IMG/VR virus record: IMGVR_UViG_3300032782_000005
Span: 1 to 64,000 of that record
Reading direction: 5' to 3' (one strand)
DNA from: a virus
Length of the DNA stretch: 64,000 nucleotides
Of this stretch, positions 1 to 64,000 are shown piece by piece. Within the stretch, counting starts at the first letter, position 1. Every line of letters starts with the position of its first letter. The position numbers and the translations under genes are program-made. The notes beneath the pieces were generated by a model, which made no database searches, was not told the origin of the DNA, and saw only the letters and a list, made by a program, of their open reading frames with translations.

Positions 1-230
1 CGGCCGGGGTCGGGGGAGGGTCGGCGGTCCAGCAGACGCGCGCCGTGGGTTCCGCACCTGCTTCCAGCGGATACAACCAGGGGCCGATCTCCGGCAGGCT
101 TCGCTTCGTCGGCAAAACCTCGCTTGGAAAATCTTCCTCCTCGTCCTCATCGTCCTCATCGTCCTCCGGCCCTTCGCCGGTTCAGCAGGTGACGGCCACG
201 ATCCGCTACTCCATCCTGGGGCTACGCTGA
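1..230 (+). CDS. Ser-rich structural protein, 3' end only
   Basis: The frame that ends at 230 is open to the left edge of the window, so this is the last 75 or so residues of a longer protein. It holds a run of twelve serines (TCC/TCG/TCA codons, about 134-168) followed by a short tail ending YSILGLR. The serine run resembles the linkers of the fibre proteins at 18946 and 55964, so a tail-fibre or adhesin role is likely. The stop overlaps the next start by one base (TGATG), which suggests coupled translation with the LamG protein. Confidence 0.6.
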   Translation, partial: AGVGGGSAVQQTRAVGSAPASSGYNQGPISGRLRFVGKTSLGKSSSSSSSSSSSSGPSPVQQVTATIRYSILGLR

Positions 231-937
231 TGGGCGCCGCGATCCTGGGCACCGATTCGGAAGGTCCGGGTCCGGCGGTCCCCGCGACGGCTCCTTCTTC
301 ATTACTCACCGGCCTCATCGCATGGTGGGACTTGCACGAGGCGCAGGGGACGCCGCGCGACGACGATACGGGCCTGGCGCCAAGTCTTTTGGAGACTGGT
401 GGGCAGGTAGGTTCGGCTTCGGGCCTTCTCGGCAACGCGGCGCAATTCACAGGCGCGGGGACGAATTACCTGTCCGCGACATGGACGCCATCTCAGGCAT
501 CGGCGTTCTCTCTGTCTGCGTGGGTAAAGCCGGCCACCATACTCACGAATAACTACGTCCTGTCGATCACAAGCGCCAATGGTGCGACCATCTATGCAGG
601 TCTGGCCTACGCCCTCGCGTCTTCCAACGGCATTTTCAGGGTGTCGGGAGGGAATGTGGCCCCGGCCAACGGCATTTCCAGCGGCTGGAATCACATGGTC
701 GGGATATATGACGGCGTGAACGCCAAGTATTATTGGAACGGCGCTCTGCTGGCATCGGCGGCGAAGACCGGGGCCGACCTGAGCAACGCCGCGCTGGTTT
801 GCGTGGGGGCGCAGGGCTCCACGAGTGCATTGAGCGGCCTGGCGCAATTGTGCGGCGTCTGGAACCGCGCCCTGTCCGACGGCGAAATCGCTCAGTTGTA
901 TAACGGCGGCTACGGCGCTGATTACCCATTCATCTGA
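230..937 (+). CDS. LamG/concanavalin A-like lectin domain fibre protein
   Basis: 235 residues. After a short N-terminal part comes one LamG-type jelly-roll: LIAWWDLHEAQGT near residue 30, then a QFTGAGTNYLS strand, FSLSAWVKP, WNHMVGIYDG and a final GVWNRALSDGEIAQLYNGG. This order of motifs is typical of LamG domains that bind carbohydrate in secreted and phage fibre proteins. No signal peptide is seen. It directly follows a Ser-rich fibre end, so a receptor-binding role at the tail tip is the best reading; the ligand is unknown. Confidence 0.8.
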   Translation: MGAAILGTDSEGPGPAVPATAPSSLLTGLIAWWDLHEAQGTPRDDDTGLAPSLLETGGQVGSASGLLGNAAQFTGAGTNYLSATWTPSQASAFSLSAWVKPATILTNNYVLSITSANGATIYAGLAYALASSNGIFRVSGGNVAPANGISSGWNHMVGIYDGVNAKYYWNGALLASAAKTGADLSNAALVCVGAQGSTSALSGLAQLCGVWNRALSDGEIAQLYNGGYGADYPFI

Positions 938-947
938 GAGGGCCGTC

Positions 948-1871
948 ATGAAGCCAAGATTGGAGCGGCTGGAAGACCGCACGACGCCATCGACGCTGGC
1001 CAATATCGGCGGCGTGCTGACGTATCAGGGAGCGATGGGCGAGGTCAACGCGGTGACGGAGAGTTACGCCGCCGGCCGATACACGATCAGCGACCAGGCC
1101 CCGCCCGGTGCACCGGCCAACCAGATCGAGACAACCTTGCCGGGCTGGACGGTGACGGACACGAGCCGCACTGTCGCGGTATTCCAGTTCGAGAACATCC
1201 CCGGCCAGCCGCAACCCGTCAGCGTCTTCGTGGGCTACTTCCAACAGATCACGTCAACGGCGACCGGCCCGCGAGACGGCTCTTTTGGCAGCATCCTGAT
1301 TCAGACGGCCGATCTGCCGGCGCAGGTGGGCCTGGGGAGCACGGTCAACGTCGAATCCGTCGCCGATCCGCTGACCGTTATCACTGGAGCCGGCGACGCG
1401 GATACGGTCAACGTCTGCTCGACGCCTGCGAACACCGGAAATCTCAACGGCATCCAAGCTCCGGTGAACGTCGTGAGCAATGGCTTTACCAGACTCACGA
1501 TTAGCAACTTCACCGGGACGGCCGGCGACGCCGACGTGATCGTCTCGCAGTATGCCGTCACGGGCTTCGGGGTGCACGCCCAGCCGATCTACTATTCCGG
1601 CCCGCTCAGTCTGCTCTACATCATCGGCAGCAACAGCCGGACGCTGCCGGAGAGTTTCCATATCGAGAGCCTGCCCCGGGCCACGTTCGCCCTGCACACG
1701 GGCAGCGGCGACGATTCGGTATGGATCGACTGCTTACCCTACGTTGGGTTTGGAGCCGAGGTCGTCGGCAGCACCATCGGCACGCACACGCTGCACGCCG
1801 CCTTCATTAACCCCGCGACGATGACGGCGAACGGGTTCCGGTACTTCTGGTTTCAGGATTTCGGAGATTGA
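948..1871 (+). CDS. Planctomycete-type surface protein with LERLEDRTTPS N-terminus
   Basis: 307 residues. It begins MKPRLERLEDRTTPS, the N-terminal signature found on many secreted or surface proteins of Gemmata-group planctomycetes and best known from host genomes. The rest is beta-rich and repetitive (GAGDADTVNV, GTAGDADVIV, GSGDDSVWID), like haemolysin-type or adhesin beta-rolls. A GAGAGGG stretch upstream could be the ribosome site. In a phage this could be a lysogenic-conversion surface protein or a virion protein captured from the host. The family of the C-terminal part is not recognised. Confidence 0.7.
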   Translation: MKPRLERLEDRTTPSTLANIGGVLTYQGAMGEVNAVTESYAAGRYTISDQAPPGAPANQIETTLPGWTVTDTSRTVAVFQFENIPGQPQPVSVFVGYFQQITSTATGPRDGSFGSILIQTADLPAQVGLGSTVNVESVADPLTVITGAGDADTVNVCSTPANTGNLNGIQAPVNVVSNGFTRLTISNFTGTAGDADVIVSQYAVTGFGVHAQPIYYSGPLSLLYIIGSNSRTLPESFHIESLPRATFALHTGSGDDSVWIDCLPYVGFGAEVVGSTIGTHTLHAAFINPATMTANGFRYFWFQDFGD

Positions 1872-1874
1872 GAC

Positions 1875-2018
1875 ATGCCGAAACAATACGAGGCGATCCG
1901 CGACAAGTTCATCAAGGAGGGCATGTCCACCAAGGAGGCCAAGACGCGAGCCGCCAAAATCTTCAACGCGAAGCGGAAGAAGGGCCAGAAGCCCGTCACG
2001 CGCAAGGAACACGAATAA
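1875..2018 (+). CDS. Small basic phage protein, 47 aa
   Basis: Starts four bases after the stop of the surface protein gene. The product is helical and Lys/Arg-rich (MPKQYEAIRDKFIKEG, STKEAKTRAAKIFNAKR, KPVTRKEHE). Such short lysine-rich proteins with a 'GxSxKEAKxxAAxI' core are common in phage structural regions, but their role is unknown. It ends just before a TATAA box and a decayed copy of the palindromic repeat. Confidence 0.65.
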   Translation: MPKQYEAIRDKFIKEGMSTKEAKTRAAKIFNAKRKKGQKPVTRKEHE

Positions 2019-2020
2019 AG

Positions 2021-2065
2021 TATAAGTGAGAGTTTACATTTTCCTACTGGAAATTTTACCAGTTG
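2021..2065 (+). promoter_or_regulatory. TATAA box plus decayed copy of the 22-bp palindrome
   Basis: TATAAG at 2021 starts 23 bp before a diverged copy of the palindrome (2044-2065: CTACTGGAAA, TT, TTACCAGTTG). The same 23-bp spacing occurs at 34484 and 57868. It lies just after a stop codon and before the gene at 2063, so a promoter with an attached operator is plausible. The last three bases of the palindrome (TTG instead of TAG) form the proposed start codon of the next gene. Confidence 0.5.
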
Positions 2066-2950
2066 CCGCCAATCGTGCTAAACGTGATCCACACACGAGC
2101 CTCCCGAGCGGAGGTCGAGGCGGCGCTGCGCAATCTGCCCAGGCTGACCACAGGCTCGCCGGGAGGGGCTGGGGGGTTTGTCCGCGCGCTACAGGTCAGG
2201 ATCGGGCTGGCCCTCTTGCAGCACATCAAGGACGCCTTCATCGTCAAGGCCAGAGGTGGGACGGATGTGTGCGGGGACAAGTGGGCGCCTCTTTCCAAGC
2301 ACACGATTGCGTACTCGCGTTTACATCCCGACGCGAAGAAGGGAAACGTCGGGATGCGCCGGCACAAATTGCCCGGTGGAGGGACGATCGGTCACAACCC
2401 GGCGCGGCTAAAGGGACTGCTTCATCGCGTCGATTACCTTGGGCGCAAGAACCCCGGCCTGTCCGGTTATCACCCCTCGTGGGAACTGTCGCAAAAGAAC
2501 CGCGAGCGCTGGTGGGCGCTCTACCGGAAATTCAAGGCGAAGTATGGAGGGGATAAGCGAAGGGCCGCCGCCACGGCATGGGTCGTCCTCAAGACCGAGG
2601 GCAAAATCGACACGATCATGAGCAAGTTCGGCAACATGCAGGTAGATATCCTGCGTTCGACCGACCTCCTGTTTAACAGCCTCTCTCCCGGCGCCAAGGC
2701 CGACTCTGCCCCAATGTTCCCTCCCCACGTCGAGAAGCAGGTGTTCCGCAACGAGCCGGGCGACGTGATAGTCGGAACGAACCGGAAGTGGTCGTGGACG
2801 CATCATCACGGCGTCCCCGGCAAAATACCTCAGCGCCGTCTTTGGCCCGATCCCAGCCGTTGGACTGGAGAATGGTGGGCGTCCGTGATAGAACAGGCCC
2901 AGAAAGGCATTGCGGAAATCACGGCATACATCGTGGGGAGGATCAAGTGA
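2063..2950 (+). CDS. Phage virion morphogenesis (head/tail completion) protein
   Basis: 295 residues from a TTG start; GTG codons at 2075 and 2084 are alternatives and none has a clear ribosome site. The N-terminal part (IHTRASRAEVEAALRNL, GLALLQHIKDAFIVKARGG) and the C-terminal GVPGKIPQRRLWPDP followed by a helix resemble Mu gpG-like virion morphogenesis or tail completion proteins, which end in a conserved PARPxL-type motif. It precedes the likely tail chaperone pair. The TTG start lies inside a decayed palindromic repeat. Confidence 0.6.
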   Translation: MPPIVLNVIHTRASRAEVEAALRNLPRLTTGSPGGAGGFVRALQVRIGLALLQHIKDAFIVKARGGTDVCGDKWAPLSKHTIAYSRLHPDAKKGNVGMRRHKLPGGGTIGHNPARLKGLLHRVDYLGRKNPGLSGYHPSWELSQKNRERWWALYRKFKAKYGGDKRRAAATAWVVLKTEGKIDTIMSKFGNMQVDILRSTDLLFNSLSPGAKADSAPMFPPHVEKQVFRNEPGDVIVGTNRKWSWTHHHGVPGKIPQRRLWPDPSRWTGEWWASVIEQAQKGIAEITAYIVGRIK

Positions 2951-3357
2951 GCGCAGCCAACGGCGAGCGGATTCTGGACGTGGGGAGACAGGGCCGGATC
3001 AAGGTCCACTTCGGCGACGACACGGACCCCACCTTCTACATCGACGCCATCGAGGTCTACAACTCGTTCGCGGAGATGGACATGCAGTTCCGCGACGAGA
3101 AGGGAGAGTTTGACAAGACGAAGACGGCCGACTGGAACAAGGCGTGCTGGGGGTTCGTTCAACAGGTGGTTCTGGACCATCTGGCCGACCAGAAGGCCGC
3201 CGAGAAGATCAACGCCGGCATGTCCCTCACCGACGCCCGCCGGTTCCTCAAGCTGTTGCAGGAGGAGGCTAACAGGCTGATCCCTTTTTTCAGGCTCGAC
3301 TCGGCCGAAAGGCGGTCCTCGCCCGAGAGTTCGCCGACAGTCGCCTACTCCGAGTAG
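2947..3357 (+). CDS. Tail assembly chaperone-like protein, short (0-frame) form
   Basis: 136 residues from GTG; the start overlaps the previous stop (GTGA). The first 115 residues are acidic and helical, with a conserved-looking FYIDAIEVYNSF segment; the last 21 (RLDSAERR...) are poor in structure, as expected after a slippery site. The gene lies upstream of the tail tube and tape measure genes, as tail assembly chaperones do. A T-TTT-TTC heptamer at 3285-3291 would let some ribosomes enter the -1 frame (see the next entry). Confidence 0.65.
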   Translation: MSAANGERILDVGRQGRIKVHFGDDTDPTFYIDAIEVYNSFAEMDMQFRDEKGEFDKTKTADWNKACWGFVQQVVLDHLADQKAAEKINAGMSLTDARRFLKLLQEEANRLIPFFRLDSAERRSSPESSPTVAYSE

Positions 3358-3566
3358 ACGCCTTCACGGAGCAGGTGCTGTTCGCGGCGCTCCATCAGGC
3401 GCGAGCGTGGGAAAGACTTCACGACCCCGCGACGATGGGGGCCTACGGGATGAGGAAGGACGCCGTTCTGGAACTTGCGAAGCAGGCTGGCCACACCGAG
3501 GCCGAGGCCCAGAAGATCGCTTCCGACTGGGCGTGGAAGCGGAGCGAGTTGGAGATGCCGCACTGA
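2947..3566 (+). CDS. Tail assembly chaperone-like protein, -1 frameshift fusion form
   Basis: At 3285-3291 the mRNA reads T-TTT-TTC in the zero frame, a canonical X-XXY-YYZ slippery heptamer on which both Phe tRNAs re-pair after a -1 slip. The -1 frame then runs open from CAG at 3291 to the stop at 3566, adding 91 residues (QARLGRKAVLAREF ... ALHQARAWERLHD ... KIASDWAWKRSELEMPH). The fused product would be about 206 residues. This is the organisation of lambda G/GT tail chaperones. The second part has only a weak independent start (GTG at 3375). A downstream stem (CTCGG with CCGAG) may stimulate slipping. The frameshift itself is inferred. Confidence 0.65.
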
Positions 3567-3862
3567 TGCAGGACGCGAGGATCGGGACGTTCGACGGCCT
3601 CGATAACCGACGCTGGCTCATGGAACAACTGGACGCTCTTGGCCACGGACTTGACGAACGCCGGGCCGGCATGAGGCGAGCTGAGTTCCTGCGGTCGCTC
3701 ATGCCTGTCGCTCATCCTGCATGGCAAGGCCGGCCTGTGAAGATCACGCCCTGCGCGACGGTGGAGGCGTACCACCTTCTGATTGCGATGGTCTCCGGCC
3801 TGGGCGTCATGATGGAGACGGCGGCCAGAAGGCTGGAGGAAGCGGTGAGGGCGCAGCGATGA
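3566..3862 (+). CDS. Hypothetical protein, 98 aa
   Basis: Starts at an ATG overlapping the previous stop (TGATG). Helical and charged, with an RRAEFLRSLMPVAHPAW segment and a hydrophobic stretch AYHLLIAMVSGLGVMM near the C-terminus that is too short and interrupted to call a membrane helix. It sits between the tail chaperone pair and small accessory genes. No family is recognised. Confidence 0.55.
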   Translation: MQDARIGTFDGLDNRRWLMEQLDALGHGLDERRAGMRRAEFLRSLMPVAHPAWQGRPVKITPCATVEAYHLLIAMVSGLGVMMETAARRLEEAVRAQR

Positions 3863-4050
3863 AGGACGACGACTTCGATGTCTGTATCTTCTGCTGGCGG
3901 CCTCGCCATGCCGAGGTCACGCACAGTTCGCTCGACCGGCCCGTCCCCGTCTGCGGTCATCACGCCCGGATGGTCGTGAGGCATGAGATCACGGCCGAGG
4001 AGCTTCGGGAGCGTCTGAAGGAGTTGAGGGAGATGATGGTGCTGACATGA
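3859..4050 (+). CDS. Small zinc-binding-like protein, 63 aa
   Basis: ATG at 3859 overlaps the preceding stop (ATGA). The N-terminal half carries CIFCWRPRHAEV and VCGHHARMV, giving CxxC and CxxH pairs that could hold one zinc ion; the C-terminal half is a charged helix (ITAEELRERLKELREMM). It is one of many small zinc-ribbon-like proteins in this window. Function unknown. Confidence 0.55.
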   Translation: MKDDDFDVCIFCWRPRHAEVTHSSLDRPVPVCGHHARMVVRHEITAEELRERLKELREMMVLT

Positions 4051-4433
4051 AACGAAGAAGCTTTTTCGCGTCCTTGCTCGGCCTCTTGGGCGTCGGCGGC
4101 GTCGCCAAATCTGAGGCGTGGAGAATGCCTTCCCATCAGTACGCACCGACGATGCCGGTCTGGTCCTTGGAGCCGATGCCCGTGAAGGTCGTCTGTCTGG
4201 AAGCGTCCTCTTGGCGTTACTGGTTCGGGACAAGGGAGGACGGAATCCAGCACGCTACCGGCTATTTCGTCGTTATCCCGTGCTACAGAATGTTGAAAGA
4301 GGAGGAGATGGGAGACGCGCTGCCGTGGCCTCCGGTAAAAGAAAGATGGTTCAGAAAGCGGAGGACGCTCAAAGCGACTGCCAATCTCGGCATCTATAAA
4401 TACACGGTGACTGATGTGCCAGCGCCGACATAA
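4047..4433 (+). CDS. Small exported protein with Tat-like signal
   Basis: 128 residues, ATGA overlap with the previous gene. The N-terminus MKRRSFFASLLGLLGVGGVAKSEA has twin arginines, a hydrophobic core and an A-x-A-like end, resembling a twin-arginine or Sec signal peptide. The mature part (about 100 residues) has no recognised domain; it is rich in Trp, Tyr and Pro. It is the last + gene before the minus-strand gene at 4538, and its stop overlaps that gene's terminator. An envelope role (lysogenic conversion or exclusion) is possible. Confidence 0.55.
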   Translation: MKRRSFFASLLGLLGVGGVAKSEAWRMPSHQYAPTMPVWSLEPMPVKVVCLEASSWRYWFGTREDGIQHATGYFVVIPCYRMLKEEEMGDALPWPPVKERWFRKRRTLKATANLGIYKYTVTDVPAPT

Positions 4434-4473
4434 AAAAAGAGCCCGCGACGGTCGCCCATCCGTCGCGGGACTC
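4432..4473 (-). terminator. Intrinsic terminator of the minus-strand gene
   Basis: Read on the minus strand, a GC-rich stem (arms at 4460-4473 and 4439-4451, loop 4452-4459, one bulged base) is followed by seven T residues (4438 down to 4432). This is a textbook rho-independent terminator for the gene at 4538-5110. On the + strand no T-run follows the hairpin. Confidence 0.85.
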
Positions 4474-4537
4474 AGAAGGTAGAGGGCGGGACGGCTCTCA
4501 AACCTCACCCGTAATCTAAGGTGCGGCGCGTGCCGCG

Positions 4538-5110
4538 TCAATGGGTGAGCGGCGTGTAGCGGCGAGTCGTCATGACGCCAATGGCTTGATAGATATCGGG
4601 ATGGCTGCGAGCCATTCGCTCATATTCGCGTTTTAGTTTCGCTGTGGAGGCGACAGGCCGAACCTGAAGGATTTCGCTGACAAGCCAGCGCTCGATGTCG
4701 CGGAAGTCGCCATTGAGAACGGCATCGTTGGTGAGGCGCGAAGTTGTGACTTTCCAGGCGGTGATGAGTTCCGACCGCCAGCGGTCCTTCTCCTTCGCCA
4801 TACCGCCAGAATGCGATGGGCCGTCGATCTCTACAAGAAGACGGGCGTTGCGGAAGTAAAAGTCTCCGAAGAACACGACGCTGGGGGCGACCTTGAAATA
4901 TTTCTGCCGTGTATATTGCAACGGCGAGGCGCAGCACCTTGGAAGACGCGACCGCATCTTGTCCACGATGCGGCAGAAGGCTCGCTCGGCGGGCGGGAAC
5001 GCCTTGAGCAGTTTCCGCTGGGTCTGAGCGATCCAATCAGAGAAGGCTTGCGTGATCGGCTCGCCGGTTTTAGCGAGTAGCCAAGAGGGGAGGGAAATGA
5101 CTTCGGCCAT
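4538..5110 (-). CDS. DUF559/Vsr-like endonuclease-fold protein (minus-strand moron)
   Basis: 190 residues on the minus strand. The centre reads SVVFFGDFYFRNARLLVEIDGPSH, with an acidic residue in the FGDFYF strand and E-x-D in LLVEIDG, the core of DUF559-type PD-(D/E)xK nuclease-like domains. The C-terminal half is helical. ATG at 5110 is preceded by a CGGAG ribosome site. The gene has its own TATAAT box (5152-5157) and an intrinsic terminator, and runs against all its neighbours, so it is an autonomously expressed accessory gene. Nuclease activity is inferred from the fold only. Confidence 0.7.
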   Translation of the reverse strand: MAEVISLPSWLLAKTGEPITQAFSDWIAQTQRKLLKAFPPAERAFCRIVDKMRSRLPRCCASPLQYTRQKYFKVAPSVVFFGDFYFRNARLLVEIDGPSHSGGMAKEKDRWRSELITAWKVTTSRLTNDAVLNGDFRDIERWLVSEILQVRPVASTAKLKREYERMARSHPDIYQAIGVMTTRRYTPLTH

Positions 5111-5151
5111 GTTTGCTCCGGATCGACGACCGGGGACGAATGGGCTGAGTC

Positions 5152-5157
5152 ATTATA
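5152..5157 (-). promoter_or_regulatory. TATAAT -10 box for the minus-strand gene
   Basis: TATAAT on the minus strand, 41 bp upstream of the ATG at 5110, in a GC-rich gap between two genes. No good -35 hexamer is visible at 16-18 bp, so the promoter call rests mainly on the perfect -10 box and its position. Confidence 0.45.
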
Positions 5158-5216
5158 GCACGACGGGCTGAGGATGCCGGTAGGAATGCCCGCATCGTGC
5201 GCCGAGAGGTAGGAAC

Positions 5217-5402
5217 ATGGAAATCAAGATTGGCTCTGTCGTGAAATGCCATTTGCCCGGCAGTTGGGTGGATGGCTTGACCTTCACGGTCGAGGCGCTG
5301 AACGTCACCGCCTCCGACGGCGTGTTTGGCCATCGGCTGCGAGGCAATGGAGGCGTCACCGTAGTCGAGCCGGAGTTTCTTGAGTTGGTCAAAGCGGCAT
5401 GA
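5217..5402 (+). CDS. Hypothetical protein, 61 aa
   Basis: ATG is preceded by GAGAGGTAGGAAC. The protein is a small beta-rich unit (MEIKIGSVVKCHLPGSWVDGLTF ... GVTVVEPEFLELV) that may form a barrel, possibly an SH3-like fold. Its stop overlaps the next start (ATGA). It resumes the tail operon after the minus-strand insertion. No family recognised. Confidence 0.5.
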   Translation: MEIKIGSVVKCHLPGSWVDGLTFTVEALNVTASDGVFGHRLRGNGGVTVVEPEFLELVKAA

Positions 5403-5977
5403 TCGACGCCTTGCTCTACGCCGTCCGCGACGCCTGCCGCAGCCGCAAGGGCTACATGGACGCGGCCCATTGCGAGATCGTCGCCGACCAGGACGGCCAG
5501 CCGCCGGCGCGGTGCGGGGACTGGTTCCTGGCGATCCACCAGGGGGCCTACCGCAGCGTCATGGACAACGCCCTGGACGAATACTTCGGCTTCAACGTCA
5601 CGCTGACGATGCGGTCGGACGTTCCGGTGGACAGGATGGGGGATCAACTGCTGGCCAAGAAGATCGCCGCGGCGCCGGGTCCTGGAGGCTCGCCGAGTTT
5701 CAATCAGCGGGCCAACTTCCTTGGGGCCTACCTGCACATGAACTGGTCGGTAATCGGGAACGCGAACAACTACCTGATTCAGTTGCTCCCCGAGGCCGAG
5801 ACGGTGTACGGGTTTAGCGAGCCGGGACGGTTCAAAGGAATGGAAGTCCCGATGTTCGTCGGTGGCGTGTGGTTTGCCAGCGAACCGGGCGGCGACGAGG
5901 ACGTTCTTGGCCTCAAGGCCACGCTGAGGTTCGAGGACTGCCGGAGGGGGCCGCAGGCGATTGCGGCTTTTTCGTGA
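5399..5977 (+). CDS. Putative tail terminator/neck protein
   Basis: 192 residues. The N-terminus (MIDALLYAVRDACRSRKGY) and the mixed alpha/beta layout, with FNVTLTMRS and VYGFSEPGRF strands and an EDCRRGPQAIAAF end, suit head-tail joining or tail terminator proteins, as does the position a little upstream of the tail tube gene. The assignment rests on position and size rather than a firm motif. Junctions on both sides overlap (ATGA, TGATG). Confidence 0.45.
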   Translation: MIDALLYAVRDACRSRKGYMDAAHCEIVADQDGQPPARCGDWFLAIHQGAYRSVMDNALDEYFGFNVTLTMRSDVPVDRMGDQLLAKKIAAAPGPGGSPSFNQRANFLGAYLHMNWSVIGNANNYLIQLLPEAETVYGFSEPGRFKGMEVPMFVGGVWFASEPGGDEDVLGLKATLRFEDCRRGPQAIAAFS

Positions 5978-6189
5978 TGCAGGTCATGGTCCAGGCGGAC
6001 GGCTCGACGATGATCCTCGTCCACTGGGCCTACCTCGATGAACGCTGGCGGATCGCGTGTGCGCCGCACGTCGATCCGAACGGGAACTGGCAGAGGACGG
6101 ACGACCCGAGGGCGGCGAATTGCCCTTACTGCCGCGCGACGGACAGGTGGAAGGCGTCGCCACAGATGAAGCTTCCGTGGGAGAAGTGA
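5977..6189 (+). CDS. Zinc-ribbon-like protein, 70 aa (paralogue A)
   Basis: TGATG start overlap. It has an ILVHWAYLDERWRIACAPH segment and a C-terminal DPRAANCPYCRATDRWK zinc knuckle-like motif. The next gene encodes the same pieces in the same order (RIHWFVRS, HIACQKA, DDPRAVSCPECQATPEFK), so the two arose by tandem duplication. Function unknown. Confidence 0.55.
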   Translation: MQVMVQADGSTMILVHWAYLDERWRIACAPHVDPNGNWQRTDDPRAANCPYCRATDRWKASPQMKLPWEK

Positions 6190-6548
6190 TGCAGCCGCAG
6201 GTCGTAATCAGGATGCTTCGGGACGCCGACGGGCAACTGCGTCGCGTCCGCATCCACTGGTTCGTCCGCTCGGTCGAGGGGCCTGCCAAGACGCCGGGTC
6301 CTGGCAACTCGCCCGAGGCGTTGGCCGCCTATCCCGGTGGACATCCCCACCTTCCCGGCGCGCGAGGCCACATCGCCTGCCAGAAGGCGCGAACGAGCGT
6401 CGAGCCTGAGTTGCGGAATGGCGTGTGGCATCCGTGCCCGCACAGCGACGATCCTCGCGCCGTCAGTTGCCCGGAGTGTCAGGCGACGCCCGAATTCAAA
6501 ACCATGATGAAGCGTCTGGAAGAACTCGTACCGACGCCTACGGCGTAA
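6189..6548 (+). CDS. Zinc-ribbon-like protein, 119 aa (paralogue B)
   Basis: TGATG overlap with paralogue A. It shares the RIHWFVRS and DDPRAVSCPECQATPEFK motifs but carries an insertion of about 45 residues in the middle, rich in Gly, Pro and His. Cys and His pairs (CPH, CPEC) suggest zinc binding. It is the last gene before the hairpin leader of the endonuclease VII gene. Confidence 0.55.
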   Translation: MQPQVVIRMLRDADGQLRRVRIHWFVRSVEGPAKTPGPGNSPEALAAYPGGHPHLPGARGHIACQKARTSVEPELRNGVWHPCPHSDDPRAVSCPECQATPEFKTMMKRLEELVPTPTA

Positions 6549-6554
6549 AGAAGC

Positions 6555-6590
6555 GAGCGGCAAGCGGGGGCTCAATCCCGCCGGCCGCTC
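6555..6590 (+). promoter_or_regulatory. Hairpin leader of the endonuclease VII gene
   Basis: Arms GAGCGGC (6555-6561) and GCCGCTC (6584-6590) enclose an inner GCGGG/CCCGC stem. The spacer to the ATG is 29 nt and holds GACACA, AACC and AGGAGG. The HNH genes at 34624 and 46469 have hairpins ending 30 nt before their ATG with the same sub-motifs, so this is a shared leader. The outer and inner stems look like the 3' half of a tRNA but no 5' half is present. Confidence 0.65.
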
Positions 6591-6619
6591 TGACACACCA
6601 ACCTGATGAGGAGGCTGGA

Positions 6620-7120
6620 ATGCCTAAGAGCGATCCTACGCGACGTGGCACGTTCTGCGGCCTGAAAAACAGGCGGCGCTGCGGCCGATGCAAGAAGGTG
6701 AAGCATTATTCGCAGTTCCACAAGAACAGGGCCAAGAGAGGAGGCATCGGCGGCTATTGCAAGAAGTGCCGCAAGGAAAGATATCAGGAGACAGAAAAGG
6801 GCGCTGGATACGAACAGAGGCGGCGCCATTACTACGAAACGGCCCGATGGAAAAGCCTGCTTTTGCAATATGGAGTTACGCAGGAGCAATATGAGGAGAT
6901 GCACCAGGCTCAAAATGGCCTGTGCGCAATCTGCGGCAAGCCGGAAACGTATCAGTGGAGAGGGACGGTTCGCAGGCTCGCCGTAGATCATGACCACAAG
7001 ACGGGAGCAGCGCGTGGCTTGCTCTGCACGTCCTGTAATCGAGGCATCGGCAACTTGGGAGACGATCCCGAAATGCTGAAGAAAGCGATCGAGTACCTGC
7101 TCTCTTACCAGACGGAGTGA
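6620..7120 (+). CDS. Recombination endonuclease VII-like HNH nuclease
   Basis: 166 residues. The N-terminal part has two CxxC pairs (CGRCKKVKHYSQFHKN, GYCKKCRKERY). The C-terminal part has the endonuclease VII core: CAICGK, then VRRLAVDHDHKTGAARGLLCTSCNRGIG, with the catalytic DHDH and the second zinc pair. The family includes T4 gp49 (Holliday junction resolution) and many free-standing homing-type nucleases. The start has AGGAGG nine bases upstream. The gene sits between tail genes behind its own hairpin leader, which fits a mobile homing-type gene rather than packaging machinery. Confidence 0.85.
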   Translation: MPKSDPTRRGTFCGLKNRRRCGRCKKVKHYSQFHKNRAKRGGIGGYCKKCRKERYQETEKGAGYEQRRRHYYETARWKSLLLQYGVTQEQYEEMHQAQNGLCAICGKPETYQWRGTVRRLAVDHDHKTGAARGLLCTSCNRGIGNLGDDPEMLKKAIEYLLSYQTE

Positions 7121-7125
7121 TCCCG

Positions 7126-7665
7126 ATGGCTGCAGCCCTAGTATTGCCCAATTCGGGTCCGTATACGGGCACATGGAACGCCCTCGTTTTGGGAACCCTC
7201 AGCGATGATGGGTACTCGATCTCAGCAACGCCACAAGGACAAGAGATAAATGAGACAGATAGTTATGGCCTAACTCTCGTAGAGGCCATCTATCGTGGAA
7301 TCAATTGGCGCGCTCGCTTCCGCGGCCTCGAATTCAAGTCGGGCCTTCTTGGCGCTCTCCTCGCGTTCGGTTCCACTGCCGCGCAACCAGGCGGCGCCGG
7401 TTTCGGCACTCTGAACCCGACCCTCGCCAACATCGGCGACCGCTGGAGCAAGTACGGCGCGGCGCTGGTGCTGACCGCGATCCTCGCCAACCCCCCGACC
7501 TCTCCTCAGTCGTTGACGGCCTCGACGGCGATTCTCGCGCCGGGCCAGAACACGGAGATGATGTTCACGTCGAAGGTGAAGGAAGTGCCGATTGAGATGG
7601 TGCTTCTCCCCTATGCCTTCGTCATCAACAGCGTCACATATAACCTTCCGTTTTCGGTCACTTAG
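7126..7665 (+). CDS. Tail tube (major tail) protein
   Basis: 179 residues from ATG 7126, which has GGAG eight bases upstream; a GTG at 7117 overlapping the previous gene is the alternative. The sequence (GPYTGTWNALVLGTLSDDGYSI, YGLTLVEAIYRGINWRARFRGLEF ... TEMMFTSKVKEVPIEMVLLPY) is all beta with the strand pattern of siphovirus tail tube proteins. It lies immediately upstream of the tape measure-like gene, the classical position. The exact subfamily is not recognised. Confidence 0.65.
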   Translation: MAAALVLPNSGPYTGTWNALVLGTLSDDGYSISATPQGQEINETDSYGLTLVEAIYRGINWRARFRGLEFKSGLLGALLAFGSTAAQPGGAGFGTLNPTLANIGDRWSKYGAALVLTAILANPPTSPQSLTASTAILAPGQNTEMMFTSKVKEVPIEMVLLPYAFVINSVTYNLPFSVT

Positions 7666-7677
7666 AGGATATTAAAG

Positions 7678-9024
7678 GTGGCCGAAGAAGCGGTGATTCG
7701 CATCCGTTTCGAGGGCGACGGCGGCGCACAGACGACCGCCGTTTCCGTCCCGCGTCCGACCACGCAGGTTCCCCCTCCTCCACCGCTGCCTCCTACCGGA
7801 ACTCCACCCGCCGCTCCTGCTGGCGCGCCGACAACACTTCCAAACGTCGGCGCGATGCCCAAGCTTCCAGACATGGTTCGGGAACTGGACCAGTTCTGGA
7901 AAGAGTTGGCGGAACTCAACGCCGCGATGGACCCGGACATCGTGCGGCAGCGCGTCGAGCAGGAGTTGGCGCTGGCCGACGCGCGCAGGGAATTGAACCG
8001 CGTCATGGAGGAAGAGAGGGAGTACCAAAGACCGACGGCGATCCCTGTGCCGGAACCGGCCGGCGAACAAAAATCGGGCCTGGATCGGTTCCTCGACATG
8101 CTTGGGAGTTTCCGGGGAACCATCGGGGCCAGACTCGGACCCACCGCAGGAGGCGGACTAGATATCCTTCAGGCTTTGCGCGGCATGAAGGGACTTGGGG
8201 GCCAAGCCGAGGCCGGCGAAGGCGCTGAGATGGGCGGCGAAGCGGCCGGAGTGGAAGCCGGCGCGGCCGGTGGCCCAATCGGCATTCTCGTCGCACTTGC
8301 CGCGATGGAGGTCGCCAAGGCGGAAAAGGATTTGGCCGAGGCCACGGCGGACGCAAGCAATGGCCTTCAGCAGTTCGCCGCCGTTGCCATGTCCGCAAGC
8401 GCTGATGTAGGAGCGACCTTGCAGGGATTGGGTGGAGGCGTCGCGTCGATGGGCGAGGCCGTGGAGAAAACCTCCTCATCGCTTAACCTTCTCGACCCTC
8501 TTCTGGGGATGCTGGCGGATAAGTTGGGCGCCGGCGTCAAGATATTCGGGCAAGTCCTCGAAGTGCTGGGGAACTTCACGCAGGCGATAGACCAGATCGC
8601 CGACCGCTACTCCGCTTACTCCCCGGAGATCAGCGTGGCCCAGGCTCTCGCCGACGTTTCCCAGACGCTTGGAGACCTGCGCCGCGCTCAGGAGATTGGC
8701 CCGGAGATGGCGCAATTCATCAACGAGGAATCGAAACTGCGACAACAGTTCGAGAACGAGAAGATAAAGATTCTCCGCGCCATTCTTCCGTTCGCCACGG
8801 ACGCCATGCGCCTCCTCAACGACCTGATGCCGTTTCTTGACATGGGCTTCAAGCCAATCCTCGCTCTGCTCGACGCCATCCATCAATTCATGGTTGCGCG
8901 TGGATGGGCACAAGCGAATCAGCCAGACACCGACTTCGACCTGCCGGGCCTCGATATCATGAACATGGGCGCAGGAGCCCTTCGTGGGAACCGCGAAGGC
9001 GTCAACGTCTCGCCGGTCGAATAG
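7678..9024 (+). CDS. Tape measure-like protein
   Basis: 448 residues from GTG. A Pro-rich N-terminal linker (about residues 25-45) is followed by helical segments with many Ala, Gly, Glu and Gln, a hydrophobic stretch near 200-215 (GGPIGILVALAAME), and amphipathic helices (QQFENEKIKILRAILPF, MRLLNDLMPFL). Length and composition match a short tape measure protein: 448 residues would set a tail of about 65 nm by the usual helix rule. Its place just after the tail tube gene supports this. A dedicated peptidase domain is not seen. Confidence 0.6.
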   Translation: MAEEAVIRIRFEGDGGAQTTAVSVPRPTTQVPPPPPLPPTGTPPAAPAGAPTTLPNVGAMPKLPDMVRELDQFWKELAELNAAMDPDIVRQRVEQELALADARRELNRVMEEEREYQRPTAIPVPEPAGEQKSGLDRFLDMLGSFRGTIGARLGPTAGGGLDILQALRGMKGLGGQAEAGEGAEMGGEAAGVEAGAAGGPIGILVALAAMEVAKAEKDLAEATADASNGLQQFAAVAMSASADVGATLQGLGGGVASMGEAVEKTSSSLNLLDPLLGMLADKLGAGVKIFGQVLEVLGNFTQAIDQIADRYSAYSPEISVAQALADVSQTLGDLRRAQEIGPEMAQFINEESKLRQQFENEKIKILRAILPFATDAMRLLNDLMPFLDMGFKPILALLDAIHQFMVARGWAQANQPDTDFDLPGLDIMNMGAGALRGNREGVNVSPVE

Positions 9025-9033
9025 GAGGGCTCC

Positions 9034-10494
9034 ATGCCTGGCACGACTGGACTTGGGCCGCTTCCGGACACCGGGAAACTTCAATACAACGGCGTCACCT
9101 GGAGCGCGCTCTACAAGTCGAAACTGGACGGCAAGGTCGTCATCGACGCCTCCCAGCGCATCACGCGCTACATGCAATGGGAGCTTCAGGTTGACGGGAT
9201 TGTCACGCTGGAGCAGGGCCTTCCCAACACGGATCAGACGTGGGCATTCATCCGGAAGAGTCTAAGCGTCGATGGAGCCGATCTGGTTTACACCGGACAG
9301 GGATTCGGCGGGCTTCAGGTCGGTCCCGGTCAGCCGACTCAGGACGTTGCGTGGGGGCCGATCCCGGAAGTCCTGAGCTTCCAACCTTTGGGCCAAGCGA
9401 GGTCGGCCTTCATCGCGTGGCGGTGCGTCGTTCGGATTCCGGAGTTGTCCACGACTCCCAATACGGTCGTGCAGTTCAGTTACGAATCGGCGCTGAGTTA
9501 CGACGAGGAGGGCTACGCGACCGTATCTCTTCGGGGAACTCTGGAGATCGCCCTTGCGCGAGCCGGCCTGCCCGGCGCCGCCAACAACCGCGTCGTCACT
9601 CAAACCGTCGATAAATTCCGCCAGTTGTGGCTCGACATCGACTTCGATCTCACGAAGTACAAGATCGTGCGCCGCGAGTTTCCTATGACCAGGGACAAGC
9701 GAACTTGCGAGTGGGAATACCAGGCGACCGAGTTGGCCCCGTTCGGATTGCCTCTCGGACACACAGGAGCGCATGGCACGATGAGTTTTCGCCCGATCCG
9801 GCCGGGCGGAGGGCAACAGGGGAAGCTTCTGGCCGTGCCGCGGTGGGTCTGCTCGATGAAGTGTACTTATGCCGTGCGGTCGGACTTCCCCCGGAGAATG
9901 GCCCAATTCGCATTCCTGAGCCTCCTCTGGTATCGCATGTGGTCGTCGCTGAACGGGTCTTTTCCTGTCGGCAATCAGAACGACGTGAACGCCAACGCCA
10001 ATCTACGAGGATTGTTGCGACAGCCATTCAAGCAGGCTGCGGCGGGAGTGCCTGTTCCGGCGCTTCCAAACGTCCCCATCGGCACGGCCGGGGCGTTGAA
10101 GTTTTACCAGCAGTTGGCCGCCAACCAGAAGCAGGTCGCCACGGCGCTGATCCCGGTAATAGCGATCAACGCAGCCGCCAACCCGCTGGCGGGCGTGCTC
10201 ACCGCAACCGCCATGCTCATGGATTTCGGCTTCGACGAGGGGCTGTATGAGGACTCGAAGACGGTGACGTTTCAGGCGGCGTGGTCGTTCTTCAGCACAT
10301 TCGAGACGGTCATGCAGGCCTCTGGGGTCTGGAATTATTCCCAGGACGTGGGTGGGAATGTGTGGTCCACGTCGGTCAAGGATATCATGGGCTGGCGCGG
10401 GCCGTTAGCTGCGCAGATCGACCCCAGCGTCGAAGTCCTTGTTGACATGGGCGGCGGCGCTCCGCTAAGCGGACCCGTGATCGTGGCCGAATGA
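9034..10494 (+). CDS. Structural (tail/baseplate) protein, 486 aa
   Basis: Starts after AGGAGG, nine bases from the tape measure stop. The first 270 residues are beta-rich (YMQWELQVDGIVTLEQ, FIAWRCVVRIPELSTTP, EYQATELAPFGLPLGHTGAHGTMSFRP); the C-terminal part includes helices and Ala-rich stretches (IAINAAANPLAGVLTATAML). Following the tape measure, it occupies the position of distal tail or baseplate hub proteins. No domain family is recognised with confidence. Confidence 0.5.
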   Translation: MPGTTGLGPLPDTGKLQYNGVTWSALYKSKLDGKVVIDASQRITRYMQWELQVDGIVTLEQGLPNTDQTWAFIRKSLSVDGADLVYTGQGFGGLQVGPGQPTQDVAWGPIPEVLSFQPLGQARSAFIAWRCVVRIPELSTTPNTVVQFSYESALSYDEEGYATVSLRGTLEIALARAGLPGAANNRVVTQTVDKFRQLWLDIDFDLTKYKIVRREFPMTRDKRTCEWEYQATELAPFGLPLGHTGAHGTMSFRPIRPGGGQQGKLLAVPRWVCSMKCTYAVRSDFPRRMAQFAFLSLLWYRMWSSLNGSFPVGNQNDVNANANLRGLLRQPFKQAAAGVPVPALPNVPIGTAGALKFYQQLAANQKQVATALIPVIAINAAANPLAGVLTATAMLMDFGFDEGLYEDSKTVTFQAAWSFFSTFETVMQASGVWNYSQDVGGNVWSTSVKDIMGWRGPLAAQIDPSVEVLVDMGGGAPLSGPVIVAE

Positions 10495-10495
10495 C

Positions 10496-11209
10496 ATGGC
10501 GATACGCAATCCAGACGACGTTGACATCCAACCGCAGGACGGCCTGGGGCTGCCGTGGTTCATCCCTGCCGGGTCGGGGTGGTTGGGGAGAAGGGATCAC
10601 GTCGAAATCCTGCTCGACCCCGGCTCAGCCCTGCACAAGACGTTGCCCCAAAGCGACCAGCCGTGGGACACATTGGCGACGCAATTTGTCGAGGGGTATG
10701 GGTTCGTCAATCCGGGCGCAGGGCAGGCTGGAGGTGCTGCCGATGCGGATGCAGTGATCGCCTCCGGCGGCGTCAACCTGAACAGCCAGTCCACGGGATA
10801 CGACACGATCCAGCGGATGGCGACCTCGACCTACCGATTCGTCTTGCGAGGCGAGGCGTGGAGGGTGGGGTATCAGGTTCCCGTTCCCGGCCTCCTGAGC
10901 GTCGGAGGGCAAACGGCTGTCCCGACCTTCCCGCAGTGGAGTTCGGGCAACGTGATCGTGGGCAACCTGCCGGGGCAGATTCCTATATTTTACTGCGCCT
11001 GGGAGCTTCACTACATCGTGGCCGGTCCGTTGAAGGGAAGCGCGCCAATCGTCCCGAATGCGGCCATGCGGATTCGCGCCGACCAGACGTTGCCGGATAT
11101 GGTGCAGGTTCCGTTCGCTCCCGCGGATGCGAACGCTGGCGTCTCGGCGGGAGGCGCTGCCGGCGGCGGCGGACCCAAATTGCCGTTTTTCAAGCGGAGG
11201 GGAAAGTGA
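10496..11209 (+). CDS. Structural protein, 237 aa
   Basis: ATG two bases after the previous stop; beta-rich with Gly/Pro loops (TSTYRFVLRGEAWRVGYQVPVPGL, YCAWELHYIVAG) and a Gly-rich, basic C-terminus (AAGGGGPKLPFFKRRGK). Strand content similar to the preceding gene suggests that both are subunits of the same tail or connector structure. Directly followed, with GTGA overlap, by the portal gene. Confidence 0.45.
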   Translation: MAIRNPDDVDIQPQDGLGLPWFIPAGSGWLGRRDHVEILLDPGSALHKTLPQSDQPWDTLATQFVEGYGFVNPGAGQAGGAADADAVIASGGVNLNSQSTGYDTIQRMATSTYRFVLRGEAWRVGYQVPVPGLLSVGGQTAVPTFPQWSSGNVIVGNLPGQIPIFYCAWELHYIVAGPLKGSAPIVPNAAMRIRADQTLPDMVQVPFAPADANAGVSAGGAAGGGGPKLPFFKRRGK

Positions 11210-12723
11210 ACGAGACTCTGGAACCCACCATCGCCGACCCCCGCTTCTACGTCCCGCGCGAGGACGTGCTGGAGAAGTTGACGCACGCGCTCACGGACGG
11301 TTACAAGCCCACAATCCCCCTCTGGGCGCTGGGTCACGAAAACGAGCCCATGCCCCAATTGTTCCTGTTCCGGGACGTGGAAAGGATGATGATCCACGGT
11401 CATGTCCGGAACTGCTTGGAAATCTACGAGTCGGGGATCGCAGGCGCAGAATTCTGGGGCGGCCCGAATCCTGACATGCCAGACGACCCGGTGGGCCTGC
11501 CGATCTCGGACAACCCGGAAGTCTCGCGCTTCGTCATGTCGCAGGTAAACCGCTTCTGGGACCGTGGCGTCCCCAAGCTTCAGAAGGCTTACCCCTACGG
11601 CTGGATCGGCTGCGAGGCGATGTACGCCCTCGATCAGCAGAATCAACCAGAGTGGGACGATCTGATCGACTTCTCCCCGTGGGACACGTTCATGCTCCTG
11701 ATTGGGGAAAAGCCGGTCGGCGTGCGCGTCAAGCAGGTTCAGTCCCCCGGCGACAAGAAGGATCACGGGGAAGTCAACCTGTGGCTGGCGACGAAGGACG
11801 TTCCGGCAAAAGGAATCTGGTACGCGCATAATCCTCGTTACAACCAGTTCTACGGCCAGAGCCAACTGATCGGGGCGTGGCGCGACTGGAGGCGTCTGGC
11901 GACAAAGGGCGCGGCTGAGACCGTTCTGGACGGAGGGTTCTTCCGACTGGGTTACTGCGCCCCCTTGATCCGTTACCCCAACGAGGACCTTCAGGTCGCT
12001 CAGGCGGTGCCGGGGACCGCCCCGGACTCGCAGGGGCGTCCCCGCCGACCGGCGCGTGATATGGCCCGCATGATAAGCGAGCAGATGCAGGCCGGGGCGG
12101 GGATGGGTATGCCCTCCGATTGTTACGCGCCCGGAACCGGCGGGGAGGGAAAATACAAGTGGGATGCTCAGGAATGGCGCGGCGAATTCGACGGGAGCCA
12201 CATCATCGCCTACTGCGAGCACCTGCACAAGCAGATCGCCAAGGGCATCGGCACGCCATACGAACTCATCGAGGAGACTCAGAGCGGCGGTTCGGGTGGA
12301 GGTTTTTCCGGCAAGATCGTCCCGGTCGAGGCGTTCCTGACCAAGCAGCAAAGGATCGCCGACGCCATGCTCATGCTGTTCATCAAGCAAATCCTTGGCC
12401 CGCTGGTTCAGTGGCGATGGCCGGGCTCGACGTTCAAGGTCGAAGTGAAGAGCCTTCTCCAAACGAAGCGCAAGCAGCAGGCCGGCGGCGACATCTCGAA
12501 CAAGCCAGGCGTGGACCCGAACATGCCGGCGCCGATGCCAGGGACGCATCAGGGCGACTCACACCATCCCTTGCAGGGCCAGAACCCGCCTCCAGGCCAG
12601 ATGGATCAAGGTTTCGCGCCATCCTCGCCGACGCGGGAACTTCCCTTCAGCCTCAACGCGGCGCGTGAGGATCGCGTTGCCAAACTGGCCGCGCTGATCC
12701 GAAGCATAGGGAGGGCAGCGTGA
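11206..12723 (+). CDS. Phage portal protein
   Basis: 505 residues from GTG overlapping the previous stop. Portal-like motifs are seen along the chain: FRDVERMMIHGHVRNCLEIYES, then WDDLIDFSPWDTFMLL, the WRDWRRLATKGAAETVLDGG clip/stem helices, and near residue 355 GIGTPYELIEETQSGGSGGGFSGK followed by TKQQRIADAMLMLFIKQILGPLVQW. This order is that of Mu gp29/SPP1-like portals, and the next gene encodes the usual Mu F partner. The portal forms the dodecamer at the DNA-entry vertex. The C-terminal 60 residues are Pro/Gln-rich. Confidence 0.8.
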   Translation: MNETLEPTIADPRFYVPREDVLEKLTHALTDGYKPTIPLWALGHENEPMPQLFLFRDVERMMIHGHVRNCLEIYESGIAGAEFWGGPNPDMPDDPVGLPISDNPEVSRFVMSQVNRFWDRGVPKLQKAYPYGWIGCEAMYALDQQNQPEWDDLIDFSPWDTFMLLIGEKPVGVRVKQVQSPGDKKDHGEVNLWLATKDVPAKGIWYAHNPRYNQFYGQSQLIGAWRDWRRLATKGAAETVLDGGFFRLGYCAPLIRYPNEDLQVAQAVPGTAPDSQGRPRRPARDMARMISEQMQAGAGMGMPSDCYAPGTGGEGKYKWDAQEWRGEFDGSHIIAYCEHLHKQIAKGIGTPYELIEETQSGGSGGGFSGKIVPVEAFLTKQQRIADAMLMLFIKQILGPLVQWRWPGSTFKVEVKSLLQTKRKQQAGGDISNKPGVDPNMPAPMPGTHQGDSHHPLQGQNPPPGQMDQGFAPSSPTRELPFSLNAAREDRVAKLAALIRSIGRAA

Positions 12724-15230
12724 ACGACTGGCGCACGCAAGGACTGGAATTCGCCGCGCTCCTCTCTCGCGCTGTGCCTCACGCCGAGTCGCTGGAAGAG
12801 GCCGTCGCCGCCGTGGACATGGCGATGGCCAAAAACGGACAAAAGTTGGAGGAAGAAATTCCTACTGGTAATTTTACCAGTAGGCCGCCGTCTGACGTAA
12901 GCCTCGACGCATTCTTCTCTTACGACATTTTCTCCCGTCGCGCCCAGGGCGTTTTGAACCGCGCCATGGCCGCGATGAACGACCTTTCCGCCTCGGCCAG
13001 ACGGGAATTGAAGGCCGCCATCGGCAAGGAAACGCCTGCGGAGATCGGGCAGGCAGTCATTTCGTTCATTCGGCACTATCGCGGTCAACTTGCTGAACTA
13101 TTGGGCGCGACCAACCTGTCTGCCCTTCTGGCAGGGGCGCGGGAAGTGGCCGATAAATTGCCCCCTGTGCCGCTTCCGGGGCTGGGCAAGCCTCCGCCCC
13201 CATCTTTGCCTCCAGACGCGGCAGCGGGCCTCCTGGCGAAACTGGAGGCCATGCCGGAGATGGAGCGCGCGAAGGAGGTCTACAACCTGCCGGCGGATCA
13301 ACAGGAATGGGCCAAGCAGGCGCTGGCCGTCGGTACAGGTCCGCCCATGCCGCCGTTCACTCCGCCCTCGCCTCCGGCGGATTCTCCGGGCGCAATTCAC
13401 TTCCCAACCATCGAGGAGGCCGTCAAGGACTTGTCCGCTCGGAACGTCGTCTCGCGCGACCAGTACGACCGACTGGACGCAGCCGCGAGGCAGAAGGCGT
13501 TCACCGTTGCAGGAGTTGAATCTCAGGAGACGCTGACGAAGATCAGGGACGCCCTGGCCGAGGTCGTCGCCGAGGGCGCGGACGTGGAGGCGTTCCGGCG
13601 GAAGGTCATGGAGAGGGTCGAGCCGAACACTTTCATGAGTCCGGCTCACATGGACGTGGTTGCCAGAAGCAACATCCAGGCGGCGTTCTCGGACGGGCAG
13701 ATGGCAGTCCTGAATACGCCGTTCGTCCGAAGCGGCTTCCCGTACACGATGTACCATGCGATCCACGACGACCGCGTGCGGCACGACCATTTGGAACTGG
13801 AAAAACTCGGCATCCAAGGAACGAATATCTACCGGATTGACGATCCCGTTTTCCAGACGTTCCGCCCGCCTTGGGATTACAACGATAGATGTGGCTTCAC
13901 GCCGATGAGCGTGAAGTTCGCGGCGGAGAAGGGAATTGATGAGGCGAAGCGTTGGCTCGAAACGAACGTCGAGCCCTCCCCTCCCGCCTTCGTCTCCTGG
14001 CCATCTTTCCGCCCCCCGCCCGAGTTCCAGCGCGCCCTGGCCGGCGCGCCCCTGTCGATCCGGCTGTCGTTGCAGCCGATGGAGATCGACCTAGACGATC
14101 TCCGGGATATTGAACTGGCCGTCGGGGACTGGTCCCCACATCACGGAGACAAGGGAGGCGTCGGCTGGAAGAACAGCGCCACGGGAGAAATCCGTTACCA
14201 GAAGAACCGCCCCGGTACGCGAGGAGAGGGCGAGCAGCCAGGCGGAGCGAGGGTCTTTCGCCCGCACGATTACATCAACGCCATCCATCAGCACGTCCAG
14301 TCCGGGGACAAGACGCGGGCTCACAAGTCATGGCAGTCGGTGCCGAGGGAGCAACGTGCCAAGGTCGCGGCCGGGTTATCGTCGGAGGCAAAGAGCGCGA
14401 TCAGGGAAGCGGCTGGAGGAGCGAAGCCGGCTCCAAAGCCACAGCCGGCGCCACAACCGAAAGCTGCGCCACCGCCGGCCCCAAAACCAACTCCGCCGCC
14501 TTCACCACCATCCGCGCCGCCTCCGCAACAGGCGCCACAACCAGGATCGCCTGAGCGGATCAACGAGGCCGTGGCGGCTTCTGGCCTATCTCCGAAGGCA
14601 TCGGAATCGTTGCGCGGCGTGGCAGCGGCCTTGGCGGCGTCGAAGCACCTGACGCCAGAGCAGAGGAATCATTACTATTCAGCAGCGAAATCCGTGCTGT
14701 CCAGAATGACGCCGGCCGCCATAAACCGCTTCAGGGAAGGGGTGAAGCAGGTTGAATTCCATCCAAATTTAGATACTCTTACGGCGTCTTTTACGAAGGT
14801 ATCTGGAAAATCTGTTGAGGGGACTGTTTTAGGTTTTTACGCATGGAAAACACAAATGCTGTCATTGGATGGCGGCAAAGATGTCCAGATGCGAGCAGAA
14901 GACGTGGTGCCAATGACTGGAGAAACGCATCAGACTTATGCTCATGAATTCGGACATGTCATCGACGGACCGCAAGAGGAATACAGCAGCTCAGTTGATT
15001 GGAGGGCGGCATGGTTGCTGGAACTGGTCGCCCCTTCTGCGCCTGAACGCAACATTCTCACCGGGTACGCCACGACGCATCCGGCGGAAGGATTCGCCGA
15101 ATTCAGCCGTTTGCTTCATGGCATTGGCGAGAGGCCGATGAACGCAGCCGAATTGAACGTTGTGGAGTCCGCATTCCCGAGTTGCAGCGCCTTCTGGAAA
15201 GCGAAGGGATTATGGCCGAGCCCCCAGTAA
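12720..15230 (+). CDS. Mu F-like head morphogenesis protein fused to a zincin metallopeptidase
   Basis: 836 residues, GTGA overlap with the portal. Residues about 300-410 hold the Mu F/SPP1 gp7 core (HMDVVARSNIQAAFSDGQ, HDDRVRHDHLELEKLGI, PPWDYNDRCGFTPMS). A Pro/Ala/Lys linker (about 568-612) leads to a C-terminal domain with HEFGH at 742-746 and a downstream ThPAEGFAEFS segment, the HExxH plus glutamate layout of zincin peptidases. A perfect copy of the palindromic repeat is read in frame at residues 48-55 (TGNFTSR). The peptidase part (14660-15080) is clearly richer in A/T than the rest, suggesting separate acquisition. Such polyvalent head proteins can be injected with the DNA; that is inference here. 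Confidence 0.75.
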   Translation: MNDWRTQGLEFAALLSRAVPHAESLEEAVAAVDMAMAKNGQKLEEEIPTGNFTSRPPSDVSLDAFFSYDIFSRRAQGVLNRAMAAMNDLSASARRELKAAIGKETPAEIGQAVISFIRHYRGQLAELLGATNLSALLAGAREVADKLPPVPLPGLGKPPPPSLPPDAAAGLLAKLEAMPEMERAKEVYNLPADQQEWAKQALAVGTGPPMPPFTPPSPPADSPGAIHFPTIEEAVKDLSARNVVSRDQYDRLDAAARQKAFTVAGVESQETLTKIRDALAEVVAEGADVEAFRRKVMERVEPNTFMSPAHMDVVARSNIQAAFSDGQMAVLNTPFVRSGFPYTMYHAIHDDRVRHDHLELEKLGIQGTNIYRIDDPVFQTFRPPWDYNDRCGFTPMSVKFAAEKGIDEAKRWLETNVEPSPPAFVSWPSFRPPPEFQRALAGAPLSIRLSLQPMEIDLDDLRDIELAVGDWSPHHGDKGGVGWKNSATGEIRYQKNRPGTRGEGEQPGGARVFRPHDYINAIHQHVQSGDKTRAHKSWQSVPREQRAKVAAGLSSEAKSAIREAAGGAKPAPKPQPAPQPKAAPPPAPKPTPPPSPPSAPPPQQAPQPGSPERINEAVAASGLSPKASESLRGVAAALAASKHLTPEQRNHYYSAAKSVLSRMTPAAINRFREGVKQVEFHPNLDTLTASFTKVSGKSVEGTVLGFYAWKTQMLSLDGGKDVQMRAEDVVPMTGETHQTYAHEFGHVIDGPQEEYSSSVDWRAAWLLELVAPSAPERNILTGYATTHPAEGFAEFSRLLHGIGERPMNAAELNVVESAFPSCSAFWKAKGLWPSPQ
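12862..12883 (+). repeat. 22-bp palindromic repeat, copy inside the Mu F-like gene
   Basis: Perfect arms CTACTGGTAA and TTACCAGTAG around TT; the inverted symmetry extends one more base each side (C and G). It is preceded by AAATTC. It is translated as TGNFTSR and disrupts nothing in the reading frame. Confidence 0.95.
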
Positions 15231-15526
15231 AGCGACGCCAGATGCTTCAGGAGTTGTTCTCCCGCCGCGTGGAGATTCCCGGCGGCGGCCATGCCGACAT
15301 CGGCTTGGAGTCTCCTGCCGCATCCTTCTCCATCGCCGAACCCGGCGGCAAGGACAAGGACCCCGACCCCGATGAGGCTGATGGCGTCGAATGCGCCATT
15401 TGCGGCAAGACGAAATGCGATCACTGGAAGGACGACGACCTCCCGAAAAAGCCGGACCCAGTGGACGAAGAACTATGGAAACAATGTGTCGCCTGCGCCA
15501 AAACGCCGGCGTCTACGAGCGGCTGA
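15212..15526 (+). CDS. Zinc-binding-like acidic protein, 104 aa
   Basis: The ATG lies 19 bases inside the end of the previous gene, with GAAGGG upstream. The N-terminus is basic and helical; the middle has CAICGKTKCDHW and the C-terminus CVACAKT, giving a possible zinc knuckle with Asp-rich spacers (KDKDPDPDEADG). The CGKTKCDHW motif looks like a truncated zinc ribbon. Function unknown. Confidence 0.55.
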   Translation: MAEPPVKRRQMLQELFSRRVEIPGGGHADIGLESPAASFSIAEPGGKDKDPDPDEADGVECAICGKTKCDHWKDDDLPKKPDPVDEELWKQCVACAKTPASTSG

Positions 15527-15573
15527 CTTTAGCTGCAACCCCGGATCACCCCGTTCATTTTAGGAGCCTGAAA

Positions 15574-16036
15574 ATGTCCGAACAGATCATCCCTGCGGAT
15601 GTGGAAAAGACGCTCATAGGCAAGGTGGACGGCAAGAGCGTCTTCCTTGTGGACGGGGACGAGATCAAAGTAAAATACGAAATGGACTATCTTTGAAGGC
15701 GGCAATGGCTACCGCTATCCATTCATCCCCAAGGACGAAATCTGGATTGATGGGGTGGAAGTCCAGTCGCAGGACATCGCCTTCATCATCTACCACGAAG
15801 CCTACGAGTCGCGGCTGATAAAGCAGGGCCTCAGTTACGACGATGCCCACAAGCGGGCCAACGGCGTCGAGCGGCAGTTGCGGCTGCGGCAGTTGCGGCA
15901 GCGCGAGGAAGAAGCCTCCGAATACGCCTACGGCACCGAGCCTCCCTCGTCCGGCTGGGAGTGCGTCGGCGAAATGAAATGGCGGCGCACGGGCAAAAGG
16001 ATACAATCGGACGGGACACACGGAGAAAAAACATGA
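15574..16036 (+). CDS. HExxE-type conserved phage protein interrupted by a CTT-TGA +1 frameshift site
   Basis: The first frame (15574-15696) gives 40 residues ending VKYEMDYL and stops at CTT-TGA (15691-15696). Reading GAA at 15695 in the +1 frame continues as EGGNGYRYPFIPKDEIWIDG ... IIYHEAYESRL ... YDDAHKRANGVE to the stop at 16036 (153 residues in total). The joined protein matches a widespread phage/planctomycete family with a DYxEGGH-type motif before an HExxE helix. UAU-CUU-UGA is the shift site of the RF2 gene prfB, but the upstream AGGGGG stimulator is missing, so a one-base mutation or sequencing error is the alternative. The second half has no good start of its own. Confidence 0.7.
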
Positions 16037-16479
16037 CGGCAGTTGCAGAAGTCGAGACGAAGTTCGAGCGGCAACAGGACGGCTCCCTGATCTACAAGCG
16101 CGAGCCCAAGCCCACCGACCCCTCGATCCTCCGCACGGCCCAAAACAACGTCCACATCTTCGAGCGCATCTGCACCAAGCCGCGCCAGACCGGAACGGAC
16201 CCAATGACGCTGGCCGTGCGCATGGCGCCAGGCGTGCCCCGCGAAGAGGCGGAGAAGATGCTTCTCGAACGGATCGAGTCGGCCAAGGCCAAGTACGGCA
16301 AGCTTGTCATCGACGCAGACACCGGCGAGGAGCGCTGCGTCGAGCCGGCCGTCCTGACCTTCGCGCGCGTGGGTCTGAAGGAAGGCTGGGTGATCGCCGA
16401 GTCGGTCTACGCCTCCAGGCAAAAGCCGCTGGAGATTCACGCCGTCGTTCACGCGGACGGGTCCGTCGAGGGGTACTGA
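16033..16479 (+). CDS. Hypothetical protein, 148 aa
   Basis: ATGA overlap with the frameshift gene. Charged and mixed alpha/beta (ILRTAQNNVHIFERICTK, EEAEKMLLERIESAKAKYG, KPLEIHAVVHADGSVEGY). The C-terminal strands could form a small barrel. No known family; it lies in the connector/fibre region. Confidence 0.5.
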   Translation: MTAVAEVETKFERQQDGSLIYKREPKPTDPSILRTAQNNVHIFERICTKPRQTGTDPMTLAVRMAPGVPREEAEKMLLERIESAKAKYGKLVIDADTGEERCVEPAVLTFARVGLKEGWVIAESVYASRQKPLEIHAVVHADGSVEGY

Positions 16480-16766
16480 TGGTCTTCTACGACAGGGCGA
16501 CGCGCGTGGTCATGAACGACCACGGCGGCCTCACCCTTCATTTCGACGGCTTCCAGATCAGCAACACCATCGGCGGCGAGTGGTGCATGAGCCGCCCTGA
16601 AGGCAATCGCTGGGTCGAGCAGACGTACCACAAGAGCATCATGGAAGCCTTCTGGGCCGGTATGAAGTGGCCTGAAAATGTTCCGCCCGACCAGTTCATC
16701 ATCGAGCCTCCATGCCAACCAACGCGCTCTTCCAGGCGTACCAACAAGGCGTGCAGGCGGCCGTAA
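16479..16766 (+). CDS. Hypothetical protein, 95 aa
   Basis: TGATG overlap with the previous stop. The first 75 residues are a compact Trp/His-rich unit (HGGLTLHFDGFQISNTIGGEW, TYHKSIMEAFWAGMKWPENVPP). The last 20 residues overlap the next gene by 55 bp in another frame and are Arg-rich, so they may be a by-product of the overlap. Function unknown. Confidence 0.5.
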   Translation: MVFYDRATRVVMNDHGGLTLHFDGFQISNTIGGEWCMSRPEGNRWVEQTYHKSIMEAFWAGMKWPENVPPDQFIIEPPCQPTRSSRRTNKACRRP

Positions 16767-17971
16767 CCTTGCCCCTGCAAGACCCGATCCCCGAACGCGC
16801 CAACAGGATTCGCTTCGGACGGGAGAGGGCGCACAGGCTCGAACTGGCGAACTCGCTCTACTGCCCCGCCGGAAGATGGCCGTCACGAGGCTACGTTCTC
16901 GTCCTTCGCAGCGACCTCAACAACGTCCAGAACAAGTACGCCACGAATTTCCAGTTGAACTTCACCGATGTTAAGACCGGAACCTCCCTTACCTTCCAGA
17001 ACCTCTCGATCATCCATGCCTGGTGCGTCAGCCGGGGGAACACCGCCGATCCGGATGCGGTATACCTCGTTGAGTTGACAGACAACCGTGGAATCCTCTG
17101 GTCGCCGTGGTTTCAGTTCCCCACGACAAGTCAATACAACATCGTCGCGCCGGCGTATCCGGGGCAGTATTACTCAGGGTCGATGAACGCGGGAGTTCCG
17201 TGGGACTGGAACGGGATGGTCGGGGACCTGTGGGGCCAGATGGGGACGTTTCTGGGAACTTTTCCGGGGTTGCCTTCGTTTCCCACTGCCACACCGGAAG
17301 GGTTCAGTTTCCCCGGCGTCGGCGCGTGGGACGCCCTGAACCGAATCCTCGAACTGACCGGGATGCAGGTCTCCGCGGATCACACCAACTCCCCTCAGTA
17401 CGGGATCGTCGTCGTCGGCGCGACCGATGCTGCCTTTGCAGGCTTGCAGGCCAAGTACGAGGGGGACGCGATCGAGGACGATTACGAGTACATCGACCTC
17501 GGCGCGGGGCGCGTTCCCGGCAATATCATCGTTCTTTTCCACCGCAGGAATGAATACTACGGGACCGAGGAGACGGTTCGCAGAGACAGCCTCCAGTGGT
17601 GGACGACGCCCTTTCATCAGGAGACGATCACCGCGACGCAGGCCGGTTTCTCTCAATTCGCTTCCGCCCCAGGAACGGAGTATATTTGGGACGACTTCAC
17701 GGTCCGGTTCGACATCGACGGGAATGCCTTGGCGGCTGACGTGGCGCAAGCGAACGCGATAGCGATCCAGAGAGCCGGCCAGTATTACCAGAGGGTCTAC
17801 CGCGGCACGTTCGGTTATCTGCGGCAGGTTTACACGGGCGTCCTTCCATTCATCACCGGCTCGATGGTGGACGGAATAAGGTGGGCGCAGGCTCGGACGG
17901 GGCAAGGGTTCACGACGACAATCACTCGAGGCCCCCAACCGCCGTTCGGGGAGTTGTGGGATGGATCGTGA
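16712..17971 (+). CDS. Large structural protein upstream of fibres, 419 aa
   Basis: Rich in Trp, Tyr, Phe and Gly with long beta segments (RGYVLVLRSDLNNVQNKYAT, AVYLVELTDNRGILWSPWF, DYEYIDLGAGRVPGNIIVLFHRR, YQRVYRGTFGYLRQVYTG). The C-terminal part contains a DSLQWWTTPF stretch. This composition and the place before two fibre genes suggest a baseplate hub or fibre-adaptor protein. The ATG lies inside the previous gene. No family recognised. Confidence 0.5.
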   Translation: MPTNALFQAYQQGVQAAVTLPLQDPIPERANRIRFGRERAHRLELANSLYCPAGRWPSRGYVLVLRSDLNNVQNKYATNFQLNFTDVKTGTSLTFQNLSIIHAWCVSRGNTADPDAVYLVELTDNRGILWSPWFQFPTTSQYNIVAPAYPGQYYSGSMNAGVPWDWNGMVGDLWGQMGTFLGTFPGLPSFPTATPEGFSFPGVGAWDALNRILELTGMQVSADHTNSPQYGIVVVGATDAAFAGLQAKYEGDAIEDDYEYIDLGAGRVPGNIIVLFHRRNEYYGTEETVRRDSLQWWTTPFHQETITATQAGFSQFASAPGTEYIWDDFTVRFDIDGNALAADVAQANAIAIQRAGQYYQRVYRGTFGYLRQVYTGVLPFITGSMVDGIRWAQARTGQGFTTTITRGPQPPFGELWDGS

Positions 17972-18938
17972 CTCGACCAATCTTCAGGCGCCGCGTCTTG
18001 GGCCAACCGCCCCCCTGTATCCGGAGCTTCCCCAACTCTGCGAGGTCAGCGGACCCGTCACCGTCAACAACATCTATCCGGGGTTCGTTCAGCAGTTCTC
18101 ACCGGCCCTGGTTCTGAGACGCCGCGAGGCGTGCTGGGTCCACGAGCCAAACGGACTGCAACTTTATCCCATTCCCGGTCTCTCGCGCCCCGTCTACGAC
18201 TGCCGACTTGTCTCCTCGTATCATGGCCTCCCTCTTTACGTTGCGACCTGTTGCCCGACGCAGGGATTTTCGTCGGCTTCCTCATCCAGTTCCGCCGCGC
18301 CGGTCGCGCGAGCGTCGCTGGGAAAAACTCAAGGAGGCTACCCCGTCCCCGTCTCAACGCTGACGCTTTCCTCACTCACGATCCCCAGCAATTCCCTCCT
18401 CGTCGCCGTCGCAAGCGTCGTCGGCAGCGCCGGTCTGGTCGGATCAGTGCGCTGGGGGCCATACACGCTGGGCGTCGATGCGGAGGCGATCCTGCCCGGC
18501 GCTGCGTCATTGGCCGGCAGTCTGGCGATCCTGTCCGCGACGATTGATTCTGGCGGGACGAACGATCTGGTTCTGACCTCAACGCTGCCCGGCGCGTTGA
18601 CTCTTCAGGCCATGCGCGTCTCCGGCCTTTACGACGACGTGCCGGATCAGTCGGCTTCGGCGACTGGCGTGGCCTCAGCGCCGGATTCCGGCTCGACTGG
18701 AAACACGACCGCCGTTCCCGAATATGTCCAGGGCGCGTTCCTGATGCTCACACCGCCCTCGTGGTCGTGGCTGAATGGGTTTCTGTCCGGCGGGCAGGAT
18801 TTGAGCCAGACCGTGCAGGGCGTCTCGGTCTCGGTCACAGAAGGGTGGAAGCAATTGGCGGCGCTTCAGGCGGTCGATGCCGCGCTGGGCGGCGGGAACG
18901 CGGCGGCGTGGGCCGGGGCTTGCGTCACCTATTTCTGA
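17961..18938 (+). CDS. Tail fibre protein, paralogue 1
   Basis: 325 residues; starts 11 bases before the previous stop. The N-terminal 100 residues (LGPTAPLYPELPQLCEVSGPV, FVQQFSPALVLRRREACWVHEPN, RLVSSYHGLPLYVATCC) share the same pattern with the next protein, so they probably attach both to the virion. A short Ser-rich linker (SSASSSSSAAP) leads to a beta-sandwich C-terminus (SSLTIPSNSLLVAVASV, GWKQLAAL). The different C-termini suggest different ligands. Confidence 0.65.
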   Translation: MDRDSTNLQAPRLGPTAPLYPELPQLCEVSGPVTVNNIYPGFVQQFSPALVLRRREACWVHEPNGLQLYPIPGLSRPVYDCRLVSSYHGLPLYVATCCPTQGFSSASSSSSAAPVARASLGKTQGGYPVPVSTLTLSSLTIPSNSLLVAVASVVGSAGLVGSVRWGPYTLGVDAEAILPGAASLAGSLAILSATIDSGGTNDLVLTSTLPGALTLQAMRVSGLYDDVPDQSASATGVASAPDSGSTGNTTAVPEYVQGAFLMLTPPSWSWLNGFLSGGQDLSQTVQGVSVSVTEGWKQLAALQAVDAALGGGNAAAWAGACVTYF

Positions 18939-18945
18939 GGTTGCG

Positions 18946-19866
18946 ATGGACGACAACCTCACCGGCATTCGACCGCCCTACCTTGGGCCAATTCCTCCCG
19001 GCTATCCTCCCCTTCGCCAACTCATGCGGGTCACAGGGCCTTCGGTCGGAGGCGTCGCGCCTGCCCTATTGGAACAGTGGGACGACAAGAACCTCGTCCT
19101 GCGCGACCGTGAGCCCGCGTTCGCGTGGGAGCCGAATCTTCTGAGTTTCCCCAAAGGAGTCTTTCAAGGACGCCTCATCTCGACCTGGCAGGGCAAGCCT
19201 CTCTTCGTCGTCAGTCTGGCCTGCTGCGGTGGAATTCCGGCGAGTTCTTCCAGTCCGTCGGTCGCGTCACCCTCGGTTCCGTCTTCAAGTTTTCCATCGT
19301 CGAGGCTGCCGTCGTCTTCCGGCATCCCATCTCCGTCGTCGCCATCCTCGCCGAAGCCGTCGCTCAGTTCCCAACCATCGGTAAGCCTTCCATCTACCAG
19401 TCCGCCGCCAACATCGTCGGTTCAGCCGCCTCCCGTTTCGTCGGCCGCTCCGAGCGCGAGCCCGTCGTCCAGTTCATCTTCCTCATCGAGCGGTTCGAGT
19501 TCTTCCAGTTCGTCATCTGGAATTGCCGGGACGATTTCAACGACGTGCTGCCCGAACCTTCTGCCGACGACGCTTTACGCAACCTTTTCGGGCTTCCTGA
19601 GCGGGACCGTGCCGATTCAATGGGCTGGCGGCCAAACGTGGACCGCAAGCACGACCCTGTGCGGCTTCACGTCGTCGGTTCAGTTGGTGTGCTCCGGAAG
19701 TGTGTGGACGCTGCAAATCTCGGCAGGCGGCGGGTCATCATGCTTCGTGCCTACGACATCAGCCCAGGCTGGAGGAATGTGCCTCCCCTTCATGCAGACG
19801 TTCAACATGACTGGCCTGAGCGGATGCTGCGCCGGCCAGAACTTTACGGTCGTCGTGACTGAGTGA
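18946..19866 (+). CDS. Ser/Pro-rich tail fibre protein, paralogue 2
   Basis: 306 residues from the ATG after GAGGTTGCG. Residues 1-100 repeat the anchor domain of the previous protein (LGPIPPGYPPLRQLMRVTGP, LVLRDREPAFAWEPN, GRLISTWQGKPLFVVSLACC). Residues about 100-195 are almost only Ser, Pro and Ala. The C-terminal 100 residues are Cys-rich (ISTTCCPNLLP, TASTTLCGFTSSVQLVCSG, SGCCAGQNFTVVV) and may be disulfide-bonded. The Ser-rich part is a candidate site for O-linked sugars. The 3' end overlaps the convergent minus-strand gene by 23 bp. Confidence 0.65.
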   Translation: MDDNLTGIRPPYLGPIPPGYPPLRQLMRVTGPSVGGVAPALLEQWDDKNLVLRDREPAFAWEPNLLSFPKGVFQGRLISTWQGKPLFVVSLACCGGIPASSSSPSVASPSVPSSSFPSSRLPSSSGIPSPSSPSSPKPSLSSQPSVSLPSTSPPPTSSVQPPPVSSAAPSASPSSSSSSSSSGSSSSSSSSGIAGTISTTCCPNLLPTTLYATFSGFLSGTVPIQWAGGQTWTASTTLCGFTSSVQLVCSGSVWTLQISAGGGSSCFVPTTSAQAGGMCLPFMQTFNMTGLSGCCAGQNFTVVVTE

Positions 19867-20239
19867 TCCGGGCCACGACCTTTCTGGTTATGTCCCGGTC
19901 CCCGCGGATGAGCCACGGACCCATGCGAACACCGTCCCAGTCCATGACGTGGCTGGGGCCGATCCGGGAACAACACACGACGCCCTTCCACCGCGACGAG
20001 TCCTCCTCGGAGGTCGTCAAATGATTGAGATCGTCAAAGGGCACGTCGTCAACGCTGAGGTAGAGGCAGGAAGGGCAGACGGAGGAATGGAGGCCGAGAT
20101 CGGAAGTGCGACTGACGAACTCGGCGTAATCGCTCGGCGGATTCTCCCGTGGATGCGCCATCTTCCACGCGGCGGCGAACAGACAGGCTCCGGCCAGCGC
20201 GACCGGGACGAGGACGAAGAGGATATTGCGGCGTTTCAT
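19844..20239 (-). CDS. Membrane-anchored or exported protein, 131 aa
   Basis: Minus strand, ATG at 20239 with AGGAGG eight bases upstream. MKRRNILFVLVPVALAGACLF is a signal anchor or signal peptide, followed by a periplasm-type soluble part with CPSC (SSVCPSCLYLSVDDVPF) and VVCCSR cysteines and a SRWKGVVCC strand. It ends inside the convergent fibre gene. It is the last gene of a three-gene minus-strand island. Possible envelope or superinfection-exclusion role; the family is not known. Confidence 0.65.
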   Translation of the reverse strand: MKRRNILFVLVPVALAGACLFAAAWKMAHPRENPPSDYAEFVSRTSDLGLHSSVCPSCLYLSVDDVPFDDLNHLTTSEEDSSRWKGVVCCSRIGPSHVMDWDGVRMGPWLIRGDRDITRKVVARITQSRRP

Positions 20240-20250
20240 GGATGAGCCTC

Positions 20251-20487
20251 CTATCGGATTATACGCGGCAAGCACGGCCCCATCGGCAGGTTCTTCCTCT
20301 CCAGCCTCACCGCCTTCTTCGCCGCCCAGCGCAGGTGCCTCATGGCATAGTCCAGCGGGATGGAGCGCCACTCCTGATCGTCGGGCTGGGTGACGATGCC
20401 GGGGCGCGCCTTGGGGACGAGGTAGTCGAGCCGGTCCATCAGGGACAGGCCCAAAAGGATGTGGGCGGCGCGGCGGGAGAGGATCAT
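20251..20487 (-). CDS. Small basic protein, 78 aa
   Basis: Minus strand; ATG at 20487 follows GGGG at six bases; an upstream ATG at 20514 would add nine residues. The protein is basic (MILSRRAAHILLGLSLMDRL, YAMRHLRWAAKKAVRLERKN). It may be helical or partly membrane-associated. It lies between the two other minus-strand genes. No family recognised. Confidence 0.5.
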   Translation of the reverse strand: MILSRRAAHILLGLSLMDRLDYLVPKARPGIVTQPDDQEWRSIPLDYAMRHLRWAAKKAVRLERKNLPMGPCLPRIIR

Positions 20488-20552
20488 GCGAGCCCCTTTT
20501 GTTCGGCGATCCATTCGGTCACGGAGCGGCGTTAGTCATGGGTGGACTCCTT

Positions 20553-20978
20553 TCAGGAAACGTGAGACGCGGTGATTCCGTAATGGCGGTAAGACGCCGT
20601 GCCGGAGTAGGTTGAGCGAAGCGTCCGAATCAGCCCATCAGGATCGTTTATGTGCGGATAGTTGAGGCTCCCATCTCTATTATTCCGTGGAGACCGACTC
20701 CAATGGCTGTCCGAGAATGGCACCTCGTTTCCTCCCTTGAAGACTCCGCATTCGTGCAGTCGTTTCTTGAGCCACAGACGCCACATTCCCCGGCTCCAGT
20801 AGTGGAAAGCGACGTTCCTCATTTCCGCAAGAACCCGCTCGCAGGCTTGGCCCAGGGCGTGAACGTCAACGCCAACCTGATATTCCCACATGAGGCGCAC
20901 GGCGAGCGTCGGCCAGTCGCGACGGTTGACTTCGTGAAAGATGATGCATTCCGGTCGTTCTGGCGTGAAACTCATCAT
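20553..20978 (-). CDS. Hypothetical minus-strand protein, 141 aa
   Basis: Minus strand; first of two adjacent ATG codons at 20978, ten bases after AGAGGAG. The N-terminal half is a soluble alpha/beta-like unit (ECIIFHEVNRRDWPTLAVRLMW, HALGQACERVLAEMRNVAFHYW); the C-terminal half is polar (NYPHINDPDGLIRTLRSTYSG). It heads the minus-strand island, so its promoter should lie in 20980-21840. Function unknown. Confidence 0.55.
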   Translation of the reverse strand: MMSFTPERPECIIFHEVNRRDWPTLAVRLMWEYQVGVDVHALGQACERVLAEMRNVAFHYWSRGMWRLWLKKRLHECGVFKGGNEVPFSDSHWSRSPRNNRDGSLNYPHINDPDGLIRTLRSTYSGTASYRHYGITASHVS

Positions 20979-21074
20979 GGGTATTCGACTCCTCTTCTTT
21001 CCACCTGCCCAAGGTGACAACCCATCCCCTAGGCGCATGGAAGTGATTTCACAATCACAACCCGCGTGCCGCTA

Positions 21075-21362
21075 TCACGGACAATGCGGATGGGTGACTA
21101 GCGAAAGTGTACCACTACCGGCTTCCGGCCAGAAGATCGGGGCGATGCCCAGCTCGCACTCTTCCTGAATCAGACAGCAGAGATTGTGGCAGAGGAACTT
21201 GCACAGCACGCGATTCGAGCAACCAGATACTTGAGTTCCCGTTCTAAAAGCTGGGGGCACGGCTCGTGGCCGTGCCCAAGGTGCGTCACAAGTTCTCGGG
21301 AGGGGTGCGCTACGGCGCCAACCATCACGCACACTTCCGAGTAGAGGGACGTAATCTACCAT
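21075..21362 (-). pseudogene. Transposase C-terminal remnant
   Basis: The minus strand encodes RVLCKFLCHNLCCLIQE followed by ELGI and PIFW, very close to the conserved C-terminus of DDE insertion-sequence transposases (LCKxLCHNxCxLIQxxxELGI). Upstream residues do not continue a transposase in a single frame and a strong hairpin (21255-21277) interrupts the expected junction, so only a decayed fragment is left. It lies between the minus-strand island and the glycosylation island and may mark how one of them was acquired. Confidence 0.55.
21255..21277. other. GC-rich hairpin in the accessory gap
   Basis: GGGCACGG (21255-21262) and CCGTGCCC (21270-21277) enclose a 7-nt loop. No T-run follows on either strand. 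It sits inside the transposase remnant and may be part of a former insertion junction. Confidence 0.5.
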
Positions 21363-21695
21363 GAAGTGCCGTAAGAAAGCAATCCCGCTTTCGCCGGATG
21401 AAGACCAACTTCTACGTCATTTGTACGTAGAACGACGGATTCCGAGCCGGACGACCCTATCGACGTTCAGGTGGACGTAGTTTGATGACCCCATGCCCAT
21501 CTCCTTCGCTTGTACTCCGAACGAATAGCGCACCTCCCCTACCCCTCCATACTTTTCGCGTGGAATCCATGCGCAGCGGCCTTTCGCCACGTCTCACGAC
21601 GTTGCTGTTTTATCGGTCGTAATTAGCCTTGCCGCTGGCCGTGTCACTTCGCAGACCTCTTGATTCAGCGTTGCCCATCCGGGGGCTATGGCCTA
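21363..21695. other. Intergenic stretch without a recognised gene
   Basis: About 330 bases between the transposase remnant and the hairpin pair. I see no convincing open frame, RNA gene or repeat here. It has a lower GC content than the neighbouring coding regions and must hold the promoter of the minus-strand island unless that lies further left. Confidence 0.4.
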
Positions 21696-21735
21696 GACGG
21701 CGAGAAGTGCAATTTGATATGCTGATCTCGCCGTC
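21696..21735 (+). other. Perfect 10-bp hairpin upstream of the terminator
   Basis: GACGGCGAGA (21696-21705) pairs with TCTCGCCGTC (21726-21735) around a 20-nt A/T-rich loop. The arm sequence is close to that of the terminator stem nine bases downstream, so alternative pairing between the two hairpins is possible, as in attenuators. Confidence 0.55.
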
Positions 21736-21743
21736 ACGTGTTT

Positions 21744-21787
21744 GGCCGTCGAGAAGTCTTGGCAGGCTCTCGGCGGCCTTTTTCTTT
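21744..21787 (+). terminator. Intrinsic terminator before the glycosylation island
   Basis: GGCCGTCGAGA (21744-21754) pairs with TCTCGGCGGCC (21768-21778), eleven pairs with one G-U, followed by TTTTTCTTT. It would stop transcripts entering from the left and isolate the gene at 21837. Confidence 0.8.
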
Positions 21788-21823
21788 CAGGCCCACTCTA
21801 CCGCGCCCGCCCCGAGAATCAAA

Positions 21824-21829
21824 TAGAAT
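21824..21829 (+). promoter_or_regulatory. TAGAAT -10 box, leaderless type
   Basis: TAGAAT ends seven bases before the ATG at 21837, which has no ribosome site. The same arrangement is seen at 43955, 54058 and (eight bases) 23099. No TTG-type -35 is visible here, so this member is the weakest. Confidence 0.4.
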
Positions 21830-21836
21830 CTTCTTC

Positions 21837-23090
21837 ATGAAGCCCTGCGGCCATCCCCCGGACCAGCCCGTCGAATCCTGCCGTGTGTGTTTCTTGTACT
21901 CCACCCGCCTCGACTACCGCGCCCTCTGGGACGCTACTGGTAATTTTACCAGTAGAAAATTGTCGTATCTCAAATGCGCCTTTTTAAGCCGCCGCGCCCG
22001 CAACGAAGACGGCACGGTGAAGACGCGAGCCTGCGCCCCCTGCGGCGGCAAACAACTGGAGGTATTCCGGTGCGTCTGTCCGTCGCTTAGAATCGGCGAA
22101 TCGGATCACGAGACGACGCTGGCCGAATGCGAGACGTGCCCACACAGGACGAGGGGAACGATGCCCGACGCGCGGAAACTGATCCTCAGGAACCACCTTT
22201 CCCCCGGCGACGTTCTCGTGATGACCGCCGCGATCCACTCGCTGCACAAGGCGCACCCCGGAAGGTTCCGGATCGCCGTCGATACAGCCTGCCCGGCGAT
22301 CTTCGAGAACAGCCCGGAGGTCGAGCCGCTGGATAAGGCGCGCGAGGAGAAATGGGAGGAAATGGATACGCATTATCCTTTGGTGAACGAGTGCAACCAG
22401 AGGGGCATCCATTTCATGCAAGCGTACTGCTCATATTTCGAGGACAATCTGCAAGTCCGCGTTCCACTGGCGACGAACAGGCCGATGGTGTGGCTCAGCG
22501 CCGAGGAGAAGGGCTGGATGAATCAGGTCGAGGAGGCGTTCAAATACAAGGGGAGGTTCTGGCTCGTCAACGCCGGGCGAAAGAATGACTACACCTGCAA
22601 GCACTGGGGAACGGAATCCTTCCAGCGCGTCGTCGATTCACTCCGGGGCAAGGTCGTGTTCGTGCAAGTCGGCGCGGCAGAGCATCATCATCCACCGCTC
22701 AGGAACGTCCTGAACCTCGTCGGCAAGACCGACCTGAGGCAATTGATCCGCCTCTGCTGGCACGCGGACGGCGTTCTGTGCGGCGTGACGATGCTCCACC
22801 ATTTGGCGGCGGCCCTGGAAAAACGCTGCGTGACGATCATGGGCGGGCGCGAGCCGGTCCAATGGAACTCGTACCCTCGTTGCCAACTCCTGCACACCAT
22901 CGGCTCGCTCTCCTGCTGTCGAGACGGAGGGTGCTGGAAGTCGCGCGTCATCGCCCTGCCCGACAACGCCGAACAGAACAACTCGCTTTGCGAGCAACCT
23001 CAACCGGGCGACGAACCGATTCCCCGTTGTATGAGCCTTATCCGCCCCGACGACGTGGCGTCGAAGGTCGCGCTCTTGACGACGGCATGA
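21837..23090 (+). CDS. GT9-family glycosyltransferase (heptosyltransferase-like)
   Basis: 417 residues. The N-terminal 95 residues are Cys/His-rich (CGHPPDQPVESCRVC, CAPCGGKQLEVFRCVC, CETCPHR), probably a zinc-binding module seen in planctomycete proteins. The rest follows the GT9 layout: LILRNHLSPGDVLVMTAAIHSLHKAHPGRF, FWLVNAGRKNDYTCKHWG, VVFVQVG, NLVGKTDLRQLIRLCWHADGVLCGVTMLHHLAAALEK, which is the donor-site motif of ADP-heptose transferases. A palindromic repeat is read in frame after RALW (TGNFTSR). It heads the glycosylation island and has a leaderless-type start. Confidence 0.75.
   Translation: MKPCGHPPDQPVESCRVCFLYSTRLDYRALWDATGNFTSRKLSYLKCAFLSRRARNEDGTVKTRACAPCGGKQLEVFRCVCPSLRIGESDHETTLAECETCPHRTRGTMPDARKLILRNHLSPGDVLVMTAAIHSLHKAHPGRFRIAVDTACPAIFENSPEVEPLDKAREEKWEEMDTHYPLVNECNQRGIHFMQAYCSYFEDNLQVRVPLATNRPMVWLSAEEKGWMNQVEEAFKYKGRFWLVNAGRKNDYTCKHWGTESFQRVVDSLRGKVVFVQVGAAEHHHPPLRNVLNLVGKTDLRQLIRLCWHADGVLCGVTMLHHLAAALEKRCVTIMGGREPVQWNSYPRCQLLHTIGSLSCCRDGGCWKSRVIALPDNAEQNNSLCEQPQPGDEPIPRCMSLIRPDDVASKVALLTTA
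21934..21955 (-). repeat. 22-bp palindromic repeat, copy inside the GT9 gene
   Basis: Perfect arms around TT (+ strand). The A/T flank AATTTT lies on the minus side, so the element is inverted relative to 12862. It is translated as TGNFTSR in a linker between the Cys-rich N-terminal segments. Confidence 0.95.
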
Positions 23091-23104
23091 GGCCGGGTTA
23101 CTAT
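23076..23104 (+). promoter_or_regulatory. Sigma70-like promoter, leaderless type
   Basis: TTGACG (23076-23081), 17-bp spacer, TACTAT (23099-23104), then eight bases to the ATG at 23113. It straddles the stop of the GT9 gene. No ribosome site precedes the ATG, so transcription would begin at or next to the start codon. Confidence 0.6.
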
Positions 23105-23112
23105 CCCTCCAC

Positions 23113-23250
23113 ATGGGAACCGCGCTGAGGGAATTAAAGACCTGCTTGCGTTGCGGATGGCGCTGGTTTTCGCGCAAGCCGTTCCCGCCGCGCTGTCCGA
23201 ACCCGAAGTGCCGAAGCCCATACTGGAACAAGCCAAAGGCGAAGTTATGA
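23113..23250 (+). CDS. Small zinc-ribbon protein, 45 aa
   Basis: MGTALRELKTCLRCGWRWF, then CPNPKCRSPYWN: two CxxC-type pairs spaced as in the 'KCLRCGHxWxxR...CPxCxSPYW' zinc ribbons that are common in phages. It ends with ATGA overlap to the next gene. It may bind nucleic acid or act as a small regulator. Confidence 0.75.
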   Translation: MGTALRELKTCLRCGWRWFSRKPFPPRCPNPKCRSPYWNKPKAKL

Positions 23251-23720
23251 TTGCCTCGGAATGCCGCTGCTGCGAAATGAACGCCGCCGACCGCCCTTCA
23301 TGGGGAGACGGTCCGTGGGCCAACGAGCCGGATCGCGCCGAATGGGAACACAATGGTCTGCCTTGCATCACTCACCGTGGCGGAAACGGCGCATGGTGCG
23401 GTTACGTCGGCGTGCCTCCAACTCACCCGTTGCACGGCAAGCGCTACGGCGAGGTTGACTTGGAGGTGCATGGCGGCCTGACCTATTCGGACGCTTGCCA
23501 TGGCCACATCTGCCACACTCCCAAGCCGGGCGAGGGCGACGATGTGTGGTGGTTCGGGTTTGACTGCGCTCATGCCTTTGATCTCTGTCCGACCATCGAC
23601 GCGAAAATGCGAGATTACATCTTCCACGGCATACCAGAAGGCCACTACTGGACGCTGGAAGAGGTCCGCGCCGAAGTGAACCAGCTTGCCGATCAATTGG
23701 CGGCCTTGATGGTGAAGTGA
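23247..23720 (+). CDS. Hypothetical protein, 157 aa, Cys/His-rich
   Basis: ATGA overlap. The protein has a CRCCEMN start and then a HGKRYGEVDLEVHGGLTYSDACHGHICHTP stretch followed by WWFGFDCAHAFDLCP, a pattern seen in phage proteins that may bind metal through Cys and His. The C-terminal WTLEEVRAEVNQLADQLAAL is a helix. No enzyme family is certain. Confidence 0.6.
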   Translation: MIASECRCCEMNAADRPSWGDGPWANEPDRAEWEHNGLPCITHRGGNGAWCGYVGVPPTHPLHGKRYGEVDLEVHGGLTYSDACHGHICHTPKPGEGDDVWWFGFDCAHAFDLCPTIDAKMRDYIFHGIPEGHYWTLEEVRAEVNQLADQLAALMVK

Positions 23721-23920
23721 TGGGCTACTTCCCCGGCTACGACAACGAACCATGCTGGTTCTGTGGTCGCTCAGACTGCAACGGCAACCATTCAGGACCG
23801 TCGGCTGACGCGGCGCGGGAGAGGATCACGCACTTCGAGCGCGGCTTCGGCCATCCGTCTTGCCCGTGTCAGTCGTGCCGCGAAATGCGTGAACGGGAAG
23901 CGAACCGGAGGAAGGAATGA
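23720..23920 (+). CDS. Small zinc-binding-like protein, 66 aa
   Basis: TGATG start overlap. CWFCGRSDCNGNH and CPCQSCREMRERE give several Cys/His ligands for zinc; the C-terminus is a charged helix. Its stop overlaps the groES start (ATGA). Confidence 0.55.
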   Translation: MGYFPGYDNEPCWFCGRSDCNGNHSGPSADAARERITHFERGFGHPSCPCQSCREMREREANRRKE

Positions 23921-24216
23921 AGTCGGACAAGAAGATCATCCCCCTTGGCGACCGCGTTCTCCTGCGTCTATCCGAGCCGCAGAAGCAGCAGGGCCGCATC
24001 CTCCTGCCCGAGAAGTTCGCTCCCAAACCGCAGAGCGGGGAAGTGCTTGCGGTGGGGCCGGACTGCAAGTGCGAAAAGAGCATGAAAGGCGATGAGCAGC
24101 GCATTCGCCCAGAAATGGTCGTCATCTTCAACCAGTACGCCGGCACCACTGTCCCCGGCGACGACACACTCCTTCTGATCCGCGAGGACGAGTTGCTGGG
24201 GGTCATGGAAGCGTGA
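23917..24216 (+). CDS. groES: GroES-like co-chaperonin
   Basis: 99 residues, the normal length. It starts IIPLGDRVLLRLSEPQKQQGRILLPEKF, has the GEVLAVGPDCK strand and ends VVIFNQYAGTTVPGDDTLLLIREDELLGVM, all in order for a 10-kDa chaperonin lid. The mobile-loop tip is KQQGRILLP. It would cap the host GroEL; phage versions (T4 gp31) are needed to fold large virion proteins. Here it is embedded in the glycosylation island, so its clients could be those enzymes or the head protein. No GroEL is seen. Confidence 0.9.
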   Translation: MKSDKKIIPLGDRVLLRLSEPQKQQGRILLPEKFAPKPQSGEVLAVGPDCKCEKSMKGDEQRIRPEMVVIFNQYAGTTVPGDDTLLLIREDELLGVMEA

Positions 24217-24467
24217 GAAGCCCCGATCTAGCCTCTTGGCATTCCAGTCGGGTCGCTAAACTCGTTGAGGCGGCGCGTTACAACGAGGCTCTTGACGAAG
24301 AAAACGACCGTCTGAAGCCTTCAGGGGAAGAGACGTTGTTCGTGGATGGCCTGCGAGCGCTGGGATTCAGCGACAAGCAGATCAGACTTCTTCATGAGGT
24401 CGATTCCCTGCTCTGCAAGTCATGCCGCGACGACTGGGCAGGTTGCCGTTGCTGGGACGATTCGTAA
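24213..24467 (+). CDS. Hypothetical protein, 84 aa
   Basis: GTGA overlap with groES. Mostly helical and acidic (RVAKLVEAARYNEALDEENDRL, GLRALGFSDKQIRLLHEVDSL), ending with CKSCRDDWAGCRCWDDS, a small Cys cluster. Unknown function. Confidence 0.5.
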   Translation: MRSPDLASWHSSRVAKLVEAARYNEALDEENDRLKPSGEETLFVDGLRALGFSDKQIRLLHEVDSLLCKSCRDDWAGCRCWDDS

Positions 24468-24480
24468 TCGGAGTCATGGA

Positions 24481-24678
24481 ATGAAACTGACCAAGGGCGA
24501 CTGGCTCCTTCGCCTCACCGAGGTCGAGGACGACCTTCTCCGGGCGCGAGAATGTCGCTTCGGCCATTACCGCGACAGAGACATCATCGCGTTGGAGGCT
24601 TATCTTCAATGGCTCGAGAGCAAGGCACGGAAAGCGGGGTGGGAGAGTCCGACGCAGACCGTTTCGAGGCCGTCCTGA
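24481..24678 (+). CDS. Hypothetical protein, 65 aa
   Basis: ATG shortly after the previous stop. Helical (WLLRLTEVEDDLLRARECRFG, IIALEAYLQWLESKARKAG). It overlaps the next start by 70 bp in another frame. No family recognised. Confidence 0.45.
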   Translation: MKLTKGDWLLRLTEVEDDLLRARECRFGHYRDRDIIALEAYLQWLESKARKAGWESPTQTVSRPS

Positions 24679-24818
24679 AAGAACTGGTCTCTACCGTCCG
24701 CGAGGCCATCGAGAAACGAAAGAACATGGGCGACCACCGGCAGCGCAAACGGCTGGAGGCCGCGCTGGAGGCGTACACGGTGCTGGTCGAGGAGTTGTAC
24801 GGGAGCGAACGCGAATGA
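24609..24818 (+). CDS. Hypothetical helical protein, 69 aa
   Basis: ATG with GAGG upstream, inside the end of the previous gene. One long amphipathic helix (DRFEAVLKELVSTVREAIEKR, KRLEAALEAYTVLVEELYG). ATGA overlap with the following fusion enzyme. No family recognised. Confidence 0.5.
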   Translation: MAREQGTESGVGESDADRFEAVLKELVSTVREAIEKRKNMGDHRQRKRLEAALEAYTVLVEELYGSERE

Positions 24819-26683
24819 GCGTGCTTTATCTGGCCTTTAACGGCCACCCCGACATGGGCCAGTTCCTCGGCGACACCATCGTCTCCGTCAAGGCGGCGTA
24901 CCTGATGGCGCGGGCAACTCCCTGCTCGCGCTACCTGCTCGGCCTCTCCCCCAAATCCCCACTCAACTTCCTCTGGGACAAGTTCATCGAGACCTTCCAC
25001 GTCGAGGTCGTCTACGACACGTTCCATCCGGGGAACATGGACCAACGGTTCGACAGTTGGAACAAGGCGTTCAACCGCCGCGAGATCGACGGGCGGAAAT
25101 TCGACCACTACCGCGAACTCTACCGGCGGATCGACGGAGGCCACAGGCAGGGCGTTCTCTGCGGCGGTGAGCGCGGATTGGGTCGAAAGAACGTCTTCGA
25201 GTACGTCTACTATGGCCAGGAGAACAAGCCAGAAGGGCCATGCGAAGGCGGCGCGGAGTTTGCCGACGACCTGATCGCGCATCCCGTCGTCCCACCAGAA
25301 TACGACGTGCTGATCGCGCCCTATGCCAAATGCCAGGGCAACGGGACGTTCACGTTTGCGTTCTGGGACAGAGTGACTCGCTTGCTTGTGGAGAGCGGCG
25401 TCAAGGTCACGGTCAACCATCACGGAGAGTTCTGCGAGGACCTGAAAGCCGGCGGTCTCTACCGTCGCATCTACCCTCCGTTCAAGGACCTGCTCCCCGA
25501 AGTCTGTCGTCACCGCCTCGTGTCCTGTGGGAACACTGGCGTCGGCTGGGTCGCAGGCGCCTGCGGAATTCCGCTTCTGGCCATGCAGCCGCCCGACTCG
25601 AACATGCAGGACTACCGTTACGAATGGTGCGGCGTGCAATCCCTGCGCGAGTTTGTGGAGGACCCCGATGCCGAGTACGTCGTCAAACGGATTCAGGAGG
25701 AACTGGAAACGAGGACGGTGCTCACCACGGGCTGCTTCGACATACTCCATGCAGGCCACATACGCCACCTTGAGGAATCGCGCTCATTCGGAAATCGTCT
25801 GGTCGTGGCGCTCAATTCCGACGCTTCCGTCCGCTCCCTCAAGGGCGCGGATCGCCCCATACACAATCAGGCCGAAAGGGAATTCGTCTTGAGGGCCATG
25901 CGCTGCGTCGATGACGTTCAGGTCTTCGACGGCGACAACGCCCTTCGTCTGATTCACAAACTTCGCCCCGCGGTCCTGACCAACGGCTCCGACCACAAAC
26001 TGGAAGAGATCGTCGGCAAGGACTTCGTGGAATCCTACGGTGGAAAGGTGGTCGTCACCGACGGCTCGCGCACACAGACTTCAACCAGGATCATCCAGAC
26101 CGTCATCAAGCAGGTGGACGTTCTGACGGCATGTCGGGAGGCCGCCAATCTGAGCCCGAACCCGTTCCCAAAGATGAAGCTCCTGGCCGATCAGTTCCTG
26201 TCGGTGAAGGACTTGCCAGCCGCCGCAGCGGACGTTGGAGCATACCGGGGGGCATGTTCCCTCGTCATGCGGCGGCTGGCGCCGGAGAAGGAGCTGCACC
26301 TGTTCGACACATGGTCGGGCAATCCCCACGAGGACCCGCTATGTCACCACAGAAAAGGGGAATGGGCCGCCGACCTCGCCGAGTGCAAGAAGGTCGTGGG
26401 TTCAGACGCACGAACCCATTACCACGTCGGCGTCTTCCCCGAATCGGTGAATGGCGAATCGTCGGCGAGGTTCTGCTTCGTCGTGATCGACGGCGACACT
26501 TACCAGACCACAAAGGACGCCATCGCCTTCTTCTGGCCCCGCCTAGTCGAGGGCGGGAAGCTGTTCATCGACGATTACGATTGGCAACCATGCGCTGGCG
26601 TCCGCAAGGCCGTGGACGAGGCGTTCACGGACGCACAGCGGACAGTGTTCGGCAGCGAGAAAACCTGCGTGGTGAAGAAATGA
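24815..26683 (+). CDS. Three-domain enzyme: GT9-like, HldE-type nucleotidyltransferase, TylF-like methyltransferase
   Basis: 622 residues. Residues 1-295: GT9-like fold (LGDTIVSVKAAYLMAR; later LVSCGNTGVGWVAGACGIPLLAM as donor site). Residues 300-430: cytidylyltransferase-like domain with TTGCFDILHAGHIRHLEES (intact HxGH) and TSTRII. Residues about 455-622: SAM-dependent methyltransferase of the TylF/macrocin type (DVGAYRGACSLVMRRLAP, ELHLFDTWSGNP, FVVIDGDTYQTTKDAIAFFWPRL, GKLFIDDY). It could activate a sugar phosphate, transfer it and methylate it in one chain. The order of domains is clear; substrates are inferred from the HldE homologue at 36817. Confidence 0.75.
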   Translation: MSVLYLAFNGHPDMGQFLGDTIVSVKAAYLMARATPCSRYLLGLSPKSPLNFLWDKFIETFHVEVVYDTFHPGNMDQRFDSWNKAFNRREIDGRKFDHYRELYRRIDGGHRQGVLCGGERGLGRKNVFEYVYYGQENKPEGPCEGGAEFADDLIAHPVVPPEYDVLIAPYAKCQGNGTFTFAFWDRVTRLLVESGVKVTVNHHGEFCEDLKAGGLYRRIYPPFKDLLPEVCRHRLVSCGNTGVGWVAGACGIPLLAMQPPDSNMQDYRYEWCGVQSLREFVEDPDAEYVVKRIQEELETRTVLTTGCFDILHAGHIRHLEESRSFGNRLVVALNSDASVRSLKGADRPIHNQAEREFVLRAMRCVDDVQVFDGDNALRLIHKLRPAVLTNGSDHKLEEIVGKDFVESYGGKVVVTDGSRTQTSTRIIQTVIKQVDVLTACREAANLSPNPFPKMKLLADQFLSVKDLPAAAADVGAYRGACSLVMRRLAPEKELHLFDTWSGNPHEDPLCHHRKGEWAADLAECKKVVGSDARTHYHVGVFPESVNGESSARFCFVVIDGDTYQTTKDAIAFFWPRLVEGGKLFIDDYDWQPCAGVRKAVDEAFTDAQRTVFGSEKTCVVKK

Positions 26684-27303
26684 GCGGCGAAGCCTACGAC
26701 GAGTCGTACTTCCTTCGCGGCAAGGAAACAGGCAAGTCGTGCTACACGAACTACTCATGGATGCCGATGCTGACGATCCCCATGGCGCGGGTGATGGCCG
26801 CCCGGCTGGGGATCAAGCCCGAAGAGACGATCTGCGACTTCGGCGCGGCCAGGGGCTACGTCGTCAAGGCGTTCCGCGAACTCGGCTACACGGCGTTCGG
26901 CGTCGATGCCTCACAATGGGCCGTGGAAAATTGTCACCCCGACGTGAAGCCGTTCCTGACCTGCGACAAGCGGGTGAGCCGTTACTACGACTGGATCATC
27001 GCCAAGGACGTTCTGGAGCATGTCGTCGAACTTGAGGCGACGGTCGAGAACTTGATGCAGAAGGCGCACGTCGGCCTCTTCGTCGTCGTGCCGCTGTCCG
27101 CGAAGGACGGAGAGCGCTACATAGCCGAAGAATATGAACTGGACATGACCCACGTTCACCGACTGACGCTGGCGACATGGGCGGCGATGTTCATTCGCCC
27201 CGGTTGGTCGGTCGAGGCGACCTACCGCGCCAAGGGCATCAAGGACAGTTGGGACCACCTGGGGCCGTGCAACGGATTCTTGGTTGTTAAGAGGAACGGC
27301 TGA
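26680..27303 (+). CDS. Class I SAM-dependent methyltransferase
   Basis: 207 residues, ATGA overlap. ICDFGAARGYVVKAFRELGYTAFGVDAS is motif I with the glycine-rich SAM loop; YYDWIIAKDVLEHV is the post-motif with the DVLEH signature; LFVVVPLS follows. This is the UbiE/ubiquinone-type layout often found in sugar O-methyltransferases. Target unknown; probably a sugar given the neighbours. Confidence 0.8.
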   Translation: MSGEAYDESYFLRGKETGKSCYTNYSWMPMLTIPMARVMAARLGIKPEETICDFGAARGYVVKAFRELGYTAFGVDASQWAVENCHPDVKPFLTCDKRVSRYYDWIIAKDVLEHVVELEATVENLMQKAHVGLFVVVPLSAKDGERYIAEEYELDMTHVHRLTLATWAAMFIRPGWSVEATYRAKGIKDSWDHLGPCNGFLVVKRNG

Positions 27304-28130
27304 TGAAGACGCTTGGGGCGTGCTTGAACTTTTTTAATGAGGCAGACGCCCTCCCAGGCTGGCTCGAATCCGCTTCGCGCTGGGCCGACGACATTGCCGC
27401 CTACCAGGCCGGTCCGAACGGCGAGGAAAGCGACGATGGCTCCATTGAGATACTGGAAAAGTGGCGCATCCCCATCCACCGCGGCTCGATCAACGAGGGC
27501 TTCGGCATCGTCCGCACGGCGGCTGTCAGAGCCTGCAAGACGGACTACGTGATGCTGCTCGACGCCGACGAACGATTCCTCCACTCGGGCCAGGTTCTGA
27601 CCTGTTCGGGTGAGAACACATCGCTGGAAGTTGAGCAACAGGTCTTGCAGGAGTACGACACCGGCGAGCCGGGCCAATGTCCGGCCAACTGGGAGAACCT
27701 GTCTAAACTGGGCGCGAAACTGTCCGTCTCGTTCGGCGAAGTATACAACCAGGCGGCCTGGGTCAAGGACTTCATCCAGCACGGCGACCTCGACGCCGTG
27801 TGCATGATCCGCCGCCACTGGCACGACTTCACCTTCAAGCGCCCCACGCAGAACTGGCACACGCGGCCGGACTACCAGATTCGGCTGGTGCGCAACCGCG
27901 ACGACGTTCACTGGGACGCCAACACGAAGATGCACGAGACGCTGGTTCCTGGCAACCGGAACATCTACCAGCCCAACCACACCCACGGCCCCTTCTACGA
28001 CCACTTCCACTGCTTCTTCAAGAGGCTGTCTCCCCTCAAGCGCCAGTTCGCCGTGCGCGTTTACCGTGCCATCCATTACGGTCACGCGGTGCCGTCGTGG
28101 AAGGCGTTCAAGAAGGAGTACGGCGGGTGA
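27303..28130 (+). CDS. GT2-type glycosyltransferase
   Basis: 275 residues; starts one base inside the previous stop (TGATG). The GT-A core is visible: LGACLNFFNEADALPGWLES, then SDDGSIEILEKWR, YVMLLDADERFL (metal-binding DAD), and a C-terminal HTHGPFYDHFHCFFKR segment. Shape and size match family 2 enzymes that use nucleotide sugars. The acceptor is not known. Confidence 0.75.
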   Translation: MKTLGACLNFFNEADALPGWLESASRWADDIAAYQAGPNGEESDDGSIEILEKWRIPIHRGSINEGFGIVRTAAVRACKTDYVMLLDADERFLHSGQVLTCSGENTSLEVEQQVLQEYDTGEPGQCPANWENLSKLGAKLSVSFGEVYNQAAWVKDFIQHGDLDAVCMIRRHWHDFTFKRPTQNWHTRPDYQIRLVRNRDDVHWDANTKMHETLVPGNRNIYQPNHTHGPFYDHFHCFFKRLSPLKRQFAVRVYRAIHYGHAVPSWKAFKKEYGG

Positions 28131-28792
28131 AGACTTTGCTGCTGACCGGCTACGACGACGCATTCGCGCCGCTGGGTAAACTGACCGAGCCGCTGATGCT
28201 CGCCTATGCCAAGCGCCAAGGCTTCACTTTCGCGTGCATGAGGGAGGGTCTGGGCAACACGGAACACCCGTCGTGGTGGAAGATGCGTCGCCTCCTGAGC
28301 GCCTTCGACCTTCCGCCGAAATCATCCTATTCGCCTTATCACGACGGTTCCGGCCTCTGTGACCACGTGATCTGGATGGACGCCGACATGGTGATAACCA
28401 ACCCCCATTTCGTCCCGCCGGGCGAATCGGGCTATCACTGCTCGCGCGACTGGGGGCAGGACGCGACCGAGCCGTGGATGCTGACCAACTGCTGCTTCGC
28501 CGCCTTCCCCGACAGCCTGCCCCTGATCCGGTGGGTGCTGGAACACAAGGACGATTATTCCTGCGAGTTTCACGAACAGAACCATGTGCGCGAGGCGGCC
28601 AGGGGTCCGTTCAAGGGCGTGATTCACGTCCACCCCAGCCGCGTTTTCTCCGCCGTACCCGTCGAGATTCACCCCAGCGTGCGCGAGCCGTGGCGGCCGG
28701 GGGACTGGGCGGCGCACCTGACGATGGTTCCACTGGCCGAGCGTGTGCGTCTAGCCCGTGAGTTCATCAAACGCACAAAAGGGGCATGGTGA
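28127..28792 (+). CDS. GT34-like glycosyltransferase
   Basis: 221 residues from GTG overlapping the previous stop. YAKRQGFTFACMREG, WWKMRRLLSAF and VIWMDADMVITNPHF are the hallmarks of galactosyl/mannosyltransferases of the GT34 type, where the DAD binds the metal and sugar nucleotide. It ends with LAEFIKR-like helices and overlaps the radical SAM gene by 7 bp. Confidence 0.75.
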   Translation: MKTLLLTGYDDAFAPLGKLTEPLMLAYAKRQGFTFACMREGLGNTEHPSWWKMRRLLSAFDLPPKSSYSPYHDGSGLCDHVIWMDADMVITNPHFVPPGESGYHCSRDWGQDATEPWMLTNCCFAAFPDSLPLIRWVLEHKDDYSCEFHEQNHVREAARGPFKGVIHVHPSRVFSAVPVEIHPSVREPWRPGDWAAHLTMVPLAERVRLAREFIKRTKGAW

Positions 28793-30285
28793 AGCCAGTC
28801 TGCCTCGTCATCCCGCCGTCCTGCTTCCTCCTGGACGAGCGCGTGTTTATGTCGCTCGGCGTCCTGCGCGTCGCCGCCGTCTTGGAACGCGCCGGCGTTC
28901 CCGTCGAGATTCTGGACTTGTCCGGGATTATGAATTACGAGGAAGCCGTCCGATTCCACGCCCGCCACTTTAGCGGGTGGACTTACGGGATCACCGCCAC
29001 GACCCCGCAGATGCCGGCCGTCGCGCGGATCGTCTCCGTGCTGCGGGAGCAGATCGGCCTGCGTCTGATCCTGGGCGGCCCGCACGTCACGCTGGTCCAC
29101 GCGGCCTTCAAGAAAGGCGCCGCCCGCGCCGGCGAAGCGCTGTCGCGGTTGAAAGAGATGTTTGACGTGCTGGTGGCCGGCGATGGAGAGGGGGCTATCT
29201 TTGCCGCCGTCGCGGTCGAAGCGCCCCGCCTGATCGACGCCGACGACCCCAAGGGGCCGTACTTCCTGACCGACGCCCGCTACGAGAGCCTGCCCTGGGC
29301 CGCCCGGCATCTGGTGGACGTGAGGAGTTACCACTACTCCATCGACGGAGTTCCGGCCCTGTCGATGATCGCGCAGCTAGGCTGCCCGTTCGCCTGCGCC
29401 TTCTGCGGAGGGCGCGAGTCGCCCATGCTGCGCCGCATCCGCACGAGGTCCACCGAAAGCATCGTCGCCGAAATGGCGCATTTGCATGAGGCCTACGGCG
29501 TGCGTGGGCTCATGTTCTACGACGACGAGTTGAACGTGAACAGGCAGGTCGTTGAACTCATGGACGCCATCGCCGCGATGGGGATTGACTGGCACTTGCG
29601 CGGCTTCGTCAAGGCGGAACTGTTCACCGACCGTCAGGCCGAGGCCATGTACCGCGCCGGCTTCCGCTGGCTCCTGGTCGGCTTTGAGTCGGGTTCGCCA
29701 CGGGTTCTGGAAAACATCAACAAGAAGGCCACGCGCGAGGACAACACGCGCTGCCTGCGGACGGCGCGAAGGCACGGTCTGAAAGTCAAGGCGCTCATGT
29801 CGCTGGGTCACGCGGGGGAGAGTCTGCGTACGGTTCAGGACACGGAGGATTGGTTGCTGGAAGAAAGGCCGGACGACTTCGACGCCACGGTGATTACCAC
29901 CTACCCCGGAACCCCGTACTACGATCGCGCCGTCGAGACGACGCCCGGAATATGGACATACACCGCCAGGTCGGGGGACCGCCTGCACGCCTGCGAGACG
30001 GACTTCCAGGGAGAGGCGGTCTACTACAAGGGGATTCCGGGGCAATACAAATCCTTCGTCTTCACCGATCATTTGTCGGCCGACGAGATCGTGGCCCTGC
30101 GCGACTGCTTGGAGGCCGACGTGCGGCGTCAACTGGGCGTTCCGTTTAACGCGGGCGCCCCTGGCGTTCGCTATGAGGCGTCGATGGGGATGCTGCCGGG
30201 ACACATCCTGCGGCGGTCGATGACGGATCATGAGCAACAGCGGCTTCTCGATTGGGAGCCGATCCCTGACTTCTGCGGAGATTGA
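28786..30285 (+). CDS. B12-binding-domain radical SAM enzyme
   Basis: 499 residues. The N-terminal 170 residues form a cobalamin-binding-like domain (LGVLRVAAVLERAGVPVEILDLSG, TATTPQMPAVARIVSVLRE, LGGPHVTL). The radical SAM cluster motif is QLGCPFACAFCGG (CxxxCxxC). LVGFESGSPRVLENINKKA is the conserved SAM-barrel strand of this group, and LKVKALMSLGHAGES follows. Enzymes of this class methylate carbon atoms or rearrange sugars and lipids. It starts 7 bp inside the GT34-like gene. Substrate unknown. Confidence 0.85.
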   Translation: MVKPVCLVIPPSCFLLDERVFMSLGVLRVAAVLERAGVPVEILDLSGIMNYEEAVRFHARHFSGWTYGITATTPQMPAVARIVSVLREQIGLRLILGGPHVTLVHAAFKKGAARAGEALSRLKEMFDVLVAGDGEGAIFAAVAVEAPRLIDADDPKGPYFLTDARYESLPWAARHLVDVRSYHYSIDGVPALSMIAQLGCPFACAFCGGRESPMLRRIRTRSTESIVAEMAHLHEAYGVRGLMFYDDELNVNRQVVELMDAIAAMGIDWHLRGFVKAELFTDRQAEAMYRAGFRWLLVGFESGSPRVLENINKKATREDNTRCLRTARRHGLKVKALMSLGHAGESLRTVQDTEDWLLEERPDDFDATVITTYPGTPYYDRAVETTPGIWTYTARSGDRLHACETDFQGEAVYYKGIPGQYKSFVFTDHLSADEIVALRDCLEADVRRQLGVPFNAGAPGVRYEASMGMLPGHILRRSMTDHEQQRLLDWEPIPDFCGD

Positions 30286-30287
30286 AC

Positions 30288-31349
30288 GTGCCTAGGATCG
30301 TCGTCGCCATTACACACAGTTACACGTGGTTCTGGACGCAGGCGTGCTTGGCCGCGCTGAAGCGGACGCTGGCCGAGGGCGCGGCGGACGGCTTCGGCGT
30401 GGAGATCGTGGTCGTCGATAATTCGTGGGAGAATAGTCCGTCCATTTACGGCGTCACGAAGACGCGACTGGGCGAGGGCGTGCGGGTCGTCGAGAACAAG
30501 GTCTTGCACAGCCACTCGGTCGCCATCGACATTGCGTTCAAGTCATCCTGGCCGATGGACTACTTCGTCCCCATCGACAGCGACTGCATCGTCATGCGCC
30601 CGAGTTGGCTCACGGAGTTCCTTTCTCGCCTGCGCCCAACGGACTACGGCATTGGCGCGCTTCACTCCGAACTCGGCGTCTGCTGTTCCTTCGCCTTGTA
30701 CAACGCTCAGGCCGTCAAGCGGATGGCCGATGCGAGCGCCGCGAACCCCGACCGCCATTTCCGGTGGGGCGACGGCTTCGCGCTATCCGAGCCGATCCCA
30801 GATGGTCACGAAGAAATCCTGAAAGGCCCGTTCTCCGACCGGCGCGGCTGGCCGCCCGGAACGGTTCTGAGGGAGAGGCCGGCGGGTTTGACGCGCGGTC
30901 CGGGCTGGTACGAGCCGGGTCAGATGTTCCACTTCTGGGCCTTGGAGGCAGGCTACACTTATTCGATCTGCCCGTCCCGGACGATCCGCGACGACGCGCG
31001 GGGCATACCGCTGGGCACGTTCTACGGCGTCGATCCGGCGCTGCCGATGGGCTACAACGAGTGCCGCGACGCCTGCTGGGCCGTCCACTTCTGGGGCGGG
31101 ACGCGCGCCCAGGATATGGTCAATTTGCAGGGCGGAAGTCTGACCGATCCGGCGATCATCAGCAACATCGGCTTCTGGCTGGAGAGGGAGGCCGGTTGGT
31201 GGATGAATCAGGTCCCCGCCGACGTTCGCGCCGAGACGCTGAACCTCATCAGGGAATACGGGTGGGTGCGCAAGGTGAGGCCGGACGCCCGCCCTGATTC
31301 ACTGACGCGAATGAAGGCGTGGTACAAGGCCGGAGGCGTCGATCTGTGA
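30288..31349 (+). CDS. GT2-like glycosyltransferase, second copy
   Basis: 353 residues from GTG 30288, seven bases after GGAG (TTG at 30282 is the alternative). Family 2 features: VVAITHSYTWFWTQACLAALKR, VEIVVVDNSWENSP, YFVPIDSDCIVMRPSWL (DSD metal motif). The C-terminal half (GPGWYEPGQMFHFWALEAGYTY, AVHFWGGTRAQD) is specific to this protein. The last four bases overlap the aminotransferase gene. Confidence 0.75.
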   Translation: MPRIVVAITHSYTWFWTQACLAALKRTLAEGAADGFGVEIVVVDNSWENSPSIYGVTKTRLGEGVRVVENKVLHSHSVAIDIAFKSSWPMDYFVPIDSDCIVMRPSWLTEFLSRLRPTDYGIGALHSELGVCCSFALYNAQAVKRMADASAANPDRHFRWGDGFALSEPIPDGHEEILKGPFSDRRGWPPGTVLRERPAGLTRGPGWYEPGQMFHFWALEAGYTYSICPSRTIRDDARGIPLGTFYGVDPALPMGYNECRDACWAVHFWGGTRAQDMVNLQGGSLTDPAIISNIGFWLEREAGWWMNQVPADVRAETLNLIREYGWVRKVRPDARPDSLTRMKAWYKAGGVDL

Positions 31350-32449
31350 AGCCAATCCCTCTGTTCAAGGTCTTCATGCACCCGGACGCCTCGCCGGCCG
31401 TGGCGAAGGTGCTGGAGAGCGGCTACGTCGGCCAGGGTCCGCGCGTCGAGAAGTTTGAGAACGAATTGCGATGCCACTTCAATTATCCGTGGATCAACAC
31501 GCTCAACAGCGCCACGTCTGGGTTGCAGTTGGCCGTCCACATGCTCAAGGGAACGTACCCTGACACCGAAGTTCTGACGACGCCGCTGACCTGCACGGCG
31601 ACCAGTTTCGCCATTCTTGCCGAAGGGCTGAAGATTCGCTGGGCGGACGTGGACCCTAACACGGGCAACATGGATTTGAACGATGCGTGCCGCAAAATAA
31701 ACGCCAACACGCTCGCCATTATGGTAGTGCATTGGGGTGGATATCCTTGCGACCTTGATCGCATTGAGGCGATTCGCAAAGGGTGCAAGATGATGTTCGT
31801 CATCGAGGACTGCGCCCATGCGTGGGGCGCGACCTATCGAGGCAAGCCCATCGGGGCGCACGGCAACACGGCCGTCTTTTCGTTCCAGGCCATCAAGCAC
31901 CTGACGACCGGCGACGGCGGCTGCATGGTCTCGCCAAATGAGGCCCACTACCGTCGGGCCAAACTCCTCCGCTGGTACGGCCTCGACCGCGACAGCTCCG
32001 CCGACTTCCGCTGCGCCCAGAACGTGAAGGAATGGGGCTTCAAGTTCCACATGAACGACATCGCCGCGAGCATCGGGCTGGCAAACTTTCCATACGTCGA
32101 TGGGTTGGTGGGCGTCCACCGTTCCAATGGCCGCTTCTACAACAAGGCGCTGGCAAGCACGCCCGGCCTGACTCTGATGGAGAACAAGCCGGACCGTGAA
32201 TCCTCCTTCTGGGTCTACACCGTCCGCGTGGAGGACCGAGATGGCTTCGTCCGTAAGATGACGGAGAAGGGAATCGCCGTCAGCCAGGTCCACGCCCGCA
32301 ACGACAAGCACGACTGCGTGAAGGAGTTCCGCTGTCACCTGCCGGGGATGGATATTCTGGAGCGGGAGATGATCTGCATCCCTTGCGGCTGGTGGGTGAC
32401 GGCGGAGGACCGCGAGTACATCGTCGATTGCATCAGGGAGGGATGGTGA
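31346..32449 (+). CDS. DegT/DnrJ/EryC1-type sugar aminotransferase
   Basis: 367 residues from GTG overlapping the previous stop. LESGYVGQGPRVEKFE, INTLNSATSGLQLAVHML, VIEDCAHAWGATY (pyridine-binding Asp) and FSFQAIKHLTTGDGGCM (PLP lysine followed by GDGG) are in the family order, as is KWGxxFHMND-like KEWGFKFHMNDIAASIG. These enzymes transfer an amino group to 3- or 4-keto nucleotide sugars. With the acetyltransferase that follows it would make an N-acylated amino sugar. Confidence 0.9.
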   Translation: MKPIPLFKVFMHPDASPAVAKVLESGYVGQGPRVEKFENELRCHFNYPWINTLNSATSGLQLAVHMLKGTYPDTEVLTTPLTCTATSFAILAEGLKIRWADVDPNTGNMDLNDACRKINANTLAIMVVHWGGYPCDLDRIEAIRKGCKMMFVIEDCAHAWGATYRGKPIGAHGNTAVFSFQAIKHLTTGDGGCMVSPNEAHYRRAKLLRWYGLDRDSSADFRCAQNVKEWGFKFHMNDIAASIGLANFPYVDGLVGVHRSNGRFYNKALASTPGLTLMENKPDRESSFWVYTVRVEDRDGFVRKMTEKGIAVSQVHARNDKHDCVKEFRCHLPGMDILEREMICIPCGWWVTAEDREYIVDCIREGW

Positions 32450-33030
32450 TGGAATACCTCTACCGACACCGGAACGGCATCCTGTTCCGCCGCGTCAATG
32501 CGGGCGACCTGTCGGACCTGACCGACCTCAAGAACGAGAGTTGGTTCGGCACGCACCGCATCTCCTTCGTCAGCGCGGACAGTCAGAGGCGATGGCTGGA
32601 GGCGCTGGACCGCGAGAACGTTCACGCCCCCGGCAATCTAGTCCTCGTGGCCTGTACGGACGAGCCGGCAGACGACATGCCCGCCCCGGCGCCGCGTCCG
32701 AACCACGCCGGCCTGAGCAACGTCGGGGTGTTCAAGATACTAGGCATCGACTGGCAATCCCGCCGCGCCTCTGTCGGCTGGGACATTTACCGCCCCTATC
32801 GAGGCGAGGGCCTGGGCAAGAATCTGGTCGAGGCGGGAATCGCTTTCTGCTTCAACGTCCTGAACCTTCACCGTCTTCAGGCCGACGTGCTGGACACCAA
32901 CCACGCCTCGCAGAAGTGCGCACTGGCCGCCGGCTTCATCAAGGAAGGCTTCCAGCCCAGGTGCATCCTGCGGGGCGGGAAGTGGATCGACAACGTGATC
33001 TATGGGATCGTGGCCCCGGAACCGGAGTGA
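32449..33030 (+). CDS. GNAT-family N-acetyltransferase
   Basis: 193 residues, TGATG overlap with the aminotransferase. ASVGWDIYRPYRGEGLGKNLVEAGIAF carries the acetyl-CoA binding RGEGLG loop, and LHRLQADVLDTNHASQKCALAAGFIKEG is the typical last part of sugar/ribosomal N-acetyltransferases. Likely acetylates the amino sugar made by its neighbour (inference from context). Confidence 0.85.
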   Translation: MEYLYRHRNGILFRRVNAGDLSDLTDLKNESWFGTHRISFVSADSQRRWLEALDRENVHAPGNLVLVACTDEPADDMPAPAPRPNHAGLSNVGVFKILGIDWQSRRASVGWDIYRPYRGEGLGKNLVEAGIAFCFNVLNLHRLQADVLDTNHASQKCALAAGFIKEGFQPRCILRGGKWIDNVIYGIVAPEPE

Positions 33031-33033
33031 GGC

Positions 33034-33318
33034 ATGACGGACGCTGAGCGCACGGCTGAATGGAAGCGGCAGGAATTGGCGAAGTTGGATTCCGTGGGCT
33101 GGCCCCCAAACGTGAAGGATGCTCTTGCCGATGCCTGCGTGGCACTTCGTAAGTATCGCAGTGATCTCGACCAGCCCTGTCATACAAGTGCCTATGCCAG
33201 CGGTCATGCACTGGATGATGCAATGAGGCGCTTGCTTTCGTTGCGTTCGCCGAGCGATTACGGGTTGATGCAAGCGTTCCTTGAAATGATTCCCGAAGAC
33301 GAAAGGGACGAACTGTGA
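33034..33318 (+). CDS. Hypothetical protein, 94 aa
   Basis: Starts four bases after the acetyltransferase stop. Helical (ERTAEWKRQELAKLDSVGW, LADACVALRKYRSDLDQP, HALDDAMRRLLSLRS). GTGA overlap with the radical SAM gene downstream. No recognised family. Confidence 0.5.
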   Translation: MTDAERTAEWKRQELAKLDSVGWPPNVKDALADACVALRKYRSDLDQPCHTSAYASGHALDDAMRRLLSLRSPSDYGLMQAFLEMIPEDERDEL

Positions 33319-34478
33319 AGACCGCGCTGCCGCTGAAGGACACGTTCACGTCCACGGGGCACAAATTTTTTGCCCATCAGGAAACGATGCGCAACTTGCG
33401 GAACGGCAAGGGTCAGCCGGTCGTCACGCACTTGATGCCCACATCGGTCTGCGCTCACTCTTGCGCCTTCTGCTCCGTCCATCATCGCCCGCACGAGGTT
33501 CTGCCGCTGGCCGACATGACGACCTATCTCGACATCCTGCTCCGCTACGGCCTGAAGGCGGTCATCATCAGTGGCGGCGGCAACCCGATCTTATACAGGT
33601 GCCCCGACACGGGAGCCGACTTCAACCGGCTTGTCGATGAGGTCTATCGGCGGGGACTGGAGATCGGCGTCATCAGCGACGGAATGCCATTGCGAGTTGA
33701 CGAGCCGACGATGCGGCAGATGTGGAAGGCTGTGCATCCGGAGACAATCGACAAGTTGACTTGGCTGCGGATCAGCATGGCCGGCTTGGATCACCAGGAG
33801 AACTGCGTCCACGTCCCAGACGTGGACCCGTCACGGACGACGCTGGGCTTTTCCTACGTCCTGCATGACATCTATGACGAACCGGCGGATAAGGCTCACG
33901 GCAAAGTATCCACGCCAGCCGACCTCATCACCGTCGGTTACGAACGACTGCATAACGACAACATTAAGCCAGTTCGGTTCGCCGAGGACCGCGTTCCGGT
34001 GCTGACCAGCCAGATCGACGAGATCGTGCGGAAGTACAAACCGACCTATGTTCGATTGCTCCCGAACTGCTTGCAACCGGAGCTGATCCAGCAGCGGTGC
34101 GATCTGCTCCAACGGATGGCCGACGCCATCGACCCGGACGTGGTGTTCGTGCAGTACAAGCCGCCGGCCGCGCCGAATGTATGCCTGCTCGGCAGCATTC
34201 ATCCAGTCCTCAATACAGATGGTTTTTGTTATCCTTGCGACAGCTGTGTATTAAACGACTCAGCAGGTCACAAATTCGCCAACCCATGGAGGATGTGTCA
34301 CTGGAGCGAGATCGCCAGCATCTACGAAAGACCGCTCCGCAGCCTGATAGATAACCCACATGAGAGATGTCCAGGGTGCGTATTTACCCAAAGCAACCTC
34401 TTGCTGGAAAAGGTGTGGAAGGGCGAGGTCGAGCCGACGCCTCCGGTCGAGACGCCGGAGCACGTCAACTTCGTCTAA
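33315..34478 (+). CDS. Radical SAM enzyme with SPASM-like C-terminus
   Basis: 387 residues from GTG. MPTSVCAHSCAFCSVHH is the CxxxCxxC cluster motif; VIISGGGNP follows as the glycine-rich strand. The C-terminal part has a second Cys set (GFCYPCDSCVLND, MCHW, CPGCVFTQ), typical of SPASM-type auxiliary clusters. Substrate not predictable; in the island it may modify a sugar or a peptide. It is followed by the promoter-like palindromic element. Confidence 0.8.
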   Translation: MKTALPLKDTFTSTGHKFFAHQETMRNLRNGKGQPVVTHLMPTSVCAHSCAFCSVHHRPHEVLPLADMTTYLDILLRYGLKAVIISGGGNPILYRCPDTGADFNRLVDEVYRRGLEIGVISDGMPLRVDEPTMRQMWKAVHPETIDKLTWLRISMAGLDHQENCVHVPDVDPSRTTLGFSYVLHDIYDEPADKAHGKVSTPADLITVGYERLHNDNIKPVRFAEDRVPVLTSQIDEIVRKYKPTYVRLLPNCLQPELIQQRCDLLQRMADAIDPDVVFVQYKPPAAPNVCLLGSIHPVLNTDGFCYPCDSCVLNDSAGHKFANPWRMCHWSEIASIYERPLRSLIDNPHERCPGCVFTQSNLLLEKVWKGEVEPTPPVETPEHVNFV

Positions 34479-34483
34479 AGAAG

Positions 34484-34528
34484 TATAATAGCTATCGTTA
34501 AATTTCCTACTGGTAAAATTACCAGTAG
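34484..34528 (+). promoter_or_regulatory. Promoter-like box plus perfect palindromic repeat
   Basis: TATAAT at 34484, the small palindrome ATAGCTAT (34488-34495), an 11-bp gap, then the perfect 22-bp palindrome (34507-34528, AA core). The same ATAGCTAT-11 bp-palindrome order is seen at 57868-57912. It fills the gap between a stop codon and the next genes, suggesting an operator-controlled promoter. No clear -35 box is seen. Confidence 0.6.
34507..34528 (+). repeat. 22-bp palindromic repeat, intergenic copy
   Basis: Perfect arms around AA, preceded by AAATTTC. Intergenic, 13 bp before the first ATG downstream. Confidence 0.95.
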
Positions 34529-34563
34529 CCGAGGCCAGTCATGGAAGCCGCCTATAGAATAAT

Positions 34564-34593
34564 GAAGCCGGAGCGCGCGACCGCCCCGGCTTC
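34564..34593 (+). promoter_or_regulatory. Hairpin leader of HNH gene 2
   Basis: GAAGCCGG (34564-34571) and CCGGCTTC (34586-34593) around a 14-nt loop, preceded by TAGAAT (34555). The spacer to the ATG is 30 nt with GACACA, AACC and GGGGG. Same design as the leaders at 6555 and 46411. Confidence 0.65.
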
Positions 34594-34623
34594 CAGACAC
34601 AGCGAACCATGTGGGGGTCCGCC

Positions 34624-35301
34624 ATGCCGAAGAAAAGCCTATCCGTTCGCACCGATCTTGTCCACCGGCCTCCCCCTCCAGATGAAAACATCTCTGGCAA
34701 GGAATTCGGTCAGTGGAAAGTTCTTGAGTATGCCGGATCGAAACAGGGTCGGTGGTATCGCTGCCGCTGCTCATGCGGTTACATTGCCGTCGTTCATGGT
34801 GGAGAGTTAAAAGGAGGCCGTTCTTTGAGTTGCGGGCATGATGGATCGACTTACAGGCATGGCCATGGAAGTCGCGCGCATGAGAAAAGGCCAGCAGAAT
34901 ACAATGTGTGGGTTCTGATGCGTGACCGCTGCAATAACACAAACTCAAGGCACTACAAGAACTATGGTGGCCGTGGAATCAAAGTGTGTGAGCGATGGGA
35001 CGACTTCGCTGCCTTCCTCGCCGACATGGGGCCGCGCCCATCGCCGCAACACACCATCGACAGAATCAACAACGACGGCAACTACGAGCCAAGTAACTGC
35101 CGATGGGCGACGAGGGCTGAGCAGGCGAGGAACAAGAGAACGAACATCCAAATCTCGCACAATGGCACGGTCTTGTGTCTTGCGGAGTGGTGCAAGAAAT
35201 TGAATCTTCCTTATCTGCGGTCTTATCGTCGCCTCCGTAATGGCGAGAGCGTGACTGCAGTATTTGCTGAGAAAGGAGGTCAACCAAGCCATGACGACTG
35301 A
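34624..35301 (+). CDS. HNH/AP2-like homing endonuclease-type protein
   Basis: 225 residues. After a zinc-like CRCSCGYI and CGHDG stretch comes the conserved core of phage homing-type proteins: YNVWVLMRDRCNNTNSRHY, YGGRGIKVCERW, FAAFLADMGPRPSPQHTIDR and NNDGNYEPSNCRWATRAEQ, the His-Asn-Asn layout of this HNH group. It ends 11 bp inside the next gene's original start. It lies at a gene border behind its own leader and is A/T-richer than its neighbours, which fits a mobile gene. Confidence 0.75.
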   Translation: MPKKSLSVRTDLVHRPPPPDENISGKEFGQWKVLEYAGSKQGRWYRCRCSCGYIAVVHGGELKGGRSLSCGHDGSTYRHGHGSRAHEKRPAEYNVWVLMRDRCNNTNSRHYKNYGGRGIKVCERWDDFAAFLADMGPRPSPQHTIDRINNDGNYEPSNCRWATRAEQARNKRTNIQISHNGTVLCLAEWCKKLNLPYLRSYRRLRNGESVTAVFAEKGGQPSHDD

Positions 35302-35353
35302 AAAACCAGTCCGCATCCTGCTCTCGCTGAGAGGAGGGTATGGCTTGGGTTGA
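35291..35353 (+). pseudogene. Displaced N-terminus of the GT9 gene
   Basis: ATG at 35291 gives MTTEKPVRILLSLRGGYGLG then a stop. In GT9 enzymes this strand should run straight into GDVVTFGVILKHL, which is found in another frame just downstream. A near-tandem TTGGG/TTGAGGG duplication (about 35344-35354) adds seven bases and causes the break. It may be a mutation next to the HNH insertion, or an unusual recoding site. Confidence 0.55.
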
Positions 35354-36641
35354 GGGCGATGTCGTGACATTTGGCGTTATCCTGAAACACCTGCGAAAAC
35401 ACCGCCCCAACTGGCTTATCGACGTGGCCGCCCCGCGCGGTTCTCACTCCGCCCTCTTCGGCCTTTGCAACCGCGTCCTCTATCACGGCGAGCCGGAAGG
35501 CAAGTACGACAAGGCGGTGGACCTTGACCTGGAGGACTCCTACGTCCACTTCAAGGACCGTCCCAGCAGCAAGACCGTCTTCAACCTGCGTCTTCAGTTC
35601 GGTCTGGAATACGACCCGGAGTGCGGGGGCTACGAGATCGCTGTTGGGCCAGAGGCGACGGATCGCGCCGAGCGATGGCTGCGGAGCGTCATCAGTCCGA
35701 CGCCCGGCGTGTTCTCGCCGTATCCGGCGGTCGTCCTCCACTACCGCGGTGGCTCCAGCAAGGCTCGCAAGGACCTCGAACACTGGCAGGGCGAGGTTCT
35801 GGTCAACGCCATCCGCCAATCCGGACGCACGCCGATCCTTCTGGACTGGTCCGACTCTCCCATGGACGCCGTGCGCGTCCCCGACAAGGTGTGGGGAGGT
35901 TTCGGAAACGGCGACGCCGAGACGATGGCCGCCCTGATTAGGCTCTCGGAAGCCTTCATTGGCATCGACTCCGGGCCTGGCAAGGTTGCCTCGGCGACGG
36001 ACACGCCAAGCCTGATCGTCTGGACCAAGCATCATCCGGCGCGTTACCACGACCCTGCTCCGAACACCGAACATCTGATCCCGCACGACTGGCGGGGAAT
36101 GCAGCCGATCGAGTGGGACGCCGAACGGGAGAAATTCTTCACGGAGAACTACCGCTTCCGGACATACGCCGGCGAGCACGGTCTTGTGGGCGAGATCATC
36201 CAGTGGCTTCAGAAGACTCTGCGCTGGGAAGGCTGGCTCGACCCCGGCGTGAAGTTCGTGATCCCGGCTCGAATCGAATCGGCGGCGTGGGTGATGGCGA
36301 AGATCAGGAACATCGCCGGGAAGCGCGTCGCCGACTGCATCGTGTCGGCTCAGCCCGGCGACAGCGAGGGCCTGAAGGTTGTGGAGTTTGTGCGAAGCTT
36401 CGGCTTCTTCCGCGACGTGCGAGTTCTTCCCATTGCGGTGCATCAGGGTCCGGAGAAGCCACGGGACACGCGCGGACGCTATCTCTACGTCTCCGACGGT
36501 TTGAGGGACGGCTACCATTACCTCGTGCCGGATACCGTGTCCCAGTTAGGGAAGCCGTTGGCCGACTGGTTGCCGGACGTTCCGGCTGACTTCGAGATGG
36601 TCAAGAGGGCGGAGGAATGGCTGCAATTGACGAATGCTTGA
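35340..36641 (+). CDS. GT9-family glycosyltransferase, 5' end disrupted
   Basis: 433 residues from ATG 35340, though that start has its ribosome site only one base away. The GT9 order is present: GDVVTFGVILKHLRKHRPNW, AVVLHYRGGSSKARKDLEHW, and the donor site MAALIRLSEAFIGIDSGPGKVASAT. The natural N-terminus is encoded at 35291 in another frame. The C-terminal 130 residues (VKFVIPARIESAAWVMAKIRN, RVADCIVSAQPGDSEGLKVVEF) form an extra domain of unknown type. Expression level is uncertain. Confidence 0.65.
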   Translation: MAWVEGDVVTFGVILKHLRKHRPNWLIDVAAPRGSHSALFGLCNRVLYHGEPEGKYDKAVDLDLEDSYVHFKDRPSSKTVFNLRLQFGLEYDPECGGYEIAVGPEATDRAERWLRSVISPTPGVFSPYPAVVLHYRGGSSKARKDLEHWQGEVLVNAIRQSGRTPILLDWSDSPMDAVRVPDKVWGGFGNGDAETMAALIRLSEAFIGIDSGPGKVASATDTPSLIVWTKHHPARYHDPAPNTEHLIPHDWRGMQPIEWDAEREKFFTENYRFRTYAGEHGLVGEIIQWLQKTLRWEGWLDPGVKFVIPARIESAAWVMAKIRNIAGKRVADCIVSAQPGDSEGLKVVEFVRSFGFFRDVRVLPIAVHQGPEKPRDTRGRYLYVSDGLRDGYHYLVPDTVSQLGKPLADWLPDVPADFEMVKRAEEWLQLTNA

Positions 36642-36649
36642 GGCCCATC

Positions 36650-36820
36650 ATGTTCGGGGCCAAATGCTCGCGCTGCCCTTATTGGGTGAATATTTCAGCA
36701 AACGCGACTCATGAAGTGCGAGATTATTTGGTCGATAGCGGCTGGGAAATTCTGACGCAGCCAGTGCAATTGCTCTGTCCATGGTGCGTTGACAAAAAGA
36801 GGGCCAAGGAAAAGCCATGA
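36650..36820 (+). CDS. Small zinc-binding-like protein, 56 aa
   Basis: ATG 36650 follows GAGG at the end of the GT9 gene; ATG 36617 is an alternative. CSRCPYW and CPWCVDKK form two CxxC pairs separated by about 40 residues. ATGA overlap with the HldE-like gene. Function unknown. Confidence 0.55.
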   Translation: MFGAKCSRCPYWVNISANATHEVRDYLVDSGWEILTQPVQLLCPWCVDKKRAKEKP

Positions 36821-38175
36821 CTCCCATCGACCGACTGATCCAGTCCACGCAGGCGACCGAGAAGCGCATCGTCGTCCTCGGCGACTCGATGCGCGACGTT
36901 CATGTCCATGGCGACCTTCTCCCTTCCCAGGACGGCGTGCAGAAATTCGTGGAACGCCGCCGTCTTGAGACTCCCGGCGGCGCAGCGGGGGCGGCGCGGC
37001 AACTTTGCCGGTGGAGCGCGGAGACAATTCTGCTATCGGTCGGTCACTGTGGCGATCCTCCATACCACGAATCATGGAACGCTGTTGACTGGTCGCATTG
37101 CATGATGAGTCGTCGTATGCCCGAAAAGCACCGCTTCCTCGACGACTCCGGGCGCATCCTCTGGAGACACGACAAGGACCACGGCTACGGCGCTGACGCG
37201 AACCTGATGGAGTCGTGGCGGAAGACGATCCTGGAGCGGCTGTACGAGTTGGCCCCGGACGCCGTGCTGATTTCCGATTACGACAAGGGCTTCCTGACGG
37301 AGGCGATGATCCGCGAAGTCATCGGGTGGTGCAATGAGAAGGGCGTCCCGATTGTAGCGGACGCGAAGCGCGAGCCGAAAGTATACGACGGCGCGATCTT
37401 GAAATTCAACCACGACTATTGGCTCAACCACACGACAACAGGTAAGAGCGAAGTGATAACCTTGGGGGCCGAGCCTCCTGGGGTCAATGGCCGGGTGCTT
37501 CCTAAGATGGCCATTGGCGGCATTGTTTGCAAAAATCACGTCGGAGCTGGCGATTGCTTTTCCGCCACGCTCGCACTCGCCCTGGCTCACGGCTTCTCAT
37601 TGGAGGACGCCGCCGCCATCGCCCATTCCGCCGGACGCATTTACGTCCAGCATCTTCACGGTCGTCCGCCATGGCCTTTTGAGATTCGGCGCGACCTAAA
37701 TCCGGTCGGGGGAAAGGTCTTATCAGCGTTCGACCTCGCCGCCTTGTGTAGGGCGGCCCCCGGCCGGATTTGCTGGGCCAACGGGTGCTTTGACCTCCTC
37801 GGCCCACACCACGTCCAGTTCCTCCAGAATGCCCGCAGACAGGGCGATCTCCTGGTGGTCGGGCTGAACGACGACCAGAGCGTGAGGCGGCTTAAAGGGC
37901 CAAAACGCCCCATCATGGCCCTTCCCGAACGGACTGCCATGCTGGCAGCGCTCGATTGCGTGGATTGGGTCGTGCCGTTCTCCGCCGACGCCCCCGTGGA
38001 AGAACTGTCGGCGCTGCGTCCCCATGTGCGCGTCTGCGCCGACATTCCGGATCGCAACGGCGCCGGGGACGAATACGCAGGCGAGGTCAAACTGCTCCCG
38101 ATGGTTCCGCAGGCTTCAACCACGGCGATGGTGGAGAGGATAATCCGGTTGCAGCGAACCCCGTCTCCGGCGTAG
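36817..38175 (+). CDS. hldE-like: HldE-like bifunctional heptose kinase/nucleotidyltransferase
   Basis: 452 residues. Residues 1-300: PfkB kinase (VLGDSMRDVHVHGDLLP, ETPGGAAGAARQL, AVLISDYDKGF, GAGDCFSATLALALA with catalytic Asp). Residues 315-452: nucleotidyltransferase (CWANGCFDLLGPHHVQFLQNA, GLNDDQSVRRLKGPKRPI). HldE makes ADP-heptose precursors for lipopolysaccharide-like sugars. Here the HxGH motif is GPHH, so the first His is lost, and the kinase GGAxN motif also lacks its Asn. The intact HAGH domain in the fusion at 24815 may supply the adenylyl transfer. GmhA, GmhB and HldD are not in the window. Confidence 0.8.
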   Translation: MTPIDRLIQSTQATEKRIVVLGDSMRDVHVHGDLLPSQDGVQKFVERRRLETPGGAAGAARQLCRWSAETILLSVGHCGDPPYHESWNAVDWSHCMMSRRMPEKHRFLDDSGRILWRHDKDHGYGADANLMESWRKTILERLYELAPDAVLISDYDKGFLTEAMIREVIGWCNEKGVPIVADAKREPKVYDGAILKFNHDYWLNHTTTGKSEVITLGAEPPGVNGRVLPKMAIGGIVCKNHVGAGDCFSATLALALAHGFSLEDAAAIAHSAGRIYVQHLHGRPPWPFEIRRDLNPVGGKVLSAFDLAALCRAAPGRICWANGCFDLLGPHHVQFLQNARRQGDLLVVGLNDDQSVRRLKGPKRPIMALPERTAMLAALDCVDWVVPFSADAPVEELSALRPHVRVCADIPDRNGAGDEYAGEVKLLPMVPQASTTAMVERIIRLQRTPSPA

Positions 38176-38178
38176 ACT
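38149..38178 (+). promoter_or_regulatory. Sigma70-like promoter of the lysis region
   Basis: TTGCAG (38149-38154), 18-bp spacer, TAGACT (38173-38178), at the end of the HldE-like gene. A GGAGG ribosome site and a TTG start (38207) follow. It would start the set of membrane proteins that follows. Confidence 0.5.
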
Positions 38179-38206
38179 GATGCTGCATTGCAGATCGGAG
38201 GACGCT

Positions 38207-38596
38207 TTGCTCGCTCAAATACCCGCCCCTCCAACCGATTTTTTCAGCAACTCGATTCTGTTTGTGATCGCTGGCATCTTCATCGCGGATCGTGGGTTGT
38301 CGGTGTTCATTCAACTTCGGGCGCTGATCGGCTCCGGCGACAGCAGGTTGGCGACCAAGGGAGACGTGAAGGAGGCTCGAACTGAAGTAGTGGGCGACCT
38401 GGAGTTGCACAAGCGCGAGGATTCCAAGCATTTTGGCGAGGTCAAGGAGGAGATCAAGGGCGTCAAGGCTGACATCAAGGAAGTGCGAGAGGCAGTGAAC
38501 GAAACGCGGATCAGCACGGCGGAAATCGCGGCGGCATTGCGCGAGCATTTCAACATGACGCCATCACGGGTGGGGAGAAAGGACGGGGCGAAATGA
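38207..38596 (+). CDS. Membrane protein with coiled coil (holin/spanin-like), 129 aa
   Basis: TTG start five bases after GGAGG (an ATG at 38180 would overlap the -10 box). One transmembrane helix, FFSNSILFVIAGIFIADRGL, is followed by a long charged coiled coil (KGDVKEARTEVVGDLELHKREDSKHFGEVKEE and on). First of three membrane proteins in a row. Pinholin or spanin-like roles are possible; no family recognised. Confidence 0.55.
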   Translation: MLAQIPAPPTDFFSNSILFVIAGIFIADRGLSVFIQLRALIGSGDSRLATKGDVKEARTEVVGDLELHKREDSKHFGEVKEEIKGVKADIKEVREAVNETRISTAEIAAALREHFNMTPSRVGRKDGAK

Positions 38597-38898
38597 CGCC
38601 AGTGCGGAACGGTCTGGTGATGGTGGAGCGTCCGCCGACCGCAGAGAAAACACTGTCTCGCTTCGCGCTGTGGGTGCAGATCGTCATTGCCATCCTGTTC
38701 GCTGGGGCGTGGTTGCAATTGGAATTCTTCACGTTGCCGCGACTCGACGCCGCCTCGGCTGAATTGCAACAAGACAAGCAGCACCGGATGGAAATGCAAA
38801 CCGTCCGCGACGGCGAGATCAAGCAGAACGCCGACATCTTGCTCCAACTGGAACAGGAGCGGCGAATCCTCAAAGCCATGCAGGAGACTAAACCGTGA
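38593..38898 (+). CDS. Membrane protein with coiled coil, 101 aa
   Basis: ATGA overlap. N-terminal TM helix LWVQIVIAILFAGAWLQLEFF followed by an amphipathic, Gln/Glu-rich helix (SAELQQDKQHRMEMQTVRDG). Same architecture as the previous protein, so they may act together in lysis or membrane anchoring. Confidence 0.55.
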   Translation: MTPVRNGLVMVERPPTAEKTLSRFALWVQIVIAILFAGAWLQLEFFTLPRLDAASAELQQDKQHRMEMQTVRDGEIKQNADILLQLEQERRILKAMQETKP

Positions 38899-39095
38899 GT
38901 GGAGCCCAGCAAGTTTGGCAGGCGTATGTGGCGCTGGCGGCGGCTCAAAAGACATGGCGGCTGGCGATGCAAGCTTACGCCACGGCTCAGACGCAGCAGA
39001 ACGCGGCGAGCCTGAATGCGGCGGAGCAAGCTGTCGAGGTTGCCGACTCGTACTACCAGGCGGCGCTGAACAACTGGGCCAATGGCGGACATTAA
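38895..39095 (+). CDS. Small Ala/Gln-rich protein, 66 aa
   Basis: GTGA overlap with the preceding gene. Almost pure amphipathic helix rich in Ala and Gln (QAYVALAAAQKTWRLAMQAY, SLNAAEQAVEVADSYYQAAL), like short tail or lysis accessory proteins. No family recognised. Confidence 0.5.
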   Translation: MSGAQQVWQAYVALAAAQKTWRLAMQAYATAQTQQNAASLNAAEQAVEVADSYYQAALNNWANGGH

Positions 39096-39112
39096 CGATA
39101 GGAGCCTGTTCA

Positions 39113-39394
39113 ATGAAGAACGAAACCGCGCAGGAAGTGAACCCCTCATGGCTGCTGGCCGCTATCGTCGCCGTCTGCATCGGCACGCTCATCGTATGCG
39201 TGATCCTCGACGTGACGGGGAACCAGGATCAAGTGCCGGTTGTCATGACCTTCGTAGTCCCCATCGCATCCGGCCTCATCGCGTGGAAGATCGACCTCAA
39301 CCGCCGCATCAGTCAGGCGGGGCAGCAGATCATTGAGAGCAAGGTCAACGGCCAGCGGGAACGGATTGAGGCGCTTGAGAAAAAGGTGAAGTGA
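39113..39394 (+). CDS. Holin-like protein with two TM helices, 93 aa
   Basis: After a short N-terminal cap come SWLLAAIVAVCIGTLIVCVI and VPVVMTFVVPIASGLIAW, two TM segments, then a charged coiled coil ending EALEKKVK. Length and layout match class II holins. It is the best holin candidate in the window because of the two helices and the basic tail. Function inferred from architecture. Confidence 0.6.
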   Translation: MKNETAQEVNPSWLLAAIVAVCIGTLIVCVILDVTGNQDQVPVVMTFVVPIASGLIAWKIDLNRRISQAGQQIIESKVNGQRERIEALEKKVK

Positions 39395-39401
39395 TACACA
39401 C

Positions 39402-39472
39402 GGGGCGGGTGACGGGCCGGCTGGGAGGGGCGACCCGCCGGAGGCGTGAAGAGCGCCGCCCGCCCCACCTTT
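39402..39472 (+). terminator. Structured, terminator-like intergenic region
   Basis: GGGGCGGG (39402-39409) can pair with CCCGCCCC (39459-39466), with inner stems in between, and is followed by ACCTTTTA. The T-run is short, so it is a weak terminator or attenuator. TTTTACGGAGAGCGA that follows is repeated at 39806. Confidence 0.5.
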
Positions 39473-39493
39473 TACGGAGAGCGAGGAAACACA

Positions 39494-39805
39494 ATGCAAC
39501 TGGACGAAGCTAGAGGATTCGCGGCACATGCGTGGTGCGAAGACGCCAACAGCGGCAAGGTCTTAGACGTGGACTTAGCCGAGTCGTTCGCTCATATCCT
39601 GATGACGCGAGTGAACGAGGCAGTGCAGTCGCACAAGATCAGGGAAGCCCGTCGCGTCATGCGGTCGGCGTTGGCTGGGGACGCTGGATTCCGGCAGGGA
39701 TACATCGCCAACGTCGCCATGCTGTTGCACGACCACTATGGCATCACGGACTACGAAAAGCGGAACAAGGCCGCTGAGGAAATTCTCGACCTGATCTTCG
39801 GATGA
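39494..39805 (+). CDS. Hypothetical helical protein, 103 aa
   Basis: ATG eight bases after GCGAGG. Helical throughout (ESFAHILMTRVNEAVQSHK, REARRVMRSALAGDAGFRQG, IANVAMLLHDHYGITDYEK). Leader TTTTACGGAGAGCGA is shared with the next gene. No family recognised. Confidence 0.5.
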   Translation: MQLDEARGFAAHAWCEDANSGKVLDVDLAESFAHILMTRVNEAVQSHKIREARRVMRSALAGDAGFRQGYIANVAMLLHDHYGITDYEKRNKAAEEILDLIFG

Positions 39806-39823
39806 CTTTTTACGGAGAGCGAC

Positions 39824-40072
39824 ATGGGAGTCGCAATACGCCGGCTGAGGAACAAGACGGCCGAGGAGTGCCTGCTGCGGGCCGTCTCTCGGCGTGTGAA
39901 CTATCGACGCTTTATTGCCGCCACGGAGTTGTTGGCGGGGATGCTCTCCAACCCGGAAGTGGTGTCCGCTCGTGCGATGGGCGAGAACCGTGCCGACGCC
40001 GCCCTTGACCGGCTCGCCGATACGGCATGGCGACTGGTGGGGCGGCTGATGGGAAAGGCGGGGGTGATATGA
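39824..40072 (+). CDS. Hypothetical helical protein, 82 aa
   Basis: Uses the same leader as the previous gene (TTTTTACGGAGAGCGA, then ATG). Basic and helical (RRLRNKTAEECLLRAVSRR, FIAATELLAGMLSNPEVV, LVGRLMGKAGVI). Overlaps the next gene by ATGA. Function unknown. Confidence 0.5.
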   Translation: MGVAIRRLRNKTAEECLLRAVSRRVNYRRFIAATELLAGMLSNPEVVSARAMGENRADAALDRLADTAWRLVGRLMGKAGVI

Positions 40073-40218
40073 ACGACCTCTGGACCGTGATGCAGAACAA
40101 CCTCATCGTTCGCGCCGGCCTGCCCAAGGACGTGGCCGAAAAGGAACGGGACAAGCTCCAGGAGGCGGCCGGCAATATTGCCGTGACGTACTGGATCACT
40201 CCTACGGAGAAACCATGA
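40069..40218 (+). CDS. Hypothetical protein, 49 aa
   Basis: ATGA overlaps on both sides, which supports its reality despite its size. Sequence MNDLWTVMQNNLIVRAGLPK, then EKERDKLQEAAGNIAVTYW; a helix-turn-helix-like or scaffold helix is possible. Unknown. Confidence 0.5.
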   Translation: MNDLWTVMQNNLIVRAGLPKDVAEKERDKLQEAAGNIAVTYWITPTEKP

Positions 40219-41618
40219 AGCGACTCCTCTATCTTCTGCCTATTCTGTTCGGCCTCGCCGCCGTGGCATCTATCCCGGCCGCCGATCCGCCGGACGCGCC
40301 GCCGGCGCCGGTTCACCATCCGCGCGGCTACAAACCTCTTCTCGCCGAGCAGGCCAAGGCCCTTCATGACGCCGCCTTCAAACGCCACGGATATCTGATG
40401 GCGTGGTTGGCCAAGCGTGCAACCCCGCCGGCCGTGTTCGACGCCGTCACGCAGGGATGGGTGCAGCCGATCGTGGATCAAGGCCAGTGCGGGGATTGCT
40501 ACGGGGTAAGTGCATCCGACGCGGTGACGGGCAGTTTCATCAAGGCCGGCTGGGGAAAGAACGACGGCAGTTTCAAGCTGAGCGACCAGTACGGCCTCGA
40601 CTGCGGCATGTACGAGGGAGGCTGCAACGGCGGCGACGAGGCCCAGGTGATCGACGCATACAAATCGAAGGGAGGCCCAGCCGAGCACTACGTCGATGCC
40701 AGCGGCAAGGCCGTTTCGGACTATGGCCCTTACACGGCAAACCCCGGCTCGTGCAAGCTAAAGGCCGGTGCGAAACTGTGGCAGGTTCAGGATTGGGGTT
40801 ATGTCGCGGGAGATCAGGGACAGGGGCCGGCGTCGCTGGCGGCGTACAAGGCCGCCCTGATGCAATACGGCCAGCTATCCATCGCCCTCGACGCCTCCAG
40901 TTTCGACAATTACAACAGCGGCGTCATCACGAACCTCGGCAACTCCATCGATCATGCGATTACCTGCGTGGGGTGGGACGATACTAAGCAGGCCCTTCAC
41001 TGCCGCAACAACTGGGGAACGTCGTGGGGCGAGCAAGGCTACTGCTGGATCAGCTACAAGGCAGTTCCGCAGATCGTGGAACCGATCTGGATTCTGGCTC
41101 CGGCCGTGACGCCTCCGCCAGTGCCGCCGCCTCCGGGGCCGACACCACCGCCGACGCCCAGCGGCAACCTCTACACCATGACGACCGATCCGACGACGGG
41201 GGTTATCAGCTTCACGCCGACCACGACGCCGACGCCGGCCGGGAGCGTCACGCTGACGCCGGATCAGGTGAAGCAATTGCAGCAATGGTTGGGTGGGCAG
41301 AACAAGGAGGCGCCTCTGCCGCCGCCTGAGCAGAAGAAGCCTGCCAAGCCGATGCCTCCGCCCGAGCCGCCGGAGTCGTTGGAATGGCGTCGGCCGCGCG
41401 ACCCCAGCATCACCAACGCGGCGGAGTTGTGGAGTCCGACGGCTCTCCGAGGTGAATGGATCACGCATCCCGGTGTGTATCTGCCTCGCCGGGGCGACGG
41501 CTGGGGCGAGGCATCTGAACCTCCCATCCCACCACCCGATAGTCGATGGGACCACAACCATTCGTATGTTTGGCAGACGCCGGGAGGACGCATCCCGGTG
41601 TCGGAGTTGAGACCTTAA
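40215..41618 (+). CDS. Secreted papain-like (C1A) cysteine protease
   Basis: 467 residues. MKRLLYLLPILFGLAAVASIPAA is a signal peptide. The C1A triad is complete: Cys95 in VDQGQCGDCYG, His247 in SIDHAITCVGW, Asn265 in CRNNWGTSWGEQGYCWISY; the oxyanion Gln is in DQGQ. A Pro-rich linker (about 296-315) leads to an extra C-terminal part with PPEQKKPAKP repeats. The protease would act outside the cytoplasm. It follows the holin candidates, so cutting the proteinaceous envelope of a planctomycete host is a reasonable, untested idea. Confidence 0.85.
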   Translation: MKRLLYLLPILFGLAAVASIPAADPPDAPPAPVHHPRGYKPLLAEQAKALHDAAFKRHGYLMAWLAKRATPPAVFDAVTQGWVQPIVDQGQCGDCYGVSASDAVTGSFIKAGWGKNDGSFKLSDQYGLDCGMYEGGCNGGDEAQVIDAYKSKGGPAEHYVDASGKAVSDYGPYTANPGSCKLKAGAKLWQVQDWGYVAGDQGQGPASLAAYKAALMQYGQLSIALDASSFDNYNSGVITNLGNSIDHAITCVGWDDTKQALHCRNNWGTSWGEQGYCWISYKAVPQIVEPIWILAPAVTPPPVPPPPGPTPPPTPSGNLYTMTTDPTTGVISFTPTTTPTPAGSVTLTPDQVKQLQQWLGGQNKEAPLPPPEQKKPAKPMPPPEPPESLEWRRPRDPSITNAAELWSPTALRGEWITHPGVYLPRRGDGWGEASEPPIPPPDSRWDHNHSYVWQTPGGRIPVSELRP

Positions 41619-41623
41619 CGTAT

Positions 41624-41731
41624 TTCGGCGGCTGCGGCCGAATCCGCATCCAGGGAAGCGGCTTCGACTCGCACGGGCAACTGTGCGGGCGGCAGAAAAC
41701 TCGAAGGAAACCTGATCGGCCAGCCGCCGAA
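41624..41731 (+). ncRNA. Candidate structured RNA (long-range 11-bp stem)
   Basis: TTCGGCGGCTG (41624-41634) pairs perfectly with CAGCCGCCGAA (41721-41731). Inside are GAAG/CTTC and CGCAC/GTGCG hairpins. It lies in a 150-bp gap after the protease gene and before a small membrane-associated gene. It matches no RNA family I know; it could also be a mobile-element inverted repeat. Confidence 0.4.
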
Positions 41732-41768
41732 CCTTACACCTTCGCCCCTCTCACGGGAGACCTGTTTC

Positions 41769-41981
41769 ATGAGTCTGCTTCTGAAAATCCTGGCCCTGCT
41801 GTCGCAGCTCCAAAACCTCCAGCTGGTGCAGGACATTGAACAGTGCGTCATCACCAACACGTCGGCCGCCGCGATCTGGGCGTGCATCCTCGGCAAGCTG
41901 AACGGCCATCCAACCGTGACGGCGCACGACATGGCCCACATCGAGGCGGCGAAGACGTTGGCGACTGCGGCGAAGCTGTAA
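41769..41981 (+). CDS. Small Ala/Leu-rich protein, 70 aa
   Basis: Starts MSLLLKILALLSQLQNLQL, a hydrophobic amphipathic helix, and continues Ala-rich (NTSAAAIWACILGKL, AHIEAAKTLATAAKL). Could be membrane-associated. Located between the structured element and a 40-residue membrane protein. Function unknown. Confidence 0.5.
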   Translation: MSLLLKILALLSQLQNLQLVQDIEQCVITNTSAAAIWACILGKLNGHPTVTAHDMAHIEAAKTLATAAKL

Positions 41982-42013
41982 CCGCCGATGTTTGACCACG
42001 AGGAGGGCGTGCC

Positions 42014-42136
42014 GTGTGGCAGCGCATCCAAAACTCCATCACGACCGTCCTCCTCGTGCTGTTCGGCGTCTTCATGATCGTGGGCGACTGGCTCGCCCGC
42101 AGCCTCGGATATGATCCGTGGAAGGGGAAAAAATGA
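42014..42136 (+). CDS. Tiny membrane protein, 40 aa
   Basis: GTG start seven bases after GAGGAGG. One TM segment (TTVLLVLFGVFMIVGDWLA) with a short tail ending PWKGKK. Its stop overlaps the next start (ATGA). Size and topology resemble small holins or antiholins, but this is inference. Confidence 0.6.
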   Translation: MWQRIQNSITTVLLVLFGVFMIVGDWLARSLGYDPWKGKK

Positions 42137-42468
42137 GCGCTCCTACCGTGCAACTCAGAGGCGTCTGGCTACGGCGTGAAGGAAATTACGCCGTGGTAGA
42201 GGCATGGATGCCGGACGGCAGTTATCGGGAGATTATCCGCGAGCCGCTTGACTCGCCATTTTCCCATTGCGTTCACGCGGGCGGCATCAAAACGAGCCGG
42301 GTTGTCCGATCCACTTGCGCCGACTGCGGCGCGACCTTCGTTGGTTGGCCTCCGGGCCTTTGCTCCGCGTGCGCCCAGAAGGCATACGACACTACCGAAC
42401 CTGTTCCGATGTCCGAGAAGCGGATTCAGGAGATCGTTGACTACGCCGTGAGCAAGGAGCATTCATGA
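42133..42468 (+). CDS. Zinc-finger-like protein, 111 aa
   Basis: ATGA overlap with the membrane protein. The middle has STCADCGATFVGWPPGLCSACAQK, two CxxC pairs forming a zinc ribbon; the N-terminal part is a beta domain (GNYAVVEAWMPDGSYREII). C-terminal helix follows. Role unknown; small zinc ribbons are frequent here. Confidence 0.6.
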   Translation: MSAPTVQLRGVWLRREGNYAVVEAWMPDGSYREIIREPLDSPFSHCVHAGGIKTSRVVRSTCADCGATFVGWPPGLCSACAQKAYDTTEPVPMSEKRIQEIVDYAVSKEHS

Positions 42469-43136
42469 GCAAGATTCTAATCGCCATCGTCCTCTTGTCC
42501 GCCGCCCTCCCTTCGGCCCGCGCCGACTCACTCTCCGACGCGCTATACGCCGTGGAGGTCCGGGGCGTCCACTACTTCAACGCGGGCGACGTGGCGACGT
42601 GCAGGAGCGAGTACCACGCGGCCCTCGAGGTCGCCGGCCCGAAGCTGCCGCCCGATCTCCAAGCCGTGGTCGCCGACGCCCTGGCCCGTGAGCAGGGTGA
42701 GCCGACCGATGAGGATGCCGCGTTCTTGTTGCGGGCGACGATTGACAAAGTGCGGAAGGGGCTGAAGGCTCCTATCATCCACCTCGACGCGACCCCGCTC
42801 AAAACCACCTGCCTCTGTCAGCAGGGCGGGCAATGCTTGTGCTTGCAGGCCGGTCTCGCTTGTCATTGCAACTCGGCTCACTCGCACGTGTTCACGTCGG
42901 CCCGTTACCGCTGGTCCATACATGGCGATTGGGCCGAACTGATCGACGCGGGGACGGGCAAGCAGGTTGGCGGGCTTATGTTCGACACGGGGCACTTTTT
43001 CCCCTACGTCGATGGCGTCTGGGGCGCGGCGTGCGAGCCGCCGATTGCGGCGCCGGCCAAGCCGCAGGTCAGCGTGGCCGCACCAATGCCAGTCATGACA
43101 ATGCGGAGCGTGCGCGGGTGTGCGTCGGGGACGTGA
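42465..43136 (+). CDS. Exported Cys-rich protein, 223 aa
   Basis: Signal peptide MSKILIAIVLLSAALPSARA. The following 80 residues form a helical Ala-rich domain (AVEVRGVHYFNAGDVATCRSEY), as in planctomycete exported proteins. Then comes a Cys cluster TTCLCQQGGQCLCLQAGLACHC that may be disulfide-bonded or bind metal, then a beta part (WSIHGDWAELIDAGTGKQVGG). Exported to the periplasm or cell surface; role unknown. Confidence 0.65.
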   Translation: MSKILIAIVLLSAALPSARADSLSDALYAVEVRGVHYFNAGDVATCRSEYHAALEVAGPKLPPDLQAVVADALAREQGEPTDEDAAFLLRATIDKVRKGLKAPIIHLDATPLKTTCLCQQGGQCLCLQAGLACHCNSAHSHVFTSARYRWSIHGDWAELIDAGTGKQVGGLMFDTGHFFPYVDGVWGAACEPPIAAPAKPQVSVAAPMPVMTMRSVRGCASGT

Positions 43137-43175
43137 AGGTGAACCAAGAGCCCCCGTGCGGGGCTGGAGGGAACG

Positions 43176-43289
43176 ATGATCCTAACCCCCAACTACGCCA
43201 TGTCGCCCTTCTTCTGGCTCTCCGGCGGCCCGTGGAGCTGCTGGCACAGCGAACCGCCGCGAAGGATGATGGTGAAGGGAAGGCCATGA
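43176..43289 (+). CDS. Tiny Trp/Pro-rich protein, 37 aa
   Basis: Starts six bases after GGAGGG and ends in ATGA overlap with the next gene. Sequence MILTPNYAMSPFFWLSGGPW then CWHSEPPRRMM. No known family; the coupling signals are the main support. Confidence 0.45.
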   Translation: MILTPNYAMSPFFWLSGGPWSCWHSEPPRRMMVKGRP

Positions 43290-43507
43290 GAAGCCACAAG
43301 TGTGAACAGTGCGGCGAGTTCTTCACGGCGCTAGATTCACCTCGCCTGTGTCCGGCGTGCGAGGAATATGAGGCGCTCATAGCTGACGATCTTCCCGAAT
43401 TGACCGATGAGGAGCGAGTCGCCATGAACTCGCTGCCGCCTGAGTTTGTGGAGCGAATTCTGCGAGGCGAGCGGCCTTTAACCGATCCAAAGACGTTTGC
43501 GAACTGA
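43286..43507 (+). CDS. Zinc-ribbon protein, 73 aa
   Basis: ATGA overlap. HKCEQCGEFFTALDSPRLCPACEEYE is a two-pair zinc ribbon of the type used to bind nucleic acid. The C-terminal half is acidic and helical. Possible regulator; unknown target. Confidence 0.6.
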   Translation: MRSHKCEQCGEFFTALDSPRLCPACEEYEALIADDLPELTDEERVAMNSLPPEFVERILRGERPLTDPKTFAN

Positions 43508-43534
43508 TTCGCCCCCTACTCATGGAGGTCCGAA

Positions 43535-43771
43535 ATGAAAACCCTTGTGTCCGCCGCCCTCGCCCTCTGTCTGCTGTGTCTCGTGGCCTGCTTCGCGCGA
43601 GCCGACTGCCGCAACGGCTCCTGCTCTGCTCCGCCGACGTACACCTACGTCCAGACCAGCGGTGTCGTGGTGCAGGTCACGACCTCGGCTCCAGTTGGAT
43701 TTCGTCAGCGTCACCTGCAACGCCGCATCGACCGGCTGAATCGGCGGGCGGTGCGAGTGGCGGCGAGGTAA
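43535..43771 (+). CDS. Small exported protein, 78 aa
   Basis: Signal peptide KTLVSAALALCLLCLVACFARA; mature part begins DCRNGSCSAPPTYTYVQTSG and ends with a basic helix (RQRHLQRRIDRLNRRAVRVAAR). GGAGG lies ten bases before the ATG. The last gene before the palindrome-bearing gap. Role unknown. Confidence 0.55.
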   Translation: MKTLVSAALALCLLCLVACFARADCRNGSCSAPPTYTYVQTSGVVVQVTTSAPVGFRQRHLQRRIDRLNRRAVRVAAR

Positions 43772-43871
43772 GGATGATCTTTCGGGGTGGGGTCGCAAAA
43801 ACCTCGTGGGAGCGACAACGTGTCGTAGGATTCTTTCCCATTGAACGAGGCTGGGTGCCCCGCCCCGATTC

Positions 43872-43893
43872 CTACTGGTAAAATTACCAGTAG
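43872..43893 (-). repeat. 22-bp palindromic repeat, intergenic copy
   Basis: Perfect arms around AA (+ strand). The AATTTT flank is on the minus side, so it is inverted relative to 34507. It lies 75 bp upstream of the RHH gene. The gap 43772-43967 also holds the next promoter and nothing else recognised. Confidence 0.95.
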
Positions 43894-43932
43894 AAAATTA
43901 TCCCCTCTCATTTATAGCACATCAAGCTCCTC

Positions 43933-43960
43933 TTGCCTGCATCTACCAGGACGCTATCAT
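43933..43960 (+). promoter_or_regulatory. Sigma70-like promoter, leaderless type
   Basis: TTGCCT (43933-43938), 16-bp spacer, TATCAT (43955-43960), then seven bases to the ATG at 43968. No ribosome site is present. It lies downstream of the palindrome, which could therefore act as an upstream operator. Confidence 0.55.
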
Positions 43961-43967
43961 GTAACGC

Positions 43968-44162
43968 ATGGACGCCACCAATCTGCGACCGACAAGCTTC
44001 CGCTTCGACCCTAAGTTTCTGGCCGAGCTAAAAGAACTGACTGATCTGTTGAGCAGCGGGGACGCCGGGCGTCTGACGCGCACGCAGGTCATCAGGGTTG
44101 CGGTCAGGCGACAACTCGATTTCGAGAAAGCCCGAAGGAAAAATTTCTCAAAATCGGATTGA
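43968..44162 (+). CDS. Ribbon-helix-helix-type DNA-binding protein, 64 aa
   Basis: SFRFDPKFLAELKELTDLL (beta strand then helix) and LTRTQVIRVAVRRQLDFEKAR (second helix) match the RHH/CopG repressor pattern. These proteins dimerise and bind inverted repeats. The gene is flanked by a perfect palindromic repeat upstream and a TTCGCTA/TAGCGAA repeat right after its stop, so it may control itself and the elements elsewhere. Leaderless-type start. Confidence 0.7.
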   Translation: MDATNLRPTSFRFDPKFLAELKELTDLLSSGDAGRLTRTQVIRVAVRRQLDFEKARRKNFSKSD

Positions 44163-44184
44163 CATTTCGCTATGCGGTAGCGAA
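44159..44184 (+). promoter_or_regulatory. -35-like TTGACA with inverted-repeat operator
   Basis: TTGACA (44159-44164) is followed by TTCGCTA (44166-44172), five bases, and TAGCGAA (44178-44184). The repeat would sit between the -35 and a weak -10 (GAAGAT, 44182-44187), an ideal place for a repressor such as the RHH protein. The -10 is weak, so confidence is limited. Confidence 0.45.
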
Positions 44185-44223
44185 GATGAGGATGTGGACG
44201 GAAGGCTCAACAAAGGAGACGCA

Positions 44224-44400
44224 ATGTTTCAGGGCTTTTTCGCCTGGCTCCGCAACCGCGTCAAGCAGGCGGTCGTGGCCGGCGTGCAGGAGGCGATGGA
44301 CGAACTGGCGACGGCGAAGGTGCAGGACGCGCCCGCCGAGCCGCAGTTGTTGACGTTCAAGGAGTCGGAAACGCCGGCCAAGCGCCGCAAGGCCGAGTGA
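44224..44400 (+). CDS. Small helical protein, 58 aa
   Basis: ATG seven bases after AAAGGAG. MFQGFFAWLRNRVKQAVVAG is an amphipathic helix; the rest is charged and ends in a Lys/Arg tail. No known family. It begins a set of small replication-region genes. Confidence 0.5.
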   Translation: MFQGFFAWLRNRVKQAVVAGVQEAMDELATAKVQDAPAEPQLLTFKESETPAKRRKAE

Positions 44401-44423
44401 TCGTCCCAAAGGGAGGACGGGCG

Positions 44424-44579
44424 ATGTATTACATGTACGACGACGGGCAGTACATCATCTGCACACGTCTAGCGCCGCAAACGGCGCGAGCGGCGCAGGA
44501 TTGTCTTGCGGGGCCACTCACACTGGAGCAGGCCCGCGAATGGGCTTCTGCGGAAGAACGGTCGGTTATTTGGCGCTGA
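44424..44579 (+). CDS. Small protein, 51 aa
   Basis: ATG after GGGAGGACGGGCG. Starts MYYMYDDGQYIICTRLAPQT and ends EWASAEERSVIWR. An in-frame GTG at 44397 is an alternative start. Compact and soluble; unknown role. Confidence 0.45.
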   Translation: MYYMYDDGQYIICTRLAPQTARAAQDCLAGPLTLEQAREWASAEERSVIWR

Positions 44580-44603
44580 CGCACACAAGCAAAGGGGAAC
44601 GCA

Positions 44604-45044
44604 ATGCCTCTCACCAAGTACCAAGAAGACGAACGTATTCGCTGGCTCGACAGCCTGCGAGCCATGATCGAGTACGCCGAGGCGCATCCAGAGATGCCCG
44701 CGCCGGCGTGCTGGGACATGGCAAGCTTCTTCCCGAAAACGCGGGAGGAAATGGCCGAAGTCGCCCGTTATCACGCTCCGGTCGAAAAGGTTTTCTCCGG
44801 TCCACTTGAGGATGACTGGTTCTATATCAGGAAGAAAATCGGTGGCATCCAGCTTCGGTTCAATATGAGACGTGGAGAGGTCTGCACGAAGGTTCCGACT
44901 GGCGTGAAGAAACTGACCGTTCCCGCCGAGCCGGCCAAACCCGCGCGTGAAATTGAAATCGAACAGTACGAGTGGCGGTGCGACGCCATCCTCGCTCCGA
45001 GCGGCGAAGATGCGACGCCGGTTCCGGCCGAACACGCCATTTGA
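44604..45044 (+). CDS. Hypothetical protein, 146 aa
   Basis: ATG after GGGGAACGC. The N-terminal half is helical with Trp (RIRWLDSLRAMIEYAEAHPEM, FFPKTREEMAEVAR). The C-terminal half is beta-like (FYIRKKIGGIQLRFNMRRGEVCTKV). The VRRGEVC-type strand pattern and length occur in phage accessory proteins, but I cannot name a family. Confidence 0.5.
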   Translation: MPLTKYQEDERIRWLDSLRAMIEYAEAHPEMPAPACWDMASFFPKTREEMAEVARYHAPVEKVFSGPLEDDWFYIRKKIGGIQLRFNMRRGEVCTKVPTGVKKLTVPAEPAKPAREIEIEQYEWRCDAILAPSGEDATPVPAEHAI

Positions 45045-45059
45045 TGGAGCATCGCCGCC

Positions 45060-45413
45060 ATGCGCATCCTCGAAAACCGCTTTGATATCGAAGTCGAGAC
45101 GTGGGACGACCCAGGAGACTATCCAAACGCGCTCGCCGCCGGACCGCTGCCGTCTTACCAGTATGTCTGCGAAGTGCCAGGTCGGCTGATAGTCCAACTG
45201 GAGTTTGGCGATGACGATCCGGGCGAGGAGGCGGTGGAGATCGCACAAGAACACGCCGACTTGCCCGATGGCGTCACGGTCACGAAATGGGACATGCAGC
45301 GCGACGGCGACAAACTGACCTTCGAGGTCGCGGACTTCGAGGCAGAACGGCCAGAGCGGGAAGGCCCGGACCCGGACGAGTTGCGCGATGCGTGGCTGGA
45401 TCGGAATTACTGA
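45060..45413 (+). CDS. Hypothetical acidic protein, 117 aa
   Basis: Fifteen bases after the previous stop. Acidic, alternating strands (FDIEVETWDDPGDYPNALAAG, GRLIVQLEFGDDDPGEEAVEI, KLTFEVADFEAERPEREG). May be a small barrel or an anti-restriction-like acidic mimic, but the latter is only a guess from charge. It ends eight bases before the tRNA-like element. Confidence 0.45.
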   Translation: MRILENRFDIEVETWDDPGDYPNALAAGPLPSYQYVCEVPGRLIVQLEFGDDDPGEEAVEIAQEHADLPDGVTVTKWDMQRDGDKLTFEVADFEAERPEREGPDPDELRDAWLDRNY

Positions 45414-45421
45414 GGCAAGTT

Positions 45422-45508
45422 GGGAGCAATCACCGCAGTACAGGGTCAAAGGCTGCGACGGGATCGGGCATAACGTCCCGGAAGCGGGTTCGAGCCCCGC
45501 TGCTCCCC
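45422..45508 (+). tRNA. tRNA-like element with an aberrant anticodon arm
   Basis: Acceptor arms GGGAGCA (45422-45428) and TGCTCCC (45501-45507) pair perfectly. The T arm is textbook (GCGGG, TTCGAGC, CCCGC; 45484-45500). A D-like stem CGCAG/CTGCG (45434-45438/45453-45457) has a 14-nt loop. The anticodon-like stem CGGGA/TCCCG (45459-45463/45476-45480) has a 12-nt loop which can shrink to GGCATAA, containing CAT but with no U before it. CCA is not encoded. Either a degenerate tRNA, an intron-containing or specialised one, or a tRNA mimic. Confidence 0.55.
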
Positions 45509-45510
45509 CT

Positions 45511-45664
45511 GAATGCGTCTGCGGCGTGGAAGGACACGCAAAACTGTTCGCCGGGAAGCCGAATAGGAATCGAGGCGGCGAACCTGGACCTTTAGCTGCG
45601 TGGGCTATTTCCTCGATACCTAGACCCGGCGGCAGCCGGTACTCAAGCCCGGCCGGACGCATTC
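45511..45664 (+). ncRNA. Candidate structured RNA next to the tRNA-like element
   Basis: GAATGCGT (45511-45518) pairs with ACGCATTC (45657-45664). Within it: GCGTG/CACGC (45524-45539), GTTCGCC/GGCGAAC (45546-45583) and CCGGC/GCCGG (45626-45639); the last GCCGG can instead pair with a second CCGGC at 45649. This switch-like option and the closed outer stem suggest a folded RNA or the 5' control region of the ERF gene, which starts 21 bases later. Confidence 0.5.
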
Positions 45665-45684
45665 ACAAACCAAGGGAGACACAA

Positions 45685-46395
45685 ATGTCCACGGCCATCG
45701 AGCCGTCCGCAATCACGCCGCTTTCCATCCTCCATGAAGCGATGGAGCGAGGCGTCAGTCCCGACCATCTGGAACGCCTTCTAGACTTGCAGGAGCGGTG
45801 GGAGAAGAACCGCGCCGCCGAGGCGTTCGCCACCGCGATCACCGGCTTTCAAGCCGAGTGCCCGACCGTCTTCAAGTCGCGTCAGGCAGGCAAGGAAGGC
45901 GACAAGATGCGGTACAAGTTCGCCTCTTTTGACGACGTGATGCAGCAGGCGGCGCCGCTCCTCTCGAAGTGGAAGATCGCCGTCTCCTTCCGCACCGAGC
46001 AGGCCCAGGCCGCCCTCAAGGTCATCTGCCGCGTCCGGGTCGGCATCCACTACGAGGATCACGAGTTCACGACGCCCATCCCGGCCATGTCCGTCAACGA
46101 CACGCAGAAGTTCGGGGCGGCCCTGTCCTACGCCAAGCGCTACTGTTTCTGCGCCGCCCTGAACATCGTGACGACCGACCGCGACACGGACGCCGCCGGC
46201 CTGATGGAGATGATCGGCGGCGACGAGATCGCCGTCATCAACGGCCTTCTGGAGAAGCATGGACGCGAGTTGGACGCCTTTCTGGCGTGGGCGAGCAAGG
46301 CGGCCGGCTTCGAGATCGAGTCGCTGGATAAGTTGCCCAAGGCGATTTACGCCAAGGCCGTTGACGTGCTGAGCCGCGCGGCGAGGAGGGCATAA
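45685..46395 (+). CDS. erf-like: ERF-family single-strand annealing protein
   Basis: 236 residues, AGGGAG upstream of the ATG. GFQAECPTVFKSRQAGKEG, YKFASFDDVMQQAAPLLSKW and GAALSYAKRYCFCAALNIVTTDRDTDAA are the conserved segments of ERF recombinases, which anneal single strands during phage recombination and circularisation. It partners with the YqaJ exonuclease at 47029; an HNH gene lies between them. Confident family call. Confidence 0.9.
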   Translation: MSTAIEPSAITPLSILHEAMERGVSPDHLERLLDLQERWEKNRAAEAFATAITGFQAECPTVFKSRQAGKEGDKMRYKFASFDDVMQQAAPLLSKWKIAVSFRTEQAQAALKVICRVRVGIHYEDHEFTTPIPAMSVNDTQKFGAALSYAKRYCFCAALNIVTTDRDTDAAGLMEMIGGDEIAVINGLLEKHGRELDAFLAWASKAAGFEIESLDKLPKAIYAKAVDVLSRAARRA

Positions 46396-46410
46396 ATTCA
46401 TAGAATGGTA

Positions 46411-46438
46411 GAGCCGGATGGCTGGAACCACCCGGCTC
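46411..46438 (+). promoter_or_regulatory. Hairpin leader of HNH gene 3
   Basis: GAGCCGG (46411-46417) and CCGGCTC (46432-46438) around a 14-nt loop, preceded by TAGAAT (46401). The spacer to the ATG is 30 nt, with AACACA, AACC and AGGAG. Shares its plan with 6555 and 34564. Confidence 0.65.
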
Positions 46439-46468
46439 ACGAACACAACCCGCTGTCAGGAGCGAGTC

Positions 46469-47032
46469 ATGTCCGAAAGCCATTCTACCGAAACTTGGCG
46501 TCCGGTCGTCGGTTACGAAGGCTTCTACGAGGTCTCAGATCGCGGCCGCATTCGCGGCGTGGACAGGTTGGTTGGGAGCAAAATACCCGGAACACTCAAG
46601 CCGTGGAAAGGAAAGATTTTGGCTCCTGGCGTCACAGAGACGGGACGCCTGCGCATAAGGCTGATGAAGTATGGTAAATCGAAAATGGAATTCGTTCATC
46701 GTCTCGTTCTTCTCGCTTTCGTTGGCCCATGCCCAGAAGGAATGGAAGCGTGCCATGATCCAGACCCAGACCCAAGCAATTGCCGACTCAATAATCTCCG
46801 CTGGGACACGCATATTGCGAACAAAGTGGATCAAATGCGCCATGGAAGGGGAACGAGTGGTGAGCGTCATGGCATGGCAAAACTGACGACGGTACAGGTT
46901 GAAGTAATCCGTCGGGAATACAGAAGGACGCATTACCATCGGTCTAATGCAAAGGAATTAGCAGCCCGCTATGGAGTTACGGTTGATATGGTGGGCCGCA
47001 TTCTAAGAGGCGATAACTGGCGAAAAACATGA
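46469..47032 (+). CDS. NUMOD4/HNH homing endonuclease
   Basis: 187 residues. ETWRPVVGYEGFYEVSDRGRIRGVDR is a NUMOD4 motif. FVHRLVLLAFVGPCPEGMEACHDP is the HNH histidine region and NCRLNNLRWDTHIANKVDQ holds the asparagines. The C-terminus (KELAARYGVTVDMVGRILRG) is a small DNA-binding helix-turn-helix. It is inserted between the ERF and YqaJ genes and is A/T-richer than they are, typical of homing genes that jump into phage recombination modules. Confidence 0.9.
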   Translation: MSESHSTETWRPVVGYEGFYEVSDRGRIRGVDRLVGSKIPGTLKPWKGKILAPGVTETGRLRIRLMKYGKSKMEFVHRLVLLAFVGPCPEGMEACHDPDPDPSNCRLNNLRWDTHIANKVDQMRHGRGTSGERHGMAKLTTVQVEVIRREYRRTHYHRSNAKELAARYGVTVDMVGRILRGDNWRKT

Positions 47033-47658
47033 AGATAATTGAGTGCGAGCAGGGCAGTTCTGAGTGGTTTGAGGCTCGAAAAGGCGTTCCGACAGCTTCA
47101 AGATTCGGCATGGTCCTGACTGCGAAGACGATGCGCTTATCGGCCCAGGCCGACGAACTCATAAACCAACTTATAGGAGAAAAGTTATCTCTGATTCCGC
47201 CCGAAGGCGTTGAGCATTTTACAAATCGCGCTATACGCTGGGGCGAGCAGACCGAGGACGAGGCGCGCGCTTGGTATTCGCTAGAGACGAACCATGATGT
47301 GCAGCAGGTCGGCTTTTGCCTCACCGACGACGGACGTTTCGGCTGTTCGCCTGACGGCCTGATTGGCGACGACGGCGTTTTGGAGTTGAAGTGCCCCCAG
47401 GCGGCGACCCAGGTGTCCTATCTGCTGGCAGGCGGCCTTCCCAGCGAATATCGCGCCCAGTGCGCCGGCGCGTTGATCGTCACAGGCCGTCCATGGCTCC
47501 ATTTTGTCTCGTACTCGCCCGGCCTGCCGCCATTGCTCGTCAAGGTCCAACGGGACGAATACGTGGAAAAACTCGCCGCCGCCCTGGAGGAATTCCACAT
47601 CCGCTACCAGGACGCCCTCGAACGCATCACGTCGATGGGTGGAGGGAGGGGCGAATGA
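47029..47658 (+). CDS. yqaJ-like: YqaJ-type viral recombinase (alkaline exonuclease)
   Basis: 209 residues, ATGA overlap with the HNH gene. SEWFEARKGVPTASRFGMVL and GFCLTDDGRFGCSPDGLIGDDGVLELKCP contain the catalytic D and E-x-K of lambda-exonuclease-like nucleases. It resects double strands for the ERF annealer: together they form the phage Red-like recombination system. The first 60 codons are A/T-rich next to the HNH insertion. Confidence 0.9.
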   Translation: MKIIECEQGSSEWFEARKGVPTASRFGMVLTAKTMRLSAQADELINQLIGEKLSLIPPEGVEHFTNRAIRWGEQTEDEARAWYSLETNHDVQQVGFCLTDDGRFGCSPDGLIGDDGVLELKCPQAATQVSYLLAGGLPSEYRAQCAGALIVTGRPWLHFVSYSPGLPPLLVKVQRDEYVEKLAAALEEFHIRYQDALERITSMGGGRGE

Positions 47659-48041
47659 ACGTCGGCGATCTGACCCACCGGCAGCGCGAATTCCTGTGCG
47701 CCATCTGGGATTTTCTCGTCTACCAGGGCGAGTATCCCACCGTGCGGCAACTATGCGATCTCCTAGACATCAATTCGCCCAACGGCGTCATGAGTCACAT
47801 CATGTATTTGAAGAAAAAGGGCTTTGTGGAATGGCACGGCAAACATCGTGGCGTCGGCGATGGGCGGCCTTCACGGGCGCGCTGCGTCCGCCTCAGCGGC
47901 GTTCGGATGAGACCCGTTTTTGACGACACATTGGATGGCCAGGAGATGCGCAAGGTGATCTGCGAGCCTGTCTGCGCAGCAACCGCTGGCCCTCATGAGT
48001 CGTCAGCGTCGGCCATGACAGGAGAACCCGAATTAGCTTAA
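47655..48041 (+). CDS. LexA-type winged helix protein without protease domain
   Basis: 128 residues, ATGA overlap. LTHRQREFLCAIWDFLVYQGEYPTVRQLCDLLDINSPNGVMSHIMYLKKKGFVEW is close to the LexA N-terminal DNA-binding domain. The C-terminal half lacks the Ser-Lys protease and is low in known motifs. It could act as a constitutive repressor or a dominant LexA mimic. Candidate binder of the palindromic repeats. The start of the next gene is 60 bases downstream. Confidence 0.75.
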   Translation: MNVGDLTHRQREFLCAIWDFLVYQGEYPTVRQLCDLLDINSPNGVMSHIMYLKKKGFVEWHGKHRGVGDGRPSRARCVRLSGVRMRPVFDDTLDGQEMRKVICEPVCAATAGPHESSASAMTGEPELA

Positions 48042-48100
48042 AGTCGTCCATACACAAATGATACGAACCGTGTCTAGTAGGTTCACAAGGGAGCGAAGCG

Positions 48101-49159
48101 ATGGCAGTTGCAGCACGATCGGTGCCGATCTCCAAAATTCGTCTCAGCGACGGTACGCAGACGCGCGTGAAGACCGACCCGGATGTCGTGGCGGACTACG
48201 CGGAACACGCGCAGGAGCTTCCGCAGGCCGAGGGCGAGGACCCCATCGTTCTCTTCACCGAGGACGAGGAGGCGTACTGGCCCGGCGCGGGTCATCACCG
48301 CATCCCGGCTCTGGCAAGCGCCGGCTACGAACACATCAAGGCCGACGTGCGCAAAGGGACGCAAAGGGACGCAAAGCTCTACAGCCTGGGCTCCAACGCC
48401 GCCCACGGCCTTCAACGGACGCGCGCCGACAAGCGCCACATGATCGAAGCCTTGTTGGAAGACGACGAGTGGTCGCAATGGTCCAGCCGCGCCATCGCCG
48501 ATCACCTGCACGTCTCCCACCCTCTCGTCGAGGAAGTCCGGGCTGGCAAAAATGGACAAATGGGAGAGGATAAAAAATCAACTGGTAAAATTTCCAGCAC
48601 CCGCACCTCCAAGTCGGGGAAGCAGGTGCCGGCCTCGCGCGGCCCAAAATGCCCGAAGTGCGCCAAGGCAAAGGAGCGCGACCCCAACTGCGCCGCGTGC
48701 AAGAAGCTTCAGGACGAGGCGGAGAAGAAGCGGACGGCCGCTCAGTTCGAGAAGGACCGCCTCAAGCAGGAGCAGGCTGAGAAGAAGGCCCAACGCGAGC
48801 GAGCTGCGCGCGAGGTCAAGGAGCGTCGGGAGGCTGAGAAGGAAAAGAAGGCCGAGGCCCGGCGTCTCGCAGCCGAGCAGAAGGCGCGCGAACGCGAGGA
48901 GGAGAAAACCCGCAAGGAGGTCGCCAAGGCGCAAAGGGAACTGGCCGCCGAAACGCGCCGCAAGGAACGAGAGGCGATGGCGACGGGCAAACCGATTTAC
49001 GACGACCCCAAGGTCCACGCCGCGATCATCGGCCTGTCCCGCCTGTTCAACGACCGGGCTACGGCGTTGAAACAGCAGAAATCCCTCCTGTTCGCCGCCG
49101 TGCGGCAGGGGATGGACATTGTTCTAAAGGCGTGGGAAGCGTGGAGGAAGGCCAAATGA
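48101..49159 (+). CDS. ParB/sulfiredoxin-fold protein with HTH and coiled coil
   Basis: 352 residues. VPISKIRLSDGTQTRVKTDPD ... PIVLFTEDEEAYWPGAGHHRIPALASAG is the ParB N-terminal domain with GHHR in place of the usual GERR/GxxR motif. Residues about 105-150 (SSRAIADHLHVSHPLVEEVR) form the ParB-type HTH. A zinc-ribbon-like PKCPKCAKAKERDPNCAACKK is followed by a very long Lys/Glu/Arg coiled coil and a C-terminal helix pair. A decayed palindromic repeat is read in frame right after the HTH. No ParA is visible. Suggests a DNA-bound regulator, possibly of the repeats. Confidence 0.7.
   Translation: MAVAARSVPISKIRLSDGTQTRVKTDPDVVADYAEHAQELPQAEGEDPIVLFTEDEEAYWPGAGHHRIPALASAGYEHIKADVRKGTQRDAKLYSLGSNAAHGLQRTRADKRHMIEALLEDDEWSQWSSRAIADHLHVSHPLVEEVRAGKNGQMGEDKKSTGKISSTRTSKSGKQVPASRGPKCPKCAKAKERDPNCAACKKLQDEAEKKRTAAQFEKDRLKQEQAEKKAQRERAAREVKERREAEKEKKAEARRLAAEQKAREREEEKTRKEVAKAQRELAAETRRKEREAMATGKPIYDDPKVHAAIIGLSRLFNDRATALKQQKSLLFAAVRQGMDIVLKAWEAWRKAK
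48579..48600 (+). repeat. Decayed copy of the palindromic repeat
   Basis: CAACTGGTAA, AA, TTTCCAGCAC: four differences from the consensus. Read in the ParB-like gene as STGKISST, the same phase as the in-frame copies at 12862 and 21934. The gene lies close to the candidate binders. Confidence 0.6.
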
Positions 49160-49404
49160 GTTGCCCGACGTGCGATCACACGATGCACAACCTCGGCGTC
49201 ACGTATTACTGGTGTCCGCGCTGCGGGACGATACAGCAGTCGCTGGACTTCAAGCCGTTCAACGTCAATGTTCCGAAACTGGTGGGTCGGTGCCGACAAT
49301 ATGAGTGCATTCCTGTTCCGTTCAACGTGCAACCACTGCTCGCATCCGAGTGGCAGCGCCTGGGAATCGCGGAGTCGATCAACAAGCCGGAGGACAGGTC
49401 GTGA
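49156..49404 (+). CDS. Zinc-ribbon protein, 82 aa
   Basis: ATGA overlap with the ParB-like gene. CPTCDHTMHNLGVTYYWCPRCGT is a clear zinc ribbon; the C-terminal half is mixed. GTGA overlap with the helicase gene, so it may be its partner. Confidence 0.6.
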   Translation: MSCPTCDHTMHNLGVTYYWCPRCGTIQQSLDFKPFNVNVPKLVGRCRQYECIPVPFNVQPLLASEWQRLGIAESINKPEDRS

Positions 49405-50954
49405 GCGACGCCCGCGAGCGATGGACCCATCAGAAATTTGCCCTCGCCGAGGCCATGCGCCGCATGGAAGCAGGAGCGAAGAGAATCTGCGTTACAACCC
49501 CCACCGGCGGCGGCAAGAGCCTCATAATCTGCGACCTGATCGAGCAGGCCGTCGCAAGAGAATGCAAGGCCGTGCTTTACACCAACCGGAGACTCCTCAT
49601 CAACCAGTTGGAGCGGGTTCTGGAAGGCCACGGCATCCGCTTCGGCGTCCGGGCTGCCGGGCATGAGGATCGGCGCGAGTTGGACGTGCAGGTGTCCTCG
49701 CTTCCGACCGAGAACGCCCGCGTGTTCAAGAGCGAGAAGTGGGACCTGCATGGGAACGGCAAGCCGATCCTCGTGATCGTTGACGAGGCGCATTTGAACA
49801 AGGGCGAGGTCGCTCAAAAAGTCCTGAACAGGCACGTCGAGGACGGGAGCGCCTGCATCGGCTTCACGGCGACGCCAATTGGGCTGAAAGGCGTCTACGA
49901 CGAACTGGTGATCGCCGGCACGCCGTCAGAACTCCGCCAGTGCGGCGCCCTGGTCCCCGCTTATCACTACGGCATCGACGAGCCGGACATGAGCAACTTT
50001 CGGCAGAACGTGAAGACGGGGGAATTCTCCGAAGGGGACGTGCGCAAGGCCATCATGACCAAGTGCATCTTCGGCCGCGTCCTCGAACACTACCGAGCCT
50101 TGAACCCGGACGGCAGGCCGACGATCCTGTTCGCGCCCGGCGTGAAAGAGAGCGTCTGGTTCGCGCAACAACTGTGCGAGGCCGGCGTCAGGGCCGCGCA
50201 CATCGACGGGGAAGGAGTTTGGGCCGACGGGGAATACGAGCGCGGCGGCGACCGGGAGCGAATCCTGCGCGCTTGCATGGGCGGCGAGGTCGTTCTGTGC
50301 AACCGCTTCGTGGCCCGCGAAGGGCTGGACCTGAAGCCGGTGAGCCATTGCATCCTTGCGACCGTGATGGGCTCGCTCCAGTCGTATTTGCAAAGCGTGG
50401 GGCGCGTCTTACGAGCCTGCCAGGGCAAGGAGCGGGCAAGTATCCAAGATCATGGCGGCCACTTCTGGCGGCATGGCAGCGTCAACGCCGACCGCGAATG
50501 GAAACTGGAGTACACCGAGAACATCCTGTCCGGCATGAGGGCGGAGCGGTTCACGGAGAAGAAAGAGCCCGAGCCGATCCGCTGCCCCAAGTGCGGCCTG
50601 GTCCGCGCCGCCGGCCCCCTGTGCAAGGGTTGCGGCTTCGAGTCCACCAAACGGACGCGGATGGTCATGCAGCAGGACGGGACGCTCGTGGAGCACGAAG
50701 GCGACATCTTCAAGCCGAGGCGCGTCAAGCAATTCCAGAACACGGAGCAAATCTGGATCAGGTGCTACTACCGGGCGAAGAACTCGAAGAACCGGATGAC
50801 CTTCAGGCAGGCGGCTTCACTCATGAATTACGAGGAGCATTACTGGCCTCCCAACAACCTGCGCTTCATGCCCAAGGAAGCGCTGGATTGGTACAACGCC
50901 GTCGCCGATGTGCCTGTCGAGCGCCTGATCGGCGGCAAACAGGAGGCAGGATGA
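49401..50954 (+). CDS. SF2 DEAD/H-box helicase
   Basis: 517 residues from GTG. Motif I TTPTGGGKS, Ia YTNRRLLINQLE, II VDEAH, III GFTATP, then C-terminal motifs ILFAPGVKESV, FVAREGLDLKPVSHCILATVM, and QSVGRVLRACQGK (motif VI). A zinc ribbon IRCPKCGLV with LCKGCGF follows near residue 395-415. Such helicases unwind DNA at the phage replication fork or help recombination. It lies in the ERF/clamp region. Confidence 0.9.
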   Translation: MSDARERWTHQKFALAEAMRRMEAGAKRICVTTPTGGGKSLIICDLIEQAVARECKAVLYTNRRLLINQLERVLEGHGIRFGVRAAGHEDRRELDVQVSSLPTENARVFKSEKWDLHGNGKPILVIVDEAHLNKGEVAQKVLNRHVEDGSACIGFTATPIGLKGVYDELVIAGTPSELRQCGALVPAYHYGIDEPDMSNFRQNVKTGEFSEGDVRKAIMTKCIFGRVLEHYRALNPDGRPTILFAPGVKESVWFAQQLCEAGVRAAHIDGEGVWADGEYERGGDRERILRACMGGEVVLCNRFVAREGLDLKPVSHCILATVMGSLQSYLQSVGRVLRACQGKERASIQDHGGHFWRHGSVNADREWKLEYTENILSGMRAERFTEKKEPEPIRCPKCGLVRAAGPLCKGCGFESTKRTRMVMQQDGTLVEHEGDIFKPRRVKQFQNTEQIWIRCYYRAKNSKNRMTFRQAASLMNYEEHYWPPNNLRFMPKEALDWYNAVADVPVERLIGGKQEAG

Positions 50955-51151
50955 AGACTGAGCAGGAAATACGCAAGGTGATGGCCGATTTGCGGGACAT
51001 AATCAGCAGATGTCCCTGTGATGCGAGTAAGTGCGAGCCATGCCAAATCAAGGCTGCATTTCTATGCGCCTTGGAATGGGTTCTCGATGAGGCCGGCGTT
51101 GTAGGAGATTCGGCCATAGAAAAAGTCGCCGCCATGGCGAGGCGCACATGA
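50951..51151 (+). CDS. Hypothetical protein, 66 aa
   Basis: ATGA overlap. Helical with a Cys cluster (IISRCPCDASKCEPCQIKAAFLCALEW) that may bind a metal. Unknown role. Confidence 0.45.
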   Translation: MKTEQEIRKVMADLRDIISRCPCDASKCEPCQIKAAFLCALEWVLDEAGVVGDSAIEKVAAMARRT

Positions 51152-51393
51152 AAACGCCCGAGGACCTTCTATCCGCCTTCTCCGACGAACTCTACGGCTT
51201 CGCGCTGTCGGCGTTCGCCGAGGAGCACGCGACGCGCGGCAACCTTTCGGCTCAGGGCCGATGGATGAAGCAGCGGATGATTCAGGCGAGAAGCCTGCTC
51301 CTGCGCATCCACGCCTTCGTCACGGAATCAAAACCCGAACCCAAGCCGGCTCCCAGCGGGACGCCGGCTCAAACCCCAGCGAGGAAAACATGA
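51148..51393 (+). CDS. Hypothetical helical protein, 81 aa
   Basis: ATGA overlap. Helices SAFSDELYGFALSAFAEEHA and GRWMKQRMIQARSLLLRIHAF, then a Lys/Pro-rich disordered tail. No recognised family. Confidence 0.45.
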   Translation: MKTPEDLLSAFSDELYGFALSAFAEEHATRGNLSAQGRWMKQRMIQARSLLLRIHAFVTESKPEPKPAPSGTPAQTPARKT

Positions 51394-51524
51394 AACAGGC
51401 AGTAGAGGAAAAGCCCAAGGGCGCCGTCGTCACCGACCCCGAAGCCGTGGCCCTGGCCCGGATCGCCAAGGCGTTGCAAGCCGAGCAGACGGAGAAGGTG
51501 AATGGACTCGACCCGCGCGACTGA
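51390..51524 (+). CDS. Hypothetical small protein, 44 aa
   Basis: ATGA overlap. Helix-rich (AVVTDPEAVALARIAKALQAE). Function unknown; its size makes it a weaker call, supported by the coupled junction. Confidence 0.4.
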   Translation: MKQAVEEKPKGAVVTDPEAVALARIAKALQAEQTEKVNGLDPRD

Positions 51525-51532
51525 GGGACATG

Positions 51533-51802
51533 ATGCAAGGACGCTGGTTTTCGTGGGACGACCTCGCCAAGAAGGATGATGAGATGACAACGCAAACTCG
51601 CCAATGCCCATTTGACGGCTGTGCAAGGCGAATTCGGCCAGAGATTTTCGCCTGCCGCTCTCACTGGTTCAGTCTCAATGGGCGCCAGAAGGCGGCGATC
51701 TGGTCCGCCTATGAAGCATGGAAAACTGGAAATATTGACGGAGACGAGTTGCGCCGTCGCCAAAAGGCGGTACTTGATGAAGTTCAGGGAAAGGCATCAT
51801 GA
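51533..51802 (+). CDS. Zinc-binding-like protein, 89 aa
   Basis: The second of two adjacent ATG codons is five bases after GAGGG; ATG 51530 and ATG 51584 are alternatives. CPFDGCARRIRPEIFACRSHWFSL has Cys and His ligands and FSLNGRQKAAIWSAYEAWK looks like a conserved core of small phage proteins. C-terminal helix. Unknown. Confidence 0.5.
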   Translation: MQGRWFSWDDLAKKDDEMTTQTRQCPFDGCARRIRPEIFACRSHWFSLNGRQKAAIWSAYEAWKTGNIDGDELRRRQKAVLDEVQGKAS

Positions 51803-52158
51803 ATCGTCGCCACTGGATGCGAAAAAAGCCTCGACGAAAGAACAGGGGTGTCGTGCCGGACAACGAGGCGCTGCTGGACGAGTTCCGCTTCAAGCCGCGT
51901 TGCGAATGGTGCGGGCGTCTCATGTGCAACGAGCGCCTGCACCCCCACCACATCTTCGGTCGGGGAATGGGCGGCTGGTCGCGGATGGATGTTCGGATCA
52001 ACCTTGTGGGGCTGTGCGCGGAAGACCACGCCGCGCACCATAACGGCCAGCGCCCCTTGACCATCGACCTCTTGGCCATCGTCGCGGCCAGAGAGAAGAC
52101 GACGCAAGACGCCATCCGCGACGAGATCAACTGCCTGCGCTGGGGGAGGCGAGCATGA
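51799..52158 (+). CDS. HNH-like nuclease-domain protein, 119 aa
   Basis: ATGA overlap. CEWCGRLMCNERLHPHHIFGRGMGGWSRMDVRINLVGLCAEDHAAHH contains a CxxC zinc pair, the HH and N-x-x-x-L-C-x-x-x-H-x-x-H layout of HNH enzymes. C-terminal helices. Unlike the three homing-type HNH genes it has no hairpin leader and is coupled into the replication operon, so it is probably a real component of it. Confidence 0.7.
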   Translation: MNRRHWMRKKPRRKNRGVVPDNEALLDEFRFKPRCEWCGRLMCNERLHPHHIFGRGMGGWSRMDVRINLVGLCAEDHAAHHNGQRPLTIDLLAIVAAREKTTQDAIRDEINCLRWGRRA

Positions 52159-52460
52159 GCGTGTTCGCCGCCGCCTGTGAGGCAGCCGGACTGTCGCGCC
52201 CTGAGCCGGAATACCGCTTCTGCAAGGATCGCCGATGGAGGGCGGATTGGGCCTTCCTCAAAGAGAAGGTCGCCGTGGAGATTCAAGGCGGTCTCCACGT
52301 TGGCGGCCGACATACCAGAGGAGCCGCGCTGGAGCGCGAGTACGAGAAACTGAACGAGTTGGCGATCATGGGCTTCCGGGTGCTGCTCGTGACGCCGGAA
52401 CAGTTCGAGCGCGGCGATGTCGTCGGACTTGTTGCCCGAGCCGTCTGCGCCAAGGAGTAA
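52155..52460 (+). CDS. PD-(D/E)xK nuclease-fold protein (Vsr/DUF559-like), 101 aa
   Basis: ATGA overlap. RWRADWAFLKEKVAVEIQGG gives D and E-x-Q of a PD-(D/E)xK core, followed by GRHTRGAALEREYEKLNELAIMGFRVLLVTPEQF, a motif common to phage and planctomycete enzymes of this size. May cleave branched or mismatched DNA during phage replication; activity not proven by sequence alone. Confidence 0.7.
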   Translation: MSVFAAACEAAGLSRPEPEYRFCKDRRWRADWAFLKEKVAVEIQGGLHVGGRHTRGAALEREYEKLNELAIMGFRVLLVTPEQFERGDVVGLVARAVCAKE

Positions 52461-52465
52461 TCACG

Positions 52466-52666
52466 ATGCCCCAGAATGCAGAGGGCGCCATTGCCGGTCA
52501 TTATCGCGCTAGACTGGCGATTCGCTCCCAGGCAGAGATCGCAGCCTCTTGGGGCGTCTCGCGGGCGCGCGTGGAGCAGATCGAGCAGACGGCGCTCGCC
52601 AAACTCCGTCGGCATCCGGTGATGCGAAGATTGGCGAAAGAGTACGGAATCGAAATACAGGAGTGA
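52466..52666 (+). CDS. Sigma region 4-like HTH protein, 66 aa
   Basis: ATG after AATCACG. RSQAEIAASWGVSRARVEQIEQTALAKLRRH is like sigma70 region 4.2 (helix-turn-helix contacting the -35). Only region 4 is present, so it may modify host polymerase specificity (similar to other phage region-4 appropriators) or act as a repressor. A good candidate for control of the repeated phage promoters. Confidence 0.6.
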   Translation: MPQNAEGAIAGHYRARLAIRSQAEIAASWGVSRARVEQIEQTALAKLRRHPVMRRLAKEYGIEIQE

Positions 52667-52669
52667 CCC

Positions 52670-52912
52670 ATGCGAGCCTTCTGGACCCCGCCCTTCCTGT
52701 TCGACCCGATCCCCGTCAACCTCGTCGGCAAGGAGTTGGTCGGGGAGTTCGGAGTCGTGCCGCTCAACGAGGAAATCGTGGTCGTCAGGGACGTTTCGGG
52801 TGGTGAGGAGGAGCCTTGGCGCGACCTGCATCTCCTGATCGACAAAGGCTACTGGAACACCCGCATCGCCCTGGAGTCTGAAATCAGCAAAGGAGTCTTC
52901 CCATGCGTCTGA
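52670..52912 (+). CDS. Hypothetical protein, 80 aa
   Basis: ATG after a GGAGTGACCC stretch. Mixed alpha/beta (VVPLNEEIVVVRDVSGGEE, DLHLLIDKGYWNTRIAL). Overlaps the clamp gene by ten bases. Unknown function. Confidence 0.45.
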   Translation: MRAFWTPPFLFDPIPVNLVGKELVGEFGVVPLNEEIVVVRDVSGGEEEPWRDLHLLIDKGYWNTRIALESEISKGVFPCV

Positions 52913-54033
52913 GCATTCCCCGCGCGCTCCTGGCCAAGGCCGTCGGGCTTGTGGCCCGAGCGCTGCCGTCCAAGTCCATCAAGCCGATCCTCGACGGCAT
53001 CCTGATCCGGGCCACCGATAAACTCTCTCTCTTCGCCACCGACCTCGAAATCGGCTGCCGCGCCGAGACATTCGTACTGGAGGTCGAGGAGCCCGGCGAG
53101 CCCGGCGAGGCAATTCTTCCAGGCGAGCAGATCGTCAAACTTCTCTCCGAAACGGACGACGAGCGCGTCAGGATCGAGGCCAACGAGAAGGACGTTCGCG
53201 TCGTGACGGACTCGGCGGACTTCCACCTGCCCGCGAGCAATCCAGCGGACTTCCCGCTCTGGCCCGATTTCCCGACCGAGAAGCGTCACGAAATCGCCGC
53301 CGACGAATTGGCGACCTTGATCCGCCATGCCATATTCGCGGCAGCGAAGAAGGGAGGCGCGGTCGGCGCGTTCGCCTTCACTGGCGTCGGCTGGAGTTGC
53401 GGAGAAGGGAAACTGGAACTGGCGGCGATGGACAGATACCGCTGCGCCGTGGATGAGCGCCCCTGCGCGGCGTTCAACGGCCATAGACCGGAAAAGATTC
53501 CGGTCGTGCCAAGAAAAGCGATGGACCTGCTCGCCTTGATGGTCAGCAATGCCGAGAAGGATGATGTCGCCTCGGTGAGTTTCCGCCCTAACGACGCACT
53601 CTTCCGCTGCGGCGGCTTCTCGGTTTACACGAGGCTGATCGCCGGCTGCTTCATTGAAGTAGCGAGGCAACTACCAAAGGGAAAGCACGACGAGGCTGTC
53701 ATCAACGCTGCCGCACTCGCCAAAGCATTGAAACAGGCCCGCCTTACGACCGGCGCAGAATGGGACAACCGCGTCGTCTTCTCGTTCGCGAAGAACCGGC
53801 TTACGCTGGAGAGTCAGGGTAAAGGCCGCTCCAAGATCGAACTGGCCTGTGGTTGGACTTCCAAGGACATGAAGGTCGCCATCCCGCCCGAGCGCGTCTC
53901 CGACTTTCTCGCCATCCTCGATGAAGGCGCGGAGATCAGGATGCAGATATTCTCCCCCGACGCGCCCATCCTCTGCCGGGTCGGGGAAACGCACCGATTC
54001 TTGGTCTCCCCATTGGCCATGACGAAATCCTGA
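52903..54033 (+). CDS. dnaN: DNA polymerase III beta sliding clamp
   Basis: 376 residues, the normal length. It shows the three-domain repeat of bacterial clamps: MRLSIPRALLAKAVGLVARAL, KPILDGILIRATDKLSLFATDLEIGC, DFHLPASNPADFPLWP, AMDRYRCAVDERP, and the end VSPLAMTKS. A phage-encoded beta clamp would recruit host or phage polymerase to its replisome. No polymerase or clamp loader is visible. Followed by a promoter for the fibre module. Confidence 0.9.
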   Translation: MRLSIPRALLAKAVGLVARALPSKSIKPILDGILIRATDKLSLFATDLEIGCRAETFVLEVEEPGEPGEAILPGEQIVKLLSETDDERVRIEANEKDVRVVTDSADFHLPASNPADFPLWPDFPTEKRHEIAADELATLIRHAIFAAAKKGGAVGAFAFTGVGWSCGEGKLELAAMDRYRCAVDERPCAAFNGHRPEKIPVVPRKAMDLLALMVSNAEKDDVASVSFRPNDALFRCGGFSVYTRLIAGCFIEVARQLPKGKHDEAVINAAALAKALKQARLTTGAEWDNRVVFSFAKNRLTLESQGKGRSKIELACGWTSKDMKVAIPPERVSDFLAILDEGAEIRMQIFSPDAPILCRVGETHRFLVSPLAMTKS

Positions 54034-54063
54034 TTGCACCGACCCCCCATTCTCGCCTATCCT
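54034..54063 (+). promoter_or_regulatory. Sigma70-like promoter, leaderless type
   Basis: TTGCAC (54034-54039), 18-bp spacer, TATCCT (54058-54063), then seven bases to the ATG at 54071; no ribosome site. Starts at the stop of the clamp gene, so it begins the second fibre module. Confidence 0.55.
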
Positions 54064-54070
54064 CTCTCTC

Positions 54071-54274
54071 ATGCACCAACCGCGCCTGGACGTGAGCGTC
54101 GTGGCTGAAAGAAGGCCCGATGGACGGTACGAGGTCTTCTTGTACGACCCAGGAGACCATCGCGCCGCCAAGATTGGGCACGTCGTCGAGCCGTGGGAAA
54201 AGGACGCGACGATGGCCAGGATCGCGGATCAGGCGCGGGCCAACGGAATGCGCGTCACGTTCCGAACCGTATAG
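54071..54274 (+). CDS. Hypothetical protein, 67 aa
   Basis: Leaderless-type ATG. Beta strands (LDVSVVAERRPDGRYEVFLYD, HVVEPWEKDATMARIADQA) and a short end. Soluble; unknown. First gene of the fibre module. Confidence 0.5.
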   Translation: MHQPRLDVSVVAERRPDGRYEVFLYDPGDHRAAKIGHVVEPWEKDATMARIADQARANGMRVTFRTV

Positions 54275-54294
54275 CACTTCTTCAAGGAGCCTCT

Positions 54295-54582
54295 ATGCAG
54301 CAGCGACTTGATCTCGTTTTCACCGTCCCCGTGGCCGGTCTATTGACTGAGTCGCAATTCACCGTCCCCACGCAGGAACCGAACGCTGGCTCCTACCAAC
54401 TGCCCTCGCCGACTGGCGGCGTCGCACCATACTCATGGGGCATCACGCCTGGCCAGACGCCGCCGACGGGCTGGGCGATCTCCGCAAGCGGTCTGCTATC
54501 GTGGACGGCCGCCGCCGGTGCTGCCGCCGCCGGCACGACCGTTACCGTGAACTGGGTCAGCGTCTACGACAGCGGGAGTTGA
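54295..54582 (+). CDS. Ig-like structural protein, 95 aa
   Basis: ATG after AAGGAGCCTCT. LPSPTGGVAPYSWGITPGQTPPTGWAISASGLLSW matches the pattern of 'putative Ig' (bacterial Ig-like) domains, and TVNWVSVYDSG completes the sandwich. Such domains decorate capsids or fibres by binding carbohydrate. Confidence 0.65.
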   Translation: MQQRLDLVFTVPVAGLLTESQFTVPTQEPNAGSYQLPSPTGGVAPYSWGITPGQTPPTGWAISASGLLSWTAAAGAAAAGTTVTVNWVSVYDSGS

Positions 54583-54583
54583 C

Positions 54584-55957
54584 ATGCGACAGCGCCATGA
54601 CCTGTCGCCGTTTGGTGTGGCATTCGCAAGCGGCGGCAAGCCGCTGCTCCAGCCGTCCGACTTTACCTATCTCGGCTCCTATCCCGTAGCCGGCGGGGGC
54701 GGCGTCGGCAACGGGTTGGGGTCGGGCAATGGGTTGGTGCTGCGCTACGTCGGTGGGCAGTTGCGGTTTCTGACGCAGGCGTACAACGGCGGTGCTTACG
54801 ATCTCGTGGAGTTCACGCTGCCGGGCTCCTTCGGCACGTATATCAATAGTCGCGTCACGCGCTGGGCCGGGGCGGGACTGTGGGCAAAAACGCCTGACAA
54901 CCAATCTCCGCGAGCGGCGACAGGTTTATTCTGGGACCCGAACACGGCGGGGCTTCTGTGGAGCGTCTGGGGGCCGGACTATCCCAGCAGCACTTACCAC
55001 GAGAATGACCCGAGCAATAACAACTACTACTGGTCTGTGCAGACCCGGCAATTGACGGACGGCAACCCCGGCACGGTCTCCGGGTTGACTGGCCTGTTCG
55101 GCTTCACCGGGATCAATAGCCGCTTCGTCAAGGGCGGCGTTCAGCCCGTGCCGTCCTGGGTGCAGACGCAGTACGGCGTCGGGCCTTACGCCTACGGCTG
55201 GGGCGGCTACCAATCGACGAAGACGGTCGGCCCGGTCTCTTTTGGTCTGGCGATGCTGCTGGGCAAGGCCATCACGACTTACAGCAATCCCAACACTCTG
55301 ATTCCGACGGTCGACTTCAAGATCGCCGCGGATCACCGTGCGGCGGCCATAACAGGCGACTGGTACACGAACCCCGGCAGTCCGTCTCAACTGGACCGAG
55401 GCCAGCGGGCGTCGGACGTATTGAATTACTTCAACGATCCCAGCTATCCGAGCAACCCGGCGACGTTCCCGGCCGGCTACGGCAATCCTCACACCGGCTC
55501 GCAATGGCTTTCCCCGGCTCCCGATGGGCAGGGGCGTTGGGTGGATGGCGACAACTACTGGTCCACGGGCGTCAGCATCGACGGCCCGAACAAGCAGGGG
55601 TTCTTGGCGGTCGGCTGGACCAGCACGGGCAAGGCGTATTACGCCGGCTCGACCATCAATTTTGACGGCAAACATGCCGAGCTGCATTGCTTCGATTGGA
55701 ACATGTTGGGCAAGGCGGCGACGGGACAACTCAACCCGTGGAACGTGCAGCCGTCGTGGGCGAAGCTTCTGGACGCCGACCTGAAACCGCTGGGGCCGCA
55801 AGTGCTGACGGCCGGCTACCAGAGTGGGCTGGGTGGACCTGGAACAGGGGTCGGGGCTGCGGTATTCGACCCGACGACGAAGCGGCTGTACGCGTGGATT
55901 CCGGCGGCGCAGACCAGCGGGGATTGCGCCTTGGCGTGCTACTCCGTGAACTGCTGA
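54584..55957 (+). CDS. Large beta-rich fibre/receptor-binding protein, 457 aa
   Basis: ATG one base after the previous stop. Repetitive Gly, Tyr, Trp and Asn-rich sequence (FTYLGSYPVAGGGGVGNGLG, TGLFWDPNTAGLLWSVWGPDY, WVDGDNYWSTGVSIDG, AVFDPTTKRLYAWIPAAQTSG) suggests a beta-propeller or beta-helix. The HCFDWNML region resembles repeated blades. A tail spike-like or host-contact role is the best guess. Confidence 0.55.
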   Translation: MRQRHDLSPFGVAFASGGKPLLQPSDFTYLGSYPVAGGGGVGNGLGSGNGLVLRYVGGQLRFLTQAYNGGAYDLVEFTLPGSFGTYINSRVTRWAGAGLWAKTPDNQSPRAATGLFWDPNTAGLLWSVWGPDYPSSTYHENDPSNNNYYWSVQTRQLTDGNPGTVSGLTGLFGFTGINSRFVKGGVQPVPSWVQTQYGVGPYAYGWGGYQSTKTVGPVSFGLAMLLGKAITTYSNPNTLIPTVDFKIAADHRAAAITGDWYTNPGSPSQLDRGQRASDVLNYFNDPSYPSNPATFPAGYGNPHTGSQWLSPAPDGQGRWVDGDNYWSTGVSIDGPNKQGFLAVGWTSTGKAYYAGSTINFDGKHAELHCFDWNMLGKAATGQLNPWNVQPSWAKLLDADLKPLGPQVLTAGYQSGLGGPGTGVGAAVFDPTTKRLYAWIPAAQTSGDCALACYSVNC

Positions 55958-55963
55958 GGCAGC

Positions 55964-57862
55964 ATGGGCTTTCCGGGAACAGGTCCGTTCGCGCACAAGG
56001 GGGCGGCGTCCTCTAACACGAACAACGTCACGACGGCCGGCATCGACACGACCGGGGCCGATCTTTTGATCTGCCTTGTGGCGACATACATCGGAGGCCC
56101 TTCGCCGACGTTGACGGATTCGGTCGGCGGCAACAGCAATAGCTGGACAAAGTACGGCGAACACACTGGCGGCGGCGGCAACGACGCGGGCCGCATCACG
56201 ATATTTTACTGCCAGGCCCCGGCCCACGTCGGCTCGGGGCACACGTTCACGGCGACCTCTACAGGCGGCTACCCGGCGATCAACGTGCAGGCGTGGACGG
56301 GCAGTGCATCAACTCCTGCGGACGGAACCAACGGGGCGACGGGCGCTGGCATCACGTCGCTGGCCACGGGCAACGTGTCGCCGACTCAGGACGGCGATTT
56401 ATTGGTGTCCGGCTGCTGCATCGGCAGCAGTCTGGCTCCCACGTCCATCGACAGCGGCTTTACCTACATCACCGCCGATAAGATCACGAACGCCGGAAAC
56501 AACGAGGGCTTGGGCGGGGCGTGGCTGGTGCAAGGGGCGCATGCAACGGTCAATCCGACATGGAGTTTCAGCACCGCAAATCAGGTCGCTGTGAACGTGG
56601 CGGCGTTCAAGGGATCGCCAGCGGCAAGCAGTTCTTCCGTTTTGAGCAGCAGTTCGTCGATTAGGGCGTCCCCGTCATCCTCGCCATCTTCGTCCCTTTC
56701 GGTCGCGCCGCCGTCCTCAAGTCCTTCGCCATCCGCCAGCGTCCTTCCATCAAGTAGCCCTTCCAGCGCATTGCCGTCCGCATCACCAAGCCCATCGAGC
56801 AGCATTGCGGTTTCGCCGTCGCCAAGCGCTTCCCCAAGTCCATCCAGCAGCGGGCCATCCTTAACAAGCCCAGCCATTGCGCCGTCGAGCAGTCCAAGCC
56901 CATCGCCTTCTCCGTCGAGCCCTTCTCCTTCTGCGAGCGCTTCGCCCAGCGCAGCGAAGAGTCCGTCAGCATCGCCATCAGTCAGTCCTTCGTCGTCGCC
57001 ATCGACTAGTCCGTCGGTCAGCGCATCCGTATCAACTTCAGCGTCTCTAAATCCGTCTGTGAGCGCCGCGCCGTCCGTTTCTTCCTCGTCGTCGCTGAGC
57101 AGTTCCCTGATCGTCTCGGCGAGTCCCCGGGTCAGTTCATCGTCGCCTAGTCCATCATCGAGCCTCGGTCCATCTGCGTCGGCCAGCGCATCTCCGAGCA
57201 AGAGCGTGGCGCCATCTTCCTCAGCGAGTCTGTCGTCATCCCTGTTCGTGGCCCCATCTGTTTCATCCAGCAGTGGACCGTCTCCGTCCGTCTCGATCAG
57301 CGCCTCTGTCGCATCCTCACGCGCCCCGAGCAGCCTGTCGTCAATTATCTCAATCTCATCGAGTGTTTCGCCAAGTGCGTCGGTCAGCCCATCGGCCAGC
57401 GCCTCGGCTTCACCCTCAGTCTCGTCGGCTAAAAGCCCGTCAGCGAGTCCATTCGCCTCGTCGTCGCCGTCTGTCGTGGCATCGTCCGGCTCTCCATCAC
57501 CGTTTTCCAGCAAGATAAGCCCGTCGAGCAGCCTGAGCAGCATCTTCGCCGTCCCAAGTTCATCGCTGCTGTCGAGCCTGAGTCCGTTCAGCCTTAGCAT
57601 TTCCTCGCTGAGTCCGTCTCCGCGCTCGTCGCCATCTATTTCCCCAAGCAGTCGGTCGCCGGCCTCGCTCCCCTCGATCTCACCTGTCTCATCCTCAGCC
57701 GCCTCGGCGTCGAGCGCGCAGCCCGTGATCCTCATTGGAGCCCTCGTTCTGGATAAGCTATATTTCGATTCTGTCGTGGTGGACCATGGGAAGTTCGAGA
57801 CGCCGGTGCTCGACAAGGCGGCGTTCGTCTCGACCATTGTTGACAGGGCCAAACTACCCTAA
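55964..57862 (+). CDS. Fibre/adhesin with 370-residue Ser/Pro/Ala tract
   Basis: 632 residues. An N-terminal beta domain (residues 1-220; LICLVATYIGGPSPTLTDSVGG, RITIFYCQAPAHVGSGHTFT) precedes about 365 residues made almost only of Ser, Pro, Ala and Val (56630-57720), built from TCG, AGC and CCN codons. A short C-terminal end QPVILIGALVLDKLYFDSVV may be a trimerisation tip. The Ser tract is a candidate for phage or host O-glycosylation. The minus strand here is also open because of the codon bias but is not coding. Confidence 0.65.
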   Translation: MGFPGTGPFAHKGAASSNTNNVTTAGIDTTGADLLICLVATYIGGPSPTLTDSVGGNSNSWTKYGEHTGGGGNDAGRITIFYCQAPAHVGSGHTFTATSTGGYPAINVQAWTGSASTPADGTNGATGAGITSLATGNVSPTQDGDLLVSGCCIGSSLAPTSIDSGFTYITADKITNAGNNEGLGGAWLVQGAHATVNPTWSFSTANQVAVNVAAFKGSPAASSSSVLSSSSSIRASPSSSPSSSLSVAPPSSSPSPSASVLPSSSPSSALPSASPSPSSSIAVSPSPSASPSPSSSGPSLTSPAIAPSSSPSPSPSPSSPSPSASASPSAAKSPSASPSVSPSSSPSTSPSVSASVSTSASLNPSVSAAPSVSSSSSLSSSLIVSASPRVSSSSPSPSSSLGPSASASASPSKSVAPSSSASLSSSLFVAPSVSSSSGPSPSVSISASVASSRAPSSLSSIISISSSVSPSASVSPSASASASPSVSSAKSPSASPFASSSPSVVASSGSPSPFSSKISPSSSLSSIFAVPSSSLLSSLSPFSLSISSLSPSPRSSPSISPSSRSPASLPSISPVSSSAASASSAQPVILIGALVLDKLYFDSVVVDHGKFETPVLDKAAFVSTIVDRAKLP

Positions 57863-57867
57863 AGGGG

Positions 57868-57912
57868 CACAATAGCTATCTCACAATTTCCTACTGGTAA
57901 TTTTACCAGTAG
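57868..57912 (+). promoter_or_regulatory. Promoter-like box plus perfect palindromic repeat
   Basis: CACAAT then ATAGCTAT (57872-57879), 11 bp, and the 22-bp palindrome (57891-57912, TT core), the same layout as at 34484. It follows the stop of the fibre gene and precedes the gene at 57926. Confidence 0.6.
57891..57912 (+). repeat. 22-bp palindromic repeat, intergenic copy
   Basis: Perfect arms around TT, preceded by AATTTC; in the same orientation as 12862 and 34507. Ends 13 bp before the ATG downstream. Confidence 0.95.
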
Positions 57913-57925
57913 CGGAGAGAACCTT

Positions 57926-58240
57926 ATGCAAACGGGCGCAACTACAACAGGGCTAAGGGATTTCGCCATCGGCTCGGTCGAGAAATTCGTGCTGTCGGTG
58001 GACCTGAACGGCCTGCCGAACAGTCTGGCGGGAGGGTCGGCGACGATCACGTTCGCTGACCCGGCGGCGAATCTTTATGGCCCATTCGCGGCGAGCATCG
58101 TGGGGGATGATGCTCAGTATACGTTCATGATCATTGGGCCGTCGGGGGGATGGGCACGGAGTTGGACTTTCACGGATGCGAACGGAGTGCATCAGGTGTC
58201 CCTGCCCATACCTTTCGATGTTGTCAGCAGTCCGGTGTGA
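57926..58240 (+). CDS. Structural-type protein, 104 aa
   Basis: ATG after AGAACCTT. Beta-sandwich-like (FAIGSVEKFVLSVDLNGLP, SATITFADPAANLYGPF, YTFMIIGPSGGWARSWTF). Possible fibre or head decoration. Expression may be controlled by the palindromic element upstream. Confidence 0.5.
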   Translation: MQTGATTTGLRDFAIGSVEKFVLSVDLNGLPNSLAGGSATITFADPAANLYGPFAASIVGDDAQYTFMIIGPSGGWARSWTFTDANGVHQVSLPIPFDVVSSPV

Positions 58241-58247
58241 ATTTCCC

Positions 58248-58275
58248 TTGTTTTCCTGCGATTTTTGCCTAGAAT
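58248..58275 (+). promoter_or_regulatory. Sigma70-like promoter with GGAGG leader
   Basis: TTGTTT (58248-58253), 16-bp spacer, TAGAAT (58270-58275). The leader has a CCGCT/AGCGG hairpin (about 58287-58301) and a GGAGG site before the GTG at 58314. Likely starts the operon of small basic genes. Confidence 0.55.
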
Positions 58276-58313
58276 CGTGCTTAGACCGCTCAAGCAGCGG
58301 ATCGGAGGTTCCT

Positions 58314-58505
58314 GTGGCGAAGCGCGACCGTGCGACCAACCTGAAATTGGCGGCCCAGATGCTTGGCAAGAGGGGCGGCAAGAAGGGCGGACCAGCCCGC
58401 GCCAGAATGCTGACACATGACGAAAGAGTCAAGATTGCCTCGGCGGGCGGCCATGCCAAGGCGGCACAGCACGGCGGCAAGAAAAAGGGAGATGCGGACA
58501 AATGA
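58314..58505 (+). CDS. Small basic DNA-binding-like protein, 63 aa
   Basis: GTG start after GGAGG. Very basic with GKRGGKKGGPARARML, DERVKIASAGGHAKA and a KKKGDADK end; two copies of a G-G-K/H-x-A unit also seen in the next protein. Likely binds DNA or RNA, like small nucleoid-associated proteins. No family is certain. Confidence 0.55.
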   Translation: MAKRDRATNLKLAAQMLGKRGGKKGGPARARMLTHDERVKIASAGGHAKAAQHGGKKKGDADK

Positions 58506-58837
58506 CGTTCGACGAGGAGAAGGAAGGCAAGATCGGCCTCAAGATATGGATGGAAAAGGCCGAACGAGAAATCTGCGAGAAGGCGGCGACGCTCGCCGGC
58601 CTTGACCTATGGGAGTGGGCCAAGAGGGAAATGCTGAGCGCAGCGCTGAGAACGTTCAAGCAGCCGGTTCTTTTTCCGGGCTGCGAGCCGGACAAGAACG
58701 CCGCAGCCATCGGCAGCGTGGGCGGCAAGCGCCGGGCCGAGAAGTTGACCGCCGAACAGAGAAGCGAAATCGCGCGGCTGGGCGGAAAGGCGCGGGCTGC
58801 TAAGAACGCTCAAGCAAACGGCAATTTTCCCCAATAG
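58502..58837 (+). CDS. Basic protein with GGK-RA motif, 111 aa
   Basis: ATGA overlap. The N-terminal helix set (GLKIWMEKAEREICEKAATLAG, LWEWAKREMLSAALRTF) resembles arginine-repressor/RHH-like folds. The C-terminal SVGGKRRAEKLTAEQRSEIARLGGKARAA repeats the pattern of the preceding protein. Could bind DNA. Confidence 0.5.
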   Translation: MTFDEEKEGKIGLKIWMEKAEREICEKAATLAGLDLWEWAKREMLSAALRTFKQPVLFPGCEPDKNAAAIGSVGGKRRAEKLTAEQRSEIARLGGKARAAKNAQANGNFPQ

Positions 58838-58847
58838 GAGCGGACCC

Positions 58848-59144
58848 ATGCCCCCCAAAGTCGTCTACCACCTGCCCGCCGCGACGGCCGCCCAACTCCG
58901 CGCCCTCGCTGAGCGCTGGGGCCAAGTGAGCGCCGGCGCCGTCATCTGCAACCTTGCCGCGGAAGCATGCGCGAGAGAAGGGATAGACCTTCCCCCTGGT
59001 ATCGTTCACAAGTCCGGGCGTCCCCGTATCCACCCTATCATTCCCCCCGAACTCCGGCGCCGGCCCGGCAGACCGCGCATCCGACCGATTCCGACCGGTC
59101 CTAAGCGCCGTCCAGGGCGCCCGCGCAAACATCCGGCCGCATAG
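58848..59144 (+). CDS. AT-hook protein, 98 aa
   Basis: ATG seven bases after AGGAG. Helical N-terminal half (AAQLRALAERWGQVSAG, LAAEACAREG), then three AT-hook motifs: KSGRPRIHP, RRPGRPRIRP, RRPGRPRKHP. AT-hooks bind the minor groove of A/T-rich DNA, so it may condense phage DNA or recognise A/T-rich promoters such as the element downstream. Confidence 0.75.
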   Translation: MPPKVVYHLPAATAAQLRALAERWGQVSAGAVICNLAAEACAREGIDLPPGIVHKSGRPRIHPIIPPELRRRPGRPRIRPIPTGPKRRPGRPRKHPAA

Positions 59145-59379
59145 GTCGCAGATTGCACCATTTGCCCTAGGACGGCCGATCTGCCTTCAACCCGCCCTAT
59201 CCCCCATCCGCTCGCCCCGTCAGCGTAGGAGCCAATTCCCGCTCTGTTCACTACTTCCACTGTACGCCACGTGAAGAATTGATGAAATCAAGAAAAACGC
59301 GGATTTTCATTGCAACCTTTCGGCCAGTTCGGCGTATATATAGGTGTAGACTCGCCCGCGACACACAAGAGGGACGGTC
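59145..59379 (+). promoter_or_regulatory. A/T-rich control region with promoter
   Basis: 235 bp without a gene. It is A/T-richer than the rest of the window. TTGCAA (59310-59315) and TATATA (59335-59340), 19 bp apart, may be a promoter; TAGACT at 59347 is an alternative -10. A TTGAT/ATCAA repeat (59279-59291) and GAAAA/TTTTC may bind regulators such as the AT-hook protein. It leads into the genes that carry the CTCGCCCG leader. Confidence 0.5.
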
Positions 59380-59559
59380 ATGCAGGCGGAAAGTAAAGAT
59401 CGGGATGCCCGCCCGATCTTCCGTTGGCGTATGTACGTCATCGGGCGCCGCCTTGCATCGGTGACGTGGGCCGCAACGGCGGACGAGGCAAGGCGGCGCT
59501 GCGAAGCGCGCGGCCTAAAAGTGGTCCGCATCGAACCGGCCGGCGGAATGTTGGACTAA
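59380..59559 (+). CDS. Small basic protein, 59 aa
   Basis: ATG after CTCGCCCGC and GAGGGACGGTC. FRWRMYVIGRRLASVTWAA and EARRRCEARGLKVVRIEPAGG are basic and compact. First gene with the repeated leader. No recognised family. Confidence 0.55.
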   Translation: MQAESKDRDARPIFRWRMYVIGRRLASVTWAATADEARRRCEARGLKVVRIEPAGGMLD

Positions 59560-59592
59560 TGAGACTGACTCGCCCGCAAAGGGGAATGACCA

Positions 59593-59787
59593 ATGGCCAA
59601 TGCAACAATCGACCTGGCAACGCCGACGGAGGAAGTCGCACGCAGCGCCTACTTGACGTTGGCGCGACTTTGGCAAGCGGCGCGCGACCGCGCCCATGCG
59701 CGGGGCGAGCACTTGGAAGCGCTCACCTACGCCAATCGCGCCGCCGACGCAGCGTATCACGCTCACACAATTCGCCCGCTGTACTGA
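59593..59787 (+). CDS. Helical protein, 64 aa
   Basis: ATG after CTCGCCCGCAAAGGGGAAT. Helix-rich (STEEVARSAYLTLARLWQAARD, ALTYANRAADAAYHAH). No recognised family. Confidence 0.5.
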   Translation: MANATIDLATPTEEVARSAYLTLARLWQAARDRAHARGEHLEALTYANRAADAAYHAHTIRPLY

Positions 59788-59817
59788 GCACGAGTGGTCG
59801 CCCTGGAGGACTGAGAC

Positions 59818-60381
59818 ATGGCGCAGACGACGGAAAGGGTCATCGGATTGTGGCTGGATTGCGACAGTGGCGATGAGCCGGGCTGGATCGTGTCGGCCGA
59901 CGAAGTGAATGAGGCACTGGAGACGCAGCACACCACCACACTGGCCGTCTACGGCGAGGACGAGGCGGATGAGGCGCGGGCGCATGCCGTGCGGATCGGT
60001 CAAGAGCGCGGGCTGCGCGTGCTGGAGATGTCGGATGCGGCTGGCGGATTCCGCAATCGGGTCATTGACGCGCGGGGAAAAATCATGGCGTTGAAACCTG
60101 GCGAACATTATGGCCTGCCCAATAGGGGCTGGCCGCCTTCCACGGTCTTTCGGGATACGGAGGGCAATTACTGGCTCTCCCGTCTGACAAAAGACCTGCG
60201 CTCCGAGCGACGCGAGCCGCTCACGAAGGAGCAGGCTGAGGCGCTGATAGAGGATGACGGTGACACGCCCTTGCAGCCAGCGATCTGCTGCTATTGCGGC
60301 GGTAAGAATCCGGATGCGCCGGCCACAGGCTCATTCGCATGCTGGTGCTGCGGCCAAACCGTCACAATCGACCCGTCGTGA
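59818..60381 (+). CDS. Zinc-ribbon-ending protein, 187 aa
   Basis: ATG ten bases after GGAGGA. The first 110 residues have strand-helix pieces (TTLAVYGEDEADEARAHAVRIG, VLEMSDAAGG); the C-terminus ICCYCGGKNPDAPATGSFACWCCGQTV is a zinc ribbon. Its leader box is degenerate. Function unknown. Confidence 0.55.
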   Translation: MAQTTERVIGLWLDCDSGDEPGWIVSADEVNEALETQHTTTLAVYGEDEADEARAHAVRIGQERGLRVLEMSDAAGGFRNRVIDARGKIMALKPGEHYGLPNRGWPPSTVFRDTEGNYWLSRLTKDLRSERREPLTKEQAEALIEDDGDTPLQPAICCYCGGKNPDAPATGSFACWCCGQTVTIDPS

Positions 60382-60394
60382 CCGACCACAGCAA

Positions 60395-60464
60395 GCGGCG
60401 CCCCGGACGTTCCGGGCGCCGCAAATGAAACGACCGGAGCGCCGCTTACGACGGCGCTCCGGTC
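60395..60464 (+). other. Two strong hairpins between genes
   Basis: Hairpin 1 (60395-60422): GCGGCGCC paired with GGCGCCGC, with an extra inner CCGG/CCGG-type stem. Hairpin 2: GACCGGAGCGCCG (60432-60444) pairs perfectly with CGGCGCTCCGGTC (60452-60464), loop 7. No T-run follows either. They may cap mRNA ends, stop ribosome read-through or mark a processing site. Confidence 0.7.
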
Positions 60465-60486
60465 TGAACAGCAAAGGAGTCAGCAC

Positions 60487-60711
60487 ATGCAAGCTATCCT
60501 ATCTGCCGCGCCCTGGATACCCCCGATTCTCCTTTCCGCCGGCGCCGCCCTCATGATCGGCCTGGCAATCGCCGCGGATCGTTGCGCCGCTGCCCTGTCC
60601 CGCAAGTGGGATGCGCGGCCCCAGTGGCGCGCCGAACAGCTCGCCCGAACTCGCCCCGGATGGACGCCGGCCTTTCCGCCCCCTCCGTCCAATCCCTTCC
60701 CCTGTCCCTGA
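60487..60711 (+). CDS. Small membrane protein, 74 aa
   Basis: ATG after AAAGGAGTCAGCAC. A TM helix IPPILLSAGAALMIGLAIAA is followed by a basic, Pro-rich tail (RPQWRAEQLARTRPGWTPAF). Lacks the CTCGCCCG box. Function unknown. Confidence 0.5.
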   Translation: MQAILSAAPWIPPILLSAGAALMIGLAIAADRCAAALSRKWDARPQWRAEQLARTRPGWTPAFPPPPSNPFPCP

Positions 60712-60742
60712 CCGCGACCTTCGCCCGCAAAGGAGCAAAACC

Positions 60743-61126
60743 ATGGCTGATGCAGACTTCCGGCGGCGCTGGCAATTCTTTCTTGAACATGCCGGATACT
60801 GTACTCCTCCGGGGCGCGCCGCCTGCGCCCTGTCTCTCGCCCGTGCGGAACGGGACGCGGAGTTTCACGAACTGGCGTTTCGCTGGGAAGATGATGCGGA
60901 CGGCTGGAGTGATATTCGATGCGACGAAAAGCGCTGGCCCGGCAAAGGTCCGCGCGAAACGTGCGAGAGTTGCGGATGCTACGATCCGGACGGCGTTTAC
61001 TTGACTGGACTCGGCGGAATATGGGATGCGGACGCCGATTACCGCCGAGTCATCCAGGCTCAACTCGCCCTTGAAGCGCTGGACGAACTGGTTTTCACAA
61101 TTGCCGAAACTGTCCCGCAAATCTGA
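60743..61126 (+). CDS. Cys-containing protein, 127 aa
   Basis: ATG after TTCGCCCGCAAAGGAGCAAAACC. FRRRWQFFLEHAGYCTPPGRAACALSLARAERDAEFHELAF and a CESCGCYDPDGVYLTGLGG zinc-like turn; C-terminal helix. Members with this layout are frequent in phage accessory regions. Function unknown. Confidence 0.55.
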   Translation: MADADFRRRWQFFLEHAGYCTPPGRAACALSLARAERDAEFHELAFRWEDDADGWSDIRCDEKRWPGKGPRETCESCGCYDPDGVYLTGLGGIWDADADYRRVIQAQLALEALDELVFTIAETVPQI

Positions 61127-61156
61127 ACCCCGCTCGCCCGCAAGAGGATGCAGAAC

Positions 61157-61600
61157 ATGCCGCAACACAAACCGTTTCCGTACACTTTGGACCCCGAGCA
61201 AATCCCCACGAAGAAAAACCTGGACATGACACGCGCCGATTATGAAGGCGGCCCGTGCGTGCGTTACTCCTGCCCGGATGCGTGCTGGAAAGAGCACGTG
61301 GACGCATGGGTCCGCGAGAGACGCAAGGGAAACAATACTTCCCCCTGTCCCGAGCCTTACGGCCATTGCATGTTCATTCGCCCCGTCGGCTATGGCATGG
61401 TTCCCTACGGATGCACCGATCCCGCGACAATCCGCGCTGCCTGGGAATCGCACGTCCGCGCCATGCTCTCGGGTGGATGGGACCGCGACGTGAGCAAGGA
61501 GCAACTGGACAAGATCATCAACGCCACGGTTGAAGCGAAAATGAACGGCAAGGACATAGGCGCTGCTCCCTTCATGGCATGCGTCATGGCAACAATCTAG
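61157..61600 (+). CDS. Cys-rich protein, 147 aa
   Basis: ATG nine bases after AAGAGG, within a CTCGCCCGC leader (an ATG overlapping the ribosome site at 61148 is less likely). CVRYSCPDACWKEHVDAWV and CPEPYGHCMF, then GYGMVPYGC, give clustered Cys residues. A SKEQLDKIINATVEAKMNG helix follows. No family is recognised. Confidence 0.5.
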   Translation: MPQHKPFPYTLDPEQIPTKKNLDMTRADYEGGPCVRYSCPDACWKEHVDAWVRERRKGNNTSPCPEPYGHCMFIRPVGYGMVPYGCTDPATIRAAWESHVRAMLSGGWDRDVSKEQLDKIINATVEAKMNGKDIGAAPFMACVMATI

Positions 61601-61676
61601 GCCACGGCGCCGCGGACGGAACGATAACCGGCTTTCGACGGCCGGCGGCGCACTCGCCCGGAAAGGGGAAACGATC

Positions 61677-62006
61677 ATGACGAAACGGGAGTATGCGGCA
61701 TACGTCGAACGGGTGGAATTCTATCTGAAAGGTCTGGAGTTCGTTTCGACCGGACCTTGCCCTGGATGCGAGGAATGCGCCGAATTCTTTCCGGACGGAC
61801 AGGACGGCGAATCGGTCTGCGAGCCGTGGTTTTCATGGTCGCCTTGCGAAATCTGCAATCGACCGCTCGGAGGGAACCGCGAACCATGGCACGGAGTTCT
61901 GGACGGCGAAATCGTTCATGGTTCGTGCTGCGTCGATTGCGTTTACTTCCTCAATTATGGCCAACTGGACGATATGACGATGGATGAAATCGAATCGTCC
62001 AACTAA
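61677..62006 (+). CDS. Zinc-finger-like protein, 109 aa
   Basis: CTCGCCCGG then AAAGGGG before the ATG; a GC-rich hairpin precedes the box. Cys motifs CPGCEECAEFF, CEICNRPLGG and CCVDCVYF give a likely zinc fold. Acidic C-terminus. Unknown function. Confidence 0.55.
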   Translation: MTKREYAAYVERVEFYLKGLEFVSTGPCPGCEECAEFFPDGQDGESVCEPWFSWSPCEICNRPLGGNREPWHGVLDGEIVHGSCCVDCVYFLNYGQLDDMTMDEIESSN

Positions 62007-62029
62007 TCCGCCCTGGCAAAGGAGAAGCG

Positions 62030-62425
62030 ATGATACTTCACCCACCATTCAAGATCGGCTCGCGCTTGCTGCCTTCCTTGGAAGTTGGGGGCGCATGGAT
62101 TTCGTTGGAACACGTCGGATACAGCAACAGCGGGCGCGACGTGTTCCGATGGTACATAGACCTCGCGGACGGAACCGAGTACAGCGCTGCGGACCTACGC
62201 AGCGGCTGCCAAGGATGCACAACGCAAGAGGCTTTCGGGACGTTGCTGGCGTTCCTTGATGCCTACGCCGAAGCGATTGCCTGGAAAGAGCGGACCGGCC
62301 GCGACTCGGAAAACGCGGATATCTTTCCGCCTGGCATGCGGCAGTGGGCGCGCGAGAACGCGGACGAACTCGGGATGCTGCGGTTAGAGATTGAAGAATC
62401 CGGCGCCGTCCTAATGGAGGAATGA
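62030..62425 (+). CDS. Hypothetical protein, 131 aa
   Basis: ATG after AAAGGAGAAGCG; the box here is degenerate (CCGCCCTGGC). Beta strands (GAWISLEHVGYSNSG, VFRWYIDLADGTEYSAADL) then helices (EAFGTLLAFLDAYAEAIAW). Resembles phage proteins of unknown function. ATGA overlap with the following gene. Confidence 0.5.
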   Translation: MILHPPFKIGSRLLPSLEVGGAWISLEHVGYSNSGRDVFRWYIDLADGTEYSAADLRSGCQGCTTQEAFGTLLAFLDAYAEAIAWKERTGRDSENADIFPPGMRQWARENADELGMLRLEIEESGAVLMEE

Positions 62426-62685
62426 CGATGGGCGCCCGCGCGGAAACATCATCAACCTTGGGATATCTGCTTATTCACGCGGACAACTCCCACTACTGGG
62501 ATGGGCAGACTTGGCGCCGGATATCCGGGCGCATCAATGGGGCGGAGTTCTTGGTGCGGACCCCCGTCGATCCGCTCACCAAACTGTATTCCGACCAAAA
62601 GACCGCGACGGCGGCCGCGCTCACCCTGGCCAAGCAACGGGGCGAGCACGCGCGGCCTTGCAGACTGCGTTTTGTGTGTCAGTAA
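62422..62685 (+). CDS. Hypothetical protein, 87 aa
   Basis: ATGA overlap, so it needs no leader of its own. GYLLIHADNSHYWDGQTWRRIS, then VRTPVDPLTKLYSDQKTATAA. Mixed secondary structure. No family recognised. Confidence 0.45.
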   Translation: MTMGARAETSSTLGYLLIHADNSHYWDGQTWRRISGRINGAEFLVRTPVDPLTKLYSDQKTATAAALTLAKQRGEHARPCRLRFVCQ

Positions 62686-62710
62686 CTCGCCCGCAAAGGA
62701 GCAAAGACCA

Positions 62711-63229
62711 ATGGCCGAAACAACCGCCTACGCTGCCGCAATCGCGGGAATCGCGCCCGACTTGTCCTACTCCGCCGAGTTCGTTCCGTGGAAACTGTCC
62801 CGGAACGCCGGAGAGAAATCGCCGTCCTTGAACTGGAAAATCACCCTGAAAACCCCGCGCGGTTCGCTCACAACGGACTACATGCAAGGAATTGGGCATT
62901 TGCCCGGATACAAGCATGGCCCCAAAAGCATCATGCAAGACGAACTGGAGCGCGTCGCCGCAGACTCGGGAAAGCTTCCGGGGCGCGGCGTGTTTGCCAA
63001 ACCGCTCGCCGCGCCCGCCCTGGCCGACGTGCTCCATTCGCTGCTCCTTGACGCCGAAGCGCTGGACTCCGCGACCTTTGAAGATTGGGCATGCGATCTC
63101 GGGTATGACACCGATTCCCGCAAGGCGGAATCCATCTATCGCGCGTGCCTTGCAATCGGCTTGAAACTGCGTCGGATGCTTGGCGACGAAACGATAGCAG
63201 CGCTCCGTGAAGCGCTGCGCGACCTGTAA
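62711..63229 (+). CDS. Phage protein, 172 aa
   Basis: Best copy of the CTCGCCCGCAAAGGAGCAAAG leader. SPSLNWKITLKTPRGSLTTDY then MQGIGHLPGY and an ATFEDWACDLGYDTDSRKAES helix pattern are found in a widely distributed phage accessory family without known function. C-terminal helix LRRMLGDETIAALREAL. Confidence 0.6.
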   Translation: MAETTAYAAAIAGIAPDLSYSAEFVPWKLSRNAGEKSPSLNWKITLKTPRGSLTTDYMQGIGHLPGYKHGPKSIMQDELERVAADSGKLPGRGVFAKPLAAPALADVLHSLLLDAEALDSATFEDWACDLGYDTDSRKAESIYRACLAIGLKLRRMLGDETIAALREALRDL

Positions 63230-63262
63230 CCCATCCCCCCTTCGCCCGGAGGTAAACGAACG

Positions 63263-63547
63263 ATGGCACACCGAACCTTCCCGACTCTGAAAGTCATCGG
63301 CTGCGACATATTCGACGATGACGCAAATCCAATTGCGCACATCGACCCACAAGAGGAGCAACCCTCTCAGACCGTTGCGGCCTATGCCAGACTATTCAGC
63401 GCCGCCCCGGAACTCCTCGCAGCGCTGCAAGCGCTGGCCAATGCGTGCCACGAAGCGCGAAAGCATCTCATTCTGGATGATGACAAGAAAACAGTGGAGG
63501 CGCTGAAGTCAGCCCGCGCCGCAATCCGCAAGGCGACAGGAGAGTAA
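63263..63547 (+). CDS. Helical protein, 94 aa
   Basis: Starts after TTCGCCCGGAGG. FPTLKVIGCDIFDDDANPIAHI (strands) then a long helix (YARLFSAAPELLAALQALANACHEARKHL) and ARAAIRKATGE. Related to small phage proteins with this coiled-coil type; function unknown. Confidence 0.55.
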   Translation: MAHRTFPTLKVIGCDIFDDDANPIAHIDPQEEQPSQTVAAYARLFSAAPELLAALQALANACHEARKHLILDDDKKTVEALKSARAAIRKATGE

Positions 63548-63607
63548 CCCACAATCGCCGCACGGACCGCAACGCGCGGCCAGCTCGCCCGCACAAAGGA
63601 GCAAGCA

Positions 63608-63856
63608 ATGCGAAGGTACACAACGGTCGGGAATGTTCGCGGTTCATGCGGCCATCACCACCAGACCATCGAGAGCGCCGTGCGCTGCATGCAGCGCGAT
63701 CAGGCGGATTGTAAACGTCAAGGCGGTTATTCCGATCGCAATCTAATCGCCTTGGAGGACGGCCGGCGCGTCCCCTTGAAAGAGGCGGAATATCTGTATT
63801 CCGTCTCGGATGAATGCGACCGAAGAATCCATTCTCACAGACGCCGCCGCACCTAA
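63608..63856 (+). CDS. Basic Cys/His-containing protein, 82 aa
   Basis: CTCGCCCGCACAAAGGAGCAAGC before the ATG, and a GCCGC/GCGGC hairpin upstream. CGHHHQTIESAVRCMQRDQADCKRQGG and RRIHSHRRRRT suggest nucleic-acid or metal binding. Followed by a terminator-like hairpin. Confidence 0.5.
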   Translation: MRRYTTVGNVRGSCGHHHQTIESAVRCMQRDQADCKRQGGYSDRNLIALEDGRRVPLKEAEYLYSVSDECDRRIHSHRRRRT

Positions 63857-63869
63857 CATGTTCTTGGAG

Positions 63870-63899
63870 CGCCGCACGGAAAGCAAACGTGCGGCGTTT
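63870..63899 (+). terminator. Terminator-like hairpin after the last gene
   Basis: CGCCGCACG (63870-63878) pairs perfectly with CGTGCGGCG (63888-63896) around a 9-nt loop, followed by TTT. The T-run is short. Confidence 0.6.
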
Positions 63900-64000
63900 C
63901 CATGCGCCAACCCGTCCAGGATGCCCTAGAATCGCCGATCGTCGCGCCGGCCGGTCTATCGTGCGTGCGAAGTGAGCGGCCCGTAGGCGCAAAGACCGGA
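63900..64000. other. No gene seen at the right edge
   Basis: About 100 bases after the terminator-like hairpin. A TAGAAT box (63927) could be a promoter for a gene beyond the window; no -35 is clear. Confidence 0.35.

What the first reader, a model, noticed from the sequence alone, without database searches (positions are those of the whole stretch)
21837..38175. Phage glycosylation island that may decorate Ser-rich fibres
Sixteen kilobases carry three GT9-type domains, HldE-type enzymes, GT2 and GT34 enzymes, aminotransferase, acetyltransferase, methyltransferases and radical SAM enzymes, in the same genome as fibres with long Ser/Pro/Ala tracts (18946, 55964). Activated heptose could be placed on these serines, on the host surface (conversion), or on DNA.
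Basis: inference. Interest (0 to 1): 0.72.

Follow-up and report, generated by a model that had tools for sequence, protein, structure and literature searches.

The report
Phage sugar-making island beside tail genes
A bacterial virus carries a 16-kilobase block of sugar-building enzymes right after its tail genes; a related virus keeps the same three core sugar enzymes in the same order but has no long serine-rich fibres, so the block is real and probably coats the virus or its host, but there is no evidence that it decorates the serine tracts.

Summary
The island is real. Profile searches confirm two GT9 proteins, a full-length HldE-like protein, a second HldE-type nucleotidyltransferase domain fused to a TylF-type methyltransferase, GT2s, a DegT aminotransferase, a GNAT acetyltransferase and two radical-SAM enzymes. 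The third GT9 domain and the GT34 were not confirmed. A relative found here (G054, 58 kb) shares the head-tail gene order. At the same place it carries an inverted island that keeps only GT9a (56% identity), GT9c (44%) and HldE (37%), in the same coding order; the cargo between them is replaced. It has no long Ser-rich protein, only a 15-residue Ser-rich tail on the shared fibre-like protein. In this phage the HldE adenylyltransferase motif HxGH is lost (GPHH), while the fused domain keeps HAGH, so activation has probably moved to the fusion. DegT plus GNAT points to an N-acyl 4-amino-4,6-dideoxyhexose. The record has no epimerase/dehydratase or heptose isomerase, so the host must supply precursors. 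Most likely acceptor: the phage's own tail-module proteins; host envelope core is nearly as likely; DNA and lysogenic conversion are unlikely. This is a new variant of the sugar islands known in cyanophages and pelagiphages.

The parts
21837..23090 (+). GT9a: GT9 glycosyltransferase with Cys-rich N-terminus and a C-terminal Cys cluster (C360 C361 C366 C385 C398); conserved core gene
   Evidence: PF01075 E 1.8e-10; 56% identical homologue in G054; 31% homologue directly upstream of HldE in jumbo phage L122
23151..23720 (+). unknown ORF (189 aa) inside the island
   Evidence: no Pfam hit
24815..26683 (+). three-part protein: N-terminal ~295 aa (GT-like, unconfirmed), HldE-C type nucleotidyltransferase with intact HAGH, C-terminal TylF-type O-methyltransferase
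   Evidence: PF01467 E 1.8e-13, PF05711 E 1.1e-10; TIGR02199 E 3.5e-46; motif; N-terminus unassigned
26680..27303 (+). SAM methyltransferase
   Evidence: PF13489 E 3.7e-12
27303..28130 (+). GT2 glycosyltransferase
   Evidence: PF00535 E 1.4e-7
   Evidence: sequence only; no Pfam hit
28786..30285 (+). radical SAM enzyme with B12-binding domain
   Evidence: PF04055 E 1.8e-24, PF02310; best NCBIfam HpnJ/PhpK, far below cut-offs
30282..31349 (+). GT2-like glycosyltransferase (weak)
   Evidence: PF00535 E 0.0011, below cut-off
31346..32449 (+). DegT sugar aminotransferase, closest solved relatives 4zwv/4xau and CalS13
   Evidence: PF01041 E 3.9e-74; PDB E 4e-121; 208 viral relatives
32443..33030 (+). 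GNAT N-acetyltransferase, partner of DegT
   Evidence: PF13302 E 2.9e-12; weak PseH; neighbour pair conserved in L010
33315..34478 (+). radical SAM enzyme, 32% identical to a Pelagibacter phage HTVC008M protein that lies in a sugar cluster
   Evidence: PF04055 E 1.1e-7
34609..35301 (+). HNH endonuclease inserted in the island
   Evidence: phrog_374 E 1.4e-62
35340..36641 (+). GT9c: GT9 glycosyltransferase, with an N-lobe remnant of a second GT9 domain; conserved core gene
   Evidence: PF01075 E 8.4e-5; 44% homologue with a complete second domain in G054
36817..38175 (+). HldE-like protein: PfkB kinase (GAGD intact) + nucleotidyltransferase with degenerate HxGH (GPHH); conserved core gene
   Evidence: PF01467 E 1.2e-11, PF00294; NF008454 E 4.5e-47, below cut-off; motif; 37% homologue in G054
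17961..18938 (+). fibre-like protein at the end of the tail module; N-terminal domain shared with 18946 and with G054
18946..19866 (+). Ser-rich protein next to the island (proposed acceptor)
   Evidence: no family; no homologue with a long Ser tract in G054
55964..57862 (+). Ser-rich protein, 33% Ser (proposed acceptor), 18 kb from the island
   Evidence: no family

Best explanation
The island assembles and attaches a variable glycan in the infected cell's cytosol. Step 1 (inferred): the kinase half of the HldE-like protein phosphorylates a heptose-like sugar phosphate supplied by the host. The intact HldE-C domain of the three-part protein activates it with ADP, taking over from the degenerate domain of the HldE-like protein. 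Step 2 (inferred): the two GT9 enzymes, which are conserved with HldE across relatives, transfer this sugar as the base of the glycan. Step 3 (inferred): DegT and GNAT turn the host's dTDP-4-keto-6-deoxyhexose into an N-acyl 4-amino sugar; GT2-type enzymes add it, and methyltransferases and radical-SAM enzymes cap or edit it. The acceptor is most likely a protein of the phage's own tail module, beside which the island sits in both relatives. The conserved core would set the attachment and the exchangeable cargo the outer structure, giving rapid change of the virion's surface.
For: Families. Core GT9a-GT9c-HldE kept in the same coding order beside the same module in G054 while the cargo differs. 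A GT9a homologue directly upstream of HldE in an unrelated jumbo phage. GT9 present in 24/50 HldE-bearing viral records against 7/50 DegT-bearing ones, p=4e-4, not corrected for kinship or record size. HAGH in the fusion, GPHH in the HldE-like protein, HAGH in the single HldE of G054; HxGH found in 68 of 79 distinct viral homologues. DegT nearest the 4zwv/4xau/CalS13 sugar aminotransferases, with GNAT next to it also in L010. Enzymes predicted soluble. Cyanophage S-SSM7 has HldE parts, GmhA and an epimerase among tail-fibre, coat and neck genes.
Against: No acceptor is shown. LPS-core heptosyltransferases are also soluble, so absence of membrane enzymes does not exclude the host envelope. NCBIfam scores for GT9 and HldE are far below equivalog cut-offs, so donor sugar and chemistry may differ. 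The protein O-heptosyltransferase model TIGR04414 does not match. Structure predictions were unusable.
Confidence: 0.42

Rival explanations
1. The island remodels the host envelope (for example the LPS core) during infection, blocking adsorption of competing phages or reabsorption of progeny.
For: The GT9 proteins match LPS heptosyltransferase models best. Authors of PMC7029224 read sugar islands with rfaE and glycosyltransferases beside tail fibres in pelagimyophages this way. Core heptosylation takes place in the cytosol, so soluble enzymes suffice.
Against: No integrase, so no sign of lysogeny where lasting conversion would pay; no flippase- or polymerase-like membrane protein in the island; matches are far below LPS equivalog cut-offs.
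Confidence: 0.36
2. One reading: heptose is placed on the serines of the Ser/Pro/Ala-rich proteins at 18946 and 55964.
For: Serine O-heptosylation from ADP-heptose is known for TibC/AAH (PMC4358343). A Ser-rich protein lies beside the island, and the shared fibre-like domain is followed by a Ser-rich stretch in all three copies, down to 15 residues in G054.
Against: G054 has the core island but no long Ser tract. Ser-rich ORFs occur in only 3 of 160 loci around DegT or HldE homologues. TIGR04414 (TibC/AAH) does not match. One Ser-rich protein lies 18 kb away.
Confidence: 0.12
3. The island modifies phage DNA (glycosylated bases) against restriction.
For: Phage glycosyltransferases can modify DNA (general knowledge; also stated in PMC7029224).
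Against: No thymidylate-synthase/hydroxymethylase relative in the record; aminosugar, methyl and radical-SAM cargo and GT9 homology do not fit known base modification.
Confidence: 0.04

Closest known systems
Host recognition cluster / sugar island of pelagimyophages (PMC7029224) and of cyanophages such as S-SSM7 (NC_015287)
   Same: Variable block of rfaE/HldE-type genes, glycosyltransferases, methyltransferases and related enzymes next to tail-fibre genes
   Different: Not a T4-like phage; has neither GmhA nor HldD; has a three-part fusion and a degenerate HldE; terminase only distantly similar to known phages
Islands of uncultured phages G045/G048 (found here)
   Same: HldE-C, kinase, GT9, DegT and GNAT together
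   Different: Fuller pathway with epimerases and an RmlA-like enzyme, carbamoyltransferases, separate small kinase and adenylyltransferase
TibC/AAH protein O-heptosyltransferases (PMC4358343)
   Same: GT-B enzymes using ADP-heptose, Cys4 metal motif in the C-lobe; GT9a has a Cys cluster near the same end
   Different: Model TIGR04414 does not match; Cys spacing differs; similar Cys motifs are common in GT9 (own knowledge)
Virion glycosylation of mycobacteriophages (Freeman et al. 2023, cited in PMC12691614)
   Same: Natural glycosylation of phage virion proteins (phage-encoded enzymes from memory)
   Different: Different enzymes and hosts; no activation pathway of this kind known to me there
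Viosamine (4-amino-4,6-dideoxyglucose) pathways of Mimiviridae (PMC10117803, PMC4691112)
   Same: Virus-encoded rare sugars made for surface fibrils (abstracts)
   Different: Eukaryotic giant viruses; from memory, complete UDP-sugar routes

Membership tests
HldE (bifunctional heptose kinase/adenylyltransferase) | two domains, PfkB kinase with GAGD and CTP_transf | tested here: met
   36817-38175: PF00294, PF01467, GAGD
HldE (bifunctional heptose kinase/adenylyltransferase) | intact HxGH in the nucleotidyltransferase | tested here: not met
   GPHH; HAGH is present in the separate domain of 24815-26683
HldE (bifunctional heptose kinase/adenylyltransferase) | score above the curated equivalog cut-off | tested here: not met
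   NF008454 160.7 bits against 521
LPS heptosyltransferase (WaaC/F/Q equivalogs) | GT9 family signature | tested here: met
   PF01075 over the cut-off for 21837 and 35340
LPS heptosyltransferase (WaaC/F/Q equivalogs) | equivalog cut-off of TIGR02193/02195/02201 | tested here: not met
   33.8 bits against 185 and lower
TibC/AAH autotransporter O-heptosyltransferase | match to TIGR04414 | tested here: not met
   no match at E<=10 in the whole record
Sugar 4-aminotransferase (DegT, AtmS13/CalS13-like) | full-length similarity and conserved PLP lysine region | tested here: met
   E 4e-121 over residues 4-367, SFQAIKHLTTGDGG aligned with SFQALKHLTCGDGG
Sugar 4-aminotransferase (DegT, AtmS13/CalS13-like) | acts on dTDP-4-keto-6-deoxyhexose | not testable with these tools
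   needs enzyme assay; the substrate of CalS13-type enzymes is from memory
Gtr-type serotype conversion cassette | membrane flippase (GtrA), polyprenyl transferase (GtrB), temperate phage | tested here: not met
   no multi-membrane protein in the island (crude hydropathy); no Phage_integrase domain
Phage sugar island in the host recognition cluster | variable glycan-enzyme block beside the tail module with conserved flanks | tested here: met
   ours and G054; only one flank is visible in the G054 fragment
DNA hypermodification | hydroxymethyl-pyrimidine synthase of the thymidylate synthase family | tested here: not met
   no PF00303 match

The most novel reading that the evidence does not exclude
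The three-part protein makes ADP-heptose (or a related sugar) and transfers it itself, with the crippled HldE-like protein kept only as the kinase. Together with the conserved GT9 pair they would form a compact, phage-owned protein O-heptosylation machine for virion proteins, with exchangeable outer sugars.
Probability: 0.13. Interest if true: 0.75.

Novelty: new variant of a known kind. Interest (0 to 1): 0.42.

Why it matters
It shows that a phage lineage unrelated to the T4-like cyanophages and pelagiphages keeps a fixed HldE plus twin-GT9 core at the end of the tail module while swapping the rest of the sugar cargo. That gives a concrete set of three genes for testing whether such islands coat virions or remodel hosts, a question that the published work read here answered only by inference.

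Tried and rejected
Single-sequence scans for HldE, the fusion and the helicase found no viral relatives. Terminase scans of genome contigs found no provirus, so the host could not be tested; a planctomycete host was suggested only by the N-terminus RLERLEDRTTPS at 948 (from memory), with no NCBIfam, plasmid or literature support. A scan with the fibre N-domain found nothing. AlphaFold models of the fusion N-terminus and GT9a had pLDDT 38 and 37 and were not used. TibC-type membership was rejected. The resemblance of the GT9a Cys cluster to the TibC iron finger was dropped as evidence because GT9 enzymes often carry such Cys (own knowledge). Viperin-like matches of the radical-SAM proteins were judged generic. 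DNA modification and lysogenic conversion were rejected for lack of enzymes.

Full report
Setting. The window is the first 64 kb of a 79,484-base linear virus record. All likely genes read here are on the + strand. Terminase, a major-head-like protein, ParB-like proteins, an Erf annealing protein, a helicase and a polymerase processivity factor mark it as a tailed phage. The island DNA has no match among 50,697 phage records, and the terminase is at most about 28% identical to theirs in the rows shown. The relative L090 (terminase 62%, capsid 65%) carries the genes of our 66.6-79 kb directly followed by those of 2-6 kb, so the two ends of the record adjoin in the genome.

Observation. Exceptions are a third GT9 domain and GT34. 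An HNH endonuclease breaks the island at 34609-35301. The Ser-rich ORFs are real reading frames but have no family match.

A syntenic relative. A viral-contig scan with an HldE alignment brought in G054 (58,428 bases). It matches our phage in gene order from terminase through capsid, portal-like and tail proteins to the fibre-like protein 17961. Right after that protein it has an island on the opposite strand. Its conserved members are HldE (37%), GT9c (44%) and, at the far end, GT9a (56%); in coding direction the order GT9a ... GT9c, HldE is the same as ours. The cargo between is different: another radical-SAM/SPASM protein, a glycosyltransferase and several methyltransferases, with no DegT or GNAT. 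So the site and core are conserved and the cargo is exchanged. Its 17961 homologue is about 116 residues long and ends in TSTSSASSASSSSSH, and no other credible ORF of the 58 kb is Ser-rich. G054 is a fragment, so a Ser-rich gene in the missing part cannot be excluded.

Who else has the parts. The DegT protein has at least 208 viral relatives. The nearest, in L010 (66%), sits beside a GNAT (53%) and lies with an HldE (31-35%) on the same contig, with no GT9 match and no Ser-rich protein in the DNA read. Of 50 DegT-bearing records 7 have GT9 and 12 a CTP_transf domain; of 50 HldE-bearing records 24 have GT9 (Fisher p 4e-4). The records are related to one another and differ in length, so the p value is only indicative. 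In the jumbo phage L122 a GT9a homologue is directly upstream of HldE. Several HldE phages carry GT9 domains behind TPR-like repeats (the repeats were judged by eye).

Chemistry. The HldE-like protein keeps the kinase GAGD but has GPHH in place of HxGH. HxGH is found in 68 of 79 distinct viral homologues, and none of the variants seen is GPHH. G054's single HldE keeps HAGH. The three-part protein 24815-26683 keeps HAGH and scores E 3.5e-46 to the HldE adenylyltransferase domain. The simplest reading is that activation moved to the fusion. DegT is closest to solved sugar aminotransferases including CalS13; from memory these act at C4 of dTDP-4-keto-6-deoxyglucose. With the GNAT this suggests an N-acyl 4-amino-4,6-dideoxyhexose. 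No Epimerase-type (PF01370) or SIS isomerase (PF13580) gene is in the record, so precursors must come from the host. Activity of every enzyme is inferred.

Acceptor. Shown: the island lies beside the tail module in two relatives, and its enzymes look soluble. Inferred: a cytosolic acceptor, either a virion protein or the host LPS core. I favour virion proteins slightly. Published readings of the comparable pelagimyophage islands favour the host O-chain (PMC7029224). Ser heptosylation has a biochemical precedent in TibC (PMC4358343), but its family model does not match and the comparative evidence is against long Ser tracts as the conserved target.

Verdict. A real, position-conserved, cargo-swapping glycan island: a new variant of a known kind. 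The specific idea of decorated Ser-rich fibres is weakened, not excluded.

Noticed in passing
2044, 12862, 21934, 34507, 43872, 57891 (window); also 48581 (variant) and about 64657 and 70232 of the 79-kb record: A dispersed 22-bp palindrome CTACTGGTAAWWTTACCAGTAG, six copies in the window against 0 in 100 shuffles; not found in the relative G054. Three copies lie inside ORFs and all read TGNFTS in frame; the genome has two ParB-like proteins that might bind it.
   Followed up: partly
35340-36641: GT9c has lost the C-lobe of a second GT9 domain that is complete in G054.
   Followed up: yes
34609-35301: HNH endonuclease inside the sugar island, just after one palindrome copy; possible homing element.
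   Followed up: no
40215-41618: Papain-family cysteine protease (PF00112 E 1.3e-30) with a hydrophobic, signal-like N-terminus and a Pro-rich tail, just after the island.
   Followed up: no
948-1871: Protein beginning MKPRLERLEDRTTPS, reminiscent (from memory) of planctomycete surface proteins; no match to it in L090 at the same place. Host not established.
   Followed up: partly
L121, L133, L176, L124, L127, L154: HldE-bearing viral contigs carry GT9-like proteins with TPR-like N-terminal repeats a few kilobases from HldE; TPR-linked glycosyltransferases often act on proteins (own knowledge).
   Followed up: no
L112:15410-17785: The G054 homologue of 12720-15230 seems to carry an intein-like insert with an HNH/homing-type ORF on the other strand in the head-protein gene (read by eye).
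   Followed up: no

What the first reader, a model, noticed from the sequence alone, without database searches (positions are those of the whole stretch)
59351..63608. CTCGCCCG-AAAGGAG leader in front of eight small genes
The core (C/T)TCGCCCG(C/G) precedes eight genes in the last 4.5 kb, mostly followed by a good ribosome site. Genes are unrelated in sequence, so the motif is selected at RNA or DNA level. It could be a binding site for a phage translational regulator or sRNA, or an mRNA processing site.
Basis: seen in the sequence. Interest (0 to 1): 0.77.

Follow-up and report, generated by a model that had tools for sequence, protein, structure and literature searches.

The report
Shared start leader in a phage
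One stretch of a little-known phage genome puts the same nine-letter DNA box, followed by a ribosome landing site, in front of eight of twelve unrelated small genes, much like the poorly understood "start-associated sequences" of some actinobacterial phages.

Summary
YTCGCCCGS lies 22-29 nt upstream of 8 of 12 starts in the small-gene block 59380-63856, and upstream of 0 of 109 other predicted genes of the 79,484-bp phage record. Dinucleotide shuffles give at most 1 such start. The ninth match, 59771, is the coding end of another gene. The eight genes are not paralogues. The box is always on the coding strand, sits 13-16 nt from the ATG in 7 of 8 cases (20 in the first) and abuts an AAAGGAG-type Shine-Dalgarno (SD) sequence. 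Its flanks are random, and there is no shared RNA fold. The only relative found (TerL 62% identical, syntenic structural genes) lacks both the block genes and the box. A virome-wide scan gave only single hits in 15 other stretches. [quoted passage not shown] It probably acts at translation initiation of one accessory operon. Leader copying during cassette assembly and a DNA-level operator remain open. No cognate RNA or protein was found. Modest interest: a private variant of a known, functionally unresolved kind.

The parts
59310..59342 (+). possible promoter by eye (TTGCAA, 19-nt spacer, TATATA) ending about 9 nt before the first box
   Evidence: read; AT-rich (60 nt before the first box are 43% GC against 53-70% at the other seven); NOT found by the sigma-70 scan, which allows 16-18 nt spacers
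59351..59359 (+). box 1 CTCGCCCGC, 20 nt before ATG 59380
59380..59559 (+). small gene, 59 aa, unknown
   Evidence: no PHROG
59569..59577 (+). box 2 CTCGCCCGC followed by AAAGGGG, 15 nt before ATG 59593
59593..59787 (+). small gene, 64 aa, unknown; its 3' end contains the non-leader match at 59771
59818..60381 (+). gene, 187 aa, no box (only a look-alike GTCGCCCTG at 59797)
60393..60464 (.). two strong adjacent inverted repeats between genes 3 and 4; no T run on + strand
60487..60711 (+). gene, 74 aa, SD AAAGGAG but no box
60720..60728 (+). box 3 TTCGCCCGC followed by AAAGGAG, 14 nt before ATG 60743
60743..61126 (+). gene, 127 aa, unknown
61133..61141 (+). box 4 CTCGCCCGC followed by AAGAGGA, 15 nt before ATG 61157
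61157..61600 (+). gene, 147 aa, unknown
61653..61661 (+). box 5 CTCGCCCGG followed by AAAGGGG, 15 nt before ATG 61677
61677..62006 (+). gene, 109 aa, PHROG 3034 (unknown function)
62030..62425 (+). gene, 131 aa, PHROG 21648; SD AAAGGAG, only a look-alike of the box upstream
62428..62685 (+). gene, 85 aa, starts 2 nt after the previous stop, no box
62686..62694 (+). box 6 CTCGCCCGC followed by AAAGGAG, 16 nt before ATG 62711
62711..63229 (+). gene, 172 aa, PHROG 4273 (unknown function)
63241..63249 (+). box 7 TTCGCCCGG, its end abutting the SD GGAGG, 13 nt before ATG 63263
63263..63547 (+). gene, 94 aa, PHROG 1273 (unknown function)
63584..63592 (+). box 8 CTCGCCCGC, then ACAAAGGAG, 15 nt before ATG 63608
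63608..63856 (+). small gene, 82 aa, unknown

Best explanation
It is a start-associated leader element: a nine-base box fused to an AAAGGAG-type ribosome site, repeated in front of eight unrelated small accessory genes of one co-directional block. Shown: the array, its confinement to this block, fixed strand, near-fixed distance to the start codon, unrelated genes, unconserved flanks and no common RNA fold. Inferred: it acts in the mRNA at translation initiation of the whole block, either as a standby or enhancer contact just upstream of the SD or as the binding site of a phage or host factor, so that the block is translated as one regulon. It works like the Start Associated Sequences of Cluster K mycobacteriophages but is not one.
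For: 8 of 12 versus 0 of 109 starts and the shuffle test. Box end to ATG is 13-16 nt in 7 of 8. Seven box columns are invariant in 8 of 8 while the 15 columns before the box carry 0.05-0.72 bits, little above what 8 random sequences give (the small-sample comparison is my estimate). All copies are on the coding strand; six of the seven downstream copies sit 0-36 nt behind the previous stop codon and the seventh (box 5) 52 nt, leaving little room for separate promoters. The sigma-70 scan found no promoter in the block. No paralogy. The box cannot extend anti-SD pairing because it lies 5' of the SD, beyond the 16S 3' end (established knowledge). Published parallels: Cluster K SAS, Cluster EF SAS/ESAS, Cluster EC and EG repeats upstream of starts (passages of PMC3203893 and PMC7302621). 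A similar shared leader exists in Mycobacterium phage Rey (ACACGGAGA before 7 of 28 leftward genes).
Against: No expression data. The only relative found has no box (13 listed SD-start rows, 11 distinct starts, 0 boxes) and no orthologue of the block genes, so conservation across genomes, the best sign of function, is missing. Recent copying of one leader could give much of the pattern. The box is GC-rich and often predicted to be paired with varying partners (mean unpaired probability 0.27-0.69 in the eight), which is odd for a ribosome standby site. No cognate factor was identified.
Confidence: 0.5

Rival explanations
1. Leader copying or cassette linker: the box+SD is a short homology that was copied from gene to gene, or serves as a recombination seam, as the phage gathered accessory genes; it has no regulatory role of its own.
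For: The block is absent from the relative while the structural genes are syntenic, so it is an accessory, exchangeable region. The phage encodes an Erf-like ssDNA annealing protein (window 45685-46395, PHROG 155, E 4e-31). Some copies share up to 27 nt including the ATG (families D1, D2, D6).
Against: Seven columns are invariant while the adjacent upstream columns are random and the SD-ATG spacer has drifted; pure copying followed by drift would not spare just the box. No gene+leader cassette was found elsewhere: 0 of 15 single-hit stretches holds an array.
Confidence: 0.25
2. DNA-level site: an operator or a phage-specific promoter element bound at every gene start, controlling transcription.
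For: The first copy lies right behind an AT-rich promoter-like stretch. Cluster K ESAS repeats include SigA-like promoters (PMC11373665 passages), and Cluster EG phages carry short inverted repeats 14-22 bp upstream of starts (PMC7302621 passages).
Against: The box is asymmetric. The distance is tied to the start codon rather than to any promoter. The 60 nt before copies 2-8 are 53-70% GC and mostly coding. No sigma-70-like site was found.
Confidence: 0.15
3. Target of an antisense or host small RNA pairing with the C-rich box next to the SD.
For: A C-rich motif next to the SD would be a good seed target in principle.
Against: The only perfect 7-mer complements on the + strand are 16 sites, 14 inside predicted genes and 2 (44418, 65167) outside without any sRNA sign. 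No Rfam hit in record 56001-72000. Pairing with E. coli 16S rRNA is no better than shuffled boxes: longest run 8, reached or passed by 242 of 500.
Confidence: 0.05
4. mRNA processing site cutting the polycistron just upstream of each SD.
For: Position between cistrons.
Against: No conserved hairpin (0 predicted pairs). A GC-rich unstructured box is unlike the A/U-rich sites of RNase E (recalled).
Confidence: 0.03

Closest known systems
Start Associated Sequences (SAS) of Cluster K mycobacteriophages (Pope et al. 2011, PMC3203893)
   Same: Short asymmetric repeat in one orientation just before ATG starts of unrelated non-structural genes, joined to an SD, conserved beyond what the SD needs, function unresolved.
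   Different: SAS is GGGATAGGAGCCC at the SD itself, typically 3-7 bp from the start, and conserved across related phages. Here the box lies upstream of the SD (13-16 nt from the ATG in 7 of 8), has another sequence and is private to one record.
SAS/ESAS motifs of Microbacterium Cluster EF phages and the 18-bp repeats of Cluster EC (22-30 bp upstream of starts) (PMC7302621)
   Same: About ten to twelve copies, start-associated; the EC distance matches (box starts 22-29 nt upstream here).
   Different: Different sequences; EC and EG motifs are longer or inverted; hosts are Actinobacteria.
Shared leader of leftward small genes in Mycobacterium phage Rey (seen here)
   Same: An upstream box (CACACGGAG) fused to AGAAGGGA before unrelated small genes of one arm.
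   Different: The extra part is closer to and less separable from the SD; other sequence.
Stoperators of Cluster A mycobacteriophages (recalled; mentioned in PMC3203893 passages)
   Same: Short asymmetric repeats near gene boundaries.
   Different: Repressor-bound DNA sites; here no repressor was identified and position is tied to start codons.

Membership tests
Cluster K Start Associated Sequence (SAS) | 13-bp consensus GGGATAGGAGCCC | tested here: not met
   Leader consensus is CTCGCCCGCAAAGGAG
Cluster K Start Associated Sequence (SAS) | conserved repeat at the ribosome-site position, 3-7 bp from the start codon | tested here: not met
   The invariant box ends 13-20 nt before ATG, upstream of the SD
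Cluster K Start Associated Sequence (SAS) | one orientation, before starts of unrelated non-structural genes | tested here: met
   8 of 8 leader copies on the coding strand; no paralogy
Cluster K Start Associated Sequence (SAS) | conservation beyond what SD pairing needs | tested here: met
   Seven invariant columns outside the SD
Cluster K Start Associated Sequence (SAS) | kept in related phages before orthologous genes | tested here: not met
   Single relative L136: no box in 6.4 kb upstream of TerL, no orthologues of the block; only one relative was available
Cluster K Start Associated Sequence (SAS) | role in translation initiation | not testable with these tools
   Not shown experimentally for SAS either (PMC3203893, PMC11373665, PMC12699233 passages)
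Transcriptional operator/promoter repeat (ESAS- or stoperator-like) | inverted repeat or -35/-10 elements | tested here: not met
   Box asymmetric; no sigma-70-like sites in 58800-64000; other promoter types not covered by the scan
Structured cis-regulatory RNA | shared secondary structure or Rfam family | tested here: not met
   0 pairs in the alignment fold; 0 Rfam hits in record 56001-72000
Duplicated genes | homologous downstream genes | tested here: not met
   all-against-genome blastp, no block pair at E <= 1

The most novel reading that the evidence does not exclude
The box is the recognition site of a phage-encoded translational activator or repressor that switches the whole accessory operon as one translational regulon. 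It would be an RNA-level operon control in a phage outside the Actinobacteria that evolved independently of SAS.
Probability: 0.18. Interest if true: 0.65.

Novelty: new variant of a known kind. Interest (0 to 1): 0.36.

Why it matters
Start-associated repeats in phages have been known since 2011, but their role is unresolved. A compact case with eight copies in 4.5 kb, four box-less genes as internal controls and a box clearly separated from the SD would be a clean reporter system for asking whether such elements act on translation, transcription or only mark copied leaders. It also suggests that the phenomenon arose independently in unrelated phages.

Tried and rejected
Rejected as chance or composition: shuffles and 0 of 109 other starts. 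Rejected as gene duplication: blastp. A tighter scan gave 15 stretches with one match each, and none has an array.

Weak boxes at 59797 and 62010, which I first took for degraded copies, did not reach the top 18 of 122 starts in a position-weight scan and are not counted. The best-scoring non-block start at a fitting distance is 43535 (TTCGCCCCC at -27); 64238 scores slightly higher but at -9.

16S rRNA pairing: no better than shuffles, and only E. coli 16S was available. Antisense candidates: none convincing. Orthologues of block genes: none found for 63263, 61157 or 61677; distant hits for 62711 (best Xanthomonas phage FoX4, 41%; none in viral contigs) and 62030 (Rey, JSwag). The starts that I listed around these hits carry no box (8, 6 and 6 starts). 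TerL searches found one close relative and none in genome contigs. The host could not be identified. A planctomycete (Gemmataceae) host is suggested only by an LERLEDRTTPS-type N-terminus at 948-1871 (recalled motif; Pfam gave nothing).
Full report
What is there. The window is bases 1-64000 of a 79,484-bp virus record. The phage has a terminase large subunit at record 66616-68136 (PHROG 38, E 2e-58), portal- and major-head-like proteins, an Erf-like annealing protein, a helicase and a sliding-clamp-like protein. Between the structural/tail part and the terminase lies a block of twelve small co-directional genes, 59380-63856 (63608 added by hand).

The box. YTCGCCCGS occurs 17 times on both strands of the window against 8.9 expected, so bare abundance means little. 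Position is the signal: 8 of 12 block starts have it within 30 nt upstream, and 0 of 109 other predicted starts have it within 40 nt (Fisher p 5.5e-10; 1000 dinucleotide shuffles of the block gave at most one such start). An unbiased k-mer count over the same starts also ranks TCGCCCG first (8 of 12 versus 0 of 109). AAAGGAG is also over-represented in the block (5 of 12 versus 2 of 109). AAAGGAG-type SDs occur in the relative L136 too, but without the box.

Anatomy. The pattern is [previous stop or promoter]-[Y TCGCCCG S]-[AAAGGRG or similar]-[ATG]. Box end to ATG is 20, 15, 14, 15, 15, 16, 13 and 15 nt. The seven core bases are invariant in all eight; the fifteen bases before the box are near random (0.05-0.72 bits), and the SD-ATG spacer has drifted. 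The first copy stands about 9 nt behind an AT-rich TATATATA stretch with TTGCAA 19 nt before it, a promoter by eye only, since the scanner did not report it. Single-leader folds show no common state (box unpaired 0.27-0.69 in the eight), and the alignment fold gives no pairs. Four genes of the block lack the box: 59818 and 62030 (look-alikes that score no better than background), 60487 (behind two strong inverted repeats) and 62428 (starts 2 nt after the previous stop).

The downstream genes. Within the phage they show no similarity to each other. Four match PHROGs of unknown function (3034, 21648, 4273, 1273). The remote relatives found in FoX4, Rey and JSwag lack the box at all 20 starts that I listed around them (8, 6 and 6).

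Distribution. The only close relative found, L136 (TerL 62%), shares 15 proteins in the same order, running from the end of the record into its start, but none of the block genes and no box in the 6.4 kb upstream of TerL. Across IMG/VR, TCGCCCGSAAAGGRGN{4,10}ATG gives 15 stretches with one match each and none with an array, whereas the block itself holds four such sites (spacings). The array is therefore, as far as seen, private to this record.

How it works. Fixed strand, start-tied distance, adjacency to the SD and one possible promoter in front of the block favour an mRNA element acting at translation initiation. The box lies 5' of the SD, so it cannot lengthen anti-SD pairing; pairing with other parts of E. 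coli 16S is at chance level. It would thus be either a standby/enhancer contact or a factor-binding site; these steps are inference. Pure leader copying by an annealing recombinase explains why leaders are shared, but not why only the box and SD resisted drift. A DNA operator or promoter at each gene is not excluded.

Known parallels. Cluster K SAS repeats (11-19 copies per genome, one orientation, non-structural genes, GGGATAGGAGCCC at the SD, function unknown) are the nearest described kind (passages read). Cluster EF phages carry a similar SAS/ESAS pair, and EC/EG phages carry repeats 14-30 bp upstream of starts (passages). In Adephagia the ESAS contains putative promoters while the role of the SAS stays unknown (passages); a 2025 survey of 188 Cluster K phages also leaves the role open (passages). 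In phage Rey I found a similar shared leader (ACACGGAGA before 7 of 28 leftward genes). The present box differs in sequence, in lying upstream of the SD and in lacking cross-phage conservation, so it is filed as working like SAS, not as a member. Literature searches for this exact box with 'phage' (90 papers, 10 listed, titles and abstract starts only) showed nothing relevant; most subscription papers are not held.

Verdict. A real, non-random, start-associated leader array of a known but unexplained kind, in an accessory block of a poorly known phage. Mechanism inferred, not shown.

Noticed in passing
2046, 12864, 21936, 34509, 43874, 48581, 57893 (window); record 64661, 70238: Palindrome ACTGGTAAAATTACCAGT (at most 2 mismatches) occurs nine times, spread about every 5-13 kb over the record, mostly flanked by CT before and AG after; 0.01 matches with up to 3 mismatches expected by shuffling. 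Some copies lie inside genes and read TGNFTS. A ParB-like gene sits at record 70750-71535, so a partition or regulator site is possible.
   Followed up: partly
L156 (Mycobacterium phage Rey), leftward genes 30428-41983: ACACGGAGA leader fused to AGAAGGGA before 7 of 28 leftward small genes; AGAAGGGA alone before 12 of 28.
   Followed up: partly
L136:900-1045 and 1698-1783: Two intergenic or gene-edge stretches built of the same imperfect 12-nt-period repeats (GCCAACGCC/GTCACC type) before SD-bearing starts, in the region corresponding to the box block.
   Followed up: no
58314-59144: Three consecutive small basic proteins just upstream of the block, by eye KGG-type and with a GRPRK AT-hook-like tail; no Pfam match. 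Possible DNA-binding regulators.
   Followed up: partly
60393-60464: Two strong adjacent inverted repeats between genes 59818 and 60487, terminator-like on the minus strand only.
   Followed up: no
record ends: Synteny with L136 runs from the record's end into its start, so the record looks circularly permuted or nearly complete.
   Followed up: partly
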